This document shows positions 1 through 64,000 of a stretch of DNA of 64,000 nucleotides, in pieces. How positions within the stretch are numbered: position 1 is the stretch's first letter; the number at the start of each line of letters is the position of its first letter. The notes under the pieces were generated by a model. The model did not search any database. It was not told the DNA's origin and saw only the letters and a program-made list of their open reading frames with translations. Source of the DNA: Candidatus Methanomethylophilaceae archaeon (GTDB lineage Archaea; Thermoplasmatota; Thermoplasmata; Methanomassiliicoccales; Methanomethylophilaceae); assembly GCA_017540825.1 (NCBI GenBank), contig JAFYAH010000016.1, positions 1 through 64,000 of the forward strand, given 5' to 3'. The translations under genes and the position numbers were made by a program.

Positions 1-138
1 AGGTTACAAGCGGAACTACGTTGCCTCCGATGAGCTTGGAGTCCCATGCCGACCCCATATGCTCGGAGAACCTTTCGTTAAGTATTTGGCAAGCTAATGC
101 ATCACTGACGCTGGGACTTTGTTTCGTTTGTTTCACCA
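1..138 (-). other. Possible 5' fragment of an unrecognised gene running off the window edge
   Basis: On the minus strand a frame stays open from just after a TGA near position 140 to the window start, about 45 codons, and reads like protein (it includes ILNERFSEHMGSAWDSKLIG). The family is not recognised and codon use is AT-richer than in neighbouring genes. It could be the start of a real or decayed gene lying outside the window. A forward frame over the same stretch (21-272) looks less protein-like. Confidence 0.25.
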
Positions 139-572
139 ACTGTCGTCACGAAGTCCCTCTTTTTAGAGTCTTTGAGCAAGATGTCTCGTTCTGGCGAGCG
201 AGGCGTACGCCTCGCTCACGAACTGTGTGTTTAGTACAATTGCACGTAAGTTTTTCAAATCGGATTTGGTAGATAGCGAGGTACAAAGAACCTGGCCATG
301 CGATCGGAGGAGCGACATGCGGACTCTGATGCTCGAAACCGAAGTGTTCGCAGCATTCCCTTCGCTTCTTCCACATCCCGTCGATGGCGCGTCCGTCCCC
401 TCCGGGATTTCATGATCCGGGGGCCGCCTCGCCATTAGGTCCTGGATAAACAGCCCCGGATGAGACTCTTAGCGACTGAGCTTAGAATAGCCTCTCGAAA
501 AGCTTCGGCGAGCAACGCTAACCCGATATACCATATAACGGCATCCTGGCCCAGCGCTCGAGGAGGGATCGT
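139..572. other. Gap before dinB with no supported gene
   Basis: About 430 bases in which no frame looks protein-like. The only distinct structure is a perfect 22-base palindrome at 196-217. A Shine-Dalgarno-like AGGAGGG at 561-567 belongs to the following dinB gene. Confidence 0.4.
196..217. repeat. Perfect 22-base palindrome
   Basis: Positions 196-206 are the exact reverse complement of 207-217 (arm GAGCGAGGCGT). With no loop it could be a cruciform, a dimeric-protein site or part of a bidirectional terminator. No poly-T run follows closely on either strand. Confidence 0.5.
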
Positions 573-1784
573 CTGGACCGCATCATCATCCACGTGGACA
601 TGGACTGCTACTACGCATCGGTGGAGATGAGGGACGACCCTTCTCTGAGGGACAAGCCGGTGGCGGTACTCTCTCCCGCGGACCAGATCCAGGTCGTCGG
701 CACATGCAACTACCCTGCCAGGGCCAAAGGGCTGCACTCGGGCATGTCCCTATCCGAAGCCAGGCGCGTCTGTCCCGATGCCGTGTTCATAAACGGCGAC
801 ATGAGGAAGTACCGCTCCGTCACGGAGGAGCTCCACAGGCTCTGGTCCGAGTACGCCGACGTCATGGAGCCCGTCATGCTGGACGAGGCCTACCTCGACG
901 TCACCGAGTCTGCCGGCGACGTGGATGAAGCCAGACGCTTCGCCCACGAGATACAGCGCCGCGTCCGGGAGGAGATGGGGATGGGATGCTCGGTCGGCCT
1001 CGGATACAACATGGTGTCCGCCAAGACCGGCAGCGAGGAGATGAAGCCGGACGGATACTTCGAGATACTGTCGCCGCAGGAATTCATAGAGCTCATGGAA
1101 GGCCGCGATATCGGCGAAGTCAACTCCATCGGCCCCAGGACGTCTGAGAAGCTCCTCTCCATCGGAATTCGGACTGTGAAGGACGTCCGCGAGCGCAGGG
1201 ACGAGGTCGCCAGCGTCCTCGGCGCCCAGGCCAGGAGGATACTCGACCTCGCCGACGGCATTGACGAGAGGGCCGTCACGCCCCGCAGCCCGGAAGACGC
1301 CAAGTCGATCAGCAGAAGCCTGACATTCCTCAAGGACGTGAACGACTACTGGCTGCTTTCCGATGTCGTATTCCTCATATGCGTCGACATAGAGAACGTG
1401 ATGGAGAAGCACAGCAAGACCGGCGGGGGCGTGCTGATCTCAGGAGCGTACGCCGACAGGTCCCCATTCGCATCGAACAAGATCACAAAGAAGTGCAGCG
1501 GCCCTGTCGAGCTGCACGAGACGGCCATGTCGATGTTCGACGAGATCCCTTTCCGCCCTGTCCGGCGCATAGGCGTGTGCGTCTACAACCTCGTCAGGCG
1601 GGATTCCAGGCAGACCACCCTGGACTCCCTGATGGGAAGATCGGAAGATGACGGGAAGGTCGAGGAGAGGCTGGAGTCCATCAGGAGAAAGTACAGGATG
1701 GGCTCTCTGAAGAGGAACGACGTGGACAGGGACACCATCCGCTCTATCGCGGAGCATATGAGGACGCACAGGGGAAGACCCTGA
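573..1784 (+). CDS. dinB: DNA polymerase IV (Y-family translesion polymerase)
   Basis: Y-family polymerase of about 403 residues that copies damaged templates. The protein opens with the catalytic motif HVDMDCYYASVEMRD and continues with the fingers/palm region (YPARAKGLHSGM) and the second acidic motif (LDEAYLDVTE). Helix-hairpin-helix and little-finger regions follow. The best start is an unusual CTG at 573, which restores the family N-terminus MDRIIIHVDMD and sits six to seven bases after AGGAGGG (561-567). The first standard start, GTG at 594, would remove the first beta strand. It stops at TGA. It stands alone, with an AT-rich gap downstream. Identification is firm; the start is inferred. 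Confidence 0.93.
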   Translation: MDRIIIHVDMDCYYASVEMRDDPSLRDKPVAVLSPADQIQVVGTCNYPARAKGLHSGMSLSEARRVCPDAVFINGDMRKYRSVTEELHRLWSEYADVMEPVMLDEAYLDVTESAGDVDEARRFAHEIQRRVREEMGMGCSVGLGYNMVSAKTGSEEMKPDGYFEILSPQEFIELMEGRDIGEVNSIGPRTSEKLLSIGIRTVKDVRERRDEVASVLGAQARRILDLADGIDERAVTPRSPEDAKSISRSLTFLKDVNDYWLLSDVVFLICVDIENVMEKHSKTGGGVLISGAYADRSPFASNKITKKCSGPVELHETAMSMFDEIPFRPVRRIGVCVYNLVRRDSRQTTLDSLMGRSEDDGKVEERLESIRRKYRMGSLKRNDVDRDTIRSIAEHMRTHRGRP

Positions 1785-2086
1785 TCCCAGGCCTTCGTCT
1801 TCTTCCAAAAGGTGCCTGGCCGCCCTGCCCGATGAACCCTTGGCAGCGCTTCTGCGAAACGGCACGACACCTCCGGCCGCCAGATTATGCCTATCGCAGC
1901 TCCACATTTGGAGAAAGACGATCCGATAGAATCCTGCAACTAGATGAAAAGGAGATTATCCATGTTAGATGATTGTCTATTAAAAAATTAATTATTTGAC
2001 ATTCATCTAATTATATTTGAATAGATAATAATAATAAGCAAAAATTTAAAAATAAATAGACAAATCAACAATCTAAAATAATTAGT
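1785..2086. other. AT-rich intergenic region between dinB and the ammonium transporter gene
   Basis: No coding potential is seen. From about 1940 the sequence becomes very AT-rich with runs of A and T, in contrast to the GC-rich genes, and ends in the TATA-like box of the following gene. Confidence 0.5.
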
Positions 2087-2096
2087 TTTAAATATT
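2087..2096 (+). promoter_or_regulatory. TATA-like box upstream of amt
   Basis: TTTAAATATT fits an archaeal TATA box. With the usual spacing of about 25 bases, transcription would begin near 2115-2122, giving a leader of about 105-110 bases before the amt start. Confidence 0.4.
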
Positions 2097-2119
2097 AACA
2101 ACGTAAATTTCAACTCACT

Positions 2120-2226
2120 CCGGCTTAGACCTGAAGGTCCTGGCTGGACCTGCACTCGCAGGTGAGCTTCTCGAAATGCGTCAGCGGTAGCTGTAGCTAT
2201 GGACCGAGAAGCAGAAGGTGAGAATA
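2120..2226 (+). promoter_or_regulatory. Structured 5' leader of the ammonium transporter gene
   Basis: Three stems can be drawn by eye. GACC 2128-2131 pairs with GGTC 2136-2139. ACCTGC 2148-2153 pairs with GCAGGT 2158-2163. GCTTCTCG 2166-2173 pairs with CGAGAAGC 2205-2212, enclosing a loop that holds the imperfect repeat TAGCTGTAGCTA. The last stem ends just before the ribosome-binding site at 2215-2221. This could be a cis-acting RNA controlling amt. It matches no riboswitch class I recognise. Confidence 0.45.
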
Positions 2227-3549
2227 ATGAGCTACTTCAGAAAAGCGATGTACCTGCTGCCTGCTCTGGTCGCATCGCTCATTGTCATAGCGGGCGCCTC
2301 GTCCGTCGCTGCAGCGACCGGCTCGTATGAGACGATCGGCTCCGGAGACGTATGGGTCGTGGTCGCCTCGGTGCTTGTGTTCCTGATGATACCGGGCTTA
2401 GCCCTGTTCTACGGCGGGCTACTGAGAAAGGAGAGCATGGTCTCGATCCTCGTCCAGACCACCATCGTGGTGATCATGTCCGCTGTCGTGTGGATAGTCT
2501 GCGGATACTCCCTCGCTTTCAGCGGAGGAGAAGGCGGGATCATCGGGAACCTGGACTATCTGTTCCTCGATGAGCTAATCGACGACATGGCCGCGGGAGG
2601 CGGGGTCGACTCCCTGCTCTTCGCAGTGTTCCAGATGAAGTTCGTGCTGATCACGGCTGCCATCATCATCGGAGCGTGCGCAGAGCGCATCAGGTTCAAG
2701 ACCATCGCTGTCCTCGCAGTCCTCTGGCCTCTGCTGGTGTACGCGCCGGCGTGCCACTGGGTCTGGGGAGGAGGGTTCCTGGCGGACAATTTCACCATCG
2801 TCGATTACGCTGGAGGCACGGTGGTGCATACGCTCGCAGGGATGTCCGGGCTCGCGCTCGCCGTGTTCGCGGGTCTCAGAGCGAAGAAGATCAGAGAGTC
2901 CCAGCCTCACAACGTGCCTCTCGTATACCTCGGAGTTTTCCTTCTGTGGGTCGGATGGTACGGATTCAACGGAGGCTCCGGGCTCGGGACCGGAGGCACC
3001 ATCGTCAGGTCCATCGTGACCACCACCGGCTCCGCCGTCGCAGCGACGTTCGTATGGATGATTGCTGAATATTACTTCAAGAAGCAGATAACGGTCATCG
3101 GCGTCGGAACAGGAATCCTCGCAGGACTCGTGTTCATCACCCCTATGGCGGCATACGTCAGCGTCAGCACCTCGTTCGTGGTCGGCATAGCCGGAGGGGC
3201 GATCTGCTACGCCTTCTCCCACCTCATACACGTCACCCTCAAAGACCGCATCGACGACGCACTGGACGTGTTCGCGGTTCACGGGGTCGGAGGAATCTTC
3301 GGAACCATCCTCGCAGCGCTCTTCGTGCAGGAGAAGTACGGATCGGCGGTCGACGGACTGCTGTTCGGCGGAAACGCGGACGTGCTCCTAGGAAACTGCG
3401 TCGCGGTCGCGGTCTGCGCCGTGTTCGCCTTCGTGGCGACCTATGCCATAATATTCGTCGCCAACATGATCTTCCCTGGAAAGCTCAGCGAGAAGGAGAT
3501 CGAGGAGGGCCAAGACCTTCTGGAGCATCACGAAGACGCATACAGATGA
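2227..3549 (+). CDS. amt: Ammonium transporter, Amt/MEP/Rh family
   Basis: Membrane channel for ammonium uptake, about 440 residues. A cleavable signal-like N-terminus (residues 1-33, LLPALVASLIVIAGASSVAAA) precedes eleven hydrophobic segments. Family landmarks are the Amt signature region (PGLALFYGGLLR), the pore-lining ACHWVWGGGF with its first conserved His, and the second pore His in DALDVFAVHGVGG. ATG at 2227 is preferred over in-frame GTG at 2218 because AAGGTGAG lies directly upstream. No GlnK/PII gene is adjacent, which is unusual for archaeal amt loci. A leader with predicted stems and a hairpin terminator (3576-3591) bracket the gene. Confidence 0.95.
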   Translation: MSYFRKAMYLLPALVASLIVIAGASSVAAATGSYETIGSGDVWVVVASVLVFLMIPGLALFYGGLLRKESMVSILVQTTIVVIMSAVVWIVCGYSLAFSGGEGGIIGNLDYLFLDELIDDMAAGGGVDSLLFAVFQMKFVLITAAIIIGACAERIRFKTIAVLAVLWPLLVYAPACHWVWGGGFLADNFTIVDYAGGTVVHTLAGMSGLALAVFAGLRAKKIRESQPHNVPLVYLGVFLLWVGWYGFNGGSGLGTGGTIVRSIVTTTGSAVAATFVWMIAEYYFKKQITVIGVGTGILAGLVFITPMAAYVSVSTSFVVGIAGGAICYAFSHLIHVTLKDRIDDALDVFAVHGVGGIFGTILAALFVQEKYGSAVDGLLFGGNADVLLGNCVAVAVCAVFAFVATYAIIFVANMIFPGKLSEKEIEEGQDLLEHHEDAYR

Positions 3550-3575
3550 GCCGCCTCTTCGGCTGAAACAACTTT

Positions 3576-3600
3576 CGGGCCGCTCGGCCCGGATTCATTC
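3576..3600 (+). terminator. Hairpin terminator after amt
   Basis: CGGGCC (3576-3581) pairs with GGCCCG (3586-3591) around GCTC, followed by the pyrimidine-rich GATTCATTCTTTCC. It lies about 25 bases after the amt stop codon. Confidence 0.5.
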
Positions 3601-3797
3601 TTTCCAGATCGCCCGATGCTATGGCAGCAAGAGGACGGAAAAGCCGATGGAGCCTTGGCCTCTGAAGCGAATCGCATGGTCTACAAGGGCTCCCCTGTTG
3701 GGCAATCGCCGCCCCCGAAAGGCCACTTGCTACTGCTTAGGACCTCGGCCGCCACAGCAGACTATTATTAGCCGCCTGCCCATCACTCGTCGAGAAG

Positions 3798-4325
3798 ATG
3801 ACAGACGGCATGGATCCTTTGGAGCTCCCTATGAAGATGGCCCACGTGTCGCGCCTCATGCGCCTCCGCCGCGCCGAGAACGCTAAGGGCGGAATGGATC
3901 CGCTCGCAGGGCAGGGCCGCGTTCTGGCCTTCCTGAAGATAGCCGGCGAAGCCTCGTCCGCCGACATGGCGACGATACTAGGCATAAGGCAGCAGTCCCT
4001 GAACCAGTCCCTGGTCAGGCTGGAGGAGGAAGGATACATCGTACGCGAGCAGGCAGAGGAGGACAAGAGGCGCATCATCGTCAGGCTCACCGACAAGGGA
4101 CGCAGCGCCGAGCCTCCGAAGAACGAGGCCGCCAGCGCGTTCGAGGTCCTCACCGACGAGGAGCAGGAGCAGCTGTCGTCCATCCTGGACAAGCTCATCG
4201 AGGAGCTGTCGAAGGAGCTCGGGCTTCCGGAGGATCCCGACGAGCGCATGGAAGCCGTCCGCAGGAGGATGGGAGAGGAGCGCTTCCGCAGGGCCATGAT
4301 GTTCCATGGATACGGCGCCTTGTAA
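3798..4325 (+). CDS. MarR-family winged-helix transcriptional regulator
   Basis: A 175-residue regulator with the MarR layout. An N-terminal helix is followed by the winged helix-turn-helix at roughly residues 45-105 (SADMATILGIRQQSLNQSLV, then EEEGYIVREQ) and the wing DKRRIIVRLTDKG. The C-terminal helical part (EQEQLSSILDKLIEELSK) would form the dimer. It stops at TAA. The effector and targets cannot be read from sequence; it stands alone between amt and a decayed insertion element. Confidence 0.85.
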   Translation: MTDGMDPLELPMKMAHVSRLMRLRRAENAKGGMDPLAGQGRVLAFLKIAGEASSADMATILGIRQQSLNQSLVRLEEEGYIVREQAEEDKRRIIVRLTDKGRSAEPPKNEAASAFEVLTDEEQEQLSSILDKLIEELSKELGLPEDPDERMEAVRRRMGEERFRRAMMFHGYGAL

Positions 4326-4607
4326 TGCCGTGGCCGCTGTCGCAACCAGTCGTCTCCGAGCACAGATCCCGGGAAGCTCTTCAGATGCGAGATCGTAACC
4401 GAGCACTTCAGTTGCATATCTAAAGCGACATGTCATAAGTCCTTTAGCACCCCAGTTGCACTTTTTGCATAAGCGCCAAAATATTAATTGCACCTTTTTG
4501 GGGGTTCTGCATGACAGTTAATTGCACCTTTCCGGAGTGCCGCCCTCATACGTCCCTGCAGAGCATACATTTTAGACTGGATAGCGTTTCATAATTTCAT
4601 TAACTAG
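4326..4607. other. Gene-free stretch with TTGCAC repeats
   Basis: No coding frame is convincing. The stretch carries three copies of an (A/C)(A/G)TTGCAC-like motif between about 4440 and 4535; two are embedded in the longer near-repeat TTAATTGCACCTTT. It lies between the MarR gene and the 3' end of an IS630-type transposase remnant, so the repeats may be remains of the element's end. Confidence 0.35.
4484..4530. repeat. Near-direct repeat TTAATTGCACCTTT (two copies)
   Basis: Two copies of TTAATTGCACCTTT about 30 bases apart, with a shorter CAGTTGCAC copy just upstream. They may be binding sites or remains of a mobile-element end. Coordinates are approximate. Confidence 0.4.
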
Positions 4608-4800
4608 TCAAACTGTTGCCTCATCCATCTCGTAGGTCCATCTGGACACCACCGACTCCTGATTGATCTGGTCGACGTACTGGTATATCCTGTCGACGAG
4701 TTCTTCCTTCGAGCTGACGCGTGTGCCCCTCAGCTGTGTTCTATCTAACTTTACAAAGAAATCTAATGATGCTGCCCAGAACGGACCATCGTCTGCAGAG
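4608..4800 (-). pseudogene. Remnant of an IS630-family transposase (C-terminal end only)
   Basis: The minus-strand frame ending in TGA at 4608-4610 reads FWAASLDFFVKLDRTQLRG followed by a segment with SSKEELVDRIYQYVDQINQ and RWTYEMDE. This matches the C-terminal part of IS630/DDE-superfamily transposases, which typically read ...FFSKLxRxxLRGxRVxSxxELxxRI... and end near F/RWxxxxDE. The N-terminal catalytic region is missing, so it is non-functional. It is shorter than 60 codons of clear homology. Family assignment is by motif recall. Confidence 0.6.
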
Positions 4801-4893
4801 CGAGTGCCGAAGCCAGTAATAATGGGAGCTTTTCATTGGGACGGTTCCTTGCCTAATGTATAAGATACTCGTTTGAATCTATACACGTGGTAG

Positions 4894-5928
4894 ATGCAGT
4901 TGACGAAATACGAAGATCTCGGCAGAGCAATCGAAGAATCCGTGAGGAGATCCTGCGAAGGGAAGCGCATCGGCGTCGCCTTCTCGGGCGGGATGGATTC
5001 GGGGCTGCTCGCCGCTCTGGCTAAGAGGCATGCGAGATCGGTCACCTGCTACACCTGCGGGACGAACGACTCGTTCGACGTCGCCGCCGGAAGGGAGCTG
5101 GCCGGGAAGCTCGGCCTCCCCTGGGTCCAGTGCAGGATATCAGAAGAGAACATAGAGGGGACGATAAGGGAGATGATGCTGGCCACCAAGGTCAGCGACC
5201 CTTTCACGATAAGCTACGACCTCCAGCTCTTCGCCGTCTGCCGCGACGCGGAGGAGAAGGTGATCCTCTCCGGACAGGGCTCCGACGAGTACTTCGGAGG
5301 CTGCGCCAGGTCGGTCAGCGACGACGATTCGGAATACCGGGCGGTCATGGACTGGGGCGTGGAGAGGCTCATGAAGGTATCCGTCCCGTGCGAGAAGGCC
5401 ATAGCCGGACGGTTCAAGAAGAGGCTCTCCTACCCGTATCTGGACGACGACGTCATAAGGCGCGTCAAGGAAATAGACCCGGACGAGCTCCGCCCGGCCT
5501 CTTTGGACGAGAGGAAGGCCGTCCTGAAGACTGTGGCGTCCGACCTCGGATTCCCTTTTCTGGCCCACCGCACGAAGAAGGCGTCGCAGTACGGGTCGAA
5601 CACGACTGAGCTAATACGCGACGCAGCCAGGAGGAAAGGGGTGAGGTACAACAGGTACATCGCCGACATCTACGAGTCCCTCGGGCTGAGGGACGCGAAC
5701 CTCCTCCGCGACTCCGCCGTGGACGTCCGCATGGACCCCATACTCCTACATGACGCCGAAGAGGTCCTCGATAAGCTGGGAGTCTCGCACTCCGAGGCCG
5801 TGGCCAGGTTCTACCGCAGGATGGTCCTGGAAGGAGGCCTCGATTTTCTAGACGTCCCGCCTCGGAGCCGAGTCCGCATCCCCATCGCAGGACGGACCCT
5901 ATCCTCGAGATCGCGTCCTCGACTATAG
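4894..5928 (+). CDS. Asparagine-synthase-like ATP-pyrophosphatase with a C-terminal RelB/DinJ-like domain
   Basis: A 344-residue protein. Residues 1-255 form an asparagine-synthase-type adenylating domain: PP-loop AFSGGMDSGLLAALAKRHA, LSGQGSDEYFGG and RTKKASQYGSNTTELIR. There is no glutaminase domain, so the substrate is unknown. Residues about 275-325 (DVRMDPILLHDAEEVLDKLG, then SHSEAVARFYRRMVLEGGL) resemble RelB/DinJ ribbon-helix-helix antitoxins, an unusual partner, and no toxin gene is adjacent. TATA-like GTATAAG at 4858-4864 suggests a leaderless start. The listed stop is TAG; reading through it adds 13 codons to a TGA at 5968. A 264-residue paralogue lies at 15793-16587. The 3' end overlaps the convergent flavodoxin gene. 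Confidence 0.8.
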   Translation: MQLTKYEDLGRAIEESVRRSCEGKRIGVAFSGGMDSGLLAALAKRHARSVTCYTCGTNDSFDVAAGRELAGKLGLPWVQCRISEENIEGTIREMMLATKVSDPFTISYDLQLFAVCRDAEEKVILSGQGSDEYFGGCARSVSDDDSEYRAVMDWGVERLMKVSVPCEKAIAGRFKKRLSYPYLDDDVIRRVKEIDPDELRPASLDERKAVLKTVASDLGFPFLAHRTKKASQYGSNTTELIRDAARRKGVRYNRYIADIYESLGLRDANLLRDSAVDVRMDPILLHDAEEVLDKLGVSHSEAVARFYRRMVLEGGLDFLDVPPRSRVRIPIAGRTLSSRSRPRL

Positions 5929-6462
5929 CACCGGAGTCGTTCCCGACGATGTCGAGGGCGCTGGCGCTGAGGATCCTCACGTCCTTTATGCCATGCATCC
6001 CGACGACCTCCTTGAACATCATGTACCCCAGATCATGCATGTCGTCGGTGAATCCGCCGCGGGTGGTGACGTAGTACGCCTTCGTCGCCCTGGCAAGCCC
6101 CTGGGGAACGCCTTCGTCGCTGTATACGAACGATATCCCCAGCTGGCTGACGTTCTCCAGATATATCTTGGCCATCGAGTTGAACCCGAACTCCCAGAAC
6201 GGGGTCGCGAAGACCAGGACGTCCGCCGAAGCATATCTGCAGGCCTCCGAGAACTCGGGATCGTCCAGCTTCCCGTCCATCGCCAGGGCTTCCCTCTTCC
6301 GGAGCCTGACGGTGTCCAGAGGAGCCAGCCCGGCCTCCTCCAGCACGACCTCCTCCACCTCGTCCGCCCCAAGGCGGGAGACCAGGGCCTCGGCGAGCCT
6401 CATGGTGCGGGACCTCTCGCGATCCACGCACGCGTTCACGAACAGCAGCCTGGTCGTGTCAT
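5885..6462 (-). CDS. Flavodoxin-fold NAD(P)H oxidoreductase (apparent frame break at each end)
   Basis: FMN-dependent NAD(P)H reductase of the flavodoxin-like/azoreductase fold. Visible motifs are LLFVNACVDRERSRTMRLAE (phosphate-binding strand and loop), FATPFWEFGFNSMAKIYLEN and VTTRGGFTDDMHDLGY. The natural start should be the ATG at 6462 overlapping the isochorismatase stop (ATGA), but that frame needs one extra base to reach LLFVNACV. The first in-frame standard start, GTG 6439, would cut off the first strand. At the 3' end the frame has no stop near the expected end and stays open to 5465, antisense to the asparagine-synthase-like gene, with arginine-rich content typical of non-coding translation. 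The end given is approximate. Confidence 0.7.
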
Positions 6463-7019
6463 GGCCTCCCCTGAAAGTTGACGTTCTTCCTTATGTCGTC
6501 CAGGTCGACCGCCTTCGTTATCCTCTCGACGCATGCCACAGTCTCCTCGTCGTTGGACGCGATGCCGCCTTTGAGGATGTACGACACCAGCCCGTGGTCG
6601 AACGCGGCGTAATATGTGGCTATGACGCAGTAGTGGGCGACCATGCCTGCCAGTACCACCCCTGTGCAGCCGAGGCCTTTCACCGCCTCCTCCAGGCCGG
6701 ACTCCCTGAACGAGTTCATGCACGGCTTGTGGACGACGACGTCCGAATCGGAGATCAGCAGGCCGTCCACAGGGTCGTCGGGATTCTCTATCCCCTCCCC
6801 GTGGTAGCTCTCGCCGTCGAAGAGGACCCTCACGACTGGGTTCCCGGTCCTCCTGAACTCCTCAGAGACCTCGTTGATGTACCCCAGCCTGCTGCTCAGG
6901 GACCTGTCGATGCTCTCGGACGACTTCGCGAACTTGTTCTGTATGTCTATCAGCACCAGCGCCACTTTCCTCTCATAGAACCCGTTCAGGATGCCTATGC
7001 CGTGGGAACCGTCTGCCAT
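6459..7019 (-). CDS. Isochorismatase-family cysteine hydrolase
   Basis: A 186-residue alpha/beta hydrolase of the isochorismatase superfamily, a group that includes nicotinamidases and many uncharacterised amidases. Visible are the catalytic Asp strand ALVLIDIQNKF, the Lys of VVVHKPCMNSF and the nucleophile region MVAHYCVIATYYAAFDHGLV with Cys after H-Y. It stops at TGA overlapping the start of the flavodoxin-like reductase gene, so the two probably form an operon. The substrate is unknown. Confidence 0.85.
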   Translation of the reverse strand: MADGSHGIGILNGFYERKVALVLIDIQNKFAKSSESIDRSLSSRLGYINEVSEEFRRTGNPVVRVLFDGESYHGEGIENPDDPVDGLLISDSDVVVHKPCMNSFRESGLEEAVKGLGCTGVVLAGMVAHYCVIATYYAAFDHGLVSYILKGGIASNDEETVACVERITKAVDLDDIRKNVNFQGRP

Positions 7020-7115
7020 GAGGGATCGATGCCTCCGGGAAGATATATCCGTTCCGCACTTTCAGCGACCCCTCCCCTGTGAACGTTCATAAGCGCTCCG
7101 AGCGTGGTTCGGATC

Positions 7116-7619
7116 ATGGAGCCGTGCGCGGTGGAAGCCCTGATAGACGAGGCCGTGTCGGAGCTGGACTCGTTCTACGGCCCCCGCAGGTCCGGGGAGG
7201 CCATATCGGGCCGCCCTGTCCTGGGGAGGCACAAGAGGGAGCTTCCCTGCTTCACCACTTACAGGATACTCGTGAAGCCGTTCATGGAGGCGTCGGGAAG
7301 GAAGTACGTCGGCTCGTCCGTATGTCTGGGCGAGGCGGGGGTGGTCCTGTCCTACGTGGCCATGAACATGCCTCTGGAGCCTGCCGCCTCGAGCATGTCC
7401 GCCGCCATGCAGGACATGAGCCTGACGCGGGGGATATCCACCGACGGCTTCGTGTGGGCGTACACGCACAGGGAAGAGGGAAGAACCCCTGTGACGGCTA
7501 CGTACGATCTGCGCCCATACTACATAGAAGCGCTCGACCGGAAGAGGTTCCGCGTAGCTGTCCCTGCGGACAGAAACGACCTCTTAAGGTTCTCAAGAAT
7601 GATGGAGAGGGATGGATGA
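7116..7619 (+). CDS. Conserved hypothetical protein, possible first gene of a two-gene operon
   Basis: A 167-residue protein not recognised by family. It shows alternating strands and helices (e.g. ELPCFTTYRILVKPFMEASG and TATYDLRPYYIEALDRKRF) and no membrane segments or signal peptide. ATG 7116 is preferred to GTG 7104. Its TGA stop overlaps the ATG of the next gene (7616), indicating translational coupling with the zinc-ribbon/amber protein. Confidence 0.7.
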   Translation: MEPCAVEALIDEAVSELDSFYGPRRSGEAISGRPVLGRHKRELPCFTTYRILVKPFMEASGRKYVGSSVCLGEAGVVLSYVAMNMPLEPAASSMSAAMQDMSLTRGISTDGFVWAYTHREEGRTPVTATYDLRPYYIEALDRKRFRVAVPADRNDLLRFSRMMERDG

Positions 7620-8647
7620 GTACGAAAACTTCACAATTCGACATTATGCATGACAACCATAATATGCCTGCACCCAATCTACCCGCCATGGATTTCATAA
7701 TGGAGTCCTGCCCGTACTGTGGCGGAAGCACTGAGAAAGACGAGTTCGGAAGGGTCTACTGCCAGAAGTGCGGGTAGCACCTTCGCACAAACAGGTCCGA
7801 CATGAGCCACATCGCGGACGAGTCCATCCCTTACGGAACCACGTTCCTGAAGATGGTCGAGAAGATCAAGGACAACAACTGCAAGGACGCGCTGGAGATC
7901 GCGGAGGGCATTGTGAAAGAAGACGGGGAGACGTTCTTCCCGTACCTGATGCGCGCCATCGCCTACTGCTACAACAGAGAGGACGGGAAGGCCCTCATGG
8001 ACTGGAAGACGTCCATATCCCTCATGGAAGGGACGGACAACGCCGACTCGTACGTCTGCCTCTTCTCCAAGAGCGTCTCCGACCTCATCATCGCCGACGA
8101 GCGCGACTTCATCGACTTCGACTATCTGACCCACATAGACAAGGTGTGCGAGGCCCTGGACGAGCGCCTGGAATGCAACTGCAAGGGGTTCGTGTACCTG
8201 ACGGTGTTCACCTGCTTCATGTCCTCCTACCTCGGGATGGAGGAGAGCGGGAAGAACCAGTGCAAGAACGTGGTCCCCAGCCTGGTCCAGAGGACGGTCG
8301 CGTACAGCAGGGACGCCAACATCCTGAAGGACGTCGTGAACGAGTACCTCGGGGTGAGCGACTACGACGAGACCACGTACAAGGACGACGACAACTACAG
8401 CCTGCACTCCCTGAGCGAGATCTCCAAGAGGATAGAGAGCAACCTGCCGAACGCGGACAAGTCGGAGTTCCCGGGAGGATGGACCGACGCGGAGATGAAG
8501 ACGTCGCTGGAAGGCTACCTCGCGGCCATCCTGGCGTGCGAGGACGACGACAAGCCTCTGGAGAAGTACGCCAAGAAGAACGGCACGATGACCGATCTGG
8601 ACCATGCCATCGAGGACTACTCGAGGAAGTACCTCCGCATCAGATGA
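7616..8647 (+). CDS. Zinc-ribbon/helical-repeat protein with in-frame amber codon (candidate pyrrolysine)
   Basis: The ATG overlaps the previous stop (ATGA). Codons 1-53 encode a short polar tail and a zinc ribbon (CPYCGG...CQKCG). Codon 54 is TAG (7775-7777). Eight sense codons later, in the same frame, comes ATG 7802 and a 281-residue helical region (TFLKMVEKIKDNNCKDALEI, NREDGKALMDWKTSIS) that looks TPR-like and ends at TGA. Under the standard code this is a 53-residue ribbon protein plus a separate gene with only a weak site (AGGT) before ATG 7802. As one 343-residue protein it mirrors the zinc-ribbon/Sel1 protein at 57382-59010, which also has an in-frame TAG. The role is unknown. Confidence 0.65.
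7775..7777 (+). other. In-frame TAG, codon 54 of the zinc-ribbon/helical-repeat gene
   Basis: The TAG falls directly after the zinc ribbon, and the frame continues uninterrupted for 290 codons. The position is a linker, so homology cannot decide between stop and sense here. Confidence 0.5.
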
Positions 8648-9200
8648 TCCCGAGGCCCTCCAGGAGGACCTTCGTCCCTATGGCGACGAGGATGAGCCCT
8701 CCCAGGACCTCCGCCTTCTTTCCGAGCCTGTCGCCGAACAGGCTGCCTATCTTGACCCCCGCCATGGACATGGCAAGGGTGATCAGCCCTATGGCCGCAG
8801 CGGGGGCCAGTATGCCGTCCTCGCCCATAGCGAGCGATATCCCCACTGCCAGCGCGTCTATGCTGGTGGCCACTGCGAGAAGGAGCATGGTCCTGGCGCC
8901 CATGTCGGCGTCGACCTCCTCCTCTTCCCCCGATAGCCCCTCGCGGACCATGTTCGCCCCTATAGCGAACAGCAAAAGGAAGGCCACCCAGTGGTCGTAG
9001 GCCGATATCAGGTCGTAGAACGCCGCTCCGAGGCAGTAGCCTGCTATTGGCATCAAGGCCTGGAACCCGCCGAACCACAGCCCGGCGACCAGCATGTCGC
9101 GAAAGGACGCCTTCCTCAGGGCCAGGCCCTTGCAGAGGGACACGGCGAACGCGTCCATCGCCAGCCCCACGGCTATCAGCAGTATCGCGAGCGCGTCCAT
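8640..9200 (-). CDS. mntP: Manganese efflux pump MntP
   Basis: A 186-residue, six-helix membrane protein of the MntP family that exports Mn(II). It has the two-fold repeat with paired acidic motifs: AVGLAMDAFAVSLCKGLAL in helix 1 and ATSIDALAVGISLAMG in helix 4. The length matches the family. It overlaps the convergent zinc-ribbon gene by 8 bases at its 3' end. A TTTATAG box at about 9222 could be its own promoter. The neighbouring DUF1848 frame runs through the whole gene in another frame, probably because its stop was lost. Confidence 0.93.
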   Translation of the reverse strand: MDALAILLIAVGLAMDAFAVSLCKGLALRKASFRDMLVAGLWFGGFQALMPIAGYCLGAAFYDLISAYDHWVAFLLLFAIGANMVREGLSGEEEEVDADMGARTMLLLAVATSIDALAVGISLAMGEDGILAPAAAIGLITLAMSMAGVKIGSLFGDRLGKKAEVLGGLILVAIGTKVLLEGLGII

Positions 9201-9221
9201 GGCCCGTACATGCCATCTTTC

Positions 9222-10161
9222 TATAAATCCTGAATCGGCAGAAGTCGTCGATCCGGCAGGCTTCGCGGCCTTTCAGCTCCACCACCCTGTCCCTGGGGGT
9301 GACGGAGCCCCACAGCATCTCGGAATCGGAGCAGCACAGCCTGGTCCCGAACCTCTCCGAGGAGGAAGGCGCCGCATAGCAGTATACGCATCCGTGGGCG
9401 CACGTCCCGTACTCGCCGATGTCTATGCTCTTGACGCAGCAGCACCTCTCCCTGAGCTTGGACTGCTGAGCCTCGCAGGGGATGCCTAGGGACATCAGGA
9501 CCCTGCGGTCCAGGCATCCGCGCGGATATATGCCGAACTCGGAGTAGTCCCGCTTGGGGCAGCAGGGCGAGAGCGTCATGCCGTATTCGGCGGCGACGCG
9601 TGACGCCATGCGGAGGAAGTCGTCCTCCTCGACGCGGGTGGCGAGGCGGAGAGCCCCGGACTCGACGAGGCCGCCCAGCTTGCCGTACATGTCCATGAAG
9701 CTGAATATGCATGTGTCGGTCCACTCGGAAGCCTCCCTGCAGAGGAGGTCGAACTTCCTCTCGTGGTAGGAAATGCCCTTCCCCGGCCCGAAGACCACCG
9801 GGTCGTACCTCCATGCGATCCTGTCCCTCCCTATGCGCTCCGATATCCGGATGCAGGCGTCGTTGACGTCGGCCTTGGGCGGCACCCCCGGCTCCAGGTC
9901 CCTGCCGTACGGGGTCATCGTGACCTGGAACAGGGCTATGTGGCCCATGGAGGCTATCTCCTTCATGCGCGGGACCATCGGCCCGGGGTTCTTCGTGACG
10001 AAGAGGATGCAGTCCACGTCCTTCCTCTGCAGGCTCACGCGATAGACCACGTTGCGGGAGACCGGATTGCGGACGAGGACGCTGCCGGCGCGGAGACGGC
10101 CCATCATCCATTCCGAATGGAAAGCCGGGATGTCGGTGCGACGGCTGGCGCAGATGATCAT
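9222..10161 (-). CDS. DUF1848 family protein, apparent loss of stop codon
   Basis: Matches the DUF1848 family, which has radical-SAM-like features and unknown function. It begins MIICASRRTDIPAFHSEWM. It includes FVTKNPGPM, the segment WRYDPVVFGPGKGISYH and a cysteine cluster near the C-terminus (RERCCCVKSIDIGEYGTCAH, GCVYCYA). About 313 codons of family-like sequence end near 9222, but no stop is in frame there and the frame stays open to 8617 across mntP. A TAG in the adjacent frame at 9221 would be reached by adding one base. The 3' end is therefore approximate. Confidence 0.78.
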
Positions 10162-10295
10162 GGATGGGAAACATCGGCATCGGATAAATCTGTCTCGCCT
10201 GGATGACGAGACGGCATAAAGGCTGGTCTTAACGACGGTGAAAACCGGCGTCCAGAACGGAAATAATATACGGTCCGTCACATATCCCGTCGCAT

Positions 10296-10769
10296 ATGGA
10301 GTATGGATGCATCTATTCTAAAGTGACGCTGATCGGAACCATAAGCATCAGCGAGGACGGGGACGGAAACCTGACGGGGGTGTATCTTCCGAACACGAAC
10401 CTGCCCAAGATGGATGTCTCCGAATCCCAGGTCATCGCCGAGGCGTTCGATCAGGTGGACGAGTATCTGAGCGGCAAGAGGCGCAAGTTCGACCTGCCCT
10501 TGGACTACGGGGTCACCGGGTTCCGCAGAACGGTCCTGGAAGAGCTCGAGAGGATACCTTACGGAGAGACCCGCACGTTCAAGGAGATAGCAGAGAGCAT
10601 AGGGTCCCCGAAAGCCTACCGCGCGGTAGGGACGGCGTGCGCCGCCAACCCTCTGCCGATAATAATCCCCTGCCATAGGGTAGTGCCGTCCTCGGGAGGG
10701 GTCGGCAGCTACGCCGGAGGGGAGGCCCTCAAGAAGAGGCTCATAGAGCACGAGAAGTCGATGCTCTGA
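10296..10769 (+). CDS. ogt: Methylated-DNA--protein-cysteine methyltransferase
   Basis: A 157-residue suicide enzyme that removes alkyl groups from O6-alkylguanine. The DNA-binding and active-site half carries RRTVLEELERIPYGETRTFK and the acceptor motif IIIPCHRVV with the reactive Cys, followed by GSYAGGEALKKRLIEHE. The first ~70 residues are the variable N-terminal domain. It stops at TGA. It is convergent with the uncharacterised gene downstream, and the 3' ends appear to touch or overlap. Confidence 0.93.
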   Translation: MEYGCIYSKVTLIGTISISEDGDGNLTGVYLPNTNLPKMDVSESQVIAEAFDQVDEYLSGKRRKFDLPLDYGVTGFRRTVLEELERIPYGETRTFKEIAESIGSPKAYRAVGTACAANPLPIIIPCHRVVPSSGGVGSYAGGEALKKRLIEHEKSML

Positions 10770-11354
10770 CCTTCGCGCCTTCCTCGCGGCGCAGAGCTCC
10801 CTGACGATCCTCTCGATCTCGTCGGCGTTCTCGTTGCCGACGCGCGCGCCCTTGCGCTCGAGGAACGACCATCCGCGCCTCTCGCACTCCTCCTTGAAGT
10901 CCGGGGAGGTCACGGCGATCAGCTTGCCGTCCCATATGTCGCCCCTCTCCAGGAACATGGCGAACATGTCCTTGGGGATGCACATGACGACCTTGTCGAA
11001 CGGACGGGTCAGGTAGGAGACCTGCTCGACGAAGTTCTTGTGCTCGTCGATGAACTCGTACTCCTCCCTGTTGGACATGACGCGAGGATAGCTGTCGATG
11101 ACGTAGTTACCGGGGACGAACCCGTAGCGGGTGGTTATCACGCCGTAGGACACGTCGCACAGCTTCCTTCCGTTCTCGTCCACGGCGGTGTCGAGGCGGG
11201 CCACGAGGTTCTTCACCTCGGTCGCGCGGCCCCCGAATATGTTGAACGCGCTGTCCACGCCCTTGCTCCTGAACACGGTCGAGTCGTTGGTGACGACCAG
11301 TATGCGGACGGAGGTCTTCATCTCCGTCATGATCTTGGCTTCGCTCTTCTGCAT
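10770..11354 (-). CDS. Conserved hypothetical protein downstream of hypD
   Basis: Starts at ATG 11354, two bases after the hypD stop, so it is co-transcribed with hypA-hypD. The soluble alpha/beta protein begins MQKSEAKIMTEMKTSVRILV and contains YGVITTRYGFVPGNYVIDSY and PFDKVVMCIPKDMFAMFLER. The family is not recognised; a link to hydrogenase maturation is only suggested by position. No stop is in frame at the plausible end (...ELCAARKARR); the frame stays open to 10278, antisense to ogt. One added base would lead to a stop at 10741. The end is approximate. Confidence 0.6.
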
Positions 11355-11356
11355 GA

Positions 11357-12439
11357 TCAGAACCTCTTGGATCCCAGCCTGTAGGAAATGCTGCAGTTGC
11401 CTTCCATGGACACCATGCACGGCCCCATGGGGTTGGACGGCTTGCACACCTTGCCGAACATCGGGCACTCCTCCGACTTTATCAGGCCTCTGAGGACGTC
11501 CCCGCACCTGCATCCGTTGGCCTCCTCCTTCACCTCGGGGGTCTTCGCGAGGATGTCCTCGTGAACCTTGGTGGCGTCGTGGTCGGCGAACTTCGGCTTC
11601 AGCGCCAGCGCGCTCTTGGGGATCAGCGGGAACCCCCTCCAATGGCGGTCCACCGGGGTGAAGGTGTCCTCCATCAGCTTGAGGGCTATCGGGTTGCCCT
11701 CCGGCCTGACGAGCCTGGTGTACTCGTTCTCCACCTCTGCGCGGCCCTCGCGGATCTGCTTGCAGAGCATGTAGCAGGACATGAGTATGTCCAAAGGCTC
11801 GAACCCGGCGATGACCTGCGGGAGGCCATGCACCTCGGACACGGGGCGGAACATGGACTCCCCGGTGATGACAGCCACATGCCCCGGCTCTATGAATCCG
11901 TCTATGGTGGACTCCCCGAGCGAGAGCAGCGCGTCCAGTATGGGCGGGCATATCCTGTGGCAGCTGTAGACGCTGAAGTTCTCGGGGCAGTCCTCCTTGT
12001 GGAGCGGGACGCAGGTGGACGGGGCGGTGGTCTCGAACCCGACGCCGACGAACACCAGGGGCTTCTCCTGGGCCCTGGCCATCTTGACGGCGTCGTCTAT
12101 GGAGTACACTATCCTCACGTCGGCGCCGTCGGCCTTGGCGGAGAACAGGGACCCGATCGTCGTGGGGACCCTCATCATGTCTCCGAACGCCGTGACGGTG
12201 ACCCCGTTGCGCGCCAGGGTGATGGCGTCCGCGATCTCGTGGCTGGTCGTGACGCATACCGGGCATCCGGGGCCCTGGGCTATCTCAATCCCTGCGTCCC
12301 TGAGCATCTCCTCCAGGCCGAAGCGGACGATCGTGTCCTGGTGGGTCCCGCAGATATGCATGAACTTCGCTTTCACGCCCGTGTCCTTTATGCCTTGAAG
12401 GATCTTCTTGGCAGTCTCCTCGTCCCTGTACTTGAACAT
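11357..12439 (-). CDS. hypD: Hydrogenase maturation protein HypD
   Basis: A 360-residue iron-sulfur scaffold that, with HypC, assembles the Fe(CN)2CO unit of [NiFe]-hydrogenases. Conserved cysteine motifs are visible: FMHICGTHQDT, GPGCPVCVT, and the cluster ligands near the C-terminus (NGCRCGDVLRG, CPMFGKVCKP, GPCMVSMEGNCSI). GVGFETTAPSTC is also typical. The start overlaps the hypA 3' end by about 50 bases and has a GGAGGAG site upstream. No hypC is seen in the window. Confidence 0.96.
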   Translation of the reverse strand: MFKYRDEETAKKILQGIKDTGVKAKFMHICGTHQDTIVRFGLEEMLRDAGIEIAQGPGCPVCVTTSHEIADAITLARNGVTVTAFGDMMRVPTTIGSLFSAKADGADVRIVYSIDDAVKMARAQEKPLVFVGVGFETTAPSTCVPLHKEDCPENFSVYSCHRICPPILDALLSLGESTIDGFIEPGHVAVITGESMFRPVSEVHGLPQVIAGFEPLDILMSCYMLCKQIREGRAEVENEYTRLVRPEGNPIALKLMEDTFTPVDRHWRGFPLIPKSALALKPKFADHDATKVHEDILAKTPEVKEEANGCRCGDVLRGLIKSEECPMFGKVCKPSNPMGPCMVSMEGNCSISYRLGSKRF

Positions 12440-12819
12440 CGCGTCTCCTCCTCAATATCCATGCACCTGACGGCGCAGGTCTGTCCTTTCACCACTTTGA
12501 CCGCGCCGCCGCACTCGGGGCAGGCGAGCACCGGTATGGAATGCGAGCCGAAATCAGGGTCTGACAGCACTTTGGCCGGGCCCTCGAAGCCGCATGAGCT
12601 GCACGAAAGGACGATGGGCTCGTGCTCTATGATGAATTCCGAGCCTTCCAGGATGGTGCCGCGTGTGACTATCTCGTAGGCGAACGCCATCTGCTCCTCG
12701 CCCAGGTTGGTGAGGTCCCCGACGACGGCCGTCACGCTGTTGACCTTCAGGACCTTGTACTTGGACAGCTCGCTTATGATGGCGTCCACAAGGCTGGATA
12801 CGACCGACACTTCATGCAT
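12388..12819 (-). CDS. hypA: Hydrogenase nickel incorporation protein HypA
   Basis: A 143-residue nickel metallochaperone. It starts MHEVSVVSSLVDAI with the nickel-binding Met-His, and carries the zinc site CSSCGFEG...CPECGG. ATG 12819 is the family start; an in-frame upstream codon adds only MLFTAP. The C-terminus continues about 20 residues past the usual end and overlaps the hypD start by 52 bases. It stops at TAA. With hypD here and hypF at 59197 it supports a [NiFe]-hydrogenase in this organism. Confidence 0.93.
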   Translation of the reverse strand: MHEVSVVSSLVDAIISELSKYKVLKVNSVTAVVGDLTNLGEEQMAFAYEIVTRGTILEGSEFIIEHEPIVLSCSSCGFEGPAKVLSDPDFGSHSIPVLACPECGGAVKVVKGQTCAVRCMDIEEETRCSSTGTRRLPRRSFKA

Positions 12820-12855
12820 CGGTGCGGTGAATAGCATATGCCTATAAAAGGAAGA

Positions 12856-13548
12856 TTAGGGAGGCGTCCGTCCAGCTTCGGCCGCTGTGCTCCCTCTGCG
12901 GATGCCGTAGTCGCAGAGGTCCCTGACGACGCACCTGGAGCACCTTGGATGGTTAGGGATGCAGGTCTCCTGGCCATGGCGGACCAGGTAGCGGTTGATG
13001 TCCGACCAGCGGTCCCTCGGCGCGAGGTCCATCAGGGCGTACTCCGTCTCCTCCGGGGTCTTCGTGGAAACCAGGCCCATCAGGTTCGATATCCTGTGGA
13101 CGTGGGTGTCGACGCACACCGACGGGATGCCCATGGCGTACGACCTCACGCAGGCAGCCGTCTTGCGCCCGACCATCGGCAGCTCCAGTAGCTCCTCCGT
13201 CTCGGAAGGGACGACCCCGCCGTGCTCCTCCAGGAGGATCCTGCAGCAGTCGACGATCGCCTTGGACTTCTGCTTGGGGAACCCCGCCGGGCGGACCAGC
13301 TCCGCCACCTCGTCCGGGTCCGCGGCCGCTATGGCCTCCATGGTCCCGAAGCGGTTGAACAGGTTGTCCGATGCCCTGCGGGTGTTGTCGTCCTTGGTCC
13401 TCTGGGACAGGATCGTCGCTACGAGGACGTGGAACGGGTCCGCAGGCCACTCGGGGTTCAGGCCCTCGGAGCTCCTTCCAGGGTAGACTCCCCCGACGTA
13501 GACCTCGGAGAGCCTGTTCAGGATCTCGCATATCCGCTCTGTATCCAT
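12856..13548 (-). CDS. nth: Endonuclease III (DNA glycosylase/AP lyase)
   Basis: A 230-residue base-excision enzyme for oxidised pyrimidines. It shows LVATILSQRTKDDNTRRA, the helix-hairpin-helix with catalytic Lys (LLELPMVGRKTAACVRSYA), the catalytic Asp in SVCVDTHVHRISNLMGL and the [4Fe-4S] ligands C-x6-C-x2-C-x5-C (CIPNHPRCSRCVVRDLC). Start ATG 13548 (MDTERICEILNRL) is within the 3' end of folC, a 31-base overlap, so the two are probably coupled. It stops at TAA. Confidence 0.95.
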   Translation of the reverse strand: MDTERICEILNRLSEVYVGGVYPGRSSEGLNPEWPADPFHVLVATILSQRTKDDNTRRASDNLFNRFGTMEAIAAADPDEVAELVRPAGFPKQKSKAIVDCCRILLEEHGGVVPSETEELLELPMVGRKTAACVRSYAMGIPSVCVDTHVHRISNLMGLVSTKTPEETEYALMDLAPRDRWSDINRYLVRHGQETCIPNHPRCSRCVVRDLCDYGIRRGSTAAEAGRTPP

Positions 13549-14783
13549 CTCAAGGCATCCTCCGCTGTGCGGAACGACCCGGTCACCAGCACGTTCTCCT
13601 CCCCTCTGGCTTCGAGGGCGGCCTGGAGAGCCTCCCCCACGGTGGAGCACAGGGTCACGTCATCGTGGAAGCGCTCCATGGCGGACAGCATCTCCTGCGG
13701 GGAGGCCGCCCTGGGGGACTTGGGGGGCGCTATGAACACCTTCGTCGCCAGCCTGGCCAGGACCTCGGACACCCCAGCTATGTTCTTGTCGGACAGCATC
13801 CCGAGGACCAGGACCACCTGCCCGTAGATCTCCTCCACGTCCCTGCTGAGGCACCTGGCCCCGTCCAGGGTGTGGGTCACGTCTATAATCACAGGCTCTC
13901 CCATCAGCTTCTGCATCCTGCATGGCCATGAGACCCAGGACAGCCCCTCGGAGATGTTGGGCTCTATGGACTCGGGATACTCCGGGAGGCATGCGACCGC
14001 TTCCAGAGCCAGGGCGGCGTTGCGGGCCTGCATCCTCCCCGGGAGGCCCACGGTGTAGAGCTCGCCCTTGTAGACCATCTCCACGCTGTCGATGCGGTTG
14101 TCTATGACCTCTATGTCGCCAGGATCCAAGCGCCTGATGGGGCATCCGACCTCCTCCGCGCAGGCCTCGAGATAGCCGTAGACCTCGTCGCCGTTTATCG
14201 TGACGCAGGGCACCCCGGGCTTCATTATCCCGGCCTTCTGGCGGGCTATCTCCTCCAGGGTGCTCCCCAGGAACCCGGTGTGCTCCCGCCCTATGTTGTT
14301 TATGACGGACACGTCGGGGACTATGACGTTGGTGCTGTCGAGCCTCCCGCCCATCCCGACCTCTATGACGGCTATGTCGACCTCCACCATGGAGAACACC
14401 TCGAAGGCTACAGCCGTCAGGACCTCGAACTGGGTGCACTGCATCCCTTCCGCGGCCATGGACTCCACGATCGGCCTTATCTTCGACAGGACGAAGTCCA
14501 GGTCGACGTCGGAGACCTCCTCGCCCTCGATGCGTATGCATTCGTTGACCTCGAGTACGTGAGGGGACGTGAAAGCCCCCGCGCGGAAGCCGGACGCGTT
14601 GAGGATAGACTCGATCATGGCGCAGACGGACCCCTTGCCGTCGCTGCCGGCCACGTGTATCGTCCTCAGGCCCTCGTGAGGGTTCCCGAGGCGGTCCAAA
14701 AGCTCTTTCATGTTGTCGAGGCCGAACCTTACGCCTAGGCTGGAAAGGCTGTCCAGCCAGGCCATATTCCCATCTGGGTCCAA
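13518..14783 (-). CDS. folC: Folylpolyglutamate synthase/dihydrofolate synthase family ligase
   Basis: A 421-residue Mur-ligase-fold enzyme that adds glutamate to folate-type cofactors. It shows the ATP-binding loop TIHVAGSDGKGSVCAM, the FTSPHVLEVNECIRI region, VIEVGMGGRLDSTNVI, INNIGREHTGFLGSTLEEIA and the Mur-type DVTHTLDGA. It is first in a pair with nth. Whether the substrate is tetrahydrofolate or a pterin analogue cannot be told from sequence. Confidence 0.92.
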   Translation of the reverse strand: MDPDGNMAWLDSLSSLGVRFGLDNMKELLDRLGNPHEGLRTIHVAGSDGKGSVCAMIESILNASGFRAGAFTSPHVLEVNECIRIEGEEVSDVDLDFVLSKIRPIVESMAAEGMQCTQFEVLTAVAFEVFSMVEVDIAVIEVGMGGRLDSTNVIVPDVSVINNIGREHTGFLGSTLEEIARQKAGIMKPGVPCVTINGDEVYGYLEACAEEVGCPIRRLDPGDIEVIDNRIDSVEMVYKGELYTVGLPGRMQARNAALALEAVACLPEYPESIEPNISEGLSWVSWPCRMQKLMGEPVIIDVTHTLDGARCLSRDVEEIYGQVVLVLGMLSDKNIAGVSEVLARLATKVFIAPPKSPRAASPQEMLSAMERFHDDVTLCSTVGEALQAALEARGEENVLVTGSFRTAEDALRWIQSGYARS

Positions 14784-14826
14784 TATGATCTCCGCAGCGT
14801 TATCCGTGACCCTGCTTATAAAATTG

Positions 14827-15756
14827 TCACCGATGCGCCATCAGGCTTCGTGCGCTCTCGCGACGGCCCCTGTAGAACTGGGCGACCTCGTCCGCCACGT
14901 GACGCGCGTACAAGCGGGCGACGTTGATACCAGTAGCGGCCTCGAAAGCCTCGAAGAAGGCGTTGGAGTTCACCTCGCAGACGAACATGTCGCCCCCGTC
15001 GCCTGGGAAGAGGAGGTCTATGCCGCAGTAGTCGAGGTCGAGGGCGTCGGCTATCCTCTCAGCGTATGACGCCACCTCCGGCGAGAGCTCGAAGGCCGTT
15101 CCCTTGCCGCCGCAGCCGACGTTGGACCTGAAGTCCGAGCCGGAGGACCTCAGCATGCCTCCTACGGCCTTCCCTCCGATCACGATGACCCTCAGGTCCC
15201 GCCCGGAGCTCTCCGCTACGAACTCCTGGAACAGATGGGGCTTCGTCTTCACCTGCTCCATGACCGCCATCAGATCTTCGCGGCTCCTGGCGAGGCGGAC
15301 CCCTTTGCCCATGGAGCCGTAGCACTCCTTCACGACAACTGGCAGGCCCAGCTCGCGGATCACCGCGTCCGCCGAGGCTTCCCTTACCGGCTCTTCCGGG
15401 TCGTAGCAGAGCATCCCCGGGATGGTCCTGGGCATCCTGAACCCGTGCCCCGCGAGCTCCAGGCAGGCGACCATCTTGTCGTCGCAGGCCTCTATCGCGC
15501 TGCGGCGGTTGAACACCGGGATCCCGGAATCCTCCAGAGCCCTCAGGACGTAGCGGTCCTTGTCCAGGTACACGCAGAAGTCGTACCCTTCGGCTCTGAC
15601 CGAGACCTTCCCGTCCGCGACGGACGCGATGAATCCGTCGTTCCTGCGGACGTCCGCCTCCACCCCGATGGCCTCGAACTCCTCGGCCAGGCGGGAGGAC
15701 TGGACCTCGAACGCGCGCATCCTGGAGTACGCGTTCACCAGAATTAGCCCTTTCAT
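14827..15756 (-). CDS. RimK-type ATP-grasp ligase
   Basis: A 309-residue ATP-grasp enzyme of the RimK/LysX/MptN group, which ligate amino acids (often glutamate) to a carboxylate. Features are LVNAYSRMRAFEVQSSRLAE at the N-terminus, VVKECYGSMGKGVRLARS (ATP-grasp loop), FQEFVAESSGRDLRVIVIGG and the metal site CGIDLLF...VCEVNSNAFFEAFE. Candidate roles are coenzyme F420 or tetrahydromethanopterin glutamylation, inferred from family only. The next gene upstream on the same strand is an asparagine-synthase-like protein. Confidence 0.85.
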   Translation of the reverse strand: MKGLILVNAYSRMRAFEVQSSRLAEEFEAIGVEADVRRNDGFIASVADGKVSVRAEGYDFCVYLDKDRYVLRALEDSGIPVFNRRSAIEACDDKMVACLELAGHGFRMPRTIPGMLCYDPEEPVREASADAVIRELGLPVVVKECYGSMGKGVRLARSREDLMAVMEQVKTKPHLFQEFVAESSGRDLRVIVIGGKAVGGMLRSSGSDFRSNVGCGGKGTAFELSPEVASYAERIADALDLDYCGIDLLFPGDGGDMFVCEVNSNAFFEAFEAATGINVARLYARHVADEVAQFYRGRRESARSLMAHR

Positions 15757-15792
15757 GGAATAAGAAGATGGGGGCCGGAGCCCCGGAACGGA

Positions 15793-16587
15793 TCAGTCGA
15801 AGATCTCCTTGTAGATGGAGTCCACGAGCTGGTGGTAGGTCATCCCCTTGGAGTCGGCGACCTCGCGGACGAGGTCCATGGTCCCGGAGCCGTACTGCGC
15901 CGCCTTCTTCCTCTTCTCCGCGATGAACGGGTACCCGAGGTCCCTGGCGATCTGCTTCAGGAGGGCCTTCCTCGAGTCCGCGTCCTTCGGCTTCAGGTCG
16001 GCGATGTCCATGGCCCCCACCTGCATGGTGACGACCGGGTCTATGTAGGGGTACAGGAGCGTCTTGCCGAAGTGGTTGGCCACGCGGGTCTCGTGAGGTA
16101 TGGTGGACGTGATCAGCTTGCCCATGTCCGACTTCATCGCCCTGGCCAGCTCGTCGTCGGGCATGCCGATGTACTTGCTGTATCCGGCGAACAGCTCGTC
16201 AGACCCCTGGCCGCCGATTATGTACCTCTCGTGCACGGTCCTGCAGACGAAGAACAAAGGGAGCTCGAAGGACAGGGTCAGAGGGCTGGATGTCCCGGTG
16301 ATGGATATCATCTCGCGGAGCCTGGACTCGATGTTGTCCTTGGTTATCGGTATGTGCAGCCATGGGAGGCCGAGCCTCTCCGACATGTCGCGGGCCATCA
16401 CGACGTCGTAGGACTCGTCCTTTCCTGACGTGTACAGAGTGACGGACCTGGCGTAGTCCTTGGCGATGGCGGCCACGAGGCCGGAGTCCAGACCGCCGGA
16501 GAATGCAACGGCGACGTCGCGGTCCTCGACGCCTGTCCTCACGGCGGAAATGATCGCGCTCTCGAGGTTTTCGGAATTCACGGACAT
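15793..16587 (-). CDS. Asparagine-synthase-like ATP-pyrophosphatase
   Basis: A 264-residue protein without a glutaminase domain, paralogous to residues 1-255 of the protein at 4894-5928. Shared blocks are the PP-loop FSGGLDSGLVAAIAKDYARS, GGQGSDELFAGYSKYIGMP and RKKAAQYGSGTMDL. It ends at the point where the other copy continues into its RelB/DinJ-like domain. It is probably an adenylating amidotransferase-type enzyme of unknown substrate. It sits 36 bases upstream of the ATP-grasp ligase gene, so both may act in one amide-forming pathway. Confidence 0.85.
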   Translation of the reverse strand: MSVNSENLESAIISAVRTGVEDRDVAVAFSGGLDSGLVAAIAKDYARSVTLYTSGKDESYDVVMARDMSERLGLPWLHIPITKDNIESRLREMISITGTSSPLTLSFELPLFFVCRTVHERYIIGGQGSDELFAGYSKYIGMPDDELARAMKSDMGKLITSTIPHETRVANHFGKTLLYPYIDPVVTMQVGAMDIADLKPKDADSRKALLKQIARDLGYPFIAEKRKKAAQYGSGTMDLVREVADSKGMTYHQLVDSIYKEIFD

Positions 16588-16708
16588 GCGTGCGGAATCC
16601 CCTAGGACGAATAAAAAGGATATGCCACGGCTCAGGAGGCGCCGGTATCACTTCTAGCGTTCTGGCTATATGAAAAGTGTTATCTAAACCGCCAATGATA
16701 CGACCGGC

Positions 16709-17149
16709 ATGGAAGGAGTCACGCGCATAGGCGTTTCGTTGGAGCCCGAGCTCCTCGATAAGTTCGACAGCTCGATCCGCAGCAAAGGTTATGTGAGCAG
16801 GTCAGAAGCTGTACGCGACCTCATCCGCGACTCGCTCGCTGAGAACGAGTGGAAGAACGACGACCAATGGATGGTGGGCACGATCGTGCTGATCTACGAC
16901 CATACCCTGAACTCGGTAGGGGACAAGCTGACCGACATCCAGCACAAGCACATGGCCACGGTCAACACCTCCGTCCACGTGCACCTGGACAGCGAGAAGT
17001 GCATGGAGATCCTCATATGCGAGGGGGAGCTGAAGGTACTCAAGGACTTCGCGAACGAGGTCTCCTCGATTAAAGGGGTTCTCAGGGGAAGACTCACCAT
17101 GGCAGCGCCCTCTACAGGGAATCTCCACCACATCGGGCACAGGGGCTGA
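16709..17149 (+). CDS. nikR: Nickel-responsive regulator NikR
   Basis: A 146-residue ribbon-helix-helix repressor with an ACT-like nickel domain. The DNA-binding part is RIGVSLEPELLDKFDSSIRS...SRSEAVRDLIRD. Nickel ligands are visible as His in QHKHMATVNTSVHVHLDSEK followed by Cys. An imperfect dyad GTGTTAT...ATGATAC at about 16676-16703 lies just ahead of the start and could be an autoregulatory site. Nearby hyp genes fit nickel homeostasis. Confidence 0.92.
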   Translation: MEGVTRIGVSLEPELLDKFDSSIRSKGYVSRSEAVRDLIRDSLAENEWKNDDQWMVGTIVLIYDHTLNSVGDKLTDIQHKHMATVNTSVHVHLDSEKCMEILICEGELKVLKDFANEVSSIKGVLRGRLTMAAPSTGNLHHIGHRG

Positions 17150-17692
17150 CCTCTCCACCCCGTCCACTCCCAGGACGATGGTGGATATCCCTTCCGAGCC
17201 CTCCATTCCGAAGCGGCGGTTCAGGTAGTCGGCCGCGCTGACGGAAGGGTAGAATATCCAGGGCTGCTCCGTCCCGAAGTCGGACGGCCCCGGGAACGGG
17301 CTCGCCTTCATGACCATATGCGGCTTCGAGGACGATATGGAGTCCGTGTAGAGGACGAACGACTCCGACAGCCATACCACGTTGTCGAGCTTCGATATGC
17401 TTCCCATGAGGCTCGGCGGGACGTCCTGGGCCATCAGCGTCCCGTACTCGTCGACTATCTCTATGGTCACCACGTCCGGGCGAGGGAAATCGGAATCGCA
17501 GAACACGACGGCGACGAAATCCCTGCAGACGCATTTTCCCAGCCCCACGCTCTCTAGGTCCATGGAGCCGGAGAAGACCTTTACGGAGTCCTCCTCGTCG
17601 ACGAGGCCAGCTATCGTCTCCGAGTCCAGGATCTCGACGCGGACGACCCCAGGTTTGGAACGAATCTTGGAAATCATCTCGTCGCAACGCAT
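17094..17692 (-). CDS. Uncharacterised protein with paired CxxC motifs, probable frame break
   Basis: Starts MRCDEMISKIRSKPGVVRVE at ATG 17692, about 25 bases after a TATA-like stretch (17713-17724). An upstream in-frame TTG (17710) would add MEHTSC and create CMRC. The body is soluble (CVCRDFVAVVFCDSDFPRPD, NVVWLSESFVLYTDSISSSK). Near 17155 the frame loses a protein-like end and stays open to 16802, antisense to nikR. Adding one G to the GGGG run at about 17160 switches to a frame reading GGGEVSPCARCGGDSL, then TAG and TGA five codons later (17094). The family is not recognised. Confidence 0.5.
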
Positions 17693-17783
17693 GCAGGATG
17701 TATGTTCCAAGTATAATATATAACCAATGCATCATAATATTGAGGCATCAATAAAAAACCGAACGCAGTCCCTCACCGCCAAC

Positions 17784-17792
17784 TCTTAAATA
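17784..17792 (+). promoter_or_regulatory. TATA-like box of topA
   Basis: CTTAAATAA lies about 29 bases before the topA ATG (17817), which fits a nearly leaderless archaeal transcript. Confidence 0.4.
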
Positions 17793-17816
17793 ACCCGCAC
17801 AAAGTTCGGGCGACCG

Positions 17817-20198
17817 ATGAGGAAGCTAATTATCACTGAGAAGTCCAACGCCGCGAGGAGGATCTCCACCATCCTGTCTGACGGCCAGTCCCACTCTGCG
17901 ACCAACGGGGGAGTGACGGTGATATCTTTCGAGGCCGGAGGCGACGAATACAAGGTGGTCAGCCTCAGGGGGCACATCATAGAGCTCGACTATTCCAAGG
18001 AGTACAACGACTGGAGCGCGGTGTCCCCTGTGGATCTGGTGTACGCCCCGCAGGTCAAGACGGTCCACGTGAAGTCCATCCTCAACGCTATAAAGGCGAT
18101 AGCGGAGGAGTCGGACGAGGTTATAATAGCCACCGACTACGACAGGGAGGGAGAGCTGATCGGGATGGAGACCGTCAGGGCCATAGGCGTGTACCAGGAG
18201 ACAGAGTCCGGGAGCACGCTGGACGGCAGGATCTCGGTCAAGAGGGCGAAGTTCAGCGCGCTCACGAAAGGAGAGGTCGAATCAGCTTTCTCAGACCTGG
18301 CCGACCCCGACAAGAAGCTGGCGGACGCGGCCGAGACCAGGCAGATCGTGGACCTGTCCTGGGGGGCGGTGCTCACCAGGCTCATATCCCTTTCCTCGGG
18401 GCAGGTAGGGAAGAACTTCATGTCCGTGGGAAGGGTGCAGAGCCCCACCCTGAAGCTTCTCGTAGACAGACACGAGGAGATAGAGAAATTCGTCCCGGTG
18501 CCGTTCTGGGACGTCGTCGCGAAGTTCGGGATGCTGGCGTTCAAAGGATGCCACGAAGGCAACCACTTCTGGGAGAAAGAGGCGGCGGACGCGATCATGG
18601 CGAAGATCTCCGAAGAGAAGGAGGGCACGGTGATCGAGTACGAGACGGTCGCGAAGGAGGAGTACAAGCCCGCCCCGTTCGACACCACGCAGATGCAGGT
18701 GGAGGCCAACAAGATAGGGATACCCCCGACCACCGCCATGAAGCTGGCCGAGGACCTATACACCAGCGGGTACATATCGTACCCCCGTACGGAGAACACG
18801 GAATACCCGCGCACGCTCAACCTCAGGTCGGTCCTCGAGAAGCTCAAGGATTCGGACTTCAGGTCCGAGGCGGAGGAGGTGCTCGCGCAGGAGAAGATCG
18901 TCCCGTCCAGAGGGAAGAGGAGGACCACCGACCACCCGCCCATATACCCTACCGCGGGAGCGTCCCAAAGCAAGCTGAAGGGGGACAAGTGGAAGCTGTA
19001 CGAGCTTATCGTCAGAAGGTTCCTGGCCACCGTCGCCCCTAACGCCGAGTCGGAGGTGACCAACTGCGCCATAGACGTCGCCGGGGAGAAGTTCCTCTCC
19101 GAAGGGTACGCCCTCAAGAAGCCCGGCTGGAAGAAGTACTACAAGAAGTACCTGAAGGCCCCGCAGCCCAAGCTGCCGGTCTTGAAGGTCGGCGACAAGC
19201 TCGACATAAGGTCCCTCTCTGTGTCGGAGTCGGAGACCCAGCCCCCCTACAGGTACAACCAGGGAAGCCTGATCCAGGAGATGGACAGGCTGCAGCTGGG
19301 GACCAAGAGCACCAGGCACGACATAATCAGCAAGCTGTTCTCCAGGAACTACGTGCAGGGGAACTACATGATACCCACCTCCAGCGGGATAGCCCTCACC
19401 AAGTCGCTGGAGAAGCACGGCGGAGGCATAACGGAGCCGGACATGACCGCGAAGCTGGAGGCCGACATGATCAGCATCACCAGCGGCGAGCGTACCCTAG
19501 AGGAGGTCGTGAAGGAGTCCCAGGACATGCTGCACAGCGTCGCCGTCAAGATCTCCGAGGGCTCGGAAGCCATAGGGGAGGAGATAAGGGCCGCCCTGCG
19601 CTCCCAGCAGCACGTAGGGACCTGCCCCAAGTGCGGGAACGACATGATCATAAAGAGGTCCAAGAACGGGAACTTCATCGGTTGCAACGGGTACCCGGAA
19701 TGCACCAACGCGTTCCCTCTGCCCAAAGGGGCGCTCATTCAGATGACGGAGAGCGTCTGCGAGGTCTGCGGCCTTCCCCAGCTCAGGGTAATCAGGAAGG
19801 GCAACCCGCCGTCCCTGCAGTGCATAGACCCCAAGTGCCCCAGCAACATCGAGAAGAACGAGCTGGGGCCCTGCCCGACATGCGGGAAGGGGCGCATAAG
19901 GGTCATGTACTCCAAGCAGGGGAAGAGGTTCGCCGGATGTTCGGAATGGCCGGCGTGCACGCAGACCTACCCGCTGAGGCCCAGAGGCTCGATAGTGTCC
20001 GCGAAGAAGCCCTGCGAGCTATGCAAGGCCCCTATGATCGTCCTAGGGAGCACGGAGGAATGCATCAACACCGAGTGCCCCGGAAGGAAGAAGCCCACCG
20101 GCGACAAGAAGGCGGACGAAGAAGAGAAGCCGAAGGCGGCGAAGAAGCCTGCGACCCACAAGAAGACGACGAAGAAGAAAGAGAGCCAGGAAGACTGA
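17817..20198 (+). CDS. topA: DNA topoisomerase I (type IA)
   Basis: A 793-residue enzyme that relaxes negative supercoils. The TOPRIM domain opens with KLIITEKSNAARRIS and carries VIIATDYDREGELIG. The catalytic tyrosine is in SGYISYPRTENTEYP. Four C-terminal zinc ribbons follow from about residue 602: CPKCG...CNGYPEC, CEVCG...CIDPKC, CPTCG...CSEWPAC and CELCK...CINTEC. A Lys/Glu-rich tail (KKPTGDKKADEEEKPKAAKK) ends the protein. The size and multiple ribbons match archaeal enzymes. Confidence 0.97.
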   Translation: MRKLIITEKSNAARRISTILSDGQSHSATNGGVTVISFEAGGDEYKVVSLRGHIIELDYSKEYNDWSAVSPVDLVYAPQVKTVHVKSILNAIKAIAEESDEVIIATDYDREGELIGMETVRAIGVYQETESGSTLDGRISVKRAKFSALTKGEVESAFSDLADPDKKLADAAETRQIVDLSWGAVLTRLISLSSGQVGKNFMSVGRVQSPTLKLLVDRHEEIEKFVPVPFWDVVAKFGMLAFKGCHEGNHFWEKEAADAIMAKISEEKEGTVIEYETVAKEEYKPAPFDTTQMQVEANKIGIPPTTAMKLAEDLYTSGYISYPRTENTEYPRTLNLRSVLEKLKDSDFRSEAEEVLAQEKIVPSRGKRRTTDHPPIYPTAGASQSKLKGDKWKLYELIVRRFLATVAPNAESEVTNCAIDVAGEKFLSEGYALKKPGWKKYYKKYLKAPQPKLPVLKVGDKLDIRSLSVSESETQPPYRYNQGSLIQEMDRLQLGTKSTRHDIISKLFSRNYVQGNYMIPTSSGIALTKSLEKHGGGITEPDMTAKLEADMISITSGERTLEEVVKESQDMLHSVAVKISEGSEAIGEEIRAALRSQQHVGTCPKCGNDMIIKRSKNGNFIGCNGYPECTNAFPLPKGALIQMTESVCEVCGLPQLRVIRKGNPPSLQCIDPKCPSNIEKNELGPCPTCGKGRIRVMYSKQGKRFAGCSEWPACTQTYPLRPRGSIVSAKKPCELCKAPMIVLGSTEECINTECPGRKKPTGDKKADEEEKPKAAKKPATHKKTTKKKESQED

Positions 20199-20209
20199 TC
20201 CTGGCTCCT

Positions 20210-20485
20210 TCAAACCATTTCGGCTGTTACGCACCCGTCCTCGTCCACGAGGCCGGAGAATAACGCGTTCAGCAGCTCGATCTCGCGGCCGATGCGCATG
20301 TTGCGGCATCTGCTGCACTCCAGCTCTTTTCCCAAGCATATCTTGAACTCCATCTCCTGACGGTCAAGATCCATGATACGCCCACAAGAACAGTATACGC
20401 TCATGCCATGCTGCATCGGCTCCAGCATCTGGAACCTGCCGCAACCGCAGCGTTGGCTTTCGCTATAGTTATCCCGAACTATCAT
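20210..20485 (-). CDS. Small cysteine-rich (zinc-ribbon-like) protein
   Basis: A 91-residue protein starting MIVRDNYSESQRCGCGRFQM, with three Cys pairs: CGCG, YCSCGR and ECSRCRN. This suggests one or two zinc sites. The C-terminal part is acidic and helical. It stops at TGA. The family is not recognised. It is convergent with topA, eleven bases past the topA stop. Confidence 0.6.
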   Translation of the reverse strand: MIVRDNYSESQRCGCGRFQMLEPMQHGMSVYCSCGRIMDLDRQEMEFKICLGKELECSRCRNMRIGREIELLNALFSGLVDEDGCVTAEMV

Positions 20486-20803
20486 CCTATCCCCTTTAGC
20501 TTGTGAGACCGACCGTATCACGGCGATCGCACGATTGTGCTTGTTCTTCCCCTCAGAACCGGCACGTTTTCGCGCAGGACTACCCTATGGTGATGCATGA
20601 TATAAGCCTTGTCAGACATCAGAGCAGACGTCCCTGATCATGTCTCTGATCGTTGCTCTGATAGTCTGAAAAGATTGCCTTGCCTTGAAACAAGATGAAT
20701 CCAGAGTTTAAGAACCGGCTCGGATCGATTAGGGACAAGGAAGGCTGTAGCCGAGGCGGCAACGAAGAGGGCCAGGAAGCCGAGGCCGGCCTCCCGGCGG
20801 GTT
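20486..20803. other. Intergenic region holding a large inverted repeat
   Basis: No protein-like frame. The stretch holds a long hairpin (20612-20669) with internal repeats of TCTGAT, and a TATA-like GATATAAG near 20599. Confidence 0.45.
20612..20669. repeat. 58-base inverted repeat with 15-base near-perfect arms
   Basis: TCAGACATCAGAGCA (20612-20626) is the reverse complement of 20654-20669 except for one bulged base. The loop repeats CTGATC/CTGATA units. It may be a small RNA, a terminator for the nicotinate phosphoribosyltransferase gene on the minus strand, or a miniature mobile element. Confidence 0.55.
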
Positions 20804-21991
20804 TCACAGCTCGGAGATCTGCTTGACCTGGGATATGACGTAGTCGCGGATCTCGGACGGCTTGCGGTCCGGGCAGCACTTCTTCCCATGGTCCAGGACC
20901 TTGGTTTCAATCATGTCCATCACGGACCCGCATTTGCACCGGACCTCGTCGTCAGGCGACAGGGAGACGCCCATGGAGAAGCAGTGAGGGCAGCGATAGG
21001 TGAACTTCCTCCCACCGAACTTCCCGCGCTTCGAGATGGGGTGCCCTCCCTTCTCCACGAGGTCCATGGAGAGGTCCAGGGTGGCCGCGTTGCTGATCGA
21101 GGTGCCCACGCCGAACCCGGCTACGCACGTGTCCGCTATGGCGGCTACAGAGGTCTCGTCGAGCCCTCCGGAGACTATGATGTCCACGTCCTTGTATCCG
21201 TACATGTCGAGCTCCCAGCGGACCTCGTTGATGAGCTCCTTGAAGTTTCCTCTCCTGGACCCAGGCGTGTCCAGCCTGACGCCCTTCAGGTCCTTGACGG
21301 ACTTGCATGCGTCCAGAGCGGCGGTCCTCTCGTCCGAGAACGTGTCTATGAGCATTATGCGTGGCACGTCGGGCTCGATTATCCTGTCGAACGCCTTGAA
21401 GGCGGCGTCGTTGCTGCCCATCATGAGCATCAGGGCGTGCGGGACCGTCCCGACGGGCACCGTGCCGGTTATGTCTCCGCCCATGCGAGAGGAGACGGCG
21501 TCGCAGCCCCCTATGTATGCGGAGCGGTCGATGACCCCGGATATGGCAGGGTGCATTCTCCTGTTTCCGAACGCGAACACGGTCTTCCATTTCGCCGCCA
21601 CCTTGGTGCGGGCGGCCGCCGTCGCGATGCCGGTGGGCTGGCAGAGCATGCCGAGTATGGCGGTCTCCATCTCCCCGAACTCAGTGTAGGCGCCGTTGAT
21701 GTTCATCAGAGGGACCCTGACGGAATTCTCCGCCCTGGGCCTGAACAGCGTCCCCTCGGGTATGGAGTACACGGACACGTCCTTCCCTTCCAGAAGGTTC
21801 AGGACCTCCTGCAGGCCGCAGAAGACCGCCCATTCCCATCCGCGAGGCAGGGAGCTGCCTGTGAACTCCGCCCATACCGGGATGTCGGCCTTGCCGCAGG
21901 CCTCCAGGATGCGCCTGGTGCGCTCGAAGTACACGTCCATGGTGTACCCGGAGCGGATCTCCTCCTCTGAAGCCTGGAAAAGCTTCGACAT
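20804..21991 (-). CDS. pncB: Nicotinate phosphoribosyltransferase
   Basis: A 395-residue enzyme of NAD salvage that joins nicotinate to PRPP. It starts MSKLFQASEEEIRSGYTMDV. Family features are TEFGEMETAILGMLCQPTGI, FAFGNRRMHPAISGVIDRSA, LIDTFSDERTAALDACK and VSGGLDETSVAAIADT. A C-terminal zinc ribbon (CPHC...CKCG) is typical of the archaeal form. It starts 8 bases past the enolase stop, so both are likely in one transcript. Confidence 0.93.
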   Translation of the reverse strand: MSKLFQASEEEIRSGYTMDVYFERTRRILEACGKADIPVWAEFTGSSLPRGWEWAVFCGLQEVLNLLEGKDVSVYSIPEGTLFRPRAENSVRVPLMNINGAYTEFGEMETAILGMLCQPTGIATAAARTKVAAKWKTVFAFGNRRMHPAISGVIDRSAYIGGCDAVSSRMGGDITGTVPVGTVPHALMLMMGSNDAAFKAFDRIIEPDVPRIMLIDTFSDERTAALDACKSVKDLKGVRLDTPGSRRGNFKELINEVRWELDMYGYKDVDIIVSGGLDETSVAAIADTCVAGFGVGTSISNAATLDLSMDLVEKGGHPISKRGKFGGRKFTYRCPHCFSMGVSLSPDDEVRCKCGSVMDMIETKVLDHGKKCCPDRKPSEIRDYVISQVKQISEL

Positions 21992-21999
21992 GGGATCCC

Positions 22000-23265
22000 T
22001 CAGACGCGGAACTTGGAGATCCCGGGGAACCTGGCCCTGGATCCCAGCTCCTCTTCGATGCGCAGGAGGCGGTTGTACTTGGCTGTCCTCTCCCCGCGTG
22101 CCGGAGCGCCGGTCTTGATCTCCCCGGACCCCCATCCCACGGACAGGTCCGCGATCGTGGAGTCCTCGGACTCTCCGGACCTGTGGGACACGACGACGTT
22201 GTAGCCGTTCTTGTAGCTGAGCTCGGCGGCGTCCCCGGACTCGGTGACGGTCCCGATCTGGTTGACCTTCAGCAGGAGGGCGTTGGCCGCTCCCTCGTCG
22301 ATGCCGCGGGCAAGGCGCTTGCTGTTGGTGACGAAGAGGTCGTCTCCCACGATCTGGACGCGGCTGCCTACCTTCTTCGTGAACTCCGCGGTGGTGGCGA
22401 AGTCGTCCTCGAAGAACGGGTCCTCTATGCTGACCAGCGGGTGGGAGCCTATCAGCTCCACGTAGTGGTCCAGAAGCTCGCCTGCGGAGAGGACCATGCC
22501 GTCGACGCTGTACCTGCCGCCCTCGTAGAACTCCGAGGAGGCGGCGTCTATGGCGAGGAAAACGTCCTTCCCGGGCTCGTACCCGGCATCCGAGACGGCG
22601 TCGGTTATCACAGTGAGCGCCTCGTCCAGCGTGTCTAGGGGAGGGGCGAAACCGCCCTCGTCCCCGATGTTGATCGCGCTGGCGCCGTACTTGGACTTGA
22701 GGATGGACTTGAGGTGCATGTAGACCTCGGACGACATGCGGAGGCAGTCCGAGAAGGACTTGGCGCCTGCGGGGATGATCATGCACTCCTGGATCTTCAG
22801 GTTCCCTCCGGCGTGCTTCCCCCCGTTGATTATGTTGAGCATGGGCACCGGAAGGGTGACGTGGTCGCCCCCGATGTGCTCGTACACCGGGATCCCCTCG
22901 CACATGGCTCCTGCCCTCGCGACCGCCAGCGACACGGCCACCGTGGCGTTCCCGCCCAGGTTCGACTTGTTGTCTGTCCCGTCGAGCTCGATCATGGCCT
23001 CGTCAACGGCCCTCAGGTCGGTGGGGTCCATGCCCACGATGCGGCCGGCGATCTTGCCGCGGACGTTCTCCACGGCTTTGAGGACGCCCTTGCCGCCGTA
23101 CCTCTGTCCTCCGTCGCGGAGCTCCAGCGCCTCCCAGGAGCCTGTGGATGCCCCTGAAGGCGCGATCGCCGTGACCTTGTGGCCTCTGACCGTGACCTCG
23201 GCTTCGACGGTGGGGTTTCCCCTGGAGTCCAGAACCTCTCTTGCCCATACTTTCTCGATCTGCAT
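22000..23265 (-). CDS. eno: Enolase
   Basis: A 421-residue glycolytic/gluconeogenic enzyme converting 2-phosphoglycerate to phosphoenolpyruvate. Landmarks are AREVLDSRGNPTVEAEV at the N-terminus, APSGASTGSWEALELRD, the metal ligands in LAIDAASSEF, SIEDPFFEDDF and QIVGDDLFVTN, and the closing signature LLLKVNQIGTVTES and VVSHRSGESEDSTIADL. Full family length. Confidence 0.97.
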   Translation of the reverse strand: MQIEKVWAREVLDSRGNPTVEAEVTVRGHKVTAIAPSGASTGSWEALELRDGGQRYGGKGVLKAVENVRGKIAGRIVGMDPTDLRAVDEAMIELDGTDNKSNLGGNATVAVSLAVARAGAMCEGIPVYEHIGGDHVTLPVPMLNIINGGKHAGGNLKIQECMIIPAGAKSFSDCLRMSSEVYMHLKSILKSKYGASAINIGDEGGFAPPLDTLDEALTVITDAVSDAGYEPGKDVFLAIDAASSEFYEGGRYSVDGMVLSAGELLDHYVELIGSHPLVSIEDPFFEDDFATTAEFTKKVGSRVQIVGDDLFVTNSKRLARGIDEGAANALLLKVNQIGTVTESGDAAELSYKNGYNVVVSHRSGESEDSTIADLSVGWGSGEIKTGAPARGERTAKYNRLLRIEEELGSRARFPGISKFRV

Positions 23266-23274
23266 AAACTAACC

Positions 23275-24228
23275 TCAATCGCTAGGAACAAACTGTTTCA
23301 TATCGTGCAGCAGGATGGAGCGATCCTTCTCGGTGAGGACCGTATCGTCGGCAGATATCGCTATCGTCCGCGGAACCCCTTCGGTGCTGCTTATCAGTAG
23401 ATGGAACATCTTCAGCGTGTCGTTGATCCCGTTCACCGTCAATATGTCGTCGAAATTGTCGAAGACGACGACCGGGTTGGGAGAGCTCTCGATGAACTCG
23501 CGGACGGATGTCACGACCGTGCCGAGGCCGTAGATGTCGAACATCCCGTCCTTGGGGCTGGAAGACATCGTCCTCACGTCTATGTTGCCGTAGTCGAACT
23601 TCGCCTTCACCGCTTTCAACTTATCGGAGGTGACGATCATGACGCTGTACTCGTTGGTGTTGAAGAGCCCCACGAATTTGTAGATGCCCTCCGGATACTC
23701 CTCGAACACCACATAGCACGTTCCGAGCGTCGCGCCGGAATGCTCGGGGTCCGTCTTCGGAGCCGGGATCCTCTCCTTCTTCCGCCAGAAACAGATCCAA
23801 GACAAGAGGCGAGACCAGATGGAGCCCTTCTCTTTTTTCTTCTTCTTTTTCCTCTTCTTGGGCTCCGCGGCGCTCTCTTTCTTGGGAGGGGCGTTCTTGT
23901 ACAAGGCGTCCACTATCACGGTGGAGTTGAAAGGCTTCTGGATGACCCTCTTGATCTCCGGGATGTCGGTGGGGACGTGGTCTCCGATACTGGTCAGAAC
24001 TATGACGCTGAAAGGGTTCGACGGGTGGGCTTCCTTGACGTAGGAGATGAGCGACAGCCCGTTCTCGACGCTCGAGTCCAGGAATATGATGTCCGGAGCG
24101 AACCCGGATATCTTCGAGACGGCTTCATCCAAGCTGCTGGCTACACGCGTCAGACAGCCTTCCGCCTCTGCTAAGTCGCGCACCACGCCCTGCGAACCGG
24201 CGTTATCATCGACTACCAGCACTTTCAT
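23275..24228 (-). CDS. Response-regulator receiver protein with DUF835-type C-terminal domain
   Basis: A 317-residue protein. Residues 1-105 are a receiver domain with D7/D8, phospho-acceptor D51 (DIIFLDSS) and K98 (IQKPF). A highly basic linker follows (about residues 113-135, seven Lys in a row). Residues about 165-300 match the archaeal DUF835 pattern (CYVVFEEYPEGIYKFVGLF, NPVVVFDNFDDILTVNG). No histidine kinase is nearby. It has no DNA-binding domain, so it may act by protein contact. It lies nine bases upstream of enolase; a TTTAAATATTAA stretch at about 24254 is its probable TATA box. Confidence 0.82.
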   Translation of the reverse strand: MKVLVVDDNAGSQGVVRDLAEAEGCLTRVASSLDEAVSKISGFAPDIIFLDSSVENGLSLISYVKEAHPSNPFSVIVLTSIGDHVPTDIPEIKRVIQKPFNSTVIVDALYKNAPPKKESAAEPKKRKKKKKKEKGSIWSRLLSWICFWRKKERIPAPKTDPEHSGATLGTCYVVFEEYPEGIYKFVGLFNTNEYSVMIVTSDKLKAVKAKFDYGNIDVRTMSSSPKDGMFDIYGLGTVVTSVREFIESSPNPVVVFDNFDDILTVNGINDTLKMFHLLISSTEGVPRTIAISADDTVLTEKDRSILLHDMKQFVPSD

Positions 24229-24354
24229 GGCCTGACCTGGCCACCTATACAGGTTTAAATATTAATGGGAATTGGTCGCCCGAAACCGGAGACCGCAAAA
24301 CAAGACAATAAGGAAGACCCGGGGATGCCTCCCCAGGATGATCCTCATCGATAA

Positions 24355-24371
24355 CCGGCCGGACCCGGCCG
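24355..24371 (-). terminator. Hairpin after the L40e gene
   Basis: CGGCCGG pairs with CCGGCCG around a two-base centre, about 25 bases past the L40e stop on the minus strand. It is probably a terminator, though only a short T run follows. Confidence 0.4.
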
Positions 24372-24393
24372 TAAGAACGAATTGCCAGAACGC

Positions 24394-24543
24394 TTACTGC
24401 TTCCTGCTCTCTTTGGCCTTGGGCCTGAGGTTGCTGTATCCGCACTTCCTGCACTTGGTCGCCTTGGGGGCGTTGGTGGCATAGCAGTTCATGCATACAG
24501 ACTTGTCAAGGAGCCTGTGCTCAGCCTCTTTGAAACGTGCCAT
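24394..24543 (-). CDS. rpl40e: Large-subunit ribosomal protein eL40 (L40e)
   Basis: A 49-residue ribosomal protein starting [20 protein letters not shown] and carrying the four zinc ligands CMNC...CRKC, followed by the basic tail [13 protein letters not shown]. Length, zinc site and the YSNLR motif match archaeal L40e. It stops at TAA. TATATAG-like bases at 24544-24551 overlap its start region. Confidence 0.93.
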
Positions 24544-24610
24544 CTATATACCTCTGGCATCGCATTATTGAAGTCATATAAAAACGGTTCTATGTTCCCC
24601 TGGCCGACGG

Positions 24611-25549
24611 TCAGAGGAGCGAGCGCTGCTTCAGGAAGTCCTCGATCGGGCCCACGTCGGATCCCGGCATCTCGTGCGTGACGTATTCTGGCTTAAGAAT
24701 GTCCAGGAGATCCTTGCAGCGGGGATCGGAGAACGGCATGTGCTGGTCTATCTTGCCCACGTGAGGGTACATCCCGATGACGTACTCCTTTAGCGGGGTG
24801 TCCCCGGGGACGACCTCCTCGAAGCTCTCCCGGTACTCGCCAGAGGCGCTGTAGTGGAAGTGGACCGTCTGCACCTTCTCGATGATGTCCTGGCTGTACC
24901 CTGCGAATACGTCCAGCAGAGCGTCTATCCCGTCCTGCTCCGTGTATATGCGGGGAAGGCAGCTCATCAGATGCCCGGTGTCGATGCAGAGCCCCCAGTC
25001 GGAGAACTCTATCCTGTCCTCCAAGGTGCGGAAGCCCCTGCCGTCGGTCATGCGCAGGCCAGGCCACCAGAGGTTCTCGAACAGGATGCGGAACGGGGGC
25101 TCCCCTCCCGGCATCGAGGCGACGACGCGGTTCATGACCTCGGCGAACGCCTTGATGACGTGGTCGTCGGAGAACGGCTGCTCGTGGCAGTGTAGATAGG
25201 GGACGCTCCCGTTCCCGAGGTGCATGACCCCGTACGGAGGGGAGAGCACGGAGGCGCAGGAGACCGCCTTGGAGATGTTGAACACCACCTCCTCCGGGGA
25301 GCGCCCGTACATGTAGTACAGGGACTGGTACTCGTCGAAGTCGTATGGCCTGCCCTCCCACGCCGCCAGCCAGTCGGTGGCGTATGGGAGATGGACGGAC
25401 GAGGAGAGCTCGCGGTGGGACTCTGGCGGAGGCTCGTACGACGTAAGCATCTCTAGCCCGTCGCACCCCATCCCGTCCAAGAGCTTGCGCGGGGTCCTCC
25501 CGAAGAACCCCATGTCCTGGTATACCGAGTAGCTCAGCAGGTGCTTCAT
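24611..25549 (-). CDS. Xylose isomerase-like TIM-barrel protein
   Basis: A 312-residue protein of the AP endonuclease 2/sugar isomerase-like TIM-barrel superfamily. Supporting segments are MGCDGLEMLTSYEP, SVHLPYATDWLAAW, ILFENLWWPG, WGLCIDTGHLMSCLP and VHFHYSASGEYRESFEEV, which place metal-binding Glu, Asp and His residues at barrel strand ends. The substrate is unknown. It lies 12 bases downstream of the DUF4443 regulator gene on the same strand, a likely operon. Confidence 0.78.
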   Translation of the reverse strand: MKHLLSYSVYQDMGFFGRTPRKLLDGMGCDGLEMLTSYEPPPESHRELSSSVHLPYATDWLAAWEGRPYDFDEYQSLYYMYGRSPEEVVFNISKAVSCASVLSPPYGVMHLGNGSVPYLHCHEQPFSDDHVIKAFAEVMNRVVASMPGGEPPFRILFENLWWPGLRMTDGRGFRTLEDRIEFSDWGLCIDTGHLMSCLPRIYTEQDGIDALLDVFAGYSQDIIEKVQTVHFHYSASGEYRESFEEVVPGDTPLKEYVIGMYPHVGKIDQHMPFSDPRCKDLLDILKPEYVTHEMPGSDVGPIEDFLKQRSLL

Positions 25550-25561
25550 TTCCCGGTTCTC

Positions 25562-26146
25562 TCAGAACAGCGCCAGCGCGGCGGAGACGGCGGCTTCGAC
25601 AGCGTTGGTCTTGCATTCGGCGCCTCCTATTATGAGGACATCGTCCGCGGTCATGCCAGTCTCCTTGCGTATCATAGCGGCGGTGTCGGGAGCCTTCTCG
25701 TCCAGGTTCCAGTCGGGCGGCATCATGAGGACGCCGTCCCTTATCACGAGGGTGGTACAGCCCTGCGCCCCCATCTTGACTCCGACGTCCCTCTGCTCCA
25801 TCCCGTTCTTAACCTTGCTGGCGACGCCTAGGACGAGCACAGACTGCTGGCACTCCCCCACCACTATGTCTGGTACGGTTATCTCCATGGGCCTTATAGG
25901 GATCTGCTTCAGAAAATCCAGCCCGGCCTTCGTTATGGTTATCCCGGTCTGCTTGATGAGGATGAACTCCCACTCCTTCAGCGTGTCAATGATCCTACGC
26001 ATGCTTCCTTCGCCTACGCCCACTTCCTGGGCGAGCCTCTTCCTTCCCATGGACTTGCCGCCGGACAGGACGTAGAGGGACCAATAGACGTTCGCATCGT
26101 TGAATCTGAACATCGGGCCGAACTGAGGTTCATCGATAATCTTCAA
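25562..26146 (-). CDS. DUF4443-containing winged-helix protein
   Basis: A 194-residue archaeal protein. An N-terminal winged helix (VYWSLYVLSGGKSMGRKRLA, VGEGSMRRIIDTLKEWEFI) is followed by the DUF4443 domain (VLVLGVASKVKNGMEQRDVG, DDVLIIGGAECKTNAVEAAV). TTG 26146 is the preferred start because AAGGTGG lies just upstream; GTG 26155 is an alternative. The TATA-like TTTTTAAAAG at about 26178-26187 gives a short leader. The role is probably regulatory. Confidence 0.82.
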   Translation of the reverse strand: MKIIDEPQFGPMFRFNDANVYWSLYVLSGGKSMGRKRLAQEVGVGEGSMRRIIDTLKEWEFILIKQTGITITKAGLDFLKQIPIRPMEITVPDIVVGECQQSVLVLGVASKVKNGMEQRDVGVKMGAQGCTTLVIRDGVLMMPPDWNLDEKAPDTAAMIRKETGMTADDVLIIGGAECKTNAVEAAVSAALALF

Positions 26147-26248
26147 GGCTACCACCTTAATTCAGTATCACCGCCATCGCTTTTAAAAATGTTGGATGAG
26201 TGATGATGAATCTGCCAAAAAAGAACATTATAAAAAATAAAGGAACAA

Positions 26249-26270
26249 GCATCCAGCACAAGCCGGATGC
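26249..26270 (-). terminator. Hairpin terminator of the S-adenosylmethionine synthetase gene
   Basis: GCATCC (26249-26254) pairs with GGATGC (26265-26270). On the minus strand it is followed by a T-rich run (TTGTTCCTTTATTTTTTATA). It lies about 45 bases past the metK stop. Confidence 0.55.
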
Positions 26271-26311
26271 CTGTGTTTATAAACATCTGACGACTCTGCG
26301 GCCTTGCAGGA

Positions 26312-27538
26312 TCAGAATGTCCTGACCTTTCCCTCGATGATCATGTCGGAGACCTTGTCCACGCTGTCGAGCCAGTTCTCCGCGATGCCCTCGGCGTCCG
26401 ACTTCCAGGAGGCGAGACGGGGGTCTTTCTCGGCGCCGGGGAGGACTATCTGGACGGACGCGTTGAGAGGCTCGGAGACAGGCTTTCCGATCTGGGACAG
26501 CAGCCTGACCCTGATCTCGGCCTCGTTGGTGACCTCCTCTGCGACCTCCTCTGCGATGAGCTTCGACATGACATTGTAGATCTTCCCGATGTGGGTGATC
26601 GGGTTCTTTCCGGAGGTGGCCTCCATGGACATGGGCCTGTAAGGGGTGATCAGGCCGTTGCATCTGTTCCCTCTTCCGACGGAGCCGTCGTCCCCCATCT
26701 CCTGGGACAGGCCGGTGCAGGTCAGGTAGTAGACGCCGTTGTCGTAGTTGTCGCCGGTGTTGATGTCCAGCTTGAAGTCGACCTTCTCGCTTCCGATTAT
26801 CTTCATGGCGTTGTCGGTCACGAGGTCGTACATCTCCTCCACGACGGACGCGTAGTGGGCCTTGTCCGGGATGTACTTGTCAACCATGGCGCAGGCGATG
26901 GTCATGGTGACCTTGTCGTCGACCCTGGAGCACATGACCTTGACGTCCTGGCCGGTCTCCTTGAGCTTCTTCTTCATGGCGCCGTTGACGTACTCCTCGG
27001 TCTGGAGGGTGAGCCTGTCGGTGACGGAGTAGGGGGCGTAGCCGACTCCGAAAGAGGTGTCGTTGGCGAGGACGCCCGAGGTCTTGTAGACGCCGGTGAG
27101 GTCGTCGGACCCCATCCCGAGCTTGGCGTCGAGGATTACCTGGGAGTCGACGTCCAGGTTGGGGAAGGTCTTCCTGAGGTATTCCGTGGCGGCCTTCAGC
27201 GCCGTGGGCTTGCAGGGCAAGGACTTCATGTCCTTTCCTTCGCCCACGTGGGTGGTCGCGCGTCCTACCAGGAGGATGAACACGGGGTCGATGATTGTCC
27301 CGCCGCCGAACCTGGGGGCTGCCTCTCCCGCGGCGATCTGAGTCTCGTCGGTGTTGTGGTGCAGAACGTGCCCGAACTCCTTCTTGTACATCCTGCAGAG
27401 CGCTTTGCTGACCTCTTCCGCGAGGGCGTCCGAGACGCTGTCGGGGTGGCCGATTCCTTTCCTCTCGACGATCTCGACCTTCCTCATAGGAGTGGGGATC
27501 TCGTTGAGACCCTCCACGTAAATGTTCTTCGAACTCAT
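26312..27538 (-). CDS. mat: S-adenosylmethionine synthetase, archaeal type
   Basis: A 408-residue methionine adenosyltransferase of the archaeal class, which differs strongly from bacterial MetK. Features are RKGIGHPDSVSDALAEEVSK, HHNTDETQIAAGEAAPRFGG, FILLVGRATTHVGEGKDMKS and the C-terminal TGLSQEMGDDGSVGRGNRCN. Full length, TGA stop, own terminator. It is divergent from the XRE-CBS regulator with an 83-base gap. Confidence 0.95.
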   Translation of the reverse strand: MSSKNIYVEGLNEIPTPMRKVEIVERKGIGHPDSVSDALAEEVSKALCRMYKKEFGHVLHHNTDETQIAAGEAAPRFGGGTIIDPVFILLVGRATTHVGEGKDMKSLPCKPTALKAATEYLRKTFPNLDVDSQVILDAKLGMGSDDLTGVYKTSGVLANDTSFGVGYAPYSVTDRLTLQTEEYVNGAMKKKLKETGQDVKVMCSRVDDKVTMTIACAMVDKYIPDKAHYASVVEEMYDLVTDNAMKIIGSEKVDFKLDINTGDNYDNGVYYLTCTGLSQEMGDDGSVGRGNRCNGLITPYRPMSMEATSGKNPITHIGKIYNVMSKLIAEEVAEEVTNEAEIRVRLLSQIGKPVSEPLNASVQIVLPGAEKDPRLASWKSDAEGIAENWLDSVDKVSDMIIEGKVRTF

Positions 27539-27621
27539 GTTATCGGAATGCTGAAAAAGTCATCATTAATAAACAATCCGCAGTTAATTATTCAAATAAG
27601 AATATTATAGCCATATTCGAT

Positions 27622-28185
27622 ATGAAGTTCCCGCCGTCGACGGACATCAAGAGGATGAGGAAATCCATGGACGTGACGCAGACCTGCCTCGCGAAATAGT
27701 CAGGTATCGGGCAGAGCACCATCGCCAAGATAGAGCAGGGGAAGATTTCCGCCAGCTACGCCACCGTGGTCAAGCTCTTCGAGACGCTAGAGGCCATGAA
27801 GCAGGAAGGACTCAAGGACCTGACCGCATCCGACGTCGCGTCTAAAGGGGTGGTCACGGTTCAGAGCTCGGAGAGCGTGCTCCGCGCCTCCGAGATCCTC
27901 AGGAGCACTGGATATTCCCAACTGCCTGTGATGGACGGCGAGGTCCCGGTCGGGAGCATATCGGAGAGGGACCTGTTCGACATGCTGAGGCAGGGCTTCA
28001 CGATGGGGCAGATGAGGTCCACCCAGGTCTCCAAGGTCATGAAGGAGTCTTTCCCGATAGTGTCGGACAGCACCCCGATGGCGCTGGTCACCCTCCTGAT
28101 GAGCGACAGCAACGCGGTACTCGTAGCCCAGAAAGGAAAGGTCACAGGGCTGATAACGAACGCGGACATGCTGAAGCTCATATGA
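27622..28185 (+). CDS. XRE helix-turn-helix plus CBS-pair regulator with in-frame amber codon
   Basis: ATG 27622 opens MKFPPSTDIKRMRKSMDVTQ, the start of an archaeal XRE-CBS regulator. Codon 26 is TAG (27697-27699), between TCLAK and SGIGQSTIAKIEQGKISASY. Relatives have a continuous helix-turn-helix here (pattern LAxxSGVSQSxIAKIE), so the frame is clearly one gene. Two CBS motifs follow (residues about 68-125 and 130-187; KGVVTVQSSESVLRASEI and LVTLLMSDSNAVLVAQKGKV), likely binding adenosyl ligands. Read with pyrrolysine, it has 187 residues; the alternative is a pseudogene or a shortened CBS-only protein from GTG 27766. It is divergent from the SAM synthetase gene. Confidence 0.85.
27697..27699 (+). 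other. In-frame TAG, codon 26 of the XRE-CBS regulator
   Basis: Lies in the turn region directly before SGIGQSTIAKIE of the helix-turn-helix. Conserved helix-turn-helix sequence on both sides makes a sense reading very likely. Confidence 0.8.
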
Positions 28186-28191
28186 CGCGCT

Positions 28192-29109
28192 TCAGGATGA
28201 CATCGTCCTTATAGAGCGGGGGGACACGTCGAAGTGGTCGAAGTCGTTGACCAGATAGGATTCCTCGAAGACCTCCTTGGCCTCCGTCAGGACCTCCTCC
28301 CTGACATCGTCGTAGCGGCCGCTGACATGGGTGAGCATCAGACAGCGCACCCCTGCCTCGACGGCTGACTCCGCGGCCTGACGTGACGTCGAATGGAAAT
28401 GCTCCTTGGCAAGAACGGAGTCGCCTTCCATGTAAGTAGACTCGTGGATGAGGACGTCCGCGCCCCTCGACGCCTCCACTACGCTATCGGACCGAAGCGT
28501 GTCGCCGGTGTAGATCACCCTCACCCCCTTCTGGACGGGACCCACTACCTGCTCCGGCCTCACGTTGCCGACAGCCTCGCCCCTCTTCAGGCGGGCCATG
28601 TCCGGACCGTCCTTTATTCCCAAAGACAGCGCCTTCTCGCGATCCAGCTTCCCCGGGAGGTCCGGCTCGGACACGGAGAACCCCACCGACGGGACGCCGT
28701 GGTCCGTGGAGAACACGGAGACCCTCAAGGAGCGGACCATGAAGGAGTCCCCGGGAGCCACGTCCCTGGGCTCGACCGTGTAGAAGGTGTCGCCGTCCGT
28801 CGCCGACATCATCATCCCGAGGGCCTTGGAGAACCCCTCCGGGCCGAAGATCGCCAGAGGCTCAGACCGCCCCATCAGGCTCATGGTCTGGAGCAGCCCC
28901 GGAAGCCCCAGGATGTGGTCGCCGTGGAGGTGCGTTATAAGAATCGCGCGGATCTTCATGAAAGAGAAGGGAGAGACCATGATCTGCCTCTGGGACCCCT
29001 CCCCGCAGTCCATGAGGACGATGTCCGATCCGCTGCGGAGGGCGATGCAGGATGTAGACCTGTCCCTGGACGGGACGCTGGCGCCTGTGCCGAGGAACAG
29101 TATCTCCAT
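28192..29109 (-). CDS. rnz: Ribonuclease Z (tRNA 3' processing)
   Basis: A 305-residue metallo-beta-lactamase-fold nuclease that removes 3' trailers from pre-tRNA. Metal-binding motifs are visible: ILITHLHGDHILGLPGLLQT, VIYTGDTLRSD, HESTYMEGDSVLAKEHFHST and MLTHVSGRY. Start ATG 29109 (MEILFLGTGASVPSRDRSTS) follows GGTGGAG. It stops at TGA and is convergent with the XRE-CBS gene. Confidence 0.95.
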   Translation of the reverse strand: MEILFLGTGASVPSRDRSTSCIALRSGSDIVLMDCGEGSQRQIMVSPFSFMKIRAILITHLHGDHILGLPGLLQTMSLMGRSEPLAIFGPEGFSKALGMMMSATDGDTFYTVEPRDVAPGDSFMVRSLRVSVFSTDHGVPSVGFSVSEPDLPGKLDREKALSLGIKDGPDMARLKRGEAVGNVRPEQVVGPVQKGVRVIYTGDTLRSDSVVEASRGADVLIHESTYMEGDSVLAKEHFHSTSRQAAESAVEAGVRCLMLTHVSGRYDDVREEVLTEAKEVFEESYLVNDFDHFDVSPRSIRTMSS

Positions 29110-29131
29110 CCCGCTCCACCTTCGAAGATGG

Positions 29132-29344
29132 TCAGTACACCTGGTCGAGGGACCTGTCGGTCTTGGTCTCCTTCTTGAACTCCCTGTAGTGCTCCTTGCA
29201 CAGGTGGATCTGGCGGGCGCCCTCGTCCTTGAGCTTGAGGCTGGACTTGGATACCTGCTTAATGTTGAAGGACCTCTCGGCCGGGTTGCTGCAGCCTGCG
29301 ACATCGCAGACTTCAGGCTGGACGTCATGCTTTGCTAGTGCCAT
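29132..29344 (-). CDS. Small zinc-binding conserved protein
   Basis: A 70-residue protein starting MALAKHDVQPEVCDVAGCSN, with Cys pair CDVAGC and a second site HLCKEHYREF, a likely zinc-binding arrangement. The tail is charged and helical. The family is not recognised. It lies 22 bases upstream of rnz on the same strand, so the two are probably co-transcribed. Confidence 0.7.
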   Translation of the reverse strand: MALAKHDVQPEVCDVAGCSNPAERSFNIKQVSKSSLKLKDEGARQIHLCKEHYREFKKETKTDRSLDQVY

Positions 29345-29429
29345 GCCCCGGGAATCGTCGATATACTGTATAATTGTAATGGAAATCCTCTATGGAAACT
29401 GATAAATCGCCTTAAGGGATGTTAAGTCC

Positions 29430-30443
29430 ATGACCACGAGAGACGAGATCATAGACGCTCTGGAAAGAAAAAGAGGAGACGCCGCGCCGCCTGCCATCTT
29501 CACCCAGACGGGAACGGTCGGACAGATGGACGCATGCGGAGCCTGCTGGCCGGAAGCCAACTTCGACGTAGAGAAGATGGTGACTCTGGCCCTCCAGCCA
29601 GCGGAGATGTTCGGGTTCGCCACCGTGAAGATCCCGTTCGACATCACCATCATACCCGAGATAATGGGCTGCGAGATCCAAGAAGGGAAGAAGGACAGCC
29701 AGCCTGCCGTGTCCGGGTCCGAATGGCGCAACGACGACATGATGGTCCCCGAAGTCCCGGACATCATCTCTCCCGACGAGTTCCTCGCCAGCGGAAGGTG
29801 CCCCCTGATGCTCGATGCGGCATCCAAGATAAGATCGCGCAGGGAGGACCTCTTCCTCGTCACAGGCATGGAGGACGCCTTCTCGACGGCATACCAGATG
29901 GTGGGCCTGGAGACGTTCCTTGTCGGAGCTATGATGGACCCCGACCTCTGCGGGAGATGGGTGAGGGCCATAGTCCCCTGCCTGGACGCCTACGCCAAGG
30001 CCCTCTCAGAGGTGTCCGACGACGTCCAGATCATAATCGAAGCCTCCGCGGACGTGGCCCCTCCGGAGATGTTCGACATGTTCACCAAGGACTCCGCGTC
30101 CGAGATCATCAGCAACGTCAAAGGCTCGTACTCCACCGTCCACTGCTGCGGCGACACCACGGACGTCATGGCGGGGATCGCCTCGATGGGCGAGGACGGG
30201 CTGTCCGTCGAATCGTTCCTGGACTACGACGGCGTCATGGAGAGGATCGGGGACAAGGTGGCAGTGATAGGCGGCATACCTCCCGTGGACCACCTGATGA
30301 ACGGGACCCCGGACGTCATCGTCGCGGACGCATGGAAGGCCTCCGACGCTGGATACTCCATAATAGCGCCGGAATGCGGGGTCCCTCCTCACACCCCCGA
30401 CGAGAACCTCCAGGCGCTGGCCGGGTACAGGAGCCGCAGGTGA
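29430..30443 (+). CDS. Methylcobamide:CoM methyltransferase-like protein (MtaA/MtbA, UroD family)
   Basis: A 337-residue TIM-barrel protein of the uroporphyrinogen decarboxylase superfamily. The zinc-binding H-x-C...C of MtaA/MtbA-type methyltransferases is visible as STVHCCGDTTDVM and APECGVPPHTPDENLQAL. Also typical is FGFATVKIPFDITIIPEIMG near the N-terminus. Such enzymes move methyl groups from corrinoid protein to coenzyme M in methylotrophic methanogenesis, which supports a methanogen host. Whether it serves methanol, methylamines or sulfides cannot be decided; no corrinoid protein is adjacent. Confidence 0.82.
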   Translation: MTTRDEIIDALERKRGDAAPPAIFTQTGTVGQMDACGACWPEANFDVEKMVTLALQPAEMFGFATVKIPFDITIIPEIMGCEIQEGKKDSQPAVSGSEWRNDDMMVPEVPDIISPDEFLASGRCPLMLDAASKIRSRREDLFLVTGMEDAFSTAYQMVGLETFLVGAMMDPDLCGRWVRAIVPCLDAYAKALSEVSDDVQIIIEASADVAPPEMFDMFTKDSASEIISNVKGSYSTVHCCGDTTDVMAGIASMGEDGLSVESFLDYDGVMERIGDKVAVIGGIPPVDHLMNGTPDVIVADAWKASDAGYSIIAPECGVPPHTPDENLQALAGYRSRR

Positions 30444-30479
30444 GCAAATATAATAACGTGCGTCGCACATGATGACGGC

Positions 30480-31139
30480 ATGACCAAGGTATCACCCTCG
30501 ATGCTGTCGTCTGATTTCGCGAGGCTGGGAGAGGAGCTCGCGCGCATCGAGAAGGCAGGCGCGGACTGGGCCCATCTGGACGTCATGGACGGGGCCTTCG
30601 TTCCGAACATTACCTTCGGGCCGCCGGTCATCAAGGCGATGCGCAGGCACTCCGGGATGGTCTTCGACGCCCACCTCATGATACAGGACCCCGCCAGATA
30701 CGTTGACGCCTTCGCCGACGCAGGATGCGACATCATCACCGTCCACTGCGAGGCGGAAGGGGACATCCACGAAGCCATGGACAGGATCAGGGCCAGAGGG
30801 ATCAGGGCAGGCGTGTCCCTGAATCCAGAGACCCCTGTGCAGAGGATTGAGCCGTTCCTGGACAAAGCCGACCTGGCCCTGGTTATGACCGTCCATCCCG
30901 GGTTCGGGGGGCAGTCCTTCATCCCCGAGTGCGTCCCGAAGATAGCGGAGATCAGGAAGATCGCGGAATCCAAGGGGAAGAGGCTGGAGATCTCCGTCGA
31001 CGGAGGGGTCAACGCCGCCACCGGGAGAACATGCGTAGACGCGGGAGCGACCGTGCTCGTGGCAGGCTCGTCCCTTTTCAAGCTGGACGACATGGCCCCG
31101 GAGATCGCCAGATGGAAGACTTACGGGCCCACGCTGTGA
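30480..31139 (+). CDS. rpe: Ribulose-phosphate 3-epimerase
   Basis: A 219-residue TIM-barrel epimerase interconverting ribulose-5-phosphate and xylulose-5-phosphate. It shows PSMLSSDFARLGEELARIEK, the catalytic and metal residues in HLDVMDGAFVPNITFGP, FDAHLMIQDP, VMTVHPGFGGQSFIPE and ISVDGGVNAATG. It is followed after nine bases by the flap endonuclease gene, so the two probably share a transcript. Confidence 0.95.
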   Translation: MTKVSPSMLSSDFARLGEELARIEKAGADWAHLDVMDGAFVPNITFGPPVIKAMRRHSGMVFDAHLMIQDPARYVDAFADAGCDIITVHCEAEGDIHEAMDRIRARGIRAGVSLNPETPVQRIEPFLDKADLALVMTVHPGFGGQSFIPECVPKIAEIRKIAESKGKRLEISVDGGVNAATGRTCVDAGATVLVAGSSLFKLDDMAPEIARWKTYGPTL

Positions 31140-31148
31140 GGCGATAGG

Positions 31149-32216
31149 ATGGGAGTGAACCTTTCCCCGATAACCGAGGCCCGCGAGATTGAGCTTTCCG
31201 AACTGCGCGGTAAGACTGTCGCAGTGGACGCCTACAACACCATCTTCCAGTTCCTCTCCATAATAAGGCAGCCGGACGGGAAGCCGCTGATGGACCAGGA
31301 CGGCAACGTCACTTCGCATCTCTCCGGGATCCTCTACCGCACCTCCAACCTCATCGAGGCGGGGGTGGAGCCTGTCTTCGTCTTCGACGGCAAGGCCAAC
31401 GAGATGAAGGCTGGGACCATCGAGGAGAGGATAGCCCGCAGGGAGAAGGCCAAAGAGGAGTACGAGAAGGCCTTGGAAGAGGGCGACCTGAAGAAGGCGT
31501 TCTCCAAGGCGCAGCAGACGTCGAGGATGACGCCGGAGATACTGGAGAGCTCGAAGAGGCTCCTCGACCTTCTGGGGATCCCAGTGGTGCAGGCGCCCAG
31601 CGACGGAGAGGCACAGGCTGCGTACATGTGCTCCAAGGGGTCGGTTTACGCGGCGGCGTCGCAGGACTTCGACTCCATACTGTTCGGCGCGCCGCTTCTT
31701 GTCAGGAACCTGACCATATCCGGACGGCGCAAGATCCCGGGGAAGAACGCGTACAAGGACGTCAAGACCGAGATCATCGACACGAAGTCCATGCTCGACG
31801 GCCTAGGGATAACCAGGGAGCAGCTGGTGGACGTCTGCATAATGATCGGGACGGACTTCAACCACGGGATCGACGGGATAGGCCCGAAGAAGGGGCTGAA
31901 ACTGATCCAGAAGCACAGGAGGCTCGAGGACGCTCTCGCCGCCATCGGGCAGGAGATCCCGGAGTACCAGGACGTTCGCGACATATTCCTGAACGGGCCC
32001 AGGTCCGACGACTACGACGTCAAACCGGGGGCCGCCAGCATGGACGAGACGGTCGAGATGATGACGTCCTACGGTTTCTCGGAGGACCGCGTGAGGGCCG
32101 TCGTGAACAAGATAGACGCGTCCAGGAAAGCGGAGTCCAGCAGAAGGAAGCAGAGGTCCCTGGACAGCTGGTTCCGAGGGCCTTACGAAGATGTTTCGGC
32201 CTGCAGGACGCATTGA
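31149..32216 (+). CDS. fen: Flap endonuclease 1
   Basis: A 355-residue structure-specific nuclease of DNA replication and repair. The N-domain starts MGVNLSPITEAREIELSELR, with acidic residues in VAVDAYNTIFQFL, FVFDGKA, PSDGEAQAAYM and ASQDFDSILFG. A helix-hairpin-helix region (FNHGIDGIGPKKGLKLIQKH) follows. The C-terminal QRSLDSWF fits a PCNA-interacting box (Q-x-x-L-x-x-W-F). Full archaeal length. Confidence 0.96.
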   Translation: MGVNLSPITEAREIELSELRGKTVAVDAYNTIFQFLSIIRQPDGKPLMDQDGNVTSHLSGILYRTSNLIEAGVEPVFVFDGKANEMKAGTIEERIARREKAKEEYEKALEEGDLKKAFSKAQQTSRMTPEILESSKRLLDLLGIPVVQAPSDGEAQAAYMCSKGSVYAAASQDFDSILFGAPLLVRNLTISGRRKIPGKNAYKDVKTEIIDTKSMLDGLGITREQLVDVCIMIGTDFNHGIDGIGPKKGLKLIQKHRRLEDALAAIGQEIPEYQDVRDIFLNGPRSDDYDVKPGAASMDETVEMMTSYGFSEDRVRAVVNKIDASRKAESSRRKQRSLDSWFRGPYEDVSACRTH

Positions 32217-32260
32217 AGAGACGCCCTGCAGGGCTGGGGGCGCAGGACCCCCGAAGAGCC

Positions 32261-33259
32261 TCACACCACCTTCACGGTGGCCGTCCCGCTGTCTGTAAGC
32301 ACCACCTGCACGCCGTTCATGTCCTTCAGCGTCTCGTACAATATGTACTTCAGATAAGCCTCGTCGCTGTCGAACGACTCGCGCACCTTGTCCACGGCCG
32401 CCTTGCTGGCTTCCGCCTCCACCTGCACGCGCTCCAGGTCTATCCTTGCCTTCTCTAGCTGCTGCTGGGATATGAGCTTCTGCTCGACCGCCTCGCTCAT
32501 GGCCTTTGGTATGCGCATCTCGCGGATGATGACCTTGTCCACCACGATGCAGCCTCCGCACCTGTCCATGATCTGGGAGCTGAGGTTCGTGGTGATCGCG
32601 GACTCGACCTCGGGCCTCTTGTCTGAGATAATCTCCAGAGCGGTGTAGTTGACGCAGGTCAGCCTGGGGACGGACCTGACCTCCTGATGGAGGATGGTGA
32701 TCTTCCAGTCGGATCCGTACTCGAACCTGAGCTTCTTGACCATCTCCGGCGGTATATGGAACGTCACTGCGATGTCCATGTCCACGACGAGGCTGTCCTT
32801 CGTCAGGACCGTGATTCCCCCGACGGTGTCTATGTCGTCGTCATACCCTATGTACTCCACGGTCTGGGTGTTGTACCTAATGTTCTCTACGGTGGCGAAG
32901 GAGTATGCGGGGTCGAAATGCCACCCCTCGTCTATGACCTCCCCGATGTTCCCGGACGGGCTGCTGACGATGACCCCCTTCTGCCCGGCCTCCACCTGCA
33001 CGGTGGACATCAGGAATATGGCTACAAGGACGAAGATCGTTATCACGCCGAAGGATATTCCTCCGGATATCTTCCTGTCGCCGTGCTCGTCGCGCCCTAG
33101 GAATCCCAGGACGAAGCAGGCGATCGCCAGCGCGGCGCCTACTATGAACACTGACATGCCCAGGAGGGAGCTGCCTATCACCATGAAGATGCTGGCCACT
33201 CCCAGAATGATGCAAAGCTTCGATGCTATCTTCGAATCCACACTATCACTGGAAGGCAA
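32261..33259 (-). CDS. SPFH/prohibitin-family membrane protein
   Basis: A 332-residue protein with three N-terminal hydrophobic segments (residues about 14-30, 33-52 and 68-85; GGISFGVITIFVLVAIFLMS) followed by a band-7/SPFH domain (VEAGQKGVIVSSPSGNIGEV, LTKDSLVVDMDIAVTF) and a long coiled coil (EAVEQKLISQQQLEKARIDL). It is probably a membrane scaffold. The start codon is TTG 33259; no nearby ATG is better. No protease partner is adjacent. Confidence 0.85.
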   Translation of the reverse strand: MPSSDSVDSKIASKLCIILGVASIFMVIGSSLLGMSVFIVGAALAIACFVLGFLGRDEHGDRKISGGISFGVITIFVLVAIFLMSTVQVEAGQKGVIVSSPSGNIGEVIDEGWHFDPAYSFATVENIRYNTQTVEYIGYDDDIDTVGGITVLTKDSLVVDMDIAVTFHIPPEMVKKLRFEYGSDWKITILHQEVRSVPRLTCVNYTALEIISDKRPEVESAITTNLSSQIMDRCGGCIVVDKVIIREMRIPKAMSEAVEQKLISQQQLEKARIDLERVQVEAEASKAAVDKVRESFDSDEAYLKYILYETLKDMNGVQVVLTDSGTATVKVV

Positions 33260-33292
33260 TGCCTGTCAGAGATAATAATGGTACCATCTGGC

Positions 33293-33883
33293 TCATGCCA
33301 GCATCGGCAGCTCCGACGCCATGGCGTCCAAGGTCATGCCGGAGACGAACATCTCGACGCATCTGCTGGTGCACTGCCTGCAGCGCCTGAACCTGCATTC
33401 GGCCTCCGCCGGGTCGCTGTAGCACTTCCAGCATCCGGAGCAGGTGCAGCCGCTCCTGTCGTCGATGAACCCCTTGACGTCGTCCAGAGGGTATCCGAGG
33501 AAGACCCCGACCTCGTGGGGCATGGCGTCTCCGCCGTACCTGGAGACCAGATGCCTCAGGTTAGAGGCGTATCCGTCGGAGCAGTAGCCGAAGCCTGCGA
33601 GGAACTCCCTGACGCGATTGTCCGAGACCACGCGGGAGAGCATCTCGGGGCGGTATACGTACACCAGGACGGCGTCCTGCCACGAGCGGAGGACCATCAC
33701 GGAGACCCCTGTGGACTGAAGGATCCTGTTCACGGCGCGGACGGCTTCGATGATGTCGCCGCTGGACCCGCGCATCCTGAACATGCTCCCGCACTTTATC
33801 CCCGCCAGCGTCGGCGCGCAGTGCCTGACTATGCGCTCCTGGATGGCGCCTTTGCATGTGCAGATGCCCCCCTCCGCCTTCAT
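33293..33883 (-). CDS. DUF3793 family protein under a possible iron-responsive operator
   Basis: A 196-residue protein matching DUF3793: an N-terminal ERIVRHCAPTLAGIKCGSMF, then HEVGVFLGYPLDDVKGFIDD and a cysteine-rich end (CTCSGCWKCYSDP, CRFRRCRQCTSRC). The function is unknown; the cysteines suggest a metal or redox role. Two 16-base palindromes (33885-33900 and 33916-33931) sit directly upstream. It is divergent from tatD. Confidence 0.82.
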   Translation of the reverse strand: MKAEGGICTCKGAIQERIVRHCAPTLAGIKCGSMFRMRGSSGDIIEAVRAVNRILQSTGVSVMVLRSWQDAVLVYVYRPEMLSRVVSDNRVREFLAGFGYCSDGYASNLRHLVSRYGGDAMPHEVGVFLGYPLDDVKGFIDDRSGCTCSGCWKCYSDPAEAECRFRRCRQCTSRCVEMFVSGMTLDAMASELPMLA

Positions 33884-33884
33884 A

Positions 33885-33900
33885 TTTAGTGTAAACTAAA
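33885..33900. promoter_or_regulatory. Operator-like palindrome 1 (TTTAGT-N4-ACTAAA)
   Basis: Perfect 6+6 inverted repeat with a 4-base spacer, two bases from the DUF3793 start codon. It shares its geometry and TTTAG/CTAAA ends with palindrome 2, suggesting two sites for one dimeric repressor. Confidence 0.6.
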
Positions 33901-33915
33901 AATTAGTATTTATTA

Positions 33916-33931
33916 TTTAGGTTATCCTAAA
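33916..33931. promoter_or_regulatory. Operator-like palindrome 2 (TTTAGG-N4-CCTAAA), resembles a DtxR/IdeR box
   Basis: TTTAGGTTATCCTAAA is a perfect 6+6 inverted repeat. It is close to the consensus bound by DtxR/IdeR-type metal repressors (TTAGGTTAGCCTAA core). It lies between the divergent DUF3793 and tatD genes. Confidence 0.6.
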
Positions 33932-33991
33932 TTAAAACAGTCGTCAGCCTCCGCAAGGATGAATAATATCAAGAATACATAGGGAGGAACG

Positions 33992-34704
33992 ATGTTCCTG
34001 ACGGATTCGCACCTGCATCTATGCGACGGGATCGGCTCGGACGCCTACATCGACTTCCCCTCCCTCGAGGAGTACGTCACCTGCGCGGCCAAGACGGACG
34101 AGTGGGGCTTCTCCACGGACGACCCTCGCGCGACCATGTCCTACGGGGTCCACCCCTGGTACTGCGGAGAATGGAATGAAGAGACAAAGGCGAAGCTCGT
34201 TGCGATGCTCGAGTCCAACCAAGGCGCCCAGATAGGAGAGATCGGCCTGGATTCCAAGCGCGGGACCGTGGAAGAGCAGATCCCGGCGTTCGAGGAGCAG
34301 CTGTCCGTCGCGTCCGAGATGGAGCGCTTGGCGTCCATTCACGACATAGGCTGCGAGGACAGGGTCCTGAAGGCCGTCAAGGAGCTGGGAGGCGGCTGCA
34401 GGGGCATAATCCTGCACTCGTACTCCTCCGACAGCTACGTCAGGCCGTTCGTGGCCGAAGGATGCATGCTCTCGATCAACCCCCGCATACTTGCCCGCTC
34501 AGAGGTCAGGCTCAAGCGCCTTCTGGGGGCGATACCTGCGGAGAACCTGCTGCTCGAGAGCGACGCGCCGCATGTCCCGAAAGGGTTCGCAGGGATGGCG
34601 GGCTTCGTGCGCACGGTAGCAGGGATCAGGGACGAGGACCCAGACGAGCTCTCTAAAACGGTCAGGGACAACCTGAGGAGGGTTCTGCATGGACGAAGGG
34701 ATGA
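33992..34704 (+). CDS. TatD-family metal-dependent hydrolase, probable frame break at the 3' end
   Basis: About 237 residues of the TatD-like amidohydrolase fold: FLTDSHLHLCDG (metal HxH), SYGVHPWYCGEW, GEIGLDSKRG, SIHDIGCEDRV, ILHSYSSDSYV, LLLESDAPHVPKG and the end helix VRDNLRRVL. The usual function is a DNase or related phosphodiesterase. No stop is in frame after VRDNLRRVLHG; the frame stays open to 35488. The next gene's ATG at 34701 overlaps a TGA (34702-34704) that would be in frame if one base were added, recreating the common ATGA junction. Confidence 0.82.
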
Positions 34705-35414
34705 GCGCGAGGACGAGGATCCTGATAGGGGACGAGGGCGTCGAGAGGCTGAAGAGCGCCTCGGTGGTGCTCTGCGGATGCGGGGCGGTGGGAGGCTACG
34801 CCTTCGAGGGGCTGGTCCGCGCCGGGATCGGGAGGATCCGCGTGGTCGACAAGGACGTCTTCTCGGAGAGCAACCTCAACAGGCAGGTGCTGGCTACCGT
34901 GGGGACGATCGGAATGAAGAAGGTGGAGGCCGCGCGCCTCAGAGCCCTGTCCATCAATCCCGACATCGAGATCGAGACGATGGACGAGCTCGTTTCCGAA
35001 GAGACGATCCCCCGCATCCTGGACGGAGGGTTCGACGTCCTGGTGGACGCCATAGACACGATGAGGATGAAGACGCTGCTGCTCCAGGCCGCCTGCGACT
35101 CGGGGATAAGGACGTTCTCGTCCATGGGGGCCGCCCTCCACCTGGATGCGGGAGCCGTGCGCATTGCCCCGGTGATGGAGTCCAGGGTATGCCCGGTGGC
35201 CTCCAAGGTGAGGTCCGCCCTCAGGGGGCTCGACGCCTCCAGGATAACCTGCGTCTATTCCGAGGAGAAGCCCTTGGCCGTGCCCGGGTCGAGGGACGAG
35301 CACGGGAAGAGCGTCCTCGGGTCGCTGCCCACCGTGCCCGCCATATTCGGGATGACCCTGGCCAACGAGGCCATCAGGCACATCGTGGGCTGCGAGGACG
35401 TCAGGCGTGCCTGA
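34701..35414 (+). CDS. ThiF/MoeB-family E1-like protein, TcdA-type
   Basis: A 237-residue ATP-dependent adenylating enzyme similar to tRNA threonylcarbamoyladenosine dehydratase (TcdA/CsdL). It shows [20 protein letters not shown], nucleotide-binding [55 protein letters not shown] and [16 protein letters not shown] 34701 is preferred to 34689 because it overlaps the likely tatD stop and matches relatives. The end overlaps the convergent glutamate-synthase-like gene by 14 bases. Confidence 0.85.
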
Positions 35415-36825
35415 TCCCGGTGCTCTCCGCGACGTCCCTGCATGTGGTGCAGAGGTCGTCGAGTGACAGGCCGTGGATGTCCTCGTGACCGGTCACGCGG
35501 GCGAAGGTCCTCAGCTCCGAAGCCATGGCGTTCAGGTAGTTCGCCACCCTCGCGGCGCCGGATTCCACGTCCAGGCGGTCCTCCAGCTCGGGGTCCTGCG
35601 TGGCTATCCCCATGGGGCACTTCCCGGAGCCGCATATCCTGTACCTCTGGCATCCGAGGGCCATCAGAGGCGCCGAGGCCATAGCCACAGCGTCCGCCCC
35701 CATCGCCAGGGCCTTGGCCACGTCCCCGCTCGTGCGGAACCCGCCAGTGATCACGAGGTCCTGGCCCATGCCGTGCTCGTCCATGTATCTGCGGGCCCTC
35801 GCCAGCGCGTACACCGTGGGGACCGAGGAGGCGTCCCTCAGGAACTTGGGAGAGGAGCCGGTGGCGCCGCCGCGGCCGTCTATGGTTATGAAGTCGCAAC
35901 CCGACCCCGATATGAACGCCAGGTCGTCCTCGATGTGGCCGGCGGCGATCTTCACCCCTATCGGGAGTCCGCCGCTCCTCTCGCGGAGCATGTCCACCAG
36001 GGCCTTGAGGTCCTCCGGGCTGTCTACCCCGGGGAACCTGGACGGGCTCTGTATGTCGTTCCATGCGCTCTTGCCGCGCATGGTCGCTATCAGAGGCGTC
36101 ACCTTGTCGCCAGGCAGATGGCCTCCCATGCCGGGCTTTGTCCCCTGTCCTATCTTGATCTCTATCGCGTCGGAGCCGTTCAGTGTGGCCGTGTCGAACG
36201 AGTACTTGTTCGGCGCCAGCTCGAAGATGTAGCGGTAGGAAGACTCCATCTCGTCCCACAGCGCTCCGCCCTCCCCGCTGCACATCGCCGTCTTCGCCAT
36301 GGCGCTGCCCTTGGCGAGGGCTATCTTGGCGCGACCGGAGAGCGCTCCGAAGGACATGTGGCTCACGAACACCGGGCTCTCCAGGACCATCGGCCTCTTC
36401 GCCTTCTTCCCGATGACTGTCCTGAGGGAGACCTCGGCGCCGTCGTCCAGGGGGAAGGGGTCCAGCTGGGCCCCGAGGATCAGGATGTCGTCGAACCTGG
36501 GCACCTTCGCCTCCGTGTCCATGGCGCCGGATATGCTCCTGCCGGTCTCTGCCATGGCGTGGATGTCGTCCATGACGCCGCCGTCGCGCCTGACTAGAGC
36601 CGGAGGGATCCCCTTCCTCGCGGGAGCCTCTGCCTCTTCGGCGGGCGCGGGCTCGGAGGAGGGCTCCGCCGAAGGCTCCGCGGACTCCTCCCCCACCTTG
36701 ACGAAGGCGCTTTTCGGAGAACCGCACAGCGGGCACACCCAGTCGTCCGGCAGGTCCTCGAACTTGACGGGCTCGGAGTCCTCGTCGTAGATCTCGCCGC
36801 ATATCGTGCATCTGTAGACTGCCAT
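35401..36825 (-). CDS. Rubredoxin-glutamate synthase domain protein (FMN-binding)
   Basis: A 474-residue fusion. Residues 1-50 are a rubredoxin-like iron site ([20 protein letters not shown]...[11 protein letters not shown]). A Pro/Ala/Glu-rich linker (about 55-80) joins it to a glutamate-synthase FMN domain with the [Fe-S] cysteines near the end: [74 protein letters not shown]. It would transfer electrons to FMN for glutamate synthesis. Start ATG 36825 is chosen because the rubredoxin motif follows at once; the upstream extension looks non-coding. Confidence 0.9.
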
Positions 36826-36944
36826 GAGGCAGGTATCGACGTGGTTGTTTATATCGTGCAAGGACGAGGCGCAGACGCATTTATAGGAAGTCCGCATAGC
36901 CGTCCGCACCGGCAGGCTAGATACACCCGTCGGAGGGACTGACG

Positions 36945-39896
36945 ATGATAAAGCAGATCCAACCCATATACAACGGCACCAAGCTCGAGAAGGCGATCCA
37001 GGAGACCTGGAAGGCCGAGAAGACCTACGAGAAGACCAAGGCGGCGAGGGCCGGCGGAGAGAAGTTCTACTTCGTCGACGGGCCGCCCTACACGACCGGG
37101 CACATCCATCTGGGAACGGCCTTCAACAAGACGATCAAGGACATCCTGCTCAGGTACTGGAGGATGAACGGCTACAACGTCCGCGACCAGCCAGGGTTCG
37201 ACATGCACGGGCTCCCCATCGAGGTTCAGGTCGAGAAGCTCATCGGCATCCACTCCAAGAAGGAGATCGAGGAGATGGGCATAGACAAGTTCGTCACCAC
37301 CTGCGACGAGCACGCCCACAAGCTCCACGCCGAGATGACCGAGGAGTTCAAGCAGCTCGGAGCCTGGTTCGACTGGGACAACCCATACCAGACGCTCAAG
37401 CCGGAATACATAGAGTCGGCCTGGTGGACGCTCCAGCGCGCCTACGACAGGGGCCTCCTCAACGCTTCCAGCAGGGTCGTCACCTGGTGCCCGAGGTGCG
37501 AGACTGCCCTCGCCGAGGCCGAGATAGAGTACTGGGACGAGACCGACCCTTCAGTGATGGTCAGGTTCCCACTGAAGGACGGCAGCGCCTCGCTCCTCAT
37601 CTGGACCACCACCCCCTGGACCCTCCCGTCCAACATGGCCGTGGCCGCCCACCCGGATTTCGAGTACGCCAGGGTGAGGATGAGCGGGGAGAAGGGGTCC
37701 GAAGTGGTCATCATAATGGCCTCCCAGGCCGAGTACGTCATGAAGGCCGGAGGCTACGAGAGGTTCGAGATCCTCGAGACCATGAACGGAAAAGCCCTCG
37801 AGGGGCTGGAGTACGTACCCCCGTTCGAGCTGGACGCCGTCAGGAAGAGCGAATGGACGTTCAAGGTGGTCAACGCGGACTACGTAGAGCAGGACAACAC
37901 CGGGCTCGTCCACACCGCCCCCGGCCACGGACCCGACGACTACGACACCGGGAAGAGGTATGGGATGGAGGCGTTCTGCCCCGTGGCGGAGAACGGGAGG
38001 TACACCGAGGAGTTCCCTCCCCTCGCCGGGAAGAAGGTAAAGACGGTCAACGAAGAGATCATAAAGATGCTGGCCGAGTCCAAGGACGCGATATACAACG
38101 TCGCCAAGATAAAGCACAGGTACGGCCACTGCTGGAGGTGCAAGTCCCCCATAATCTACAGGAACACCAGGCAGTGGTTCGTCAAGATCCCCGAGATAAA
38201 GGACGAGATGCTGAAGGAGATCGACCGCGTGAAGTGGGTCCCCGACTGGGCCGGCTCCACCAGGGAGAAGAACTGGGTCGACGGCGCCAGGGAATGGTGC
38301 ATCTCCCGCCAGAGGTACTGGGGCATACCCCTTCCCGTATGGGAGTGCGAGTGCGGCAGGAAGAAGGTCGTCGGCCAGTACGAGGAGCTCAAGGCCGGGG
38401 ACGGCTACACGGAGGGCATGAACCCCCACAGGCCCTGGATAGACGGCGTCACTTTCAAGTGCGAGTGCGGCAGGACCATGCGCAGGGTCCCGGACGTCCT
38501 GGACGTGTGGTTCGACTCCGGGGTGAGCGCATGGGCGCAACTGGGATACCCCCACCACAAGGAGGAGTACGACCAGTGGTGGCCCCCGAGGTTCATCGTG
38601 GAGGCCCACGACCAGACCCGCGGATGGTTCTACTCCCAGCTGGGAGCCGGATGCATATCCATGGACAGAGCGCCCTACGACGAGGTCATGATGCACGGCT
38701 GGGTCCTCGACCCCAAAGGGCAGAAGATGTCCAAGTCCAAAGGCAATGTGATCAACCCGCTCGACCTGATCAACGAGGTCGGGGCGGACTCCATGAGGTT
38801 CTACCTGATAAGGTCCAACGCCCCCTGGGAGGACACCGCCTTCCAGAAGGAGGGGCCGAAGAACGCCAGGAAGGTGCTGAACACCCTCTGGAACGTGGTC
38901 AACTTCGCATCCACGTACATGGTCCTGGACAGGTACGACCCCGACGAGCACCCGATGGAGGACGTGATGCCGCACCTCCGCGACGAGGACCTGTGGATGA
39001 TCTCCAGGACCGAGAAGATGAAGGCGGAGACCACCAAGTACCTCGAGACCAGGGAACTCCACAAGCTCGCCAGGACCCTGGAGGACTACATCATGGAGGA
39101 CCTCTCCAGGTGGTACGTCTGCCTCGTCAGGGACAGGTCCTGGTCGGAGGACGAGGGCGCCGAGAACGACAAGATCGCCTCCTACTTCACCCTGTACTAC
39201 GCCATAATGAGCACCACCGTGGTCCTGGCCCCCATAGCCCCCCACATCACCGAGGAGATCTACAGGAGCATGGACGGGGGCCTCGAGTCCGTGCACATGG
39301 AGAGCTGGCCGGTCTGCGACGCGGACCTCATACGCGAGGACATAGAGCGCAGCATGTACCTCGTCCAGAAGATAGACGAGCTGGTGGCGTCGGAGAGGGC
39401 GAAGGCGTCCTACAACCTCAGGTGGCCGCTGCTCAGGATCATGGTCCGCGGGAAGGACGCCGACACCAACGGCTACGTCAGGAGGTTCCACGACGTCCTG
39501 GCCTCCCAGACCAACTCCAAGGAGGTCGTTTACCTCGAGCCCGGGCAGGAGCCTGAGGCCTCGGAGAAGATAGCCAAGGCGGAGTTCGATGACGGAGAGG
39601 TGTTCGTGGACTTCACCGTGACCCCCGAGATAGAGGCCGAGGCGCTGGCCAGGGAGGTCATTAGGAGGATCCAGCAGATGAGGAAGGACATGAAGCTGAA
39701 GGTGGAACAGTTCATCGCCTGCGACCTCATGTCCGACGAGTTCCACAACTCCCTGCTGGAGAAGTGGAAGGACCCCATCGCCGCCGAGGTCAGAGCTTCC
39801 CGCCTGTCCATAACCGACAGCCCCGCCGGAGCCGTCGTCAAGGAGTGGGAGTTCGGCGGGAAGACCGTCACAATCGGGATCTCCCCCATAGAATGA
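36945..39896 (+). CDS. ileS: Isoleucyl-tRNA synthetase
   Basis: A 983-residue class I synthetase. The HIGH-type motif [20 protein letters not shown] and the KMSKS loop [17 protein letters not shown] frame the Rossmann core. An editing domain is inserted ([34 protein letters not shown]), and zinc motifs are present ([25 protein letters not shown]). TTTATAGG near 36878 and GGAGGG just ahead of the ATG support the start. Confidence 0.97.
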
Positions 39897-39910
39897 GATC
39901 CCAAGGGGGA

Positions 39911-39930
39911 CCGGAGGGGCTCCTCTCCGG
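39911..39930 (+). terminator. Hairpin after ileS
   Basis: CCGGAG (39911-39916) pairs with CTCCGG (39925-39930), 14 bases past the ileS stop, followed by a pyrimidine-rich stretch. Confidence 0.4.
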
Positions 39931-39998
39931 CCTCCCCTGCACCTTTCGTCCGCAGAACGCCTTAATCGGCGCTTCTCGGACTTTGATTCATATCGTTC

Positions 39999-40036
39999 CT
40001 ACGAAAATCGTAGAATTATAGTCTTTTTTCTACGAA
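39999..40036. promoter_or_regulatory. Operator-like CTACGA repeats upstream of the NhaC gene
   Basis: CTACGA-AAA-TCGTAG (39999-40013) is a perfect 15-base palindrome; a further copy of CTACGAA lies at 40030-40036, after a poly-T run. Together they look like a regulator site ahead of the antiporter promoter (CTTATATT at about 40067). Confidence 0.5.
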
Positions 40037-40045
40037 TAACCGCAA

Positions 40046-41773
40046 TTGCTGCTCAAACAACTTATATTCGACATATGCAATCCTCAGACTCATGGCCGTC
40101 CGCCGCGTGCTGGATGGCAAGGGGGATTCTATATCTCGAAGATACAGCCACTGACCGCGTACAAGGCGGGAGCGATCGTTTTCCTGGTGCTCGTCGTCCT
40201 TCTCGCGGCCTTCATGACCACCGCGCCCACCGGCGAGGGGAGCAGGTTCGCGGGCACCATATGGTCGCTCGCCCCGCCCCTGGTCGCCATCCTGCTGGCG
40301 CTGATAACGAAGGAAGTCTACTCCTCCCTTTTCATCGGTATCGCGATAGGCGCGATATTCGCCGGAGACGGCAACATCGAGAAAGTCATAAACATCATGT
40401 TCGAGGGCGGGTTCATCACCGTCCTCAGCGACTCCTGGAACATCGGCATCCTGATATTCCTGGTCATCCTGGGGACGTTCGGAGCGCTGGCCCTGAAGAC
40501 CGGAGGCACCCGCGCGTACGGGGAATGGGCCCTGGCCCACATCCACAGCCGCAAGATGGCCCAGCTGGCCACCATGATCCTCGGATGCGTCATCTTCATA
40601 GACGACTACTTCAACTGCCTGACCGTCGGATCGGTCATGCGCCCGGTCACGGACGCCCACAAGGTGTCCCGCGCCAAGCTGGCGTACCTCATCGACTCCA
40701 CGGCGGCGCCCATATGCATCATCGCTCCCATCAGCTCCTGGGCGGCGGCGGTGTCGGGAGCCATCGGGGACGCCGGTCTCGGCGACGTCCTGAACCCCTA
40801 CACGGTCTTCACCCAGAGCATCGAGTACAACTTCTACGCCATCTTCACCATAGTGGCCGTCCTCTGCATCATCTTCTTCGACATCGACATCGGCCCCATG
40901 AAGAAGCACGAGGCCAACGCCAAGAACGGCGACCTGTTCACAGTCCCCTTCAACCCGAACGACAAGCAGGGCGAAGAGGAGGTCAGCGGCAACGGGAAGG
41001 TCGTCGACCTCCTCCTGCCGATTTTCCTGTTCCTGATCCCGGGATGCATCCTCGGGCTCATGTACACCGGAGGGTTCTTCAGCGGAGCCAGCATCCAGGA
41101 CTCGTTCGCGGACTGCGACGCCTCCGTCGGGCTAGTGTACGGCTCGGGCATCGCACTCGTCCTGTCGATCCTCTACTTCATGCTCCGCAGGGTCCTCAAG
41201 TTCGACGAGGTCATGAACTGCCTGCCCCTAGGGTTCCGCAACATGGTCCCCGCCATCCTCATCCTGATCTTCGCATGGACCCTGTGCGAGATGACGAGGG
41301 GGCAGCTGGAGTCCGCGGCGTACGTGAAGGGCGTCATCGCCGGGTTCGACGGCACGGCGTTCCTGCCGGCCCTGTTCATGCTCATCGCATGCTTCATCTC
41401 GTTCTCCACAGGAACGTCCTGGGGAACGTTCGGGATCCTGCTGCCCATAGTGCTCACCGTGTTCGACGTCAACGACCCGCTGATGATCGTCGGAGTGAGC
41501 GCATGCCTCGCCGGATCGGTGTTCGGAGACCACTGCTCGCCCATATCGGACACCACCATCATGTCGTCCGCCGGGGCCCAATGCAACCATATCGAGCACG
41601 TGTCGACGCAGACGCCGTACGCCCTCATCGTGGCGGCCATCTGCTTCGTGTTCTTCCTCATAGCCGGGTTCTGGCAGAGCATCGTCGTGACCCTCCTGGG
41701 AGCGGCGGGGACCGTCCTCGTGTTCTTCGTGATCAAGAGGCTGAAGGACAGGGACGAGCCTGCAGCGGCATGA
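40046..41773 (+). CDS. nhaC: NhaC-family Na+/H+ antiporter
   Basis: A 12-segment membrane antiporter, up to 575 residues. Hydrophobic segments run from AIVFLVLVVLLAAFM to the end; family-like blocks are LALITKEVYSSLFIGIAIGA, VIFIDDYFNCLTVGSVMRPV, STAAPICIIAPISSWAAAVS, FISFSTGTSWGTFGILLPIV and GDHCSPISDTTIMSSAGAQC. It exchanges sodium for protons and sets cytoplasmic sodium. The start is uncertain: TTG 40046 is in frame but lies upstream of a TATA-like CTTATATT. ATG 40114 would fit if one G were removed from a GGGGG run. TGA stop, with a hairpin terminator. Confidence 0.88.
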   Translation: MLLKQLIFDICNPQTHGRPPRAGWQGGFYISKIQPLTAYKAGAIVFLVLVVLLAAFMTTAPTGEGSRFAGTIWSLAPPLVAILLALITKEVYSSLFIGIAIGAIFAGDGNIEKVINIMFEGGFITVLSDSWNIGILIFLVILGTFGALALKTGGTRAYGEWALAHIHSRKMAQLATMILGCVIFIDDYFNCLTVGSVMRPVTDAHKVSRAKLAYLIDSTAAPICIIAPISSWAAAVSGAIGDAGLGDVLNPYTVFTQSIEYNFYAIFTIVAVLCIIFFDIDIGPMKKHEANAKNGDLFTVPFNPNDKQGEEEVSGNGKVVDLLLPIFLFLIPGCILGLMYTGGFFSGASIQDSFADCDASVGLVYGSGIALVLSILYFMLRRVLKFDEVMNCLPLGFRNMVPAILILIFAWTLCEMTRGQLESAAYVKGVIAGFDGTAFLPALFMLIACFISFSTGTSWGTFGILLPIVLTVFDVNDPLMIVGVSACLAGSVFGDHCSPISDTTIMSSAGAQCNHIEHVSTQTPYALIVAAICFVFFLIAGFWQSIVVTLLGAAGTVLVFFVIKRLKDRDEPAAA

Positions 41774-41781
41774 TCTAAACC

Positions 41782-41810
41782 GGGGGTGCATCCCCCTTCT
41801 TCCATCTTTT
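41782..41810 (+). terminator. Hairpin terminator after nhaC
   Basis: GGGGG (41782-41786) pairs with CCCCC (41792-41796) around TGCAT, followed by TTCTTCCATCTTTT. It is eight bases past the stop codon. Confidence 0.6.
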
Positions 41811-41899
41811 CCGATGCATTGCTTCTCCGATAGCTGGAATGGCTACGAGATGGATTTTCAGTCAGGATTCATATATCATCAGCAGCATGATGCATCCTG

Positions 41900-43050
41900 A
41901 TGGAGAGAACGGAGGACGGCAGGCTGAGGTCCGCGGACGTCTTCAAGGGCCTGGCGATATCCTTCATAGCGGTCCTCCACCTTGCGATCGCGGCCAGAGC
42001 CGGGATGGACGCCCCCGCTCCCGCCGTTCAGGCCCTGTACCTCGGGCTCATGGGGTTCTTCATAATGTCCGGCTACTTCCTCGCGCCAGGAAGAGGCTTC
42101 GGAGGGAGCATGCGGCGCCGCTGCAGGTCGCTCCTGCTGGTCCTGATCGTCGCCGCGACCGTCCTTCCCTTGGCGAGCTTCGCATGGTGCTGCCTGTGGG
42201 GGCAGCCTACGGACGCGGAGGACCTCCTCCGTTGCCTTATCCGGACCTTCGCCATGGAGCTGTCCTTCATGCCGTACGACGACACCGTCCCATGGGCGGT
42301 CTGCGGATTCTCGATGGGGTATTACTTCCTGTGGTGCATGCTGTTCGCGTTCCTCGTGTTCTACGCTGTCGCCGACCGCGTCAGGGACGACACCAGGCTG
42401 GGGACCCTGGCCGTGGTCGCTCTGGTTGCACTGACGGCTGCTTACAGGGAGGCCCTGGACTTCACTCTCCCGATGTACGTCAACCTGTCTCCGATAGCTG
42501 CCGCGTTCATGATCTGCGGGATGTACATGCGCGAGCGCGGCCTGGGCGGATGGGTTGAGTCCGGAAGGGTCCGGAGCCTCGGATGGTGGAGTCTGTTCCT
42601 CGGGAGCGCCGGGATCCTGCTGGCCATGGTGCACGTGCTTCCGCCGGGCATATTCTTCGACCGCATGAGCTTCGGGGAATACGGAGGGTACTCCGCCTTC
42701 CCATACATGGTCGAGGGCGTCCTGGCGTTCGTGACGATACTTTACCTGTCGTTCTTCATATCGAAGATCCCGGTGCTGTCGAAGGCTCTGGAGAAGCTCG
42801 GGAGGCATACCTTGGGAATCCTGCTGCTGCACGTCTTCATCGCGAAGATGGCGCTCGCCCCGTTCTTCGCATTCGACGAATCGAGCTGCCTCCCGACGGA
42901 TTTCACGGGCGTCGCAAGGGTCCTGTTCTCGCTCTCGGCGCTCCTCGTCTCCTACCTCGTCTGCGAGCACGGGCCCGCCGTGCTGGATCGCCTCATGAAG
43001 CGGGGAGGGAAGGCGAAAGGCTCGGAGGACGGTCCGGAACGATGCGGGAT
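41900..43050 (+). CDS. Acyltransferase family 3 membrane protein, no stop found at the expected end
   Basis: A membrane acyltransferase with about ten hydrophobic segments: DVFKGLAISFIAVLHLAIAA (active-site His region), YLGLMGFFIMSGYFLAPGRG, LLLVLIVAATVLPLASFAW, and GILLLHVFIAKMALAPFFAF near the end. Such proteins O-acetylate surface sugars. A TATA-like CATATATC at 41869 makes the ATG leaderless. The membrane part ends near 42990 (AVLDRLMKRGG) but the frame stays open to 43927, antisense to the dehydratase-NUDIX gene. A TGA at 42996 lies in another frame. The end is approximate. Confidence 0.78.
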
Positions 43051-43858
43051 CCGGCTCCGAGCCAGAAGGATGCCGCCCTCGGATACGTCCGAGCAGCCTT
43101 GCGACGACCTCTGGAGTGCCGTCCACGTGCTCCAGGGCAGGAACCTCTTCGGGAAGGACCCATCTGAAGGCCACGTTCTCCTCGTTGAGGACCGGCTCCA
43201 CATCCCTGACCTTGAACAGGAACGGATAGACCTTCCACAGTATGCTCCCTTCCCTGGTGTATACGGGGGGAAGACGGCCGTCCGGCTCTCCGACAGAGAC
43301 CCTCGTCTCCTCCATGATCTCCCTGCGGGCGGTATCTGCGGGATCCTCCCCCTCCTCCACCCTTCCGGCGACCAGCGACCACCTTCCGGGGAAGGAATGG
43401 CACCTCTCTGGGCGCTTCAGCATCAGTATCCTCTCGCCGTCGAACAGCACCGAGGAAACGGATTCGCGCATCGTGACGCCCTCTACCTCTACTGTGCCGG
43501 CCTCCGCGTCCACGACGGCCGTGTCGCCGTTCCTGAATATCCCTATCGAGGGTATCGAGTCTATCATCGGTATGGACGAGATCACCGCCCCGGTGGCGAC
43601 TATGGTCTCCGCGGACTCGTTCACGACCGCGGCTGGCTGCTTCCCATGGACCGCGAGGTCGTACATGACGAACGATCCGACGGTGCTGCCCTTCCCTCTG
43701 GGGAACACGAGGACCTTCCCTGCGACGTTGCCGCCGTCCCCGACGCGCACCTCCCCCGTGGCCCCGTCGACGCCTCCGAGGAAGCTCAGCGGCTCCGGGA
43801 TCACCAGGACCTCGCCCCGGGCCTTCCCGGGAGATATCATGCGTCCTTCGAACCTCAC
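43045..43858 (-). CDS. Phosphomevalonate dehydratase small subunit (DUF126/AcnX swivel) fused to a NUDIX domain
   Basis: GTG 43858 overlaps the large-subunit stop. Residues about 7-130 are the aconitase-X small-subunit swivel domain (MISPGKARGEVLVIPEPLSF...GSFVMYDLAVHGKQPAAVVN). The same frame continues without a break into a NUDIX hydrolase (about 135-265) with box GRVEEGEDPADTARREIMEE (G-x5-E-x7-REUxEE). The small subunit completes the enzyme that forms anhydromevalonate phosphate in the archaeal mevalonate pathway. No stop is seen near the NUDIX end (about 43045); the frame runs to 41879. The NUDIX substrate is unknown, perhaps an isoprenoid diphosphate. Confidence 0.8.
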
Positions 43859-45030
43859 ATGACCACCCCCATAAGGGCGGAGATGTCGCGGCACATGGCC
43901 TTCTGCGAGCACAGCGTCGGTAGGTAGTTTCCGGCCTTGGCGGAGTTGGTCCCCGTCCTCGAGAACGTACCCTCTATGGGGGCCACTACCATGCACGTGT
44001 CGGCCAGGACAGGCCCGAACTCCTCCATCACCCTGACGTCCTCGGGACATCTGTCCCTGACCTCCGCGGAGGTGCAGAACCATATCTCCACGTCCTTCCT
44101 GACCTTCCTCTTGCCTTTGAGGAACGACGCTATCTGGTGCATCTCCTTCTCGGTCAGATGGGGGCACCCTATCGCTATGAGCTCCACGTCGTCGGCCACG
44201 TTCAGCTTGTCGTAGGCCGCCTCGAGCTCCTTCTCGCCGATATGTATCGTCTCCAGGCCGGAGACGTCGAACCTGCCCGCCTCCGGGGTGGTCCCCTCGG
44301 CATGGTACAGCGCGACGGACCCGGAAGCGGCCATCGCGGCGGACAGGGCCTTCGCCTCCTCGACCTGCGGCCTTATCCCTCTGAAGTACGGGACGCCCGT
44401 GCCTATCGACATGCCGACCGCCTGTCCCAGGAGCGAATAGGAGAACACCGAGCCGTCGATGTCCGCGTCTATGACGACCGTAGGCCTCCTGTTGATGTCA
44501 AGGTGGAGGCCGTAGTTAGCAGTCTTGCCCAGGATGGCGGCGGCCAGGGCCCCGGGTCCGCCCTCGCGGTTGGTGCGGGCGCCGATGAACGAGTTCACGA
44601 ACGACAGAGCGGACGACTCCGCCCAGGCCACATGGTCCCCCAGCTTCGGGACGTTGGCCCCGGTGTAAGGCGTGCAGGAGCAGGTGGTCCTGATGCCCAT
44701 GCTCCCGTACAGGTCGATGATCCTGAGCTGCTTCTCGGCGAAGGCCTCGGGGATGTGCATCTCCCTCCATCTGGTGCGGTCCATCCCAACGGGGTTCAGG
44801 GTGGACGGGACCGAGACCTTGGCCCCGCCCGCGACCATGTCCTCGAGGTACTTCATGCCGCCGTCGCCGATGGTCTTGTAGGAGGCGCCGGAGAGGTGCG
44901 CGGAGGTTATGTCCACCAGGCTCTCGGCGCCGTATATCTTGCCGAGGGCGGTGACCAGCTCCATGGCCTTCTGCCTTCCCTCGCCTTCTTCGCCGTTGAG
45001 GATGGCCTCCTCGGCTCTTGTCAAATCCAT
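43855..45030 (-). CDS. Phosphomevalonate dehydratase large subunit (aconitase X)
   Basis: A 391-residue aconitase-X catalytic subunit of the modified archaeal mevalonate pathway. Start MDLTRAEEAILNGEEGEGRQ at ATG 45030. Iron-sulfur and active-site regions include IRTTCSCTPYTGANVPKLGD, AWAESSALSFVNSFIGARTN, REGGPGALAAAILGKTANYG, LIAIGCPHLTEKE, EIWFCTSAEV and TSAKAGNYLPTLCSQKAMCR in the last part. Its TGA overlaps the small-subunit start, indicating tight coupling. Confidence 0.93.
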   Translation of the reverse strand: MDLTRAEEAILNGEEGEGRQKAMELVTALGKIYGAESLVDITSAHLSGASYKTIGDGGMKYLEDMVAGGAKVSVPSTLNPVGMDRTRWREMHIPEAFAEKQLRIIDLYGSMGIRTTCSCTPYTGANVPKLGDHVAWAESSALSFVNSFIGARTNREGGPGALAAAILGKTANYGLHLDINRRPTVVIDADIDGSVFSYSLLGQAVGMSIGTGVPYFRGIRPQVEEAKALSAAMAASGSVALYHAEGTTPEAGRFDVSGLETIHIGEKELEAAYDKLNVADDVELIAIGCPHLTEKEMHQIASFLKGKRKVRKDVEIWFCTSAEVRDRCPEDVRVMEEFGPVLADTCMVVAPIEGTFSRTGTNSAKAGNYLPTLCSQKAMCRDISALMGVVM

Positions 45031-45159
45031 GAGGGTGCACCGCAAGGGATTCTAATAACCGTGTCGGAGCAGCCCGCGACGGTCGCTGCGGCGTCCGGCG
45101 ATCCCTACGTCCGTCTCTGGTCCCCTCCTGTCGTCCCCGGACCCCTGGCGCGGTCGGTC

Positions 45160-46903
45160 CTCGCAGGCTCCATACGTCGGAGTCGGTCTGGAGCTTCACC
45201 ATCCTCTCGAACAGCCCTCCGGATTCCCTCAGCACCGACGGCGGGCCTTCCTCGCCCACCTTCCCTCCCGACAGGACGACGATCTTGTCAGCCTCCTCCA
45301 CGGTCCTCATCCTGTGGGCGATTATCAGCACCGTCTTGTCGACTACGAGCCTGGACAGGGCCTTCTGGACCCTACTCTCCGATTCGGTGTCGAGCGAGGC
45401 CGTGGCTTCGTCCATGATGATGATCGGGGCGTCCTTCAGTATCGCCCTCGCTATGGATATCCTCTGCCTCTCGCCTCCGGAGAGCTTGCTCCCGTTCTCG
45501 CCTATCACCGTGCCGTATCCTTCGGGAAGAGCGGACACGAACTCGTCGCACATCGCAGCTTCGGCCGCCGCGAGCACCTCCTCGTCGGATGCTCCCCTCC
45601 TTCCTATGCGGATGTTCTCCATCACCGTGGTGTTGAACAGCACCACGTCCTGGAATACTATGGAGTACTTGCCCATCAGCGTCTCGGGATCGACCGTGGA
45701 TATGTCTATGCCCCCCAGGGTTATCTGCCCCTTGTCGACATCCCAGAACCTTGTGGCCAGCCTGGCGACGGTGGACTTCCCCTCTCCGGACGGGCCCACC
45801 AGCGCTGTGACCTCCCCCTGCCTCGCCACGAAGGAGACGTCCTCCAGGACCGTCTGGCCGCCGTTGTACGAGAACCCCACGTTCTTGAACTCGATATCGT
45901 AGTTCCGAGGCTCGAAGGACTCCGACCCGGTCTGGATCTCCATGCCGTTGATCTCCTGGATGCGCTCGCAGTGGTCCTCCGCCAGAAGCATGGCGGCAAG
46001 GTTCTGCAAGGCGATGTGGATCGGGTTGTAGATGCTCCCGACCATGATGAGGGCCGCGACGTAAGCTATCAGCGGTATGGAACCTTCGGAGAGCAGCACG
46101 GCGCCTGCTATGGCCGTGGTCGCGATCCCGAGCTTCAAGACCAGCTGCCCGCCGACCACGAATATGGTCATCGTCAGCTCCGACCTGATCTCCGCGCCCT
46201 CGACGGCGTCGAGATTCCTCCCCAGCTTCTCCATATAGGAGCCCTGCGCATCGTTGGCCTTGAGGTCCGCTGAGCATTCCAGAGACTCCTGTATCATCTC
46301 GGTGACGGCCTCCATCTTCTCGATCTTCTTCCTGTTCTCCTTCTTCTGCATCCCGGCCGAGAGGAACACCATGAGGAGCGCCACCGGGATCGGCCAGACT
46401 ATCGCCAGCCCTAATATGGGGGACCATGCGACTATCATCACGCCGACGGCGGTCGTGAATATCAGCGAGGCTATGAGGGCGGGGATCCAATGGGACAGCG
46501 CGGTCTCCTGCATCGTCACGTCGCCCATCATGCGCACCGTGAGGTCGGTGGGGTCCTTCTTGGCGAAGAACGACAGCGGGACCTTCCTCATCTTCTCCGC
46601 CATGCCCGTGCGGACGTTCCTGCTCTCCTGGTAGACGTCGAAGAAGCAGCGGTTGTACTGGTACAGATAGGCGGCGCCGGTCGCCAGCATCAGCACCAGG
46701 CCTATCGCCGCATAGACCCATAGTTCGAGGCCGAAATCGTACTGGTTGTCCCCTATCAGGCCGGCCACGAACATTATGGCGACCATCATCGGGACCATCA
46801 GGACGAAATCCGTGAGGAGCGTCGCCGCGATGGCCTCCTTGAGGTTGCTCCATTGCTACTCCGAGAGCCCCCAGCGTTCTTTGAGAGACCCTGGAACGCT
46901 CAT
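45160..46903 (-). CDS. ABC transporter, fused membrane/ATPase subunit 2, with in-frame amber codon
   Basis: ATG 46903 overlaps the stop of the partner ABC gene (ATGA). The N-terminus reads MSVPGSLKERWGLSE, TAG (46856-46858), then QWSNLKEAIAATLLTDFVLM. In relatives this segment is continuous (ALSE-x-G..DL.KA). A six-helix exporter-fold domain follows, then an ATPase with Walker A GPSGEGKST, signature LSGGERQRISIARAILKDAP and Walker B IIIMDEATASLD. The protein should end near 45160 (MVKLQTDSDVWSL) but the frame stays open to 44516. Without read-through the first start would be ATG 46798, losing helix 1. It probably pairs with the upstream subunit as an importer (YbtPQ-like) for a metal chelate. 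Confidence 0.85.
46856..46858 (-). other. In-frame TAG, codon 16 of ABC subunit 2
   Basis: Sits in the N-terminal elbow motif WGLSE-x-QWSNLKEA, which in relatives is continuous with a polar residue at this place. The gene's only coupled start (ATGA overlap) lies upstream of it, so the amber must be read for normal expression. Confidence 0.8.
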
Positions 46904-48687
46904 GCGGACGCCTCCTTGACCTTCCAGGAGAGGGCCTTCTGGTAGTCCTCCCACATGTCGCGGTACTTTCCAGCGGAGGACAAAAGCTCGTCGTGCCTTC
47001 CTGACTCGACTATCCTGCCGCGATCCATCACGCATATCAGGTCCGCGTTGCGGATGGTGGTGAGACGATGCGCTATCAGCAGCACGGTGCGGCCCTTGGA
47101 GAGCTCCTCGAACGCCTTCTGGATAAGATGCTCGTTCTCCGGGTCGGCGAACGCCGTCGCCTCGTCCAATATGACTATGGGGGCGTCCCTGAGGATGGCC
47201 CTGGCGATGGCGATCCTCTGCACCTCCCCTCCGGAGAGGTACGTCCCTCCTGGGCCTATCAGGGTGTCCAGGCCATAGGGCATCTTGGCGACGATGTCCT
47301 CGCATTGGGCGAGCCTGAGCGCTTCCGCCACCTCCTCGGGCCCGGCCTGAGGCCTTCCCAGACGGACGTTCTCCAGCAGAGTCCCTTTGATGAGGCGGTT
47401 GTTCTGGAAGACGTAGCTCTCTATGGAGCGCAGGTTGCTGCTGCCGATGTCCCGGAGGTCGATGCCGCCTATGGATATCGAGCCCTCCTGCGGATCCCAG
47501 AACCTTCCGGCCAGACCCGCCATCGTGGACTTCCCGCTGCCGGAGGGCCCTACGAGAGCGGTTATCGTCCCTTGCTTCAGCTCCAGGGATACGCCGTCTA
47601 TCGCGGACGCCAAGCCCTCGGAGTAGGAGAAGCGGACGTTGTCGAACGCGATGTCGAAGCCCTTCGGCATCCTAGGGGCGGCGGGCTCTTCCAGAGGCTC
47701 GATGGAAAGGATCTCGTTCACCCGCATCAGGGCGTCGTCCACCCTGTAGGTCTGGTCGGACGAGAACATTATCCTCATGAACAGGACCGAGATGAGCGGC
47801 GTGAACACCACGTAAAATATCACGTTGGAGACCATGCCGCTGCTTATCTCGCCGTTCTCCAGGACCTCGATGATCAGCACCCCGAAGACGATCACGTACG
47901 ACACGCAGCTGTTGACCAGGACGAAGAATGCGGTCATCGGCCTCCTAGCCATCTCGGTGTACCCCTGGCAGTACGCGGCGTAGGAGTCGATGGACCCATT
48001 GAGGCTCTGGAATGAATCCACGGTCTGCTGGAATATCTTCACAACGGAGATCCCGCGGACGTACTCCACAGCCTTGTTGTTGACATCGGCCATGGAAGAC
48101 TGCCATGCGGTCATGCTCTCCTGCATGGAGGACCTTCCCATCATGGACATGGAGATGTATCCCCCGATCATCACGGGGACGAGAGCGGCGACGCCCAGCC
48201 TCCAGTCGAACACCAGCAGCAGGGCGGCTATCGCGAACGGGAGGACGTACATCCCGGCCAGGTCCGGCTGATTATGCGCTATGAACTCGTGGGTGGACTC
48301 CACCGAGTCCTGTATCACCCTGCGTATCCTGCCGCTGCCCTCATCGTCGAACGCGCCTGGAGAAAGCTTCAGGGAATGCTCCACGAGCGTCTTCTTCATG
48401 TTCTTGGCTATGCGGAAGGCGGCGAAGTGCGACACCACGAGCGACAGGATGTAGACAGCTATCGACAGCGCCGCGAAAGCCATCGCCGACCAGCCGTATC
48501 CTATCATCGCATCCATGTCGCCCGCGCCGAGCGCCTCGTTGACCGTCAGCCAGATGTAATAGAAGGGCACGATGGACAGAATCGAGCTTATGGCCGACCC
48601 TATCATAGAGGCCGTCACCCAATGATGCCTGCCCTCGGCATATCTCTCGAATTCCGCTATGCGGCTATGCTTGTCTTTCTTGACCAT
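46900..48687 (-). CDS. ABC transporter, fused membrane/ATPase subunit 1
   Basis: A 595-residue exporter-fold ABC protein: six membrane helices (residues about 20-300) and an ATPase with Walker A GPSGSGKST, signature LSGGEVQRIAIARAILRDAP and Walker B VILDEATAFADPENEH. It is translated together with subunit 2, with which it should form a heterodimer. Location beside a siderophore-type uptake system and an AraC regulator recalls yersiniabactin-type YbtP/YbtQ importers. No TAG in frame. Confidence 0.92.
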   Translation of the reverse strand: MVKKDKHSRIAEFERYAEGRHHWVTASMIGSAISSILSIVPFYYIWLTVNEALGAGDMDAMIGYGWSAMAFAALSIAVYILSLVVSHFAAFRIAKNMKKTLVEHSLKLSPGAFDDEGSGRIRRVIQDSVESTHEFIAHNQPDLAGMYVLPFAIAALLLVFDWRLGVAALVPVMIGGYISMSMMGRSSMQESMTAWQSSMADVNNKAVEYVRGISVVKIFQQTVDSFQSLNGSIDSYAAYCQGYTEMARRPMTAFFVLVNSCVSYVIVFGVLIIEVLENGEISSGMVSNVIFYVVFTPLISVLFMRIMFSSDQTYRVDDALMRVNEILSIEPLEEPAAPRMPKGFDIAFDNVRFSYSEGLASAIDGVSLELKQGTITALVGPSGSGKSTMAGLAGRFWDPQEGSISIGGIDLRDIGSSNLRSIESYVFQNNRLIKGTLLENVRLGRPQAGPEEVAEALRLAQCEDIVAKMPYGLDTLIGPGGTYLSGGEVQRIAIARAILRDAPIVILDEATAFADPENEHLIQKAFEELSKGRTVLLIAHRLTTIRNADLICVMDRGRIVESGRHDELLSSAGKYRDMWEDYQKALSWKVKEASA

Positions 48688-48749
48688 GTTCCACCTATTT
48701 CGTAGTCAATCGATCTCTGTTCCTGACCTGCATCCTGCATCTTTCGGAT

Positions 48750-49520
48750 TCAAGAGTGCTTCAGGGACCCGTAGGCGACCACATGCGGGAGCCCGTCGCG
48801 ATCGTGGATCACCTCTGCGTTCACCTTGTAGACGTCCCTCAGCATCTCCTCCGTGAAGATCTCCTGGGCGGGCCCCTTGGCATACACCTGCCCCTCCTGG
48901 AGCACCACGACATCGTCCGCGAAGCGGGAGGCCAGGTTCAGGTCGTGAAGGATCATCACTGTCACCAGTCCGCGCTGTTCCGACAGGTCCTTCACGACCT
49001 CGAACATCTCCAGCTGCTTCTGGAGGTCGAGGTTGTTCGTGGGCTCGTCCATGAGCAGGAGCTGCGGCTCCTTGACCAGCGCTTGGGCGATGGAGATCAT
49101 CTGCATCTGCCCGCCGGACAGCTCGTTGATCTGCTTGTCCGCGATCCTGTCGAGAGAGAGCTCCGACATCGCATGGTCCACCATCCGCCTGTCCTCGTCG
49201 CTGGGGCTCCATCTGATGTGGTTGATCCTCCCGAGGAGGATCGTCTCGTACACGGTCATCGCCACGGCGCTCATGTGCTGCTGCGGCAGGTATCCCACCA
49301 GGTCGGTCGAGGTCTGGTCGACGCGGCCTATCTCCGTGCCGTTGAACGAGATGGACCCGCCATGGGGAATCTGCCCCGCCATGCATTTGATCAACGTGGA
49401 CTTGCCCGCGGCGTTCGGCCCCACCACCGCTATCAGCCTGGCGTCGGATTCGAAGGACACGTCGTGCAGGACCTGCTTCTGGCTGTAGCTGCATACCACG
49501 CCCTTGAGCTCCAGGCTCAT
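48750..49520 (-). CDS. ABC transporter ATPase, FecE/FepC type
   Basis: A 256-residue ATPase for an iron-chelate or cobalamin-type importer. It has Walker A GPNAAGKSTLIKC, the Q-loop VGYLPQQHM, signature ELSGGQMQMISIAQALVKEP, Walker B LLLMDEPTNNLD and the switch His in MILHDLNLASRFADDVVVLQ. Its ATG overlaps the stop of the permease gene. Confidence 0.94.
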   Translation of the reverse strand: MSLELKGVVCSYSQKQVLHDVSFESDARLIAVVGPNAAGKSTLIKCMAGQIPHGGSISFNGTEIGRVDQTSTDLVGYLPQQHMSAVAMTVYETILLGRINHIRWSPSDEDRRMVDHAMSELSLDRIADKQINELSGGQMQMISIAQALVKEPQLLLMDEPTNNLDLQKQLEMFEVVKDLSEQRGLVTVMILHDLNLASRFADDVVVLQEGQVYAKGPAQEIFTEEMLRDVYKVNAEVIHDRDGLPHVVAYGSLKHS

Positions 49521-50581
49521 GATGCGAACCTCCTCTTCGAAAGGACGAGATAGAAGAAGAACGGGATCCCGATGAACGACGTGAGGATCCCGACCGGGAA
49601 TATCGACGGCGCCGCCACCACCTTGCTCAGCATGTTGGCCATGATGAGGATGATCGCACCTACCGCCATGGACATCGGGATGTAGTACCTGTGGTCCTCG
49701 CCCACGAGGAACCTCGAGATGTGCGGCGCTATCAGCCCGATGAAGCCGATCGTTCCCACGAAGCAGACGGCGACGGAGGTGAGCACCGACACCACTATCA
49801 GGGTCCTTCTCCTGAGCCCTGCGACGTCCACGCCGAGGCTAGACGCGTACGCGTCCCCGAGCTTGAGGGCGGTGTACCTCCACGAGCTGAGAAGGAACAC
49901 GACCGATGAGATGGAAAGCACCAGGATGACCGCGCCGCACTGCTCCAGCGAGCATCTGGCGAGGCTCCCGAACATCCAGAACACTATCTCCGACAGCTGG
50001 TTGCTGTTCGCGAGCAGCTGCATCGTGGAGAGCAGGGCCTGGAACATGAAGAATATCGCTATCCCTGTCAGCAGGATGGTCGACTTGTCGGAGGCCCTGA
50101 ACCTGGCCACCATGTAGATGACCAGGCAGGCCATCATGCTGCAGCCGAATGCGCCGGCGGAGATCATGATCATCCCCATCGCTCCGACCGCGGAGGACCC
50201 GACGACTATCATCAGCGCGGCCCCGAACCCGGCCGACGAGGATATCCCCAGCGTGTACGGCTCGGCCATCGGGTTGTCCAGGATCGTCTGCATGACCGAT
50301 CCGGCGAGCGCTAGGCTCATCCCGACGGCTATCGCCATGGTCGTCGCCGGAAGGCGTATGTCATAGATTATCAGCCTGTCCATGGCGGTGACCTGGTCCG
50401 GTACGAAGAGCGTCCTTATGGCGTCGATGACCGACATCCCCGAGGAACCCACGGTGAGGTCTATGAAAAAAGCCGCCGCGCACACCACGATCGATGCCGC
50501 CAGGTACATCTTGCGCCTGCCTATCAGGCGATCGTATCCTTTCATCATGCGGGAGCCGTCTGTAGCTTCGTGATTCTCCAT
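49517..50581 (-). CDS. Iron-chelate ABC permease, FecCD family
   Basis: A 354-residue permease with about ten membrane helices. Family motifs: RLPATTMAIAVGMSLALAGS, MQTILDNPMAEPYTLGISSS, GFIGLIAPHISRFLVGEDHR and the C-terminal PVGILTSFIGIPFFFYLVLS. One permease gene is present, so it probably works as a homodimer with the FecE-type ATPase. It follows the triple-domain binding protein by 58 bases. Confidence 0.94.
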   Translation of the reverse strand: MENHEATDGSRMMKGYDRLIGRRKMYLAASIVVCAAAFFIDLTVGSSGMSVIDAIRTLFVPDQVTAMDRLIIYDIRLPATTMAIAVGMSLALAGSVMQTILDNPMAEPYTLGISSSAGFGAALMIVVGSSAVGAMGMIMISAGAFGCSMMACLVIYMVARFRASDKSTILLTGIAIFFMFQALLSTMQLLANSNQLSEIVFWMFGSLARCSLEQCGAVILVLSISSVVFLLSSWRYTALKLGDAYASSLGVDVAGLRRRTLIVVSVLTSVAVCFVGTIGFIGLIAPHISRFLVGEDHRYYIPMSMAVGAIILIMANMLSKVVAAPSIFPVGILTSFIGIPFFFYLVLSKRRFAS

Positions 50582-50639
50582 CTGCTGACCCCGATCTGCA
50601 ATCGTTGAAGGGGTTTGGGAATAGGTTTGAAGAAACGCA

Positions 50640-53600
50640 TCAGGAAGTGGCTCCCACCTCTCCGTCGATGGAGAAATACCAGACGCCCTTGAACTCGACC
50701 CATGGGAGGTACTCGGAATAGTACCCGTCCAGGGTCCCGAGGCAGTCCAGGTCGCTGTAGATCTCCGGGAACATGGTCTCAGCCATGAACTGGTAGACGA
50801 ACCAGCAGTCGAACATGCCGATCATGCTCATCTTGTCGATGAAGTAGACGTTGCCGCTGCTGATCGCAGGCACCGAATCGCTCCAGCCTATCCTCTTGCC
50901 GAGCTTGGCCGCTATGGAGTCGATGTCGGACTTGGTGACGCTGGCCCCCCATCCGATGAACTTGCCGCACTCCGGGGCGTACGACCTGAGGAGGTCGAAG
51001 AAGACGAAGTCGACATCGCTCGTCGCGAACACCTCGGGGCTCACGGTCTGCTTGTACTGGGTCAAGGACTTCTGGTTGAGGCACTCTATGGGGTTGTCCG
51101 ACTCGTTCTGGCTGTACTGCGACAGGTATGTGACGAGCTCGACATAGTACGTGTACTTCTCCGCAGGGACCTGCGAGAGCTTGCTGGACACCTTCTCGAC
51201 CTGCTTCTTGTAGAAGTCGGCGACCTTCGCGGCCGTGGACTGGTTGTCGAATATCCTTCCTACGATGTCGCAGTTCTTGCTCATGGTGTCCGGGTTGAGC
51301 TTTCCGACGAACAGGTCGAGAGTGACTATGGGGATGCCTGCCTTCGCCATCTTGTCCACGGTATCCTGGCTGACCATCCCGTACTGGATGCACCAGGTGG
51401 GGATGAAGACCGCATCGGGGTTCAGCGATGCGACCGTCTCCCAGTTGAACGTCCCTTGGAGGAAGCTGCCGACCTCGGTCATCCTTCCGAAGTCCATGCC
51501 GGCGTTTGACCACATCTCCTTCAGGTCCGGGTAGAACGAGTTGAGGTTGCTGTCGTATCCGACGACCATGTCGACGAACTGCTCGCCTGCGATGGAGGCG
51601 ATCAGGGTCATCGACTCGGCGTCGCCGCACACCACCCTCTTCAGAGGGACCTCGAGCGCCACCTCGCGCCCGGCCAGGTCGGTCACCGTCACCGTCCTGC
51701 CCACGTCTCCGCCCCCGGACGTCTGGGTCTCCCCGATGTCGCCGTCCAGGGTGAAATACCAGACGCCTTTGAGCTCGACCCAGGGCAGGAACTCCTCGTA
51801 GAAGCTTTCCAGGGATCCGACCGGGTCCAGCGACGAGAACATGTCGGGGAACATCTGCATAGCATGGAGCTGGAGGATCATCCAGTTCTCGAACGTGTTG
51901 AAATAGACCTGGTCGTAGACCATGACGTCCTTGCTCTTCACTGCGGTGACGCTGTTCCATCCGGGTCTCTTGGACAACGAGGCGCTTATGTCGGCGATGT
52001 CGGAAGCGGTGACCGTCGCACCCCACCCGATGTTCCTTCCGCATTCGGCCGCGCCGTTGTAGGCCATGAAGAAGACGTGATCCGGATCGCTCGAGACGAA
52101 GGCCTCTGCGCTTATCTGCTGCCCGGGCGTCGCGATGTTCTCCTGGCCGAGAGCCAGTGCCTCTGCGACGTTGGCTCCGCCCCTGTACGTGTCGAGCTTG
52201 ACCAGCATCTCTTCGTAGAAGGAGAACTTCCCCTCAGGGATCTGGGATCTCTTGCCGAGAACGGAATCCAGCTGCTCCGCGTAGAAGTCGGCGACCTTGG
52301 AAGCGACGCCTCTCCTGTCGAAGATCTTTCCGATGATGTCGCAGTTCTTGGACATCGTATCAGCGTCGTAGCTGTTGACGAAAAGATCGAGGTTCACTAT
52401 CGGGATGCCTGCGTCGGCCATCTTCTTGGCCGTGTCTTCGGACACCATCCCGTACTGGTACACCCACATCGGGACGAAGACCACGTCCGGGTCCAGGGAG
52501 GCGACGGCTTCCCAGCTGAACGTCGTGTTCTGGAAGCTTCCGACAGAGGCGATCTTGGAGAAGTCTATCCCGGCATTCTCCCACATCCTGGCCAGGTCGG
52601 GGTAGTACGTCTGGAGGTTGCTGTCGTATCCGACGAGGCAGTCCTTGAAGCCCTCCCCGGCGATGGCCGCTATCAAGGACATCACCTCGGCGTCGCCGCA
52701 GACCACCCTCTCTACAGGGGTGCTTATCTTGACTTCCCGCCCTGCGAGATCGGTTATGGTGACCGTGGTCTCCTTGTCCCTGCTCTCCGACACCGGGGTC
52801 GCCCCGACCTCGCCGTTGAGGCCGAAGTACCATACGCCTCTGAAGTCGACCCAGGGGAGGTACGTCTTGTAGAAATCGCCCAGCGCCTCGATGTATCCCA
52901 GGTCGCCGAAGATCTCTGGGAACATCTTCTCTGCATAGAACTGCTGTATCCACCAGCCGTCTATGGTCCCGCTCATGGACATCTTGTTTATGAAATAGAC
53001 CTCGTTGTTGTCGATGGCTGGGATGCTGCCGGCCCATCCGACCCTCTTGTCGAGAGCCGCAGCGAGCGTGCGGAGCTCCGGCTCCGTGGGGGCCTTGGCT
53101 CCCCATCCGATGTACTTCCCGACGTCCGGGTAGTATGCTCTGAGAAGATCCAGGAATATGAAGTCCACATCGCTGGAAGCGAACGCCTCTGCGCCCACGG
53201 TCTCGCCGTACTTGGTGAGGGACTTCTGGTTGAGCGCCTCCTGCGGCTTGCCGTCGTCCGTAGAATAGTTCAGGCAATACTGGCCGAGACTGGTTATCGT
53301 CTCTATGTAGTACGTGTACTTGTCCGCAGGGACCTGCGACATCTTGCTGGAGACCTTCTCCACCTGGTTCCTGTAGAATTTGGCCACATCGCCCGCCGTG
53401 CGCTCGTTCTTGAATATCTTTCCGAGCACCTCGCAGTTCTTGGCCATCTCGTCCGCGTTGAGCTTGGCCGAGAACAGGTCCAGGGTGACGATTGGGATTC
53501 CGGCCTTGGCCATGTTGTCGATGCTCTCCTGGGTGACCATCCCGTATGTGATGCACCAGTACGGGACGAACACGGCGTCGGGCTTCAGCAAAGCGACCGT

Positions 53601-53975
53601 CTCCCAGTTGAACGAGGAGTCCAGGAAGGATCCCACCGGCTTGATCTTAGAGAAGTCCATGCCGGCATCAGTCCACATATCCATGAAATCTGGATACATC
53701 TCGCGAAGATTGCTGTCATACCCTACCAGGATGTTCCCAAAGTTCTTTCCAGCTATCGACCCTATCAGGGTCATCAGGCCTGCGTCGCCGCAGACGACCC
53801 TCTCCAGGGGGACCTTGAGCTGGACCTCGTTGCCAGCCATGTCCGTCACCTTCAAGGTCTCCTTCTCGACAGGGGCCTTGTCGTCGCTGCTGCCGCCCAT
53901 GACGACGAAGGCTGCCACAGCAGCGAGGGCGACCACTGCGATGATGGCTATCAAAGCGATAATCTTTTTATCCAT
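50640..53975 (-). CDS. Giant substrate-binding protein with three tandem FepB/BtuF-type domains
   Basis: An 1111-residue extracytoplasmic protein anchored by an N-terminal helix (IIALIAIIAVVALAAVAAFV); there is no lipobox cysteine. Three consecutive copies of a class III binding domain of about 350 residues follow. They begin at KVTDMAGNEVQLKVPLERVV, TITDLAGREVKISTPVERVV and TVTDLAGREVALEVPLKRVV, each with CGDA, LVGYDSN or VVGYDSN, and an end block LPWV...GVWYF. Domains 1 and 3 are closest to each other; domain 2 has diverged (no CLNYS-like block). It feeds the FecD/FecE pair. Triple-domain fusion is rare, since this family normally has one domain per protein. A TATA-like box on the minus strand is at about 54020-54028. 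Confidence 0.93.
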   Translation of the reverse strand: MDKKIIALIAIIAVVALAAVAAFVVMGGSSDDKAPVEKETLKVTDMAGNEVQLKVPLERVVCGDAGLMTLIGSIAGKNFGNILVGYDSNLREMYPDFMDMWTDAGMDFSKIKPVGSFLDSSFNWETVALLKPDAVFVPYWCITYGMVTQESIDNMAKAGIPIVTLDLFSAKLNADEMAKNCEVLGKIFKNERTAGDVAKFYRNQVEKVSSKMSQVPADKYTYYIETITSLGQYCLNYSTDDGKPQEALNQKSLTKYGETVGAEAFASSDVDFIFLDLLRAYYPDVGKYIGWGAKAPTEPELRTLAAALDKRVGWAGSIPAIDNNEVYFINKMSMSGTIDGWWIQQFYAEKMFPEIFGDLGYIEALGDFYKTYLPWVDFRGVWYFGLNGEVGATPVSESRDKETTVTITDLAGREVKISTPVERVVCGDAEVMSLIAAIAGEGFKDCLVGYDSNLQTYYPDLARMWENAGIDFSKIASVGSFQNTTFSWEAVASLDPDVVFVPMWVYQYGMVSEDTAKKMADAGIPIVNLDLFVNSYDADTMSKNCDIIGKIFDRRGVASKVADFYAEQLDSVLGKRSQIPEGKFSFYEEMLVKLDTYRGGANVAEALALGQENIATPGQQISAEAFVSSDPDHVFFMAYNGAAECGRNIGWGATVTASDIADISASLSKRPGWNSVTAVKSKDVMVYDQVYFNTFENWMILQLHAMQMFPDMFSSLDPVGSLESFYEEFLPWVELKGVWYFTLDGDIGETQTSGGGDVGRTVTVTDLAGREVALEVPLKRVVCGDAESMTLIASIAGEQFVDMVVGYDSNLNSFYPDLKEMWSNAGMDFGRMTEVGSFLQGTFNWETVASLNPDAVFIPTWCIQYGMVSQDTVDKMAKAGIPIVTLDLFVGKLNPDTMSKNCDIVGRIFDNQSTAAKVADFYKKQVEKVSSKLSQVPAEKYTYYVELVTYLSQYSQNESDNPIECLNQKSLTQYKQTVSPEVFATSDVDFVFFDLLRSYAPECGKFIGWGASVTKSDIDSIAAKLGKRIGWSDSVPAISSGNVYFIDKMSMIGMFDCWFVYQFMAETMFPEIYSDLDCLGTLDGYYSEYLPWVEFKGVWYFSIDGEVGATS

Positions 53976-54017
53976 TCTACCACCGATATGGTATCAGGAT
54001 GGATTATCTCGCCGATT

Positions 54018-54030
54018 CAATATTTAACCA
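54018..54030. promoter_or_regulatory. Shared AT-rich promoter between the binding-protein and AraC genes
   Basis: AATATTTAACC is near-palindromic at its core. On the minus strand GGTTAAATATT can serve the binding-protein gene. On the plus strand it lies about 27 bases from ATG 54050 of the AraC gene, fitting a leaderless start. Confidence 0.4.
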
Positions 54031-54049
54031 TGACTAAAAATTACAAATA

Positions 54050-55078
54050 ATGGGGCCTTCCTCACTGCCTCAAGGTCGGCGAGGCGGCATGGACGCTCTG
54101 CTCTACAACAATTTCGAGATCACACCGTTCGAATCGGGCCTCAGATACTCCATCATCGGCCCTGACGGATCGACCGATGTGATGAACTATCCTTTCGAGG
54201 GGTTCGTCGTGAACCATATGGTCACGGACATGCCGAGGTTCTCCAACAGGAACCAAATCGGCCACATGAACTACATCATGATAGACTGCACGGTGCGCGG
54301 TAGGATGACCATAGAGTACAGCGGAAAGCATCTGTCCCTGTCGCCCGGCAGCGTCGTCATCTATTACCCGGTGAGCGTGCAGTCGTTCATGACCGTCCAC
54401 ACGGAAGGATACGAGTCGATCACCATCGGAATAGACCTGGACAGATACGGCATCCTGCCCGAAGACGCCGATATGGAGCCTGTCGGCGCTGTCGGGCGGT
54501 TCGTTGAGCAGCACAAGGACAGGCCGCTGTGGCCTTTGAGGCTGCCAGACAGGCCCATGGCCGACGTCATAGCCATCTAGAGGGCCTTGGTTCGTCCTGA
54601 GAGAAGGGCGCTGATCCATGCTCTCGTGGACGAGATCCTGGAAGACCTTTCCGAGCCGCTGGACGCTCGCTCCGAGGGGATGGTCCTGACAGATTACGCG
54701 AAAAGGGAGGACCGGCTGTACGACAGGCTGGCGTCTTGCTACGACCGCCCATGCAACATGAGGGAGGCATGCCTGGACCTCGGCATGGACAGATGCAACA
54801 TATGCTCGTCCTTCTCGAAGGTGTACGGGGATACGCCCTACGCATTCCATAAGCGCCAGAGGATGCTCTGTGCCTCCGGCGAGCTGATGGTCGGCGACGA
54901 GCCCATCGGGGCGATCGCGAACGGCATCGGCTTCCAGAAGGAGAGCAAATTCGCCGAGGAGTTCCAGAAGATGTTCGGATGCACCCCCAGCCGGTTCAGG
55001 AAGAGGTGCCGCAGTATGCTCGACGGATCGTCCCGCATCGACAGCCGAAGCGGCCGTCCTGCCGGCTCCCGAGGTTAA
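54050..55078 (+). CDS. AraC-family regulator with in-frame amber codon
   Basis: A 342-codon gene divergent from the uptake operon. The N-terminal part (NFEITPFESGLRYSIIGPDG, then LSPGSVVIYYPVSVQSFMTV) is an AraC-type ligand-binding region. Codon 177 is TAG (54578-54580), between PMADVIAI and RALVRPERRALIHALVDEIL. The C-terminal part has the double helix-turn-helix: CNMREACLDLGMDRCNICSS and EPIGAIANGIGFQKESKFAE...FGCTPSRFRKR. Without read-through the protein would lose its DNA-binding domain. AraC regulators are uncommon in archaea; transfer from bacteria is likely. ATG 54089 is an alternative start. It stops at TAA. Confidence 0.85.
54578..54580 (+). other. In-frame TAG, codon 177 of the AraC regulator
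   Basis: Lies between the ligand-binding and DNA-binding halves. Both halves are in the same frame with no other stop, and the second half has no ATG start nearby and no ribosome-binding site. Confidence 0.75.
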
Positions 55079-55115
55079 GGTTATAAGGTCGCTGGGAATC
55101 GCTCCGCCGACAGAC

Positions 55116-55472
55116 ATGCTGTTGAGCGCGATCGCGGTGGCGGCCGGAGGAGCCATAGGCGCCGTCCTGAGATTCTCCGTGTACAGGCTCGTCGAGACGG
55201 ATTTCCCATGGGCGACGTTCATCGTGAACATCGTCGGATGCGTCCTGGCGTCGTTCCTGATGTTCCGCTACGGCGTGGACATGCAGGACCAGCTGAAGAC
55301 GTTCCTGTTCGTGGGGCTGTTCGGCGCGTTCACGACCATGTCCACGTTCTCCATCGACACCGTTAACCTCATCGCGGACGGGTCGTACTGGTACGCCGCG
55401 GGCAACGTCCTCCTCAACTCGGCGGTCTGCGTGGCCGGAGCGGCTGCAGGAAGGTACCTGGCGCTCCTGTAA
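55116..55472 (+). CDS. crcB: Fluoride channel CrcB/Fluc
   Basis: A 118-residue, four-helix fluoride exporter. Signature segments are AAGGAIGAVLRFSVYRLV, FPWATFIVNIVGCVLASFLM and the Fluc motif GLFGAFTTMSTFSIDTVNLI. Fluc channels act as dual-topology dimers; a single copy fits a homodimer. It stops at TAA. I see no recognisable fluoride riboswitch in the short gap upstream. Confidence 0.93.
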   Translation: MLLSAIAVAAGGAIGAVLRFSVYRLVETDFPWATFIVNIVGCVLASFLMFRYGVDMQDQLKTFLFVGLFGAFTTMSTFSIDTVNLIADGSYWYAAGNVLLNSAVCVAGAAAGRYLALL

Positions 55473-55519
55473 ATGGAAAGGATGCGGCCCGGAGAACGGC
55501 CGGACCGCGTTTCGTGCGC

Positions 55520-55663
55520 TCACTGGGTCTTTATCATGAACCTGAGGCAGAACGGTATCTTGTCGCTGTGCGCCTTGTGGAACTCCACGCATTCCATGCA
55601 GTTCCCGTGCCTGGGGCAGCTCTCGTTGGGGCAGTTGCAGTTGGGATTCAAGTCCTGTGGCAT
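55520..55663 (-). CDS. Small cysteine-rich protein
   Basis: A 47-residue protein starting MPQDLNPNCNCPNESCPRHG with seven cysteines in the first 40 residues (CNCPNESC, CMEC, then CLRF). It is likely metal-binding. It stops at TGA. It resembles small proteins common in methanogens, but the function is unknown. It lies convergent to crcB and just downstream of ybaK on the same strand. Confidence 0.7.
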   Translation of the reverse strand: MPQDLNPNCNCPNESCPRHGNCMECVEFHKAHSDKIPFCLRFMIKTQ

Positions 55664-55689
55664 GAGATTATGACCGATTGCCGAGTTTA

Positions 55690-56172
55690 TTACTCTTGCG
55701 CAGGCTTCCTGATGTCGGCGAACCTTACCCCCGGGATCGCCTTGGGGATGTCCGAGGAGGCGAGCTCCAGCTGGTATCCTATCTTCCCTGCGCTGACGAA
55801 GAACCTCTCGTGGTCGTTGGCGGTGGAGTCGACTACTACCTTAACGGGGCGCTTTATGCACATCGGGGAGCATCCCCCGTGGACGTAGCCCGTGACGGAC
55901 AGCAGGTCAGCCGACCTTATCATCGACACGGACTTCTCGCCCACTGCGGCGGCGGCCTTCTTCAGATCCAGCTCGCCTGTCACCGGGACCACGAACACGT
56001 AATAGGACCTGTCCTTGGACTGTGTGACGAGGGTCTTGAAGACCTCCTCCGGATGCTCTCCCAGAGCCTCGACGATCTCCATGCCCCCCAGGGGCTCGTC
56101 ACCGTAGGTGTGGACCGAATATGGTATGCCTAGCTTGTCCAGATGCCTCATCGGGTTCGTCTTGACGTCCAT
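55690..56172 (-). CDS. ybaK: YbaK/EbsC-family Cys-tRNA(Pro)/Cys-tRNA(Cys) deacylase
   Basis: A 160-residue editing enzyme that removes mischarged cysteine from tRNA(Pro). It begins MDVKTNPMRHLDKLGIPYSV and contains EEVFKTLVTQSKDRSYYVFV, VPVTGELDLKKAAAAVGEKS, and GYVHGGCSPMCIKRPVKVVV. It stops at TAA. Full length for the family. Confidence 0.92.
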   Translation of the reverse strand: MDVKTNPMRHLDKLGIPYSVHTYGDEPLGGMEIVEALGEHPEEVFKTLVTQSKDRSYYVFVVPVTGELDLKKAAAAVGEKSVSMIRSADLLSVTGYVHGGCSPMCIKRPVKVVVDSTANDHERFFVSAGKIGYQLELASSDIPKAIPGVRFADIRKPAQE

Positions 56173-56217
56173 GAGGCGTCGATTAGGGCGCTGATTTATA
56201 ATTTCATCCGTCGGAGT

Positions 56218-57366
56218 TCAGTCTTTGCCGCCATCGGACTCGAACCTCTTGGCGACCTCCTTGAGGAGCTCCCTTATCTCGAGATGCTGGGGGCACACCT
56301 GCTCGCAGTTCCCGCATTCCATGCAGTCCGATGCCGCGCCATGGCCGCCGGCCGTTATCGACGACCTGTAGTAGAAGCGGCCGGTCCAGTCGTGAAACCT
56401 CTCGTTGGCGTTGAGAGCGGAGAACATCTCCGGTATGAGGATGTCCATCGGGCATTCGTTCTCCTCTATGCAGTAACGGCATCCGGTGCAGGGGACGAGG
56501 GTCATGCTGCTGAATATCGAGCGCACCCTTTCTATCGCCGCCGACTCCTCCTCGGACAGGGGGCGGAAATCCCCCATGGTGGAGAGGTTGTCCTCCATCT
56601 GCGCCATGTCGCTCATCCCGGACAGCACCACGGCCACTCCGGGGAAGCTCGCCGCATAGCGTAGGGCGTAGCTGACGTTGCTGCCGCCTCCCAGGGCGCG
56701 AAGAACGCCGTCCGCCTCATCCGGGAGGTCCGCCAGGCTCCCTCCCTTCACCGGCTCCATCACCATGACGGGGAGCCCGCGCTCCTCGCAGACGGCATAG
56801 ACGTTGTCGCTGTCGACTGAAGGGTTGCCGTAGTCGGCGTAGTTAAGCTGGATCTGCACGAACTCGACCTCGGGATGGTCGTCCAGGATCCTCTCCAGGA
56901 CGTCGGCCCTGTCGTGGAAAGAGAGCCCGAGATGCCTTATCAGGCCTTCGTCCTTCAGATCGGAACAGGCTTCGTAGGCCTTGCAGCGCTGGAACTTGCC
57001 GTAGTTCCTGCTGTTCTGGGAATGCATCAGGTAGAAGTCGAAGTACTCCGTGCCGCACGACTCCAGCTGGCTCTCGAAGAACGGGCGTATGTCCTTCTCT
57101 TTCTCGAAATAGGGCTCGGTCAGCTTGTCGGCCAATAGGAAATCCTTCCTGTCGTGCCTCTCGGAGAGGCATTCGCGCAGCGCGGTCTCGGACTTCCCGC
57201 CGTGGTACGGGCGGGCGGTGTCGAAATAGTTGAAGCCGGAGTCCAGGAAGGCGTCGACCATCCTGCAGAGCTCGTCGCTGTCGACCTCCCCCTCCTTCAA
57301 GGGAAGGCGCATGAGCCCGAACCCGAAGTTCCCTTTGACCTCGGGAAAGAATCTGTTGCCCTCCAT
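56218..57366 (-). CDS. Aldo/keto reductase with C-terminal ferredoxin-like domain
   Basis: A 382-residue protein. Residues 1-280 form an aldo/keto reductase barrel with FGLMRLPL, catalytic Asp and Tyr in NYFDTARPYHGGKSETALRE, Lys in LLADKL and His in FYLMHSQNS. Residues about 290-370 carry two [4Fe-4S] motifs: CTGCRYCIEENECP and CMECGNCEQVCP. It fits the family of ferredoxin-linked reductases of anaerobes; the substrate is unknown. Confidence 0.92.
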   Translation of the reverse strand: MEGNRFFPEVKGNFGFGLMRLPLKEGEVDSDELCRMVDAFLDSGFNYFDTARPYHGGKSETALRECLSERHDRKDFLLADKLTEPYFEKEKDIRPFFESQLESCGTEYFDFYLMHSQNSRNYGKFQRCKAYEACSDLKDEGLIRHLGLSFHDRADVLERILDDHPEVEFVQIQLNYADYGNPSVDSDNVYAVCEERGLPVMVMEPVKGGSLADLPDEADGVLRALGGGSNVSYALRYAASFPGVAVVLSGMSDMAQMEDNLSTMGDFRPLSEEESAAIERVRSIFSSMTLVPCTGCRYCIEENECPMDILIPEMFSALNANERFHDWTGRFYYRSSITAGGHGAASDCMECGNCEQVCPQHLEIRELLKEVAKRFESDGGKD

Positions 57367-57381
57367 TCAGCCGCCTCCGCT

Positions 57382-59010
57382 TCAGAACTTGAACCCGAAC
57401 AGCTTTATCCCCTTCTTCTCCTGGGGCTGGTCGCTGCTCCCGGAGGACGATCCCCCCTTGTAAGCGACCTTCGTCTTCGAAGGGAAGACCTCCGCGCCCA
57501 GGGTGGAGTCCTTGCCGAGCGTGATGGAGTCCAGGGCCGTGCATCTGGTGAAGGCGCGGTCGCCGATCGCCACCGCCGAGGACGGCATGGAGACCGACGA
57601 GAGGGACGTGCATCCGGCGAACGCGCCGGTGCCGATGGCGTTCAGGGACGAGGGGATCGATATCGAGTGCAGGGCGGTGCATCCCGAGAACGACTTGTCC
57701 CCCAGCTTTGACAGCGAGGACGACAGGCCGACGGAGGAGAGCTTCGTGCAGTCGCGGAAGGCCCCCTCCCCCACGGATGTGACCGAGGATGGCATGGACA
57801 CCGAGCACAGGGAGTCGCACCCCTGGAACGCGAAGTCCCCGATGGTCGCGAGGTTGGGCGACATGGTCACCGAGGAGAGGGCGTTGCATTCGCGGAAGGC
57901 CCCCTCGCCCAATGAGGTCACCGAGGGGGGCATGGACACCGACGACAGCGCGGTGCATCCCTGGAACGCGCGCTCCCCTATGGTGGTCAGCGACTGGGGG
58001 AGGCTCACGGAGGCGAGCGCGGTGCACCCGGAGAAGGCGCTCCTCTCTATGGATATCAAAGAAGGCGGCAGAGTCACGGAGGCCAGGGACTTGCAGTCCG
58101 AGAACATCCCCCTCTCCAAGACGGCCAAGGAAGTCGGCAGGGTGATCGCAGCCAAGGACCTGCAGCCGGAGAACGCCCCGTAGTCTATGGTCTTCACCGA
58201 GGGCGGGATCATCGCCTTCGAGAGCGACTTGCACCCCGAGAACGCGTCCTTCCCTATCGACGTCACCGAAGGGGGGATCTCTATGGACTCCAGCGAGGTG
58301 CAGCCCTGGAACGCGCGGTCGCCGATGGACTTCACCGACGGCGGTATGTTTATGCTGACCAGCCTCTTGCATTCCCGGAACATGTCCCTGTCGATCTTGG
58401 AAGTCCTGGGCGGGATTGTGAACGTCTTGAAGCCCTTTATGATCATGCGCAGGGGCCTGGTGCACTTCCCCCCGGAAGAGGCCTTCTCGAACCATTTCAA
58501 GGCCTCGGAGTCGGACTGCAGGCGGGTGCTGTTTGAATAGATGTACGAGAGCTTGTACTGGGACTAGACGTCCCCCTTCTTGGCCAGGTTCAGGACGACG
58601 TCGAAGATCATGAAGTCCATCTGCTCCTTCTTGAAGGGGGTGCCGGAGAGGATGCAGCTGTTCTCCAGCGAGCGGACCGCGCTCTCCGGAGGGTCGGCTA
58701 TCGGGAAGTCGCTCTTCATCAGCTCGCTGACGCCGTCTATGCGCCATATGTCCGCGTCGGCGGCGTTTATGGAGATGAGGTTCTTGGTCATCTCGAGCGC
58801 CTTGTCGAACTCGCCCTTCTGGCAGTAGGCGGCGGCCAACGGCTTCAGGCTGGCCCTCTGCTCCTTGACGGACATCTCGATGTTGATATGGTTTACATCC
58901 TTCGTGACGAGGACCTTGGAGCCACAGTACATGCAGAAGCCGAACTCGCGGGAGTCGTCCAGGTCTATGTCGCCGGCGCAGTTGGGACATTTGAGCGAGA
59001 CTAAAGCCAT
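57382..59010 (-). CDS. Zinc-ribbon, Sel1-repeat and leucine-rich-repeat (BspA-like) protein with in-frame amber codon
   Basis: ATG 59010 begins MALVSLKCPNCAGDIDLDDS, a zinc ribbon (CPNC...CMYC). A helical region follows, ending NLAKKGDV. Codon 149 is TAG (58564-58566), then SQYKLSYIYSNSTRLQSDSE and ALKWFEKASSGG. These two sides together form one Sel1 repeat (A..GD-x-xQY.L...Y......D..EA.KWF.KA...G). About 14 BspA-type leucine-rich repeats (SIxIPPSVxSIGDxAFxGCxSL) fill residues about 190-520. It stops at TGA. BspA-like repeats mediate adhesion or protein contact; no signal peptide is seen, so it is probably cytoplasmic. Without read-through, the LRR part would have only a TTG start. Confidence 0.85.
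58564..58566 (-). other. In-frame TAG, codon 149, inside a Sel1 repeat
   Basis: The TAG interrupts the consensus GD-x-xSQYKL of a Sel1 repeat at a position usually held by a polar residue. This places the codon within a folded domain and strongly supports a sense reading. Confidence 0.85.
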
Positions 59011-59196
59011 GAGCGCCCGTATGCGATAGTTGCGTATTATCGTTGCGACACGGGGATGCGCCGTCGCTGCTATGCATAAGTCGGGCTCTCCGCGATGCAG
59101 CTGCCGAGAACGACCGCTCGCCGCGGGATGCCGACGGCTCCTCCAGATGGCACCTGGCCGGGCTAGGGTAAATATCCCTATTCGCATCACCGCCTC

Positions 59197-61362
59197 ATGA
59201 GGATCACGATAAGGGGGACCGTGCAGGGCGTCGGGTTCAGGCCTGCGGTGTACCGTGCCGCCGAGCGCTGCGGAGCCTCCGGAGCCGTATGGAACGACGG
59301 GTCCGACGTGGTCATCGACACGGATTCGGGCGACGGGATCCTGGAAGAGCTGCTGGCTAGCCTCCCGCCCCTGGCGCGCATAGAGTCCGTAGAGAAAGAG
59401 GACGTCCCATACACGGGCGAGAGGGGGTTCTCGATATCGCCGTCCGGGAGCAGCGGCCGCGGCGCGTCCATCCCTGCGGACAGCGCGGTATGCGACGAGT
59501 GCCTGAAGGAGATCTTCGGCGACGGGAGGCGCTCCGGGTATCCTTTCACCACCTGCACTGGCTGCGGGCCCCGCTTCACCCTTCTCAAAGGGATGCCCTA
59601 CGACCGCCCCCTGACCTCGATGGAGTCGTTCCCCCTCTGCCCGGAGTGCGGGCGCGAGTACTCCGACCCGGCGGACAGGAGGTTCCACCACCAGACCGTA
59701 TGCTGCCCGGAGTGCGGGCCGAAGTACAGGCTGGAGCTCGCGAACGGGACCGCGGTAAAGGACGACCCCATCGGAAAGCTGGCGAGGATGCTGGACGAAG
59801 GCTCGATCGCTGTCGTCAAAGGATGGGGCGGGATGTACATCTGCTGCAGCCTGGACGAGCTCCCCAGGATGAGGGAGTGGTACGGCAGGAGGAACAAGCC
59901 GTTCGCCGTCATGGCGGGGAGCATGGAGGCCCTCAGGCGCTACGCCTCGCCGACAGAGGAAGAGGAGATGGAGCTGCTGTCTCCGCACAGGCCGATCGTC
60001 CTGGTGGAGAAGAAGAGAAGCCGGGTCACCGAGCTCATGTCCCCCGGCCTGGACAACGTCGGCATGTTCCTCCCCTACGCCGGGATGCACCACATACTGT
60101 TCTCCAGGCTGGAGCACGACGCCCTTGTCATGACATCCGCCAACATCCCCGGGGAGCCCATGATCGTCGACGACGAGGCCGTCAAAGAGCTGGGGGCCGA
60201 CGCCTACCTCCTGCATGACCAGCCGATAGTGAACCGCGCGGACGACTCCGTGCTCAGGATGTTCGAGGGAAGGACGCAGTTCATAAGAAGGTCGAGGGGG
60301 CACGTCCCGTTCGGGCTGTCCGTCCCGCACGCGGGCGACGCGGTCGCTCTGGGCGCACAGGAGAACCTCACCGGCTCCGTCGCCTCCAGAGGGAAGATAT
60401 GGCCCACGCAGCACATCGGCAACGGGGAGAACATAGGGGTCCCGGAGTACCTGGAGGAGGCCGTCAGGACGCAGATAAGGCTGGTGGGATGCTCCCCTCA
60501 GATCGTCGCGGAGGACCTCCATCCAGGATACTCCAACAGAAGGCTGGCCAGAAGGCTCGCGGAAGAATATGGGGCGGAGATCAGGGACATACAGCACCAT
60601 TGGGGACATGCGGCTGCCCTGATGGCCGACAACTCCGTCGATTCCTGCGTAGCGCTGGCTCTGGACGGCACCGGGCATGGAGACGACGGAAAGGCCTGGG
60701 GAGGGGAGGTCATGTCCGCCGACTTCGAGGGATACAGGCGCGTGGCCCACCTGGAGGAGATCCCTCTGCTCGGATCCGAACGCGCTCTGTACGACCTTAG
60801 GCGCCTGGGGTTCGCCATAGACGCGATGAACGGGGACGAGAACCGCGACTTCACGGACAGGGAGTCGGCCGTCCTCTCCAAGCTCATGGGGAAGAGCGTC
60901 GCGACCACCTCGATGGGGAGGCTGCTGGACGCCCTCTCCTTCTATCTCGGGGTATGCACCGAGCGCACGTACGACGGGGAGCCGGCGATGAGGCTGGAGC
61001 CCCTCCTGGCCCACGGCAGGCTCGTCGAAGGATTCGAGACAGAGACCGTCGGAGGCGTAGTGAAGACGGCGCATCTGTTCTCCGGGATCAGAGGAAGGGC
61101 AGACAAGGCCGACGTGGCCTACTCGATAGTCCACAACGTCATGCAGGAGATGGTCCAGGCAGCCGTCGAGGAGGCGGACAGGTCCGGCATAGGGTGCGTC
61201 GGCATCACGGGAGGGGTCTCGTACAACGCCCCCATATCTAAATTATTCAGAGACATGGTTAAATCATCTGACCATCTATCCATCCAACACAAAGACGTTC
61301 CCAACGGAGACGGGGGGATATCGGTCGGCCAAGCCGCCATAGCCTTGAGGATGATCAGATGA
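59197..61362 (+). CDS. hypF: Carbamoyltransferase HypF (hydrogenase maturation)
   Basis: A 721-residue enzyme making the cyanide ligand of [NiFe]-hydrogenase from carbamoyl phosphate. Domains in order: acylphosphatase (GTVQGVGFRPAVYRAAERCG), zinc fingers (CDECLKEIF, CTGCGPRFT, CPECGREYSD, CCPECGPKY), YrdC-like and Kae1-like carbamoyl transferase (IQHHWGHAAALMADN, ALDGTGHGDDGKAWGGEVMS). Its TGA overlaps the next ATG. Confidence 0.95.
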   Translation: MRITIRGTVQGVGFRPAVYRAAERCGASGAVWNDGSDVVIDTDSGDGILEELLASLPPLARIESVEKEDVPYTGERGFSISPSGSSGRGASIPADSAVCDECLKEIFGDGRRSGYPFTTCTGCGPRFTLLKGMPYDRPLTSMESFPLCPECGREYSDPADRRFHHQTVCCPECGPKYRLELANGTAVKDDPIGKLARMLDEGSIAVVKGWGGMYICCSLDELPRMREWYGRRNKPFAVMAGSMEALRRYASPTEEEEMELLSPHRPIVLVEKKRSRVTELMSPGLDNVGMFLPYAGMHHILFSRLEHDALVMTSANIPGEPMIVDDEAVKELGADAYLLHDQPIVNRADDSVLRMFEGRTQFIRRSRGHVPFGLSVPHAGDAVALGAQENLTGSVASRGKIWPTQHIGNGENIGVPEYLEEAVRTQIRLVGCSPQIVAEDLHPGYSNRRLARRLAEEYGAEIRDIQHHWGHAAALMADNSVDSCVALALDGTGHGDDGKAWGGEVMSADFEGYRRVAHLEEIPLLGSERALYDLRRLGFAIDAMNGDENRDFTDRESAVLSKLMGKSVATTSMGRLLDALSFYLGVCTERTYDGEPAMRLEPLLAHGRLVEGFETETVGGVVKTAHLFSGIRGRADKADVAYSIVHNVMQEMVQAAVEEADRSGIGCVGITGGVSYNAPISKLFRDMVKSSDHLSIQHKDVPNGDGGISVGQAAIALRMIR

Positions 61363-62366
61363 AGAACACGCTGTTCGTGCTGCTGGACGGAGCAGAGGAC
61401 CACCCGCACCCGCTTCTCGGAGGAAGGAAGCCCATCGACGCGGCGGACATGCCGTTCCTCAGGAGCAGGGCGACCCACAGGCTGAAGACGACTGGGAGAG
61501 GGTACACGCACCTCTTCCTCAACGAGTTCTTCACCGGCCATCCCCCGGACATGCCCCGCGCGGCGCTGGAGGCCATGGGGCTGGGGATGGACATGTCCGG
61601 GCCCAGGAGGACGGCGTACAGGCTGAGCCCCGCCGTCATAGCCGACGGCATGGTACGCTGGGAGTACAGGACGACGGAGCAGACGGAGAGGCTGGTACCG
61701 ACCGTAGAGTCGCACATGGACATCGTGGATCCCTACGACCCCCAGATCAGGTTCTTCATTGGCGGGAGGGCGGTCCTGACCATGGACTGCGACGACATCC
61801 CCGACCTCCCCTCCCCGCCCAGGGACGCGCCCTACGTCGAGGTCCCCGGAGACCTTGGAAGGCTGGTCTCTGCGGTGGCTGACGACTTGGACGGGACGAC
61901 GGACTACCCCTGGGGATGCGGAAGGCTGGGGCCCCAGCACCCTCCCGTGAGAGGAATCGGGAAGCTAACCGCGATATCCGACAGCCCCACCTCGCTGGGC
62001 ATCTGCGCCTCGCTGGGATTCGACATAGAGCTCATCGACGACCTGGACGAGAGGTTCCCGGCCGCCCGCGAGGCGCTCAAAAAAGGGGACGTCTTCCTGC
62101 ATGTGGACGAGGTGGACGAGTACAGCCACCAGAAGGACCCTTTCAAGAAGAAGGCCGTCCTGGAGCATGCGGACAGGATGATGGGGGAGCATTTCTCCGA
62201 CGTTGACAACATAATCTATTTCGTCGACCACGGGACGTCCTGCGTCACAGGCGAACATATTTTGATGGACGTCCCGTTATGGACGACAATTGACACAGGG
62301 CTACCTGACGGCTCAATGGTCCCCTTGGACCGCGTCGTCGAGCTGCTCCTCGAGAACAGGATATGA
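61359..62366 (+). CDS. 2,3-bisphosphoglycerate-independent phosphoglycerate mutase-like protein (ApgM family)
   Basis: A 335-residue alkaline-phosphatase-superfamily protein of the archaeal ApgM type. Metal sites are visible: LFVLLDGAEDHP at the start, then FLHVDEVDEYSHQKDPFKKK and YFVDHGTSCVTGEHILMDVP. It overlaps hypF by 4 bases and cobT by 4 bases, so the three genes are tightly coupled. It may be a true mutase or a related enzyme. Confidence 0.85.
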   Translation: MKNTLFVLLDGAEDHPHPLLGGRKPIDAADMPFLRSRATHRLKTTGRGYTHLFLNEFFTGHPPDMPRAALEAMGLGMDMSGPRRTAYRLSPAVIADGMVRWEYRTTEQTERLVPTVESHMDIVDPYDPQIRFFIGGRAVLTMDCDDIPDLPSPPRDAPYVEVPGDLGRLVSAVADDLDGTTDYPWGCGRLGPQHPPVRGIGKLTAISDSPTSLGICASLGFDIELIDDLDERFPAAREALKKGDVFLHVDEVDEYSHQKDPFKKKAVLEHADRMMGEHFSDVDNIIYFVDHGTSCVTGEHILMDVPLWTTIDTGLPDGSMVPLDRVVELLLENRI

Positions 62367-63484
62367 TGGAAATGACAGGATTCGAGTTACCGGAGTCGCT
62401 GAGCGTTTACGGCGACGAGGAGCAAGCCAAAGGACTGCTATCGAAGATCTGGGGGAAGAGGGGCGTGTTCACCTGCACCGTGGCGAACACCCGCACCTCC
62501 ACGATCCCGGGAGTTTCGGACGCCGGGGACACGCCCGAGCTGACCATGTTCACCCCTGCGGCTGACGCGGAGATACTGATCAGCGGGAAGACCACCTGCA
62601 TGAAGGGGATACCCATCAACCCGGGAGGGATACCCACGCCTGCGACCCTCACGATGGCCGCTCTGAGGCTGTCCAGCATCCCTTACTACATAGTCAACGG
62701 AGGATGCGAGATCGTGCCTTACGTGCCTTACTTCGACATGGGCGGCGAGTGTGGGGAGAAGATCACCACCGGGCACGCCGTGAAGAACGTCAGGACGGAG
62801 TACGAGAAAGGGTACATGCTCGGGGAGATGCTCGCGAGGGCGTACGACTACGTCATCGTCAGCGAGAGCTGCGCCGGAGGGACCACGACCGCCCTTGCCG
62901 TCATGATGGCCATGGGAGTGCTGAAGGAGAACCTCGTCAGCAGCAGCTCCCCCAAGAACCCCAAGGAGCTGAAGAGCAGGCTGGTGGCCGAGGCTCTGGA
63001 AGCGGCGGGAATCAGGCCCGGCGACCTTGCGGACGACCCCCTGAAGGCCATAGAGTGCGTCGGAGACCCTATGATGCCTGCGAACATCGGAATCATAGCT
63101 GGAGCGGCCAAGAGCGTGCCCGTCATCGTCGGCGGAGGGACCCAGATGGCAGCGGTCATGGCGGGAGTAGCGAAGATGCATCCCGAGGTCGTCGGCAACT
63201 TCTTCCAAGGAACGACCAGATGGCTCATGAACGACCCCAACTCCAGCATGAATAGGATCATGGACTCCATCTCCGACCGTATCCCTATAGTCTATGTTAA
63301 TGTAGACTATAGTGACAGCCCTTACGAAGGCCTGCAGGCGTACGAATGGGGCTTCATAAAAGAGGGCGTCGGGTGCGGAGGAGCCTCTGTAGGGGCCATC
63401 ATCGAATCCGAAGGGAGGATAACCTGCGAAGACCTGGTGGAAAAGGTCCACGAGCTCTACCGCGGGATCATGGGGTTCGACTGA
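62363..63484 (+). CDS. CobT-like nicotinate-nucleotide phosphoribosyltransferase (archaeal UPF0284 type)
   Basis: A 373-residue protein of the archaeal CobT-related family, which activates the lower base of cobamides. Segments include VANTRTSTIPGVSDAGDTPE, INPGGIPTPATLTMAAL, ESCAGGTTTALAVMMAMGVL and VGGGTQMAAVMAGVAKMHPE. It is third in an overlapping operon after hypF. Cobamides are essential for methylotrophic methanogenesis. Function is assigned by family only. Confidence 0.85.
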   Translation: MMEMTGFELPESLSVYGDEEQAKGLLSKIWGKRGVFTCTVANTRTSTIPGVSDAGDTPELTMFTPAADAEILISGKTTCMKGIPINPGGIPTPATLTMAALRLSSIPYYIVNGGCEIVPYVPYFDMGGECGEKITTGHAVKNVRTEYEKGYMLGEMLARAYDYVIVSESCAGGTTTALAVMMAMGVLKENLVSSSSPKNPKELKSRLVAEALEAAGIRPGDLADDPLKAIECVGDPMMPANIGIIAGAAKSVPVIVGGGTQMAAVMAGVAKMHPEVVGNFFQGTTRWLMNDPNSSMNRIMDSISDRIPIVYVNVDYSDSPYEGLQAYEWGFIKEGVGCGGASVGAIIESEGRITCEDLVEKVHELYRGIMGFD

Positions 63485-63499
63485 TTATTGCTTTAAAGA

Positions 63500-63536
63500 G
63501 CCGACCGGCCTCTCGACAGAGGGAGGCCGAATCGGC
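63500..63536. terminator. Strong hairpin between convergent cobT-like and nitroreductase genes
   Basis: GCCGA-c-CGGCCTC (63500-63512) pairs with GAGGCCG-aa-TCGGC (63523-63536). Its place in the gap between two convergent genes fits a bidirectional terminator. Confidence 0.55.
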
Positions 63537-63566
63537 ATTAGACATACTATAGTGTATAGCCTGAGC

Positions 63567-64000
63567 TCACAGTTCGACTGCAAAGCTGTCCATCGGATTC
63601 CTCTTGAAGTGCCATGCGCTGGGCTTGGAATCCTTCCACAGGAATCATGCCCTCCGGCAGATAGAATGTCTGGGCCACGGATTCCGAATCGAACCCCCTT
63701 ATCCACAGGGTGTGTATTCCCAGCTCCTCGGCCTCGAACATCATCGATGCGGCTGCTATGCTGGCGTCCTGGTCCCCGCTGCAGTACGGCCCGCTGAATC
63801 CCGCGTCGTCTATGCTCCATACGACGTTGGCATCATAGCACACCAGTATGACGGCCGACACCCCGAACCTGAAGCGGGTGGTCGAATCCACTTTCTCAAG
63901 GGCTTTCTCGCTCTTGATAATATAGAACCTCTGCGGCTGGTAGTTGCATGCGGTGGGAGCAAGACGACCAGCCTCCAGGATGAAACCCATCTTATCATCC
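63567..64000 (-). CDS. Nitroreductase-family protein, truncated by the window end and frameshifted near its 3' end
   Basis: The visible part reads GFILEAGRLAPTACNYQPQR (FMN-binding Arg/Ser region), VILVCYDANVVWS, DASIAAASMMFEAEELGIHT and TFYLPEGMIPVEGF, typical of FMN nitroreductases. From about 63630 the given frame loses similarity and ends in TAG at 63547. The adjacent frame reads AKPSAWHFKRNPMDSFAVEL and stops at TGA 63567, matching the usual C-terminus. One extra T in GGATTCC at about 63630 would explain it. The N-terminus lies beyond the window. Confidence 0.8.

Follow-up and report, generated by a model that had tools for sequence, protein, structure and literature searches.

The genome under study belongs to the Methanomassiliicoccales, is close to Methanomethylophilaceae of rumen and gut, and comprises 2,366,961 bases (2.37 Mb) on 73 contigs; it is labelled G000 in the comparisons below. 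The window, that is, the whole stretch of DNA that was analysed, spans bases 1 to 64,000 of contig C11 (81,316 bases) and has a GC content of 60.8%. Base-by-base reading of G000 covered 709,626 bases, 30% of the genome, with 606 gene models, which extrapolates to some 2,000 genes overall. A first-pass annotation had proposed that five TAG codons in the window lie inside frames that continue in the same phase. We located in-frame TAGs by a frame scan in which only TAA and TGA counted as stops, by a codon-bias scan and from the translations, and took the five sites as +7775, +27697, -46858, +54578 and -58566, which match the range and the two regulators given in that annotation. The proposal was borne out at all five sites, since homologues span the TAG and both of its flanks in each frame.

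The first of the five genes (7616..8647, plus strand) encodes a zinc-ribbon protein of 343 codons and starts at an ATG overlapping the preceding gene's TGA (ATGA, 7616-7619). The internal TAG (7775..7777, plus strand) stands directly after CQKCG, giving CQKCG-O-HLRTN, where O marks the TAG codon. Homologues of this protein at E 1e-5 occur in 30 of the 102 family genomes, every one of this genus. The second gene (27622..28185, plus strand, 187 codons) encodes an XRE helix-turn-helix and CBS-domain regulator with an in-frame TAG at 27697..27699 (plus strand; LAK-O-SGIGQSTIAKIE). The read-through protein matches Pfam HTH_3 (1.8e-10) and CBS (1.5e-15), and some match, part of these weak, is present in 143 of the 147 order genomes. 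The third encodes an ABC exporter with membrane and ATPase parts (45179..46903, minus strand, 575 codons aligned; Pfam ABC_tran 6.5e-28, ABC_membrane 1.2e-13), in which TAG is codon 16 (46856..46858, minus strand; GLSE-O-QWSNLK). Its ATG also overlaps the TGA of the preceding gene (ATGA, 46903-46900), and the frame stays open to 44516, beyond the homologous end. A start downstream of the TAG is unlikely for this exporter, because residues 1-15 ahead of the TAG align with homologues. The fourth gene (54089..55078, plus strand) encodes an AraC-type regulator of 329 codons, whose TAG (54578..54580, plus strand; MADVIAI-O-RALVRPE) lies ahead of the DNA-binding domain, with the Pfam HTH_18 match (3.2e-15) 3' of it; homologues at E 1e-10 were found in 8 of the 102 family genomes. 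The fifth (57382..59010, minus strand, 542 codons) encodes a zinc-ribbon / Sel1 / BspA-type leucine-rich-repeat protein with TAG at 58564..58566 (minus strand; KKGDV-O-SQYKLSYIYSNS). It matches LRR_5 at 1.5e-99, and its Sel1 match (0.00013, 22.8 bits) falls below the gathering score of 30.7. As the annotation had also stated, TAG thus occurs in genes with no relation to the methylamine methyltransferases, two DNA-binding regulators among them.

The codon aligned with each TAG in relatives was read at the best-matching loci, numbering 30 for the XRE-CBS gene, 12 for the AraC gene and 20 each for the zinc-ribbon, ABC and Sel1 genes. Loci that fall short of the TAG were left out (0 of 30, 1 of 12, 0 of 20, 2 of 20 and 15 of 20, respectively), and all column counts include the window gene itself. 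For four of the five sites the TAG column is shared by two to four species, and the fifth, in the ABC exporter, is private. At 7775, TAG stands in 2 of the 20 covering loci (the window and the sister genome G080, 74% identity), the other 18 holding K (15), R (2) or M (1). The 27697 column has TAG in 3 of 30 loci (G000, G080 and G091) and A, E, L, Q, R, S, K or D in the remaining 27. At 46858, TAG occurs in 1 of 18 covering loci; the closest three (G080, G089 and G083) carry AAG (Lys), and the G080 orthologue is 94% identical without the TAG. The 54578 column has TAG in the window and G080 only (2 of 11 covering loci), with R, K, W, Q or I in the other nine, some of which are distant paralogues; the G080 gene carries a second TAG 23 codons upstream of the shared one. 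Finally, TAG occupies 4 of the 5 covering loci at 58566 (G000, G080, G085 and G091; 61-68% identity), with AAG in G084. G085 thus has TAG in its Sel1 gene but no pylS over cut-off in an assembly that is 82% complete.

Each of the ten pairs compared had dN below dS downstream of the TAG, weakly so in the 58566 gene (dN/dS 0.2-0.7). The downstream values ranged from a dN of 0.027 with a dS of 0.20 in the ABC exporter to 0.453 with 0.64 in the Sel1 gene, both against G080; the zinc-ribbon gene, also against G080, gave a dN of 0.176 and a dS of 0.62. Errors, pseudogenes or chance do not account for these values and the shared columns.

The pyrrolysine genes, which the first-pass annotation had proposed to look for, are all present. 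ARAGORN placed a tRNA-Pyl with anticodon CTA (CUA in the RNA) at L001 1234-1304, and it is followed by pylS (TIGR02367, 255.5 bits against a cut-off of 178.15), pylB (TIGR03910, 433 bits), pylC (TIGR03909, 296 bits) and pylD (TIGR03911, 199.5 bits), all over cut-off and on a single stretch of contig C68. Upstream on the same contig lies mtmB with an in-frame TAG, where the MtmB match (1.7e-228) runs across the TAG at L006 13485, and G080 has this TAG at the same position. A pylS over cut-off is found in 27 of the 31 genus genomes and in 91 of the 147 order genomes. The release factor aRF1 scores above its family cut-off in single copy in G000, and it is single-copy in all 28 of the 31 genus genomes that have a match.

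In-frame TAGs are not confined to the window. A joint gene model on the 709,626 bases gave 17 genes with 23 internal TAGs, a rough number of which only some were checked against homologues. This model splits the 7775 and 54578 genes, misses the RNA polymerase A' and CfbB sites described below, and contains doubtful sites, among them one at the second codon of a model and two from near-identical stretches. A filtered list of TAGs in conserved frames holds 22 sites, some antisense or weak; the unfiltered list was swamped by antisense frames and left unused. Among the homologue-supported sites is an RPA-type single-stranded DNA-binding protein, for which G000 has one match only at E 1e-40; relatives in 26 genus genomes hold Lys at this site 25 times and Arg once. 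Another lies in a probable CfbB (Ni-sirohydrochlorin a,c-diamide synthase, F430 synthesis), 30 codons before the next stop; relatives extend beyond the TAG and place D, E, R, K or P there. This protein scores 499 bits against the CfbB cut-off of 560 and passes that of the wider cobB family. Further homologue-supported TAG sites occur in Sel1 proteins. An RNA polymerase A' gene also has an in-frame TAG; of the 22 other loci that cover it, G000's own other copy included, 19 have Lys and 3 have Arg. That further copy, on contig C48, is free of TAG, and RNA polymerase A' was therefore dropped as evidence for an essential pyrrolysine-containing gene.

The avoidance of TAG as a stop codon, as claimed initially, is not strict. 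The window has 55 gene models, which become 53 when two genes split at an internal TAG are merged, and three of these end in TAG (5928, 43927 and 63549). None of the three ends was confirmed: homology ceases 81 codons short of 5928 and 32 short of 63549, and for the gene ending at 43927 the sister orthologue stops 4 codons beyond residue 374 of 675. For a wider comparison we used three pylS-bearing genomes (G000, G080 and G076) and two without pylS over cut-off (G110 and G142). Raw TAG-ended models numbered 49 of 589 in G000, 22 of 422 in G080 and 3 of 134 in G076, compared with 22 of 203 in the pylS-lacking pair. In the absence of homologue support G000 thus differs little from that pair; many G000 ends are disturbed. 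Such crude models were replaced by homologue-confirmed ends, because TAG-ended models include antisense shadows, disturbed ends and true internal TAGs. An end counted as confirmed when a homologue from the untargeted stretches of the four remaining genomes backed its position, because loci fetched as matches to TAG genes would favour the class in which the frame runs on.

By this measure, TAG forms 3 of 190 confirmed ends in G000, 4 of 442 in the three pylS-bearing genomes and 3 of 52 in the two pylS-lacking ones. The difference from the pylS-lacking genomes was not significant for G000 alone (p 0.12) and reached p 0.03 for the three pylS-bearing genomes. In this trio, the homologous frame ran on at 14 TAG ends and stopped at 4, compared with 44 and 407 for TGA (Fisher 9e-11). 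G000 alone gave 6 and 3 for TAG against 11 and 173 for TGA (1.3e-5), with at least one of the six cases (L276) looking antisense, and the pylS-lacking pair gave 1 and 3 against 5 and 38 (p 0.43, on small counts). The exceptions to avoidance are three genuine-looking TAG ends in the 709,626 bases of G000 (L010 3605, L023 10397 and L271 8436), which align with the TGA or TAA ends of homologues. In two of them a further in-frame stop comes within 9 and 13 codons, and the three could be either true stops or short tails produced by read-through. Our data therefore indicate that TAG has been largely, perhaps not wholly, given up as a stop and may still end some genes.

We consider it very likely that UAG is a rare sense codon decoded as pyrrolysine in this genome, and that TAG-ended genes have largely been lost. 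Three other explanations were weighed against this. It is extremely unlikely that the TAG genes are pseudogenes or products of sequencing errors. Disturbed gene ends are indeed many: among G000 models that have a homologue, the end is unconfirmed in 16 of the 25 that finish in TAG and in 62 of the 246 that finish in TGA. This is outweighed by the identical TAG column in separately assembled sister genomes at four of the five window sites, by a dN below dS 3' of the TAG in every pair compared and by frames that remain open beyond it. Reading of UAG as a standard amino acid, such as lysine or glutamine, by another suppressor tRNA is hardly tenable either, as tRNA-Pyl is the sole tRNA with a CTA anticodon among the 11 tRNAs in the 30% sample. 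The residue found in close relatives at first appears to favour lysine. Against a mutational expectation of 22%, and with sites grouped by hand, Lys stands at four of eight homologue-supported G000 sites (7775, 46858, RPA and RNA polymerase A'; p 0.075), or at five once the Sel1 site is counted on its single informative relative (p 0.015). For six sites added from G080, the best-aligned residues are Q, Q, S, S, D and W; none is Lys, and over the resulting 14 sites the four or five Lys no longer stand out (p 0.37 or 0.17). A preference for origin from Lys codons was thus not established.

Context-dependent suppression of UAG has been reported for some bacteria. Applied here, UAG would mainly be a stop, read through at chosen sites via a cis element or regulated pyl expression. 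This account overlaps with decoding of UAG as a rare sense codon, as both agree on the residue inserted, and it draws on the few TAG ends that still resemble real stops and on the single-copy aRF1. We nevertheless regard it as unlikely. When 102 bases from the TAG were folded at nine sites, no common downstream stem-loop was shared among them; compared with codon shuffles, eight of the nine sites fell within 1 sd, and CfbB alone stood apart (z -2.06). Moreover, TAG occurs in unrelated genes, RPA and the probable CfbB among them, and the very low share of TAG among confirmed G000 ends does not fit a codon that is mainly a stop.

Decoding of UAG as a sense codon would operate as follows. PylB, PylC and PylD would make pyrrolysine, PylS would charge tRNA-Pyl(CUA) with it, and UAG would be decoded; we infer from the pyl genes, at the level of sequence, that the inserted residue is pyrrolysine. 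Such decoding would be standing and would extend beyond the methylamine methyltransferases. Point mutations to TAG in ordinary genes would persist because they are tolerated under decoding of this kind, some TAG sites would have outlived speciation, and TAG-ended genes would mostly have been lost over time. The pattern resembles the drift of a sense codon that is tolerated, and we infer constitutive decoding and TAG sites that are for the most part neutral. The suggestion in the first-pass annotation of a possible whole-code change stands in that amber is read through, but falls short in that some confirmed ends of G000 are still TAG and a single-copy aRF1 over cut-off is retained.

The same annotation had proposed a regulatory side to the TAG codons. 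As sensors, the XRE-CBS and AraC regulators might couple gene expression to the supply of pyrrolysine and thereby to methylamine metabolism: lacking pyrrolysyl-tRNA, the XRE protein would be cut short once residue 25 is in place, and the AraC protein ahead of the DNA-binding domain. Three species keep the XRE TAG and two the AraC TAG. We consider this very unlikely, because the TAG columns of both regulators are variable, with many different residues in TAG-less relatives, and because TAG is found equally in unrelated genes (RPA, the probable CfbB, Sel1 and RNA polymerase A').

These results bear on how such genomes are annotated. Under code 11, gene calls will break off at the TAG in RPA, the probable CfbB, regulators and transporters. 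If RPA and CfbB need UAG decoding, the pyl cassette would be tied to replication and methanogenesis and would not be optional during growth on methanol. Shared as opposed to private TAG sites also make it possible to date the point from which the codon could be used safely.

Decoding of UAG outside the methyltransferases is already in print for close relatives, and the finding here is mostly expected. Proteomics reportedly backs a wholesale change of TAG to pyrrolysine in some archaea, the archaeal "Pyl code" of Kivenson et al. (Science 2025). The present genes were not found described as pyrrolysine proteins in a literature search that covered mainly the main texts of freely readable papers. 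TAG stop use is given as low across the order, at 11% or less (PMC3941956), and a contrary statement limits pyrrolysine to a few methyltransferases (PMC11363022). The rumen relative ISO4-H5, likewise with a pyl operon, is described as having 46 genes with in-frame amber codons, Cas3 and metabolic enzymes among them, and differs in that the available text does not name the window genes (PMC5011839). Another close parallel is "Candidatus Methanomethylophilus alvus", apparently of the same family as G000 to judge from the closest named relatives, which has a full pyl set. Its description lists 16 predicted pyrrolysine proteins beyond the methyltransferases and 1.6% TAG stops, and its authors suggested that the pyl cassette is constitutively expressed (Borrel et al. 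2014, PMC4153887). Its TAG genes include a Sel-1 protein and an Rv0623-like transcription factor; Table 7 of that paper names no XRE-CBS, AraC, zinc-ribbon, RPA, CfbB or RNA polymerase A' gene, while holding unnamed hypothetical proteins (PMC4153887). Compared with what that source presents for "Ca. M. alvus", our analysis demonstrates TAG columns common to several species (PMC4153887).

In four genes of the window (4942-5928, 41900-43927, 44516-46903 and 63547-63990), the reading frame overruns or departs from the end found in homologues, a pattern that suggests lost stops or frameshifts in the assembly of this genome. Gene ends that are not confirmed by a homologue are also frequent in the sampled sequence of the genome.

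The Sel1/DUF6270 protein at 3165-5159 of locus L017 is modelled with two in-frame TAG codons, and that at 15769-17604 of locus L019 with three. A Sel1 gene with the conserved TAG was also observed at locus L110 (contig C85 of the relative G085), in a genome that is 82% complete and has no pylS above the cut-off; perhaps pylS lies in the missing sequence.

Two distant AraC homologues from two species, L061 (G087) and L063 (G083), both have a TAG at query column 89, which differs from the TAG column of the window AraC gene.

The genome of the window encodes two RNA polymerase A' genes with 84% mutual identity, the TAG-bearing copy (L275:2462-5416, contig C13) and a second copy (C48:37861-40794), and the relative G080 also encodes two, with 67% mutual identity. 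The TAG-bearing copy is not set in an rpo cluster; its neighbours are ABC transporters and methanol methyltransferase genes.

Follow-up and report, generated by a model that had tools for sequence, protein, structure and literature searches.

At the locus studied here, within a window of 64,000 nucleotides (the whole stretch of DNA that was analysed), a gene for a three-domain substrate-binding protein (SBP) is followed on the minus strand by genes for a FecCD-family permease, an importer ATPase and two half-ABC transporters, and an AraC-type regulator is encoded divergently (Table 1). The frame of half-transporter 2 exceeds the length of the copy in the SIG7 metagenome-assembled genome (MAG) by about 200 codons (44516-45045). 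This overrun overlaps the downstream gene at 43855-45045, which matches the NCBIfam model for cis-3-hydroxy-L-proline dehydratase below its cut-off, and suggests a lost stop codon or an indel.

Table 1. Features of the cassette and of the three-domain protein, with positions in the window
Feature	Position	Strand	Evidence or remark
Half-ABC transporter 2	44516..46903	-	Starts at 46903 and crosses in-frame TAG 46856-46858
In-frame TAG, codon 16 of half-transporter 2	46856..46858	-	Lys in SIG7 and G083
Half-ABC transporter 1, 595 aa	46900..48687	-	Best half-size PDB matches YbtPQ 6p6i and IrtA
Importer ATPase, 256 aa	48750..49520	-	PF00005; NCBIfam matches of the haem, FecE or BtuD type, all below cut-off
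FecCD-family permease, 354 aa	49517..50581	-	PF01032, 271.5 bits; PDB matches FhuB/HmuU/BtuC
Three-domain substrate-binding protein	50640..53975	-	ORF, 1111 aa, ATG to TGA; PF01497
D3, residues 760-1111	50643..51698	-	Sister of D1; domain tree
D2, residues 403-759	51699..52769	-	Deepest branch of the three; domain tree
D1, residues 39-402	52770..53861	-	Self-comparison
N-terminal membrane anchor, residues 1-31	53883..53975	-	Hydropathy; without lipobox Cys
Divergent AraC-type regulator	54050..55078	+	HTH_18, C-terminal
In-frame TAG, codon 177 of AraC-type regulator	54578..54580	+	Arg in three intact relatives

Three related domains behind one membrane anchor

The 1111-aa protein matches PF01497 (Peripla_BP_2, class III) in three stretches, at 124.5 bits against a cut-off of 27.5, and D1, D2 and D3 each exceed that cut-off in the genome scan. 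Borders between the domains were set as cuts where the repeated domain start recurs. Self-alignment of the protein gives three repeats, with identities of 217/352 (61.6%) for D1-D3, 187/349 (53.6%) for D2-D3 and 159/357 (44.5%) for D1-D2; the local alignment scores between domains (1181, 986 and 811) lie far above the shuffled maximum of 74 (100 shuffles per pair). Residues 1-31 are the only strongly hydrophobic stretch and form one N-terminal transmembrane segment. Since there is no Cys, and thus no lipobox Cys, within residues 1-45, the anchor is probably an uncleaved membrane helix rather than a lipid. The initial annotation had described three complete, related domains joined to a single anchor, with D1 and D3 the most alike, and in each of these points the protein agrees with it.

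A search for other triple-domain homologues found a relative at 96% identity, with the same domains in the same order, in the separately assembled SIG7 MAG (locus L005). Against this copy, dN/dS is 0.022/0.183 in D1, 0.013/0.270 in D2 and 0.022/0.215 in D3. The low ratio in every domain indicates that all three are maintained by selection; purifying selection acts on D1, D2 and D3 each.

It is extremely improbable that the three-domain gene is an assembly artefact or a gene in decay. Every assembly with the triple form is a draft, the gene in genome G089 is split across two contigs with an overlap of exactly 141 bases, and G091 retains just a fragment of the SBP gene, beside the AraC gene, all of which could be read in that direction. 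However, a single open frame runs over 50640-53975, identical nucleotide runs shared by two domains reach 23 nt at most, and both the SIG7 protein and the low dN/dS across the three domains speak against such a reading, which is refuted in substance. Assembly error, named in the initial annotation as the refutation to look for, is thereby ruled out as far as sequence allows.

Domain number among related loci

We queried 29 fetched loci with the window proteins; these loci were chosen by earlier search matches, so that the counts are not estimates of frequency. The SBP, FecCD permease, ATPase and half-transporter pair co-occur in 9 of the 29. Among these full cassettes, L005 (SIG7) has a three-domain SBP and L079 (G084) a two-domain one, and single-domain SBPs are found in the remaining seven (L110, L112, L113, L114, L116, L117 and L095). 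The order of the cassette, including the AraC gene, is kept in SIG7 and G084. Because the same cassette occurs with one-, two- and three-domain proteins, domain number here has risen stepwise. In G089, D1 and D2 are followed by FecCD, and D3 is absent. This locus (L006) was considered as a cut-off triple protein, but FecCD stands directly after D2, which makes it a two-domain form (D1 and D2). Loss of D3, or a gap in the G089 assembly, is the simplest account of it.

The history of the duplications was examined in a 32-domain tree. D1, D2 and D3 each cluster with their own SIG7 counterpart, and D1 and D3 are sisters with support of 100/99. Forcing the domains of the window, SIG7 and G089 into one clade apart from G084 was rejected (AU p = 0.0038), which places the first duplication before the split from G084. 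The best tree lacks a pairing of D2 with domain 1 of G084, but the AU test did not reject it (p = 0.189). Most simply, one domain became two and a third copy then yielded D1 and D3. Stepwise duplication had been proposed in the initial annotation from the greater likeness of D1 and D3, and the rejection of a history in which all duplications follow the G084 split bears it out.

The same annotation held that proteins of this class are almost always single-domain, and this fails in the Methanomethylophilaceae. Tandem forms were surveyed in 16 genomes, namely the window's own and 15 of the 102 in the family, chosen for the most part because their matches were numerous or long. In at least 8 of the 16, some open frame contains two or more PF01497 matches, with at least 17 such frames in the set. 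A profile was also made from the domains themselves; of the 79 ORFs that it matches in the fetched loci, 20 have 2 to 4 domains (one of these is truncated at a contig end). Neither the frequency of tandem domains in this family nor the variation in domain number at this locus had been noted before in the annotation. The triplets of L028, L037, L100 and L101 each form their own clade in the domain tree, which points to independent, repeated duplication of binding domains in the family. These other tandem Peripla_BP_2 proteins resemble the one described here in having 2 to 4 domains per chain, several of them beside FecCD genes, but differ from it in their separate duplications and other domain subfamilies.

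Beyond the family, the present domain subfamily was found (E up to 1e-20) in 4 of 389 genomes of the phylum, all of them Methanomethylophilaceae. A PF01497 scan of 389 genomes, a weak control because of its strict threshold, gave only three frames with two matches among the matches listed (G021:C5, G143:C13 and G090:C92), all from the window's order. The literature searched showed no description of class III SBPs with several domains from this order, and PMC13293324 makes no mention of tandem, multi-domain, duplicated or fused forms.

Two further kinds of protein were observed among these loci. L082 (G042:C275) encodes 1421 aa with four domains, of which domains 2 and 3 are nearly identical and would represent a very recent duplication. 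L036, L096, L097 and L084 are ORFs of 660-1628 aa with a single C-terminal binding domain and an N-terminal part of other sequence.

The notable part of these results is the stepwise series of domain number rather than the triple form itself. A syntenic series of one, two and three domains on one cassette amounts to a natural experiment on the benefit of extra binding domains. It is also a warning for annotation, as counts of binding proteins in these genomes conceal several domains per gene.

Fold, binding-site residues and proposed function

The AlphaFold model of D3 has a mean pLDDT of 67.5 and a pTM of 0.73. Its nearest folds are FepB from Veillonella (4mo9; Z 22.6 over 314 residues, with pLDDT below 50 in long stretches of the C-lobe) and YiuA (9if3; Z 20.9), and BtuF ranks far lower. 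Of the FepB/BtuF type assigned in the initial annotation, the FepB part thus stands, as a FepB/YiuA-like fold, and the BtuF part does not. Both AlphaFold models were built on 8-row alignments and have poor C-lobes, with long stretches of pLDDT below 50, too low for a comparison of pockets. Likeness to YiuA and FepB (4mo9) spans some 300 residues, with Z of 19-23 and identity near 20%, and includes one conserved Glu per lobe; those proteins, however, are single-domain, whereas here three domains share an archaeal transmembrane anchor.

The binding site of YiuA is described, in the available part of PMC5683015, as a basic triad of R64, R165 and R223. None of the three domains has this triad: the aligned residues are Gly/Ser/Ile (D1), Glu/Val/Leu (D2) and Glu/Val/Val (D3), so that an electrostatic siderophore site in the manner of YiuA is lacking. 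The position of YiuA H331 is Lys in D1 and D3 and Gln in D2, and is the one of five YiuA-site positions at which the charge of D2 differs from that of both other domains. Each domain retains one Glu per lobe (E125, E489 and E846; E263, E624 and E981), aligned to the Glu of YiuA. In BtuF, such lobe Glu residues dock on the permease.

Building on the domain anatomy, conservation, selection, synteny and stepwise duplication demonstrated above, we hold it reasonably probable that this SBP, of cluster A-2 (class III) and anchored in the membrane, arose by two duplications of its binding domain and provides metal-chelate donors to one FecCD/ATPase importer. The neighbouring genes bear on the ligand. 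The PDB likeness of the half-transporters was judged from half-transporter 1, which matches YbtPQ (6p6i) at 1e-92, IrtA at 1e-83 and Sav1866 at 3e-65; full-length P-glycoproteins outscore YbtPQ by way of two stretches. YbtPQ and IrtAB, its closest half-transporters in the PDB, are siderophore importers with an exporter fold, and with such a pair and an AraC-type regulator the cassette resembles a chelate-iron uptake unit. YbtA, too, is an AraC-type regulator. Here, however, the half-transporters adjoin a FecCD importer that is complete and has an SBP of its own, and their role in import is putative. Against a chelate ligand stand the replacement of the YiuA triad in all three domains, the resemblance of the half-transporters to general exporters as well, and the FecCD expansion in this order, which the available part of PMC10804542 presents as B12 uptake.

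That expansion leads to a second explanation, in which the cassette imports corrinoids (B12 or its precursors) for methanogen methyltransferases and the three domains take different corrinoids. In the same part of PMC10804542, many FecCD permeases of the order are interpreted as B12 transporters and diverse BtuC clades are given as a mark of the order. The best NCBIfam model for the present permease is likewise BtuC (194.9 bits, below the cut-off of 334), and invariant aromatic residues are present in the domain alignment. We nevertheless regard corrinoid import as unlikely, since the SBP fold is nearest to FepB and YiuA and not BtuF, and neither a cobalamin riboswitch nor any other Rfam family was matched in the window, which leaves no riboswitch clue to the ligand. 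B12 systems are also not known to include a half-transporter pair like YbtPQ/IrtA, or an AraC regulator.

In the chelate reading, the three domains would be strung like beads behind one membrane helix, joined by short linkers, beside a single FecCD/ATPase importer. Each bead would most likely close alone on a metal chelate, such as a ferric siderophore, and the beads would dock by turns on the same permease through the conserved Glu pair, with the effect of more loaded donors per permease. D2 is the likeliest of the three to differ and may be drifting somewhat in ligand or affinity. The initial annotation had likewise suggested that tandem domains could raise ligand capture, or accept different chelates through one permease.

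Loading and docking by turns is modelled on GlnPQ, whose two tandem binding domains are independent, have different specificities and vie for a single translocator, according to the available part of PMC8025302. Both systems join multiple binding domains by short flexible linkers and have one translocator. In GlnPQ, however, a type I importer of amino acids, the permease itself carries the two SBDs, whereas here three class III domains lie on a separate anchored protein, which has one N-terminal helix only, and the permease is encoded by its own gene.

Alternatively, the outer domains could form a surface array for capture, or a relay, and pass ligand inward, with only one domain docking. Repeated NEAT domains work in this manner for haem, and both the arrangement of beads on short linkers from a single anchor and the retention of the order D1-D2-D3 between species would suit it. 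We think a relay quite unlikely, however, as both docking-type Glu residues are retained in all three domains and the same cassette is served by one- and two-domain forms.

A gut-type methanogenic archaeon thus possesses a nutrient-capture protein with three domain copies where its relatives have one or two, which offers a way to study the enlargement or diversification of a nutrient trap that serves one transporter. The syntenic series would extend the tandem-SBD idea, studied in GlnPQ, to class III chelate importers of methane-making archaea of the animal gut.

In-frame TAG codons and their probable reading as pyrrolysine

Both the regulator and half-transporter 2 are interrupted by TAG (Table 1). 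The regulator of SIG7 has two in-frame TAG codons, those of the window and G083 have one each, and those of G089, G084 and G091 have none; all in-frame stops inside the regulator genes compared are TAG. The host genome encodes PylS (255.5 bits, cut-off 178). Together, the in-frame TAGs and PylS suggest that pyrrolysine is incorporated in the regulator and half-transporter 2, which we consider likely but unproven. The rival reading is that the regulator TAG marks decay of the gene. Between the window and SIG7, dN/dS of the regulator is 0.054/0.335 before the TAG and 0.081/0.198 after it, so that constraint is weaker past the TAG yet present.

A simple codon-usage gene call gave, for 53 genes, 41 TGA, 6 TAG and 6 TAA stops; of the TAG-ending frames, two or more resemble antisense noise. 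A 2025 paper in Science is said to describe archaea that read all TAG codons as pyrrolysine. As far as the available part of PMC3941956 goes, amber is seldom a stop in this order and pyrrolysine occurs almost solely in methylamine methyltransferases. Standard gene calling splits genes with an in-frame TAG in two, a further caution for annotation.

A bolder and rather improbable proposal combines these observations with the domain series: copy number of the binding domain (one, two or three) might be a fast-evolving uptake dial, in a cassette tied to pyrrolysine by its TAG codons. If this were true, full-length regulator and pump would be made only with pyrrolysine available, which would link chelate uptake to methylamine metabolism.

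In-frame TAG codons were also seen elsewhere. At 57382-59010 on the minus strand, a 148-aa zinc-ribbon-like ORF ends in TAG (58564-58566) in frame with a 372-aa leucine-rich repeat-like ORF (both named by sequence inspection), and read-through would give 542 aa. Two further Peripla_BP_2 genes, at G000:C21:19702-20472 and G086:C38:6680-7294, contain one in-frame TAG apiece.

Follow-up and report, generated by a model that had tools for sequence, protein, structure and literature searches.

An AraC-Family Regulator Probably Read through an In-Frame TAG

The gene lying at positions 54089–55078 of the window (i.e., the whole stretch of 64,000 nucleotides analyzed here) very probably codes for a full-length regulator of the AraC family, which is probably functional and controls the neighboring uptake operon of Fec (iron-chelate) type, and whose in-frame UAG is translated as pyrrolysine (Pyl), with no dedicated switch being involved; we assign to this reading a probability of about 0.9. 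Since pyrrolysine is synthesized by this organism and UAG is routinely decoded there as an amino acid, an ordinary pyrrolysine codon is the most likely interpretation. The features of the gene are the following:

54089–55078, + strand: AraC-family regulator gene, read through the TAG (329 aa plus TAA stop; probable start 54089)
54578–54580, + strand: in-frame TAG, most likely pyrrolysine (codon 164; codon 177 in the original prediction)
54779–55006, + strand: AraC HTH_18 DNA-binding domain (Pfam match)

The frame extending from 54050 to 55078 on the + strand is interrupted only by the TAG at 54578–54580 and is closed by a TAA. This TAG is codon 177 in the numbering of the original prediction and codon 164 of 329 if the count begins at 54089. 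The latter is probably the actual start, giving a protein of about 329 aa, since the AraC homologues begin, in the alignment, at Met14 of the longer frame and since in a third species (RGIG5104) the ATG matching 54050 leads to a stop after six codons; the same species retains both the ATG matching 54089 and the promoter-like block described below. The codon bias of the AraC frame is 0.376 bits/codon before the TAG and 0.276 after it, all other frames being lower, and the C-terminal part carries an AraC-type helix-turn-helix (HTH) that places the protein in the AraC family (Pfam HTH_18, E 7.6e-16; 56.7 bits for the whole protein versus a cut-off of 33.6). Though in-frame TAGs are common in this genome, the frame is not a random ORF arisen by chance.

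The TAG also occurs in a separately assembled sister species (G018; 86% identical), and an assembly error is therefore an unlikely source of it. The dN/dS values calculated versus the sister (0.16 before the TAG and 0.40 after) and versus RGIG5104 (0.30 before and 0.21 after) show that purifying selection acts on both halves of the gene. The read-through to a full-length protein envisaged in the original prediction is supported, the coding bias, the selection and the fold being found on both sides of the TAG. Among the points that run counter to the pyrrolysine reading are the dN/dS versus the sister, which is higher after the TAG (0.40) than before it, and the conservation of the TAG in the sister, which a switch would also predict; the latter is not unusual, since 9 of 16 TAGs are shared by the two genomes (see below).

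The Host Decodes UAG and Uses TAG as a Sense Codon

The host is a Methanomethylophilaceae-type gut methanogen harboring a Pyl cassette (contig C68 of its genome, G000), in which MtmB is followed by tRNA-Pyl (anticodon CTA), PylS, two ORFs located where PylB and PylC are expected, and PylD. PylS (255.5 bits) and PylD (200.2 bits, NCBIfam match) both lie over their cut-offs; the PylB- and PylC-like ORFs were assigned by position and size rather than by a family search, the former also exhibiting a radical-SAM-like CxxxCxxC motif. The in-frame amber of MtmB corresponds to residue 206, within the Pfam match spanning 13–461. The organism possesses the elements that characterize pyrrolysine decoding: tRNA-Pyl(CUA), PylS, PylD, PylB- and PylC-like ORFs, and an amber codon in a methylamine methyltransferase.

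The way in which TAG is used was analyzed in two manners. A coding-continuation test was carried out on a 356 kb sample of the genome, considering those stops that follow strongly coding sequence, and in-frame coding sequence was found to continue past 15 of the 30 TAGs versus 21 of the 257 TAA and TGA codons (Fisher p 7e-8). Some of the TGA/TAA continuations are adjoining genes sharing the same frame (such as the gene before MtmB), and therefore the contrast is conservative. About half of the strongly coding frames that meet a TAG have no clear coding sequence beyond it, so that some TAGs may still end genes. A comparison with 1.25 Mb of the sister G018, for which about 1.06 Mb of the genome was used, yielded 340 reciprocal best pairs with a median protein identity of 85.7% and revealed 16 internal TAG columns with conserved flanks on both sides, nine of them shared and seven standing opposite a sense codon (K, Q, S, Y, D, C, and S). 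TAG is found at the gene end in only 2 of the 340 pairs, both with a further stop within six codons; these cases were tallied separately from the internal columns because they fail the flank filter. In addition, Pfam domains run across TAG in MtmB, NADAR, OB-fold, integrase, MgsA_C, and HAD hydrolase proteins, as well as in the HTH_3 protein of the window. Judged from a sample of about 45% of the genome, TAG generally serves as a sense codon, being rare as a terminator and embedded in conserved coding sequence.

Other TAG-containing frames can be recognized in the window. A regulator of the HTH_3-CBS (XRE-type) class (27622–28182, + strand) has its TAG (27697–27699) inside the HTH domain; in the gene of a BspA-type leucine-rich-repeat protein (57385–58758, − strand), coding sequence both precedes and follows the TAG at 58564–58566; and in a zinc-ribbon-like protein (7646–8644, + strand) the TAG at 7775–7777, common to the sister, adjoins the second CxxC motif. 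Elsewhere, at locus L036 (724–2235, − strand), an ArsR-type HTH and an ArsM-like methyltransferase form one frame via a TAG at residue 135, which is possibly a domain-joining TAG.

The Distribution of TAG Codons in the AraC Family

The alignment of eleven AraC homologues (the window's own included) revealed that the column of codon 164 contains TAG only in the window genome and in its sister, the other sequences exhibiting AGG, CGG, AAG, CAG, or TGG (coding for Arg, Lys, Gln, or Trp). Over the whole family, TAGs fall at four unrelated columns: the sister gene harbors a second one, opposite a CAG of the window gene and differing from it by a single C/T exchange; in two other homologues a TAG falls in the barrel, at the column of residue 103, and in one it falls in the HTH, at that of residue 250 (residues numbered as in the original prediction). 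Ambers come and go across the family, a pattern different from that of a switch, which would be expected to hold one site. A further AraC fragment of the sister (L020; G018:C58:83867–84100), located on the same contig and 44% identical over the HTH, also has a frame with one TAG.

According to the pyrrolysine reading, the standing PylS/tRNA-Pyl system would translate the UAG of the AraC messenger, as in many other genes of the genome, and Pyl would be inserted at codon 164. Its codon probably took the place of one for an Arg/Lys/Gln-like residue in a helix of the sensor domain, in what was probably a near-neutral change.

As for the origin of the gene, AraC proteins were expected to be sparse in archaea, and among 60 genomes of the order, HTH_18 was indeed detected in no more than 9. 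The proposal that the gene was acquired and that the amber came afterwards is borne out in its second part by the sense codons of the relatives (AGG/CGG/AAG/CAG/TGG). A bacterial origin is plausible; the search for a donor was negative, the contig scan yielding only Methanomethylophilaceae, Methanomassiliicoccaceae, and Thermoplasmata MAGs, some of which are labelled rumen or omasum.

The Position of the TAG and the Alternative Explanations

The AlphaFold2 model of the protein (pLDDT 80, pTM 0.82) consists, in this order, of a beta barrel, three helices (132–142, 154–166, and 170–187), a linker at about 188–205 modelled with low confidence, and the HTH helices from 206 onwards. The search for a Pfam sensor domain in the AraC protein gave no match; a cupin-like sensor is nevertheless indicated by the modelled barrel and by fold matches to AraC regulators and cupins. 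According to Foldseek, CuxR, ToxT, Rns, and CsvR match over both halves, with low global TM-scores; they share with the modelled protein the beta-barrel sensor, the helices, the linker, and the HTH, and differ from it in sequence (10–14% identity), in its archaeal host, and in the probable Pyl. In the model, the TAG residue falls inside the sensor-domain helix 154–166, in a block of mean pLDDT 91. The amber had been placed between the sensor and the DNA-binding halves; it is real and flanked by coding sequence on both sides, but it would lie upstream of the joint, within the sensor.

This position bears on the idea that the codon is a regulated switch, in which a stop at UAG would give a sensor-only decoy, read-through would give the activator, and the Pyl supply would set the ratio between the two. 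The TAG is upstream of the HTH and common to the sister species, competition by the release factor at UAG is conceivable, and Pyl levels may vary with growth conditions. However, the model suggests that termination at the TAG would remove the sensor helix 170–187 together with the HTH, cutting within the helices of the sensor. In AraC-type proteins the equivalent helices of the sensor domain commonly constitute the dimer interface. Since the TAG precedes one such helix, a clean sensor decoy would not be expected to result from the truncation. Moreover, the genome uses TAG generally as a sense codon, the other AraC members have a TAG elsewhere (even in the HTH) or no TAG at all, and the search for a recoding element after the TAG gave no Rfam match and structure z-scores (+0.6) with nothing unusual. 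Neither the decoy nor the decoy/activator switch of the original prediction is supported by these data, and we regard a dedicated switch as very improbable.

A switch is possible only as a quantitative dependence on the Pyl supply. It is conceivable that the yield of the full-length regulator depends on this supply and that the UAG couples iron or methylamine status to the expression of the uptake operon, the coupling to iron being suggested by the fact that Pyl synthesis needs the radical-SAM enzyme PylB and hence iron; we would give this idea hardly any credit.

It is scarcely credible that the locus codes for two separate proteins, one a sensor terminated by the TAG and the other an HTH protein restarting at the TTG at 54587. 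The stretch from this TTG to 55078 is open under table 11, but no recognisable ribosome-binding site was seen by inspection before the TTG, the fold match covers both halves, and three homologues (L011, L012, and L013) are a single uninterrupted chain with Arg at the TAG column. Least probable of all is a pseudogene in which the TAG is a nonsense mutation: the standard code does break the AraC frame, but coding bias and purifying selection persist beyond the TAG, 495 bases of frame are kept without any further stop, more than one species has the TAG, and UAG is decoded by the organism.

The Adjacent Uptake Operon

The AraC gene and the gene for a protein with three FecB-type domains point away from each other, and beyond the latter are located the genes for a FecCD permease, a FecE-type ATPase, and two ABC proteins of exporter type:

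53976–54088, no strand assigned: intergenic region between the divergent genes, candidate promoter/operator
50640–53975, − strand: protein with three tandem Peripla_BP_2 (FecB-type) binding domains (Pfam; 1111 aa)
49517–50581, − strand: FecCD-type permease (Pfam)
48750–49520, − strand: FecE-type ABC ATPase
46900–48687, − strand: ABC exporter-type protein (ABC_membrane plus ABC_tran), same strand and probably same operon
44519–46903, − strand: second ABC exporter-type protein, with an in-frame TAG at codon 16; called 3′ end uncertain

The TAG of the second exporter-type gene (46856–46858, codon 16) corresponds to AAG in the sister. The triple FecB-type fusion is also found in the sister, and a two-domain version in a relative (L045).

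The original prediction had linked the regulator to this operon, and the context speaks in its favor. In 10 of 11 loci (the window counted), the AraC gene adjoins a binding-protein-like gene, a Fec permease/ATPase gene, or a linked ABC gene, some of these neighbors having been recognized by eye from their N-terminal sequence and not through a Pfam search; at the remaining locus (L015), no uptake-type gene was found within about 1.5 kb of the AraC gene. Because of this synteny with transporter genes, regulation of the adjacent Fec-type uptake operon by the AraC protein is supported by context. The protein would act by activation rather than repression, and its putative ligand might be an iron chelate or possibly heme or a corrinoid, all of which are conceivable for this transporter class.

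In the intergenic region, a block of about 36 bases (approximately 54020–54055), including a TATA-like stretch, is nearly invariant in three species, more so than the adjoining sequence, and represents a candidate promoter/operator. The search for AraC half-site repeats in the same region returned only short, unconvincing inverted repeats. At two further loci, L047 (2449–3741) and L048 (4586–5878), a binding-protein gene lies beside paralogous AraC genes, with a dockerin-like domain (Pfam, L047 only).

PchR, YbtA, and AlcR are AraC-type regulators of siderophore uptake. The locus described here resembles theirs in having an AraC-type gene beside a chelate-uptake operon, with exporter-type ABC genes similar to YbtPQ nearby, the homology having been assessed for the AraC domain only.

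Probable Pyrrolysine in a Transcription Factor

An archaeal code in which all TAG codons are read as pyrrolysine has reportedly been described by Kivenson and others (Science, 2025). The genome analyzed here resembles that code in the use of TAG as a sense codon nearly absent as a terminator; unlike the organisms of that code, its membership is deduced from the sequence alone. The closest comparison is with Ca. Methanomethylophilus alvus, in which TAG stops only 1.6% of the genes, 16 further Pyl proteins have been predicted, and in-frame ambers were argued to be a stable, tolerated change (Borrel et al. 2014, PMC4153887). The two organisms belong to the same methanogen order, harbor the Pyl cassette, are depleted of TAG as a stop, and have in-frame TAGs in unrelated proteins whose homologues are without TAG, Sel1-repeat proteins included; the species and the genes differ, and no AraC regulator is among the 16 proteins of Ca. 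M. alvus (PMC4153887).

With the gene studied in this work, a transcription factor joins the list of probable pyrrolysine proteins. The AraC family also provides a clear case of natural exchange between TAG and an ordinary codon, with CAG in one species and TAG in its sister. Finally, where annotation shows only a truncated AraC fragment in such gut methanogens, the gene probably codes for a whole protein.

Follow-up and report, generated by a model that had tools for sequence, protein, structure and literature searches.

A gene on the reverse strand of the window (here, the whole stretch of 64,000 nucleotides analysed) raises the question of whether a TAG codon in its frame ends the protein or is read through as an amino acid. 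The coding sequence (57382–59010, minus strand) opens with an ATG and encodes 542 residues followed by a TGA stop, and its sole interruption is a TAG at codon 149 (58564–58566, minus strand), at which standard-code automatic annotation splits this zinc-ribbon/leucine-rich repeat (LRR) gene into two. With TAG taken as sense, a gene finder based on codon usage, for which 745 kb of the same genome served as training data, called 57385–59010 exactly. The coding score over the 50 codons on each side of the TAG is +1.03 bits per codon before it and +0.68 after it.

Reading of the TAG codon

A comparison with 102 genomes from the family gave three further species in which the N-terminal part of the protein has a close orthologue (64–72% identity over residues 1–190), each with exactly one TAG. 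This TAG falls at codon 149 in 3/3 orthologues, with an ungapped alignment across the codon (GD[VA]-TAG-[SA]QYKL[SA]Y), and the frame stays open past it until a TAA or TGA in all four orthologous genes, the one in the window included. A stop-free homologue from a fifth species, that of Tb.RUG.172, holds AAG (Lys) in the TAG column, and two stop-free paralogues hold arginine (GDVRAQ) and glutamine (GDVQAQ). Homology thus runs straight through the in-frame TAG. The dN/dS ratios (Nei–Gojobori) are 0.10–0.35 before the TAG and, over the 48 aligned codons after it, 0.26–0.37 in five of the six pairs and 0.77 in the sixth (the window against genome G057); selection is purifying both before and after the codon.

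The machinery for decoding TAG is also encoded in this genome, which comes from a gut-type methanogenic archaeon and holds a complete pylTSBCD set. On contig C68, a tRNA-Pyl with the anticodon CUA adjoins the pyl protein genes, and PylS, PylB, PylC, and PylD all score over curated domain or equivalog cut-offs, PylS by matching the C-terminal model, the form expected in Methanomassiliicoccales. The mtmB gene on the same contig has an in-frame TAG of its own. The stretches holding the 41 above-cut-off tRNA matches were scanned with ARAGORN, and no second CUA-anticodon tRNA was found in them besides tRNA-Pyl. Residue 149 is, by inference, almost certainly pyrrolysine, and the sense reading of the TAG, already proposed in the sequence-only reading, is strongly supported by the orthologues together with the pyl genes of the genome.

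If the TAG were instead a true stop, the locus would be either a pseudogene or two genes, one for the zinc-ribbon/TPR portion and a following one for the LRRs. The standard code, in which TAG terminates, speaks for this, and so does an ATG in the same frame about 60 codons downstream, which encodes the M of DMFR and is common to the four orthologues. Nevertheless, a true stop is very improbable: the same TAG recurs in four independent assemblies, selection is purifying from the TAG up to that ATG, the stop-free homologues run on without interruption, and a full pyl gene set is at hand. Decay of the sequence behind a stop is specifically disfavoured by the homology through the TAG and by the low dN/dS behind the codon. 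As for a sequencing error or a chimaeric assembly, it is true that the source is a draft genome of 73 contigs, but RGIG6046 (from sheep omasum), Tb.RUG.20, and SIG7, each a separate assembly, have the identical TAG, which makes such an error scarcely credible.

It is thus highly probable that TAG-149 is a sense codon decoded via tRNA-Pyl, giving a single 542-residue protein, and that it arose from AAG and has been tolerated since. Under this model, PylB, PylC, and PylD would make the pyrrolysine, PylS would charge it onto tRNA-Pyl (CUA), which would decode codon 149, and the ribosome would continue to the TGA at 57382, producing a zinc ribbon, TPR/Sel1-like helices, 14 LRRs, and a short tail; read-through is presumed to be efficient. 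The codon would have originated by one base change in the ancestor of the four related species, the direction of change being most likely from lysine codon to TAG, and it would persist by inheritance, the exposed beginning of the helix being a place that accommodates a lysine-like residue.

Domain architecture and position of the TAG residue

The N-terminus of the protein holds a zinc ribbon (residues 7–30, with C8, C11, C26, and C29; 58921–58992, minus strand), whose CPNC...CMYC motif is clear by sequence, as previously proposed, even though every Pfam zinc-ribbon match is below the cut-off. All four cysteines are invariant across the four TAG-bearing orthologues and the stop-free homologue (L189). 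The zinc ribbon is followed by TPR-like helices (residues 48–122; 58645–58869, minus strand), suggested by weak TPR matches and by an AlphaFold2 model with pLDDT mostly of 76–88 in this region. The model as a whole, built on five sequences in the alignment, has a mean pLDDT of 84.7.

The BspA-type LRRs (residues 196–518; 57457–58425, minus strand) are certain from the profile search, where LRR_5 (PF13306) reaches 330 bits against a gathering cut-off of 27.7. The model contains 14 LRR strands with a 23-residue period, in agreement with the earlier count of about 14, and the fold search likewise recovers an LRR fold, the closest solved one being 4fs7 (TM-score by target 0.79, 34% identity). The C-terminal tail (57385–57453, minus strand) appears disordered (pLDDT about 30) and ends in EKKGIKLFGFKF, an ending kept in the alignment by those relatives whose sequence reaches that far; the pattern KKG-x-x-LFG-x-K recurs among relatives.

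Between the TPR-like helices and the LRRs lies a Sel1-like helical hairpin (residues 149–181; 58468–58566, minus strand), in which the TAG residue is position one. Its match to Sel1 (PF08238) spans profile positions 2–35 of 36 at 22.9 bits, under the Pfam gathering cut-off of 30.7. The region is nonetheless supported as a genuine Sel1-like unit, judging from paralogue L054, whose Sel1 match at the corresponding place exceeds the cut-off with 33.2 bits, and from solved Sel1 proteins, which match the protein weakly. The sequence-only reading had held that the two flanks of the TAG join into one complete Sel1 repeat and that this split repeat was the strongest proof of sense reading. The first statement is barely true, as the repeat begins more or less with the TAG residue, and the second falls away, since the match starts at the TAG residue and the repeat is nearly complete without the residues upstream. 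The part after the TAG, taken alone, already covers profile positions 3–35 at 21.9 bits. In the AlphaFold2 model, the helices lie at 148–160 and 167–180, residue 149 being at the start of a helix, and the predicted hairpin begins at the TAG residue.

Is pyrrolysine needed at residue 149?

The conservation of the TAG is unremarkable at the divergence of the four orthologues, because 15 of the 38 columns directly after it are also invariant, as are 6 of the 19 window lysines within the first 200 columns. With the TAG conserved no better than its neighbours, the alignment gives no sign that pyrrolysine chemistry would be required at this residue. It is distinctly unlikely that a pyrrolysine at 149 has been kept for a function, whether through a binding or chemical role of its ring within the helical domain or through a TAG that ties production of the LRRs to pyrrolysine supply.

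A leaky stop acting as a switch is unlikely as well. Such a switch would yield a 148-residue zinc-ribbon/TPR product and, when pyrrolysine is abundant, the full LRR protein. In any cell that uses pyrrolysine, tRNA-Pyl and the release factor could plausibly compete, and the TAG, which four species conserve, sits at a boundary between helical hairpins. However, this conservation does not exceed that of the neighbouring columns, the homologue has an ordinary lysine codon, and no convincing conserved RNA element was found after the TAG (orthologue consensus of −8.6 kcal/mol, with a covariation term of 0).

The TAG at codon 149 can be compared with the methylamine methyltransferases MtmB, MtbB, and MttB, which share an in-frame TAG read by tRNA-Pyl and of which mtmB is present in the same genome. 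In those enzymes pyrrolysine is catalytic, whereas in this repeat protein it would stand where a helix begins. The reading of in-frame TAG as pyrrolysine in ordinary proteins is a known phenomenon, of which this site is a well-supported further example; a 2025 publication reportedly described archaea in which every TAG is read in this way. The site offers a case in which TAG and a lysine codon can be traced at one place among related species and, if pyrrolysine is confirmed, it would join the small number of pyrrolysine sites beyond the methylamine methyltransferases as a conserved, non-catalytic one.

In Ca. Methanomethylophilus alvus, from the same order and also with pyl genes and in-frame TAGs in ordinary proteins, 16 pyrrolysine proteins besides the methyltransferases have been predicted, and about half of them have TAG-free homologues (Borrel 2014, PMC4153887, as far as its accessible text goes). 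Compared with that set, as described there, the TAG at codon 149 is traced over four species, with a lysine codon as its counterpart in a homologue; the accessible text makes no mention of this protein.

TAG use elsewhere in the genome

In a 745-kb sample, table-11 ORFs were counted if at least 25 further codons preceded the next TAA or TGA. Coding-like sequence continues beyond the stop in 25 of the 37 ORFs ending in TAG, against 40 of 315 ending in TGA and 5 of 34 ending in TAA; it is therefore usual past TAG and not past the other two. Certain TAGs of the genome may still terminate genes. The aligned TAG set from the gene finder includes some doubtful frames, but in three well-supported genes, those for RNA polymerase A', an integrase, and a single-stranded-DNA-binding protein, the TAG-free orthologue has lysine at the TAG site. 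A first genome-wide count of 482 "conserved TAGs" was discarded, as these were mostly outside genes, in antisense shadow frames, where they looked conserved because third codon positions coincide in one antisense frame.

The gene for RNA polymerase subunit A' (L078:2462-5413, on G000:C13) has a TAG at codon 24 (IR-TAG-MS), a site that is lysine in solved archaeal structures and in relatives. It was considered as a case of obligatory read-through in an essential gene and rejected as indecisive, because a TAG-free second copy is present at G000:C48:40468-40794, with 91% identity in the first 109 residues. Two A' copies in one methanogen genome, found also in G057, are odd, suggesting either duplication or a mixed assembly. 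One TAG each, matched by TAG in G057, is found in the genes for an MgsA-type ATPase (L069:915-2273), a PHP/RNase P p30-like protein (L121:14154-14813), and a NADAR protein (L073:8642-9073), and a 980-residue protein with no Pfam match (L120:6423-9362) has two TAGs, both kept in G057 at only 40% identity. Within the window, an AraC-type regulator (54050–55078, plus strand) has an in-frame TAG at 54578–54580, which separates the N-terminal part from the HTH domain, and an HTH and CBS-domain regulator (27622–28182, plus strand) has one within the HTH domain, at about codon 26.

Cellular role and paralogues

The architecture had been taken as unusual for an archaeon and perhaps concerned with contact to a host or partner. 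As to the former, Sel1 and LRR proteins are already known from Methanomassiliicoccales: Sel1 proteins are noted in the accessible text of PMC4153887, and that of PMC7883539 counts the repeat classes of Sel1/LRR "eukaryote-like proteins", for which adhesion was inferred. Those proteins share the order and the repeat classes with the window protein, but that text describes neither a TAG nor the zinc-ribbon architecture.

Host contact is unsupported and rests on analogy with secreted BspA-like proteins. The LRR_5 fold is shared with the BspA-type proteins 4fs7 (Bacteroides ovatus) and 4gt6 (Faecalibacterium prausnitzii), the latter annotated as a cell-surface protein, whereas the window protein starts with a zinc ribbon, neither a signal peptide nor a membrane helix is evident by eye in its sequence, and an N-terminal hydrophobic helix is absent from the AlphaFold2 model. 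It is most likely an intracellular protein-binding scaffold. Gene context gives no function, because none of the neighbours in the flanks examined is common to the window and the orthologues.

Paralogues with the same domain order are present in the genome. L054 has hydrophobic segments close to its C-terminus, and L053 (1425-2861, on G000:C21) has Sel1 repeats over the Pfam cut-off and a TAG of its own in a different place, at residue 276. Relatives of the N-terminal zinc ribbon are also encoded in Ruminococcus records (L194, L195, L196, and L198), in two of which, L196 and L198, the zinc ribbon is followed by hydrophobic segments and the genes stand in tandem pairs.
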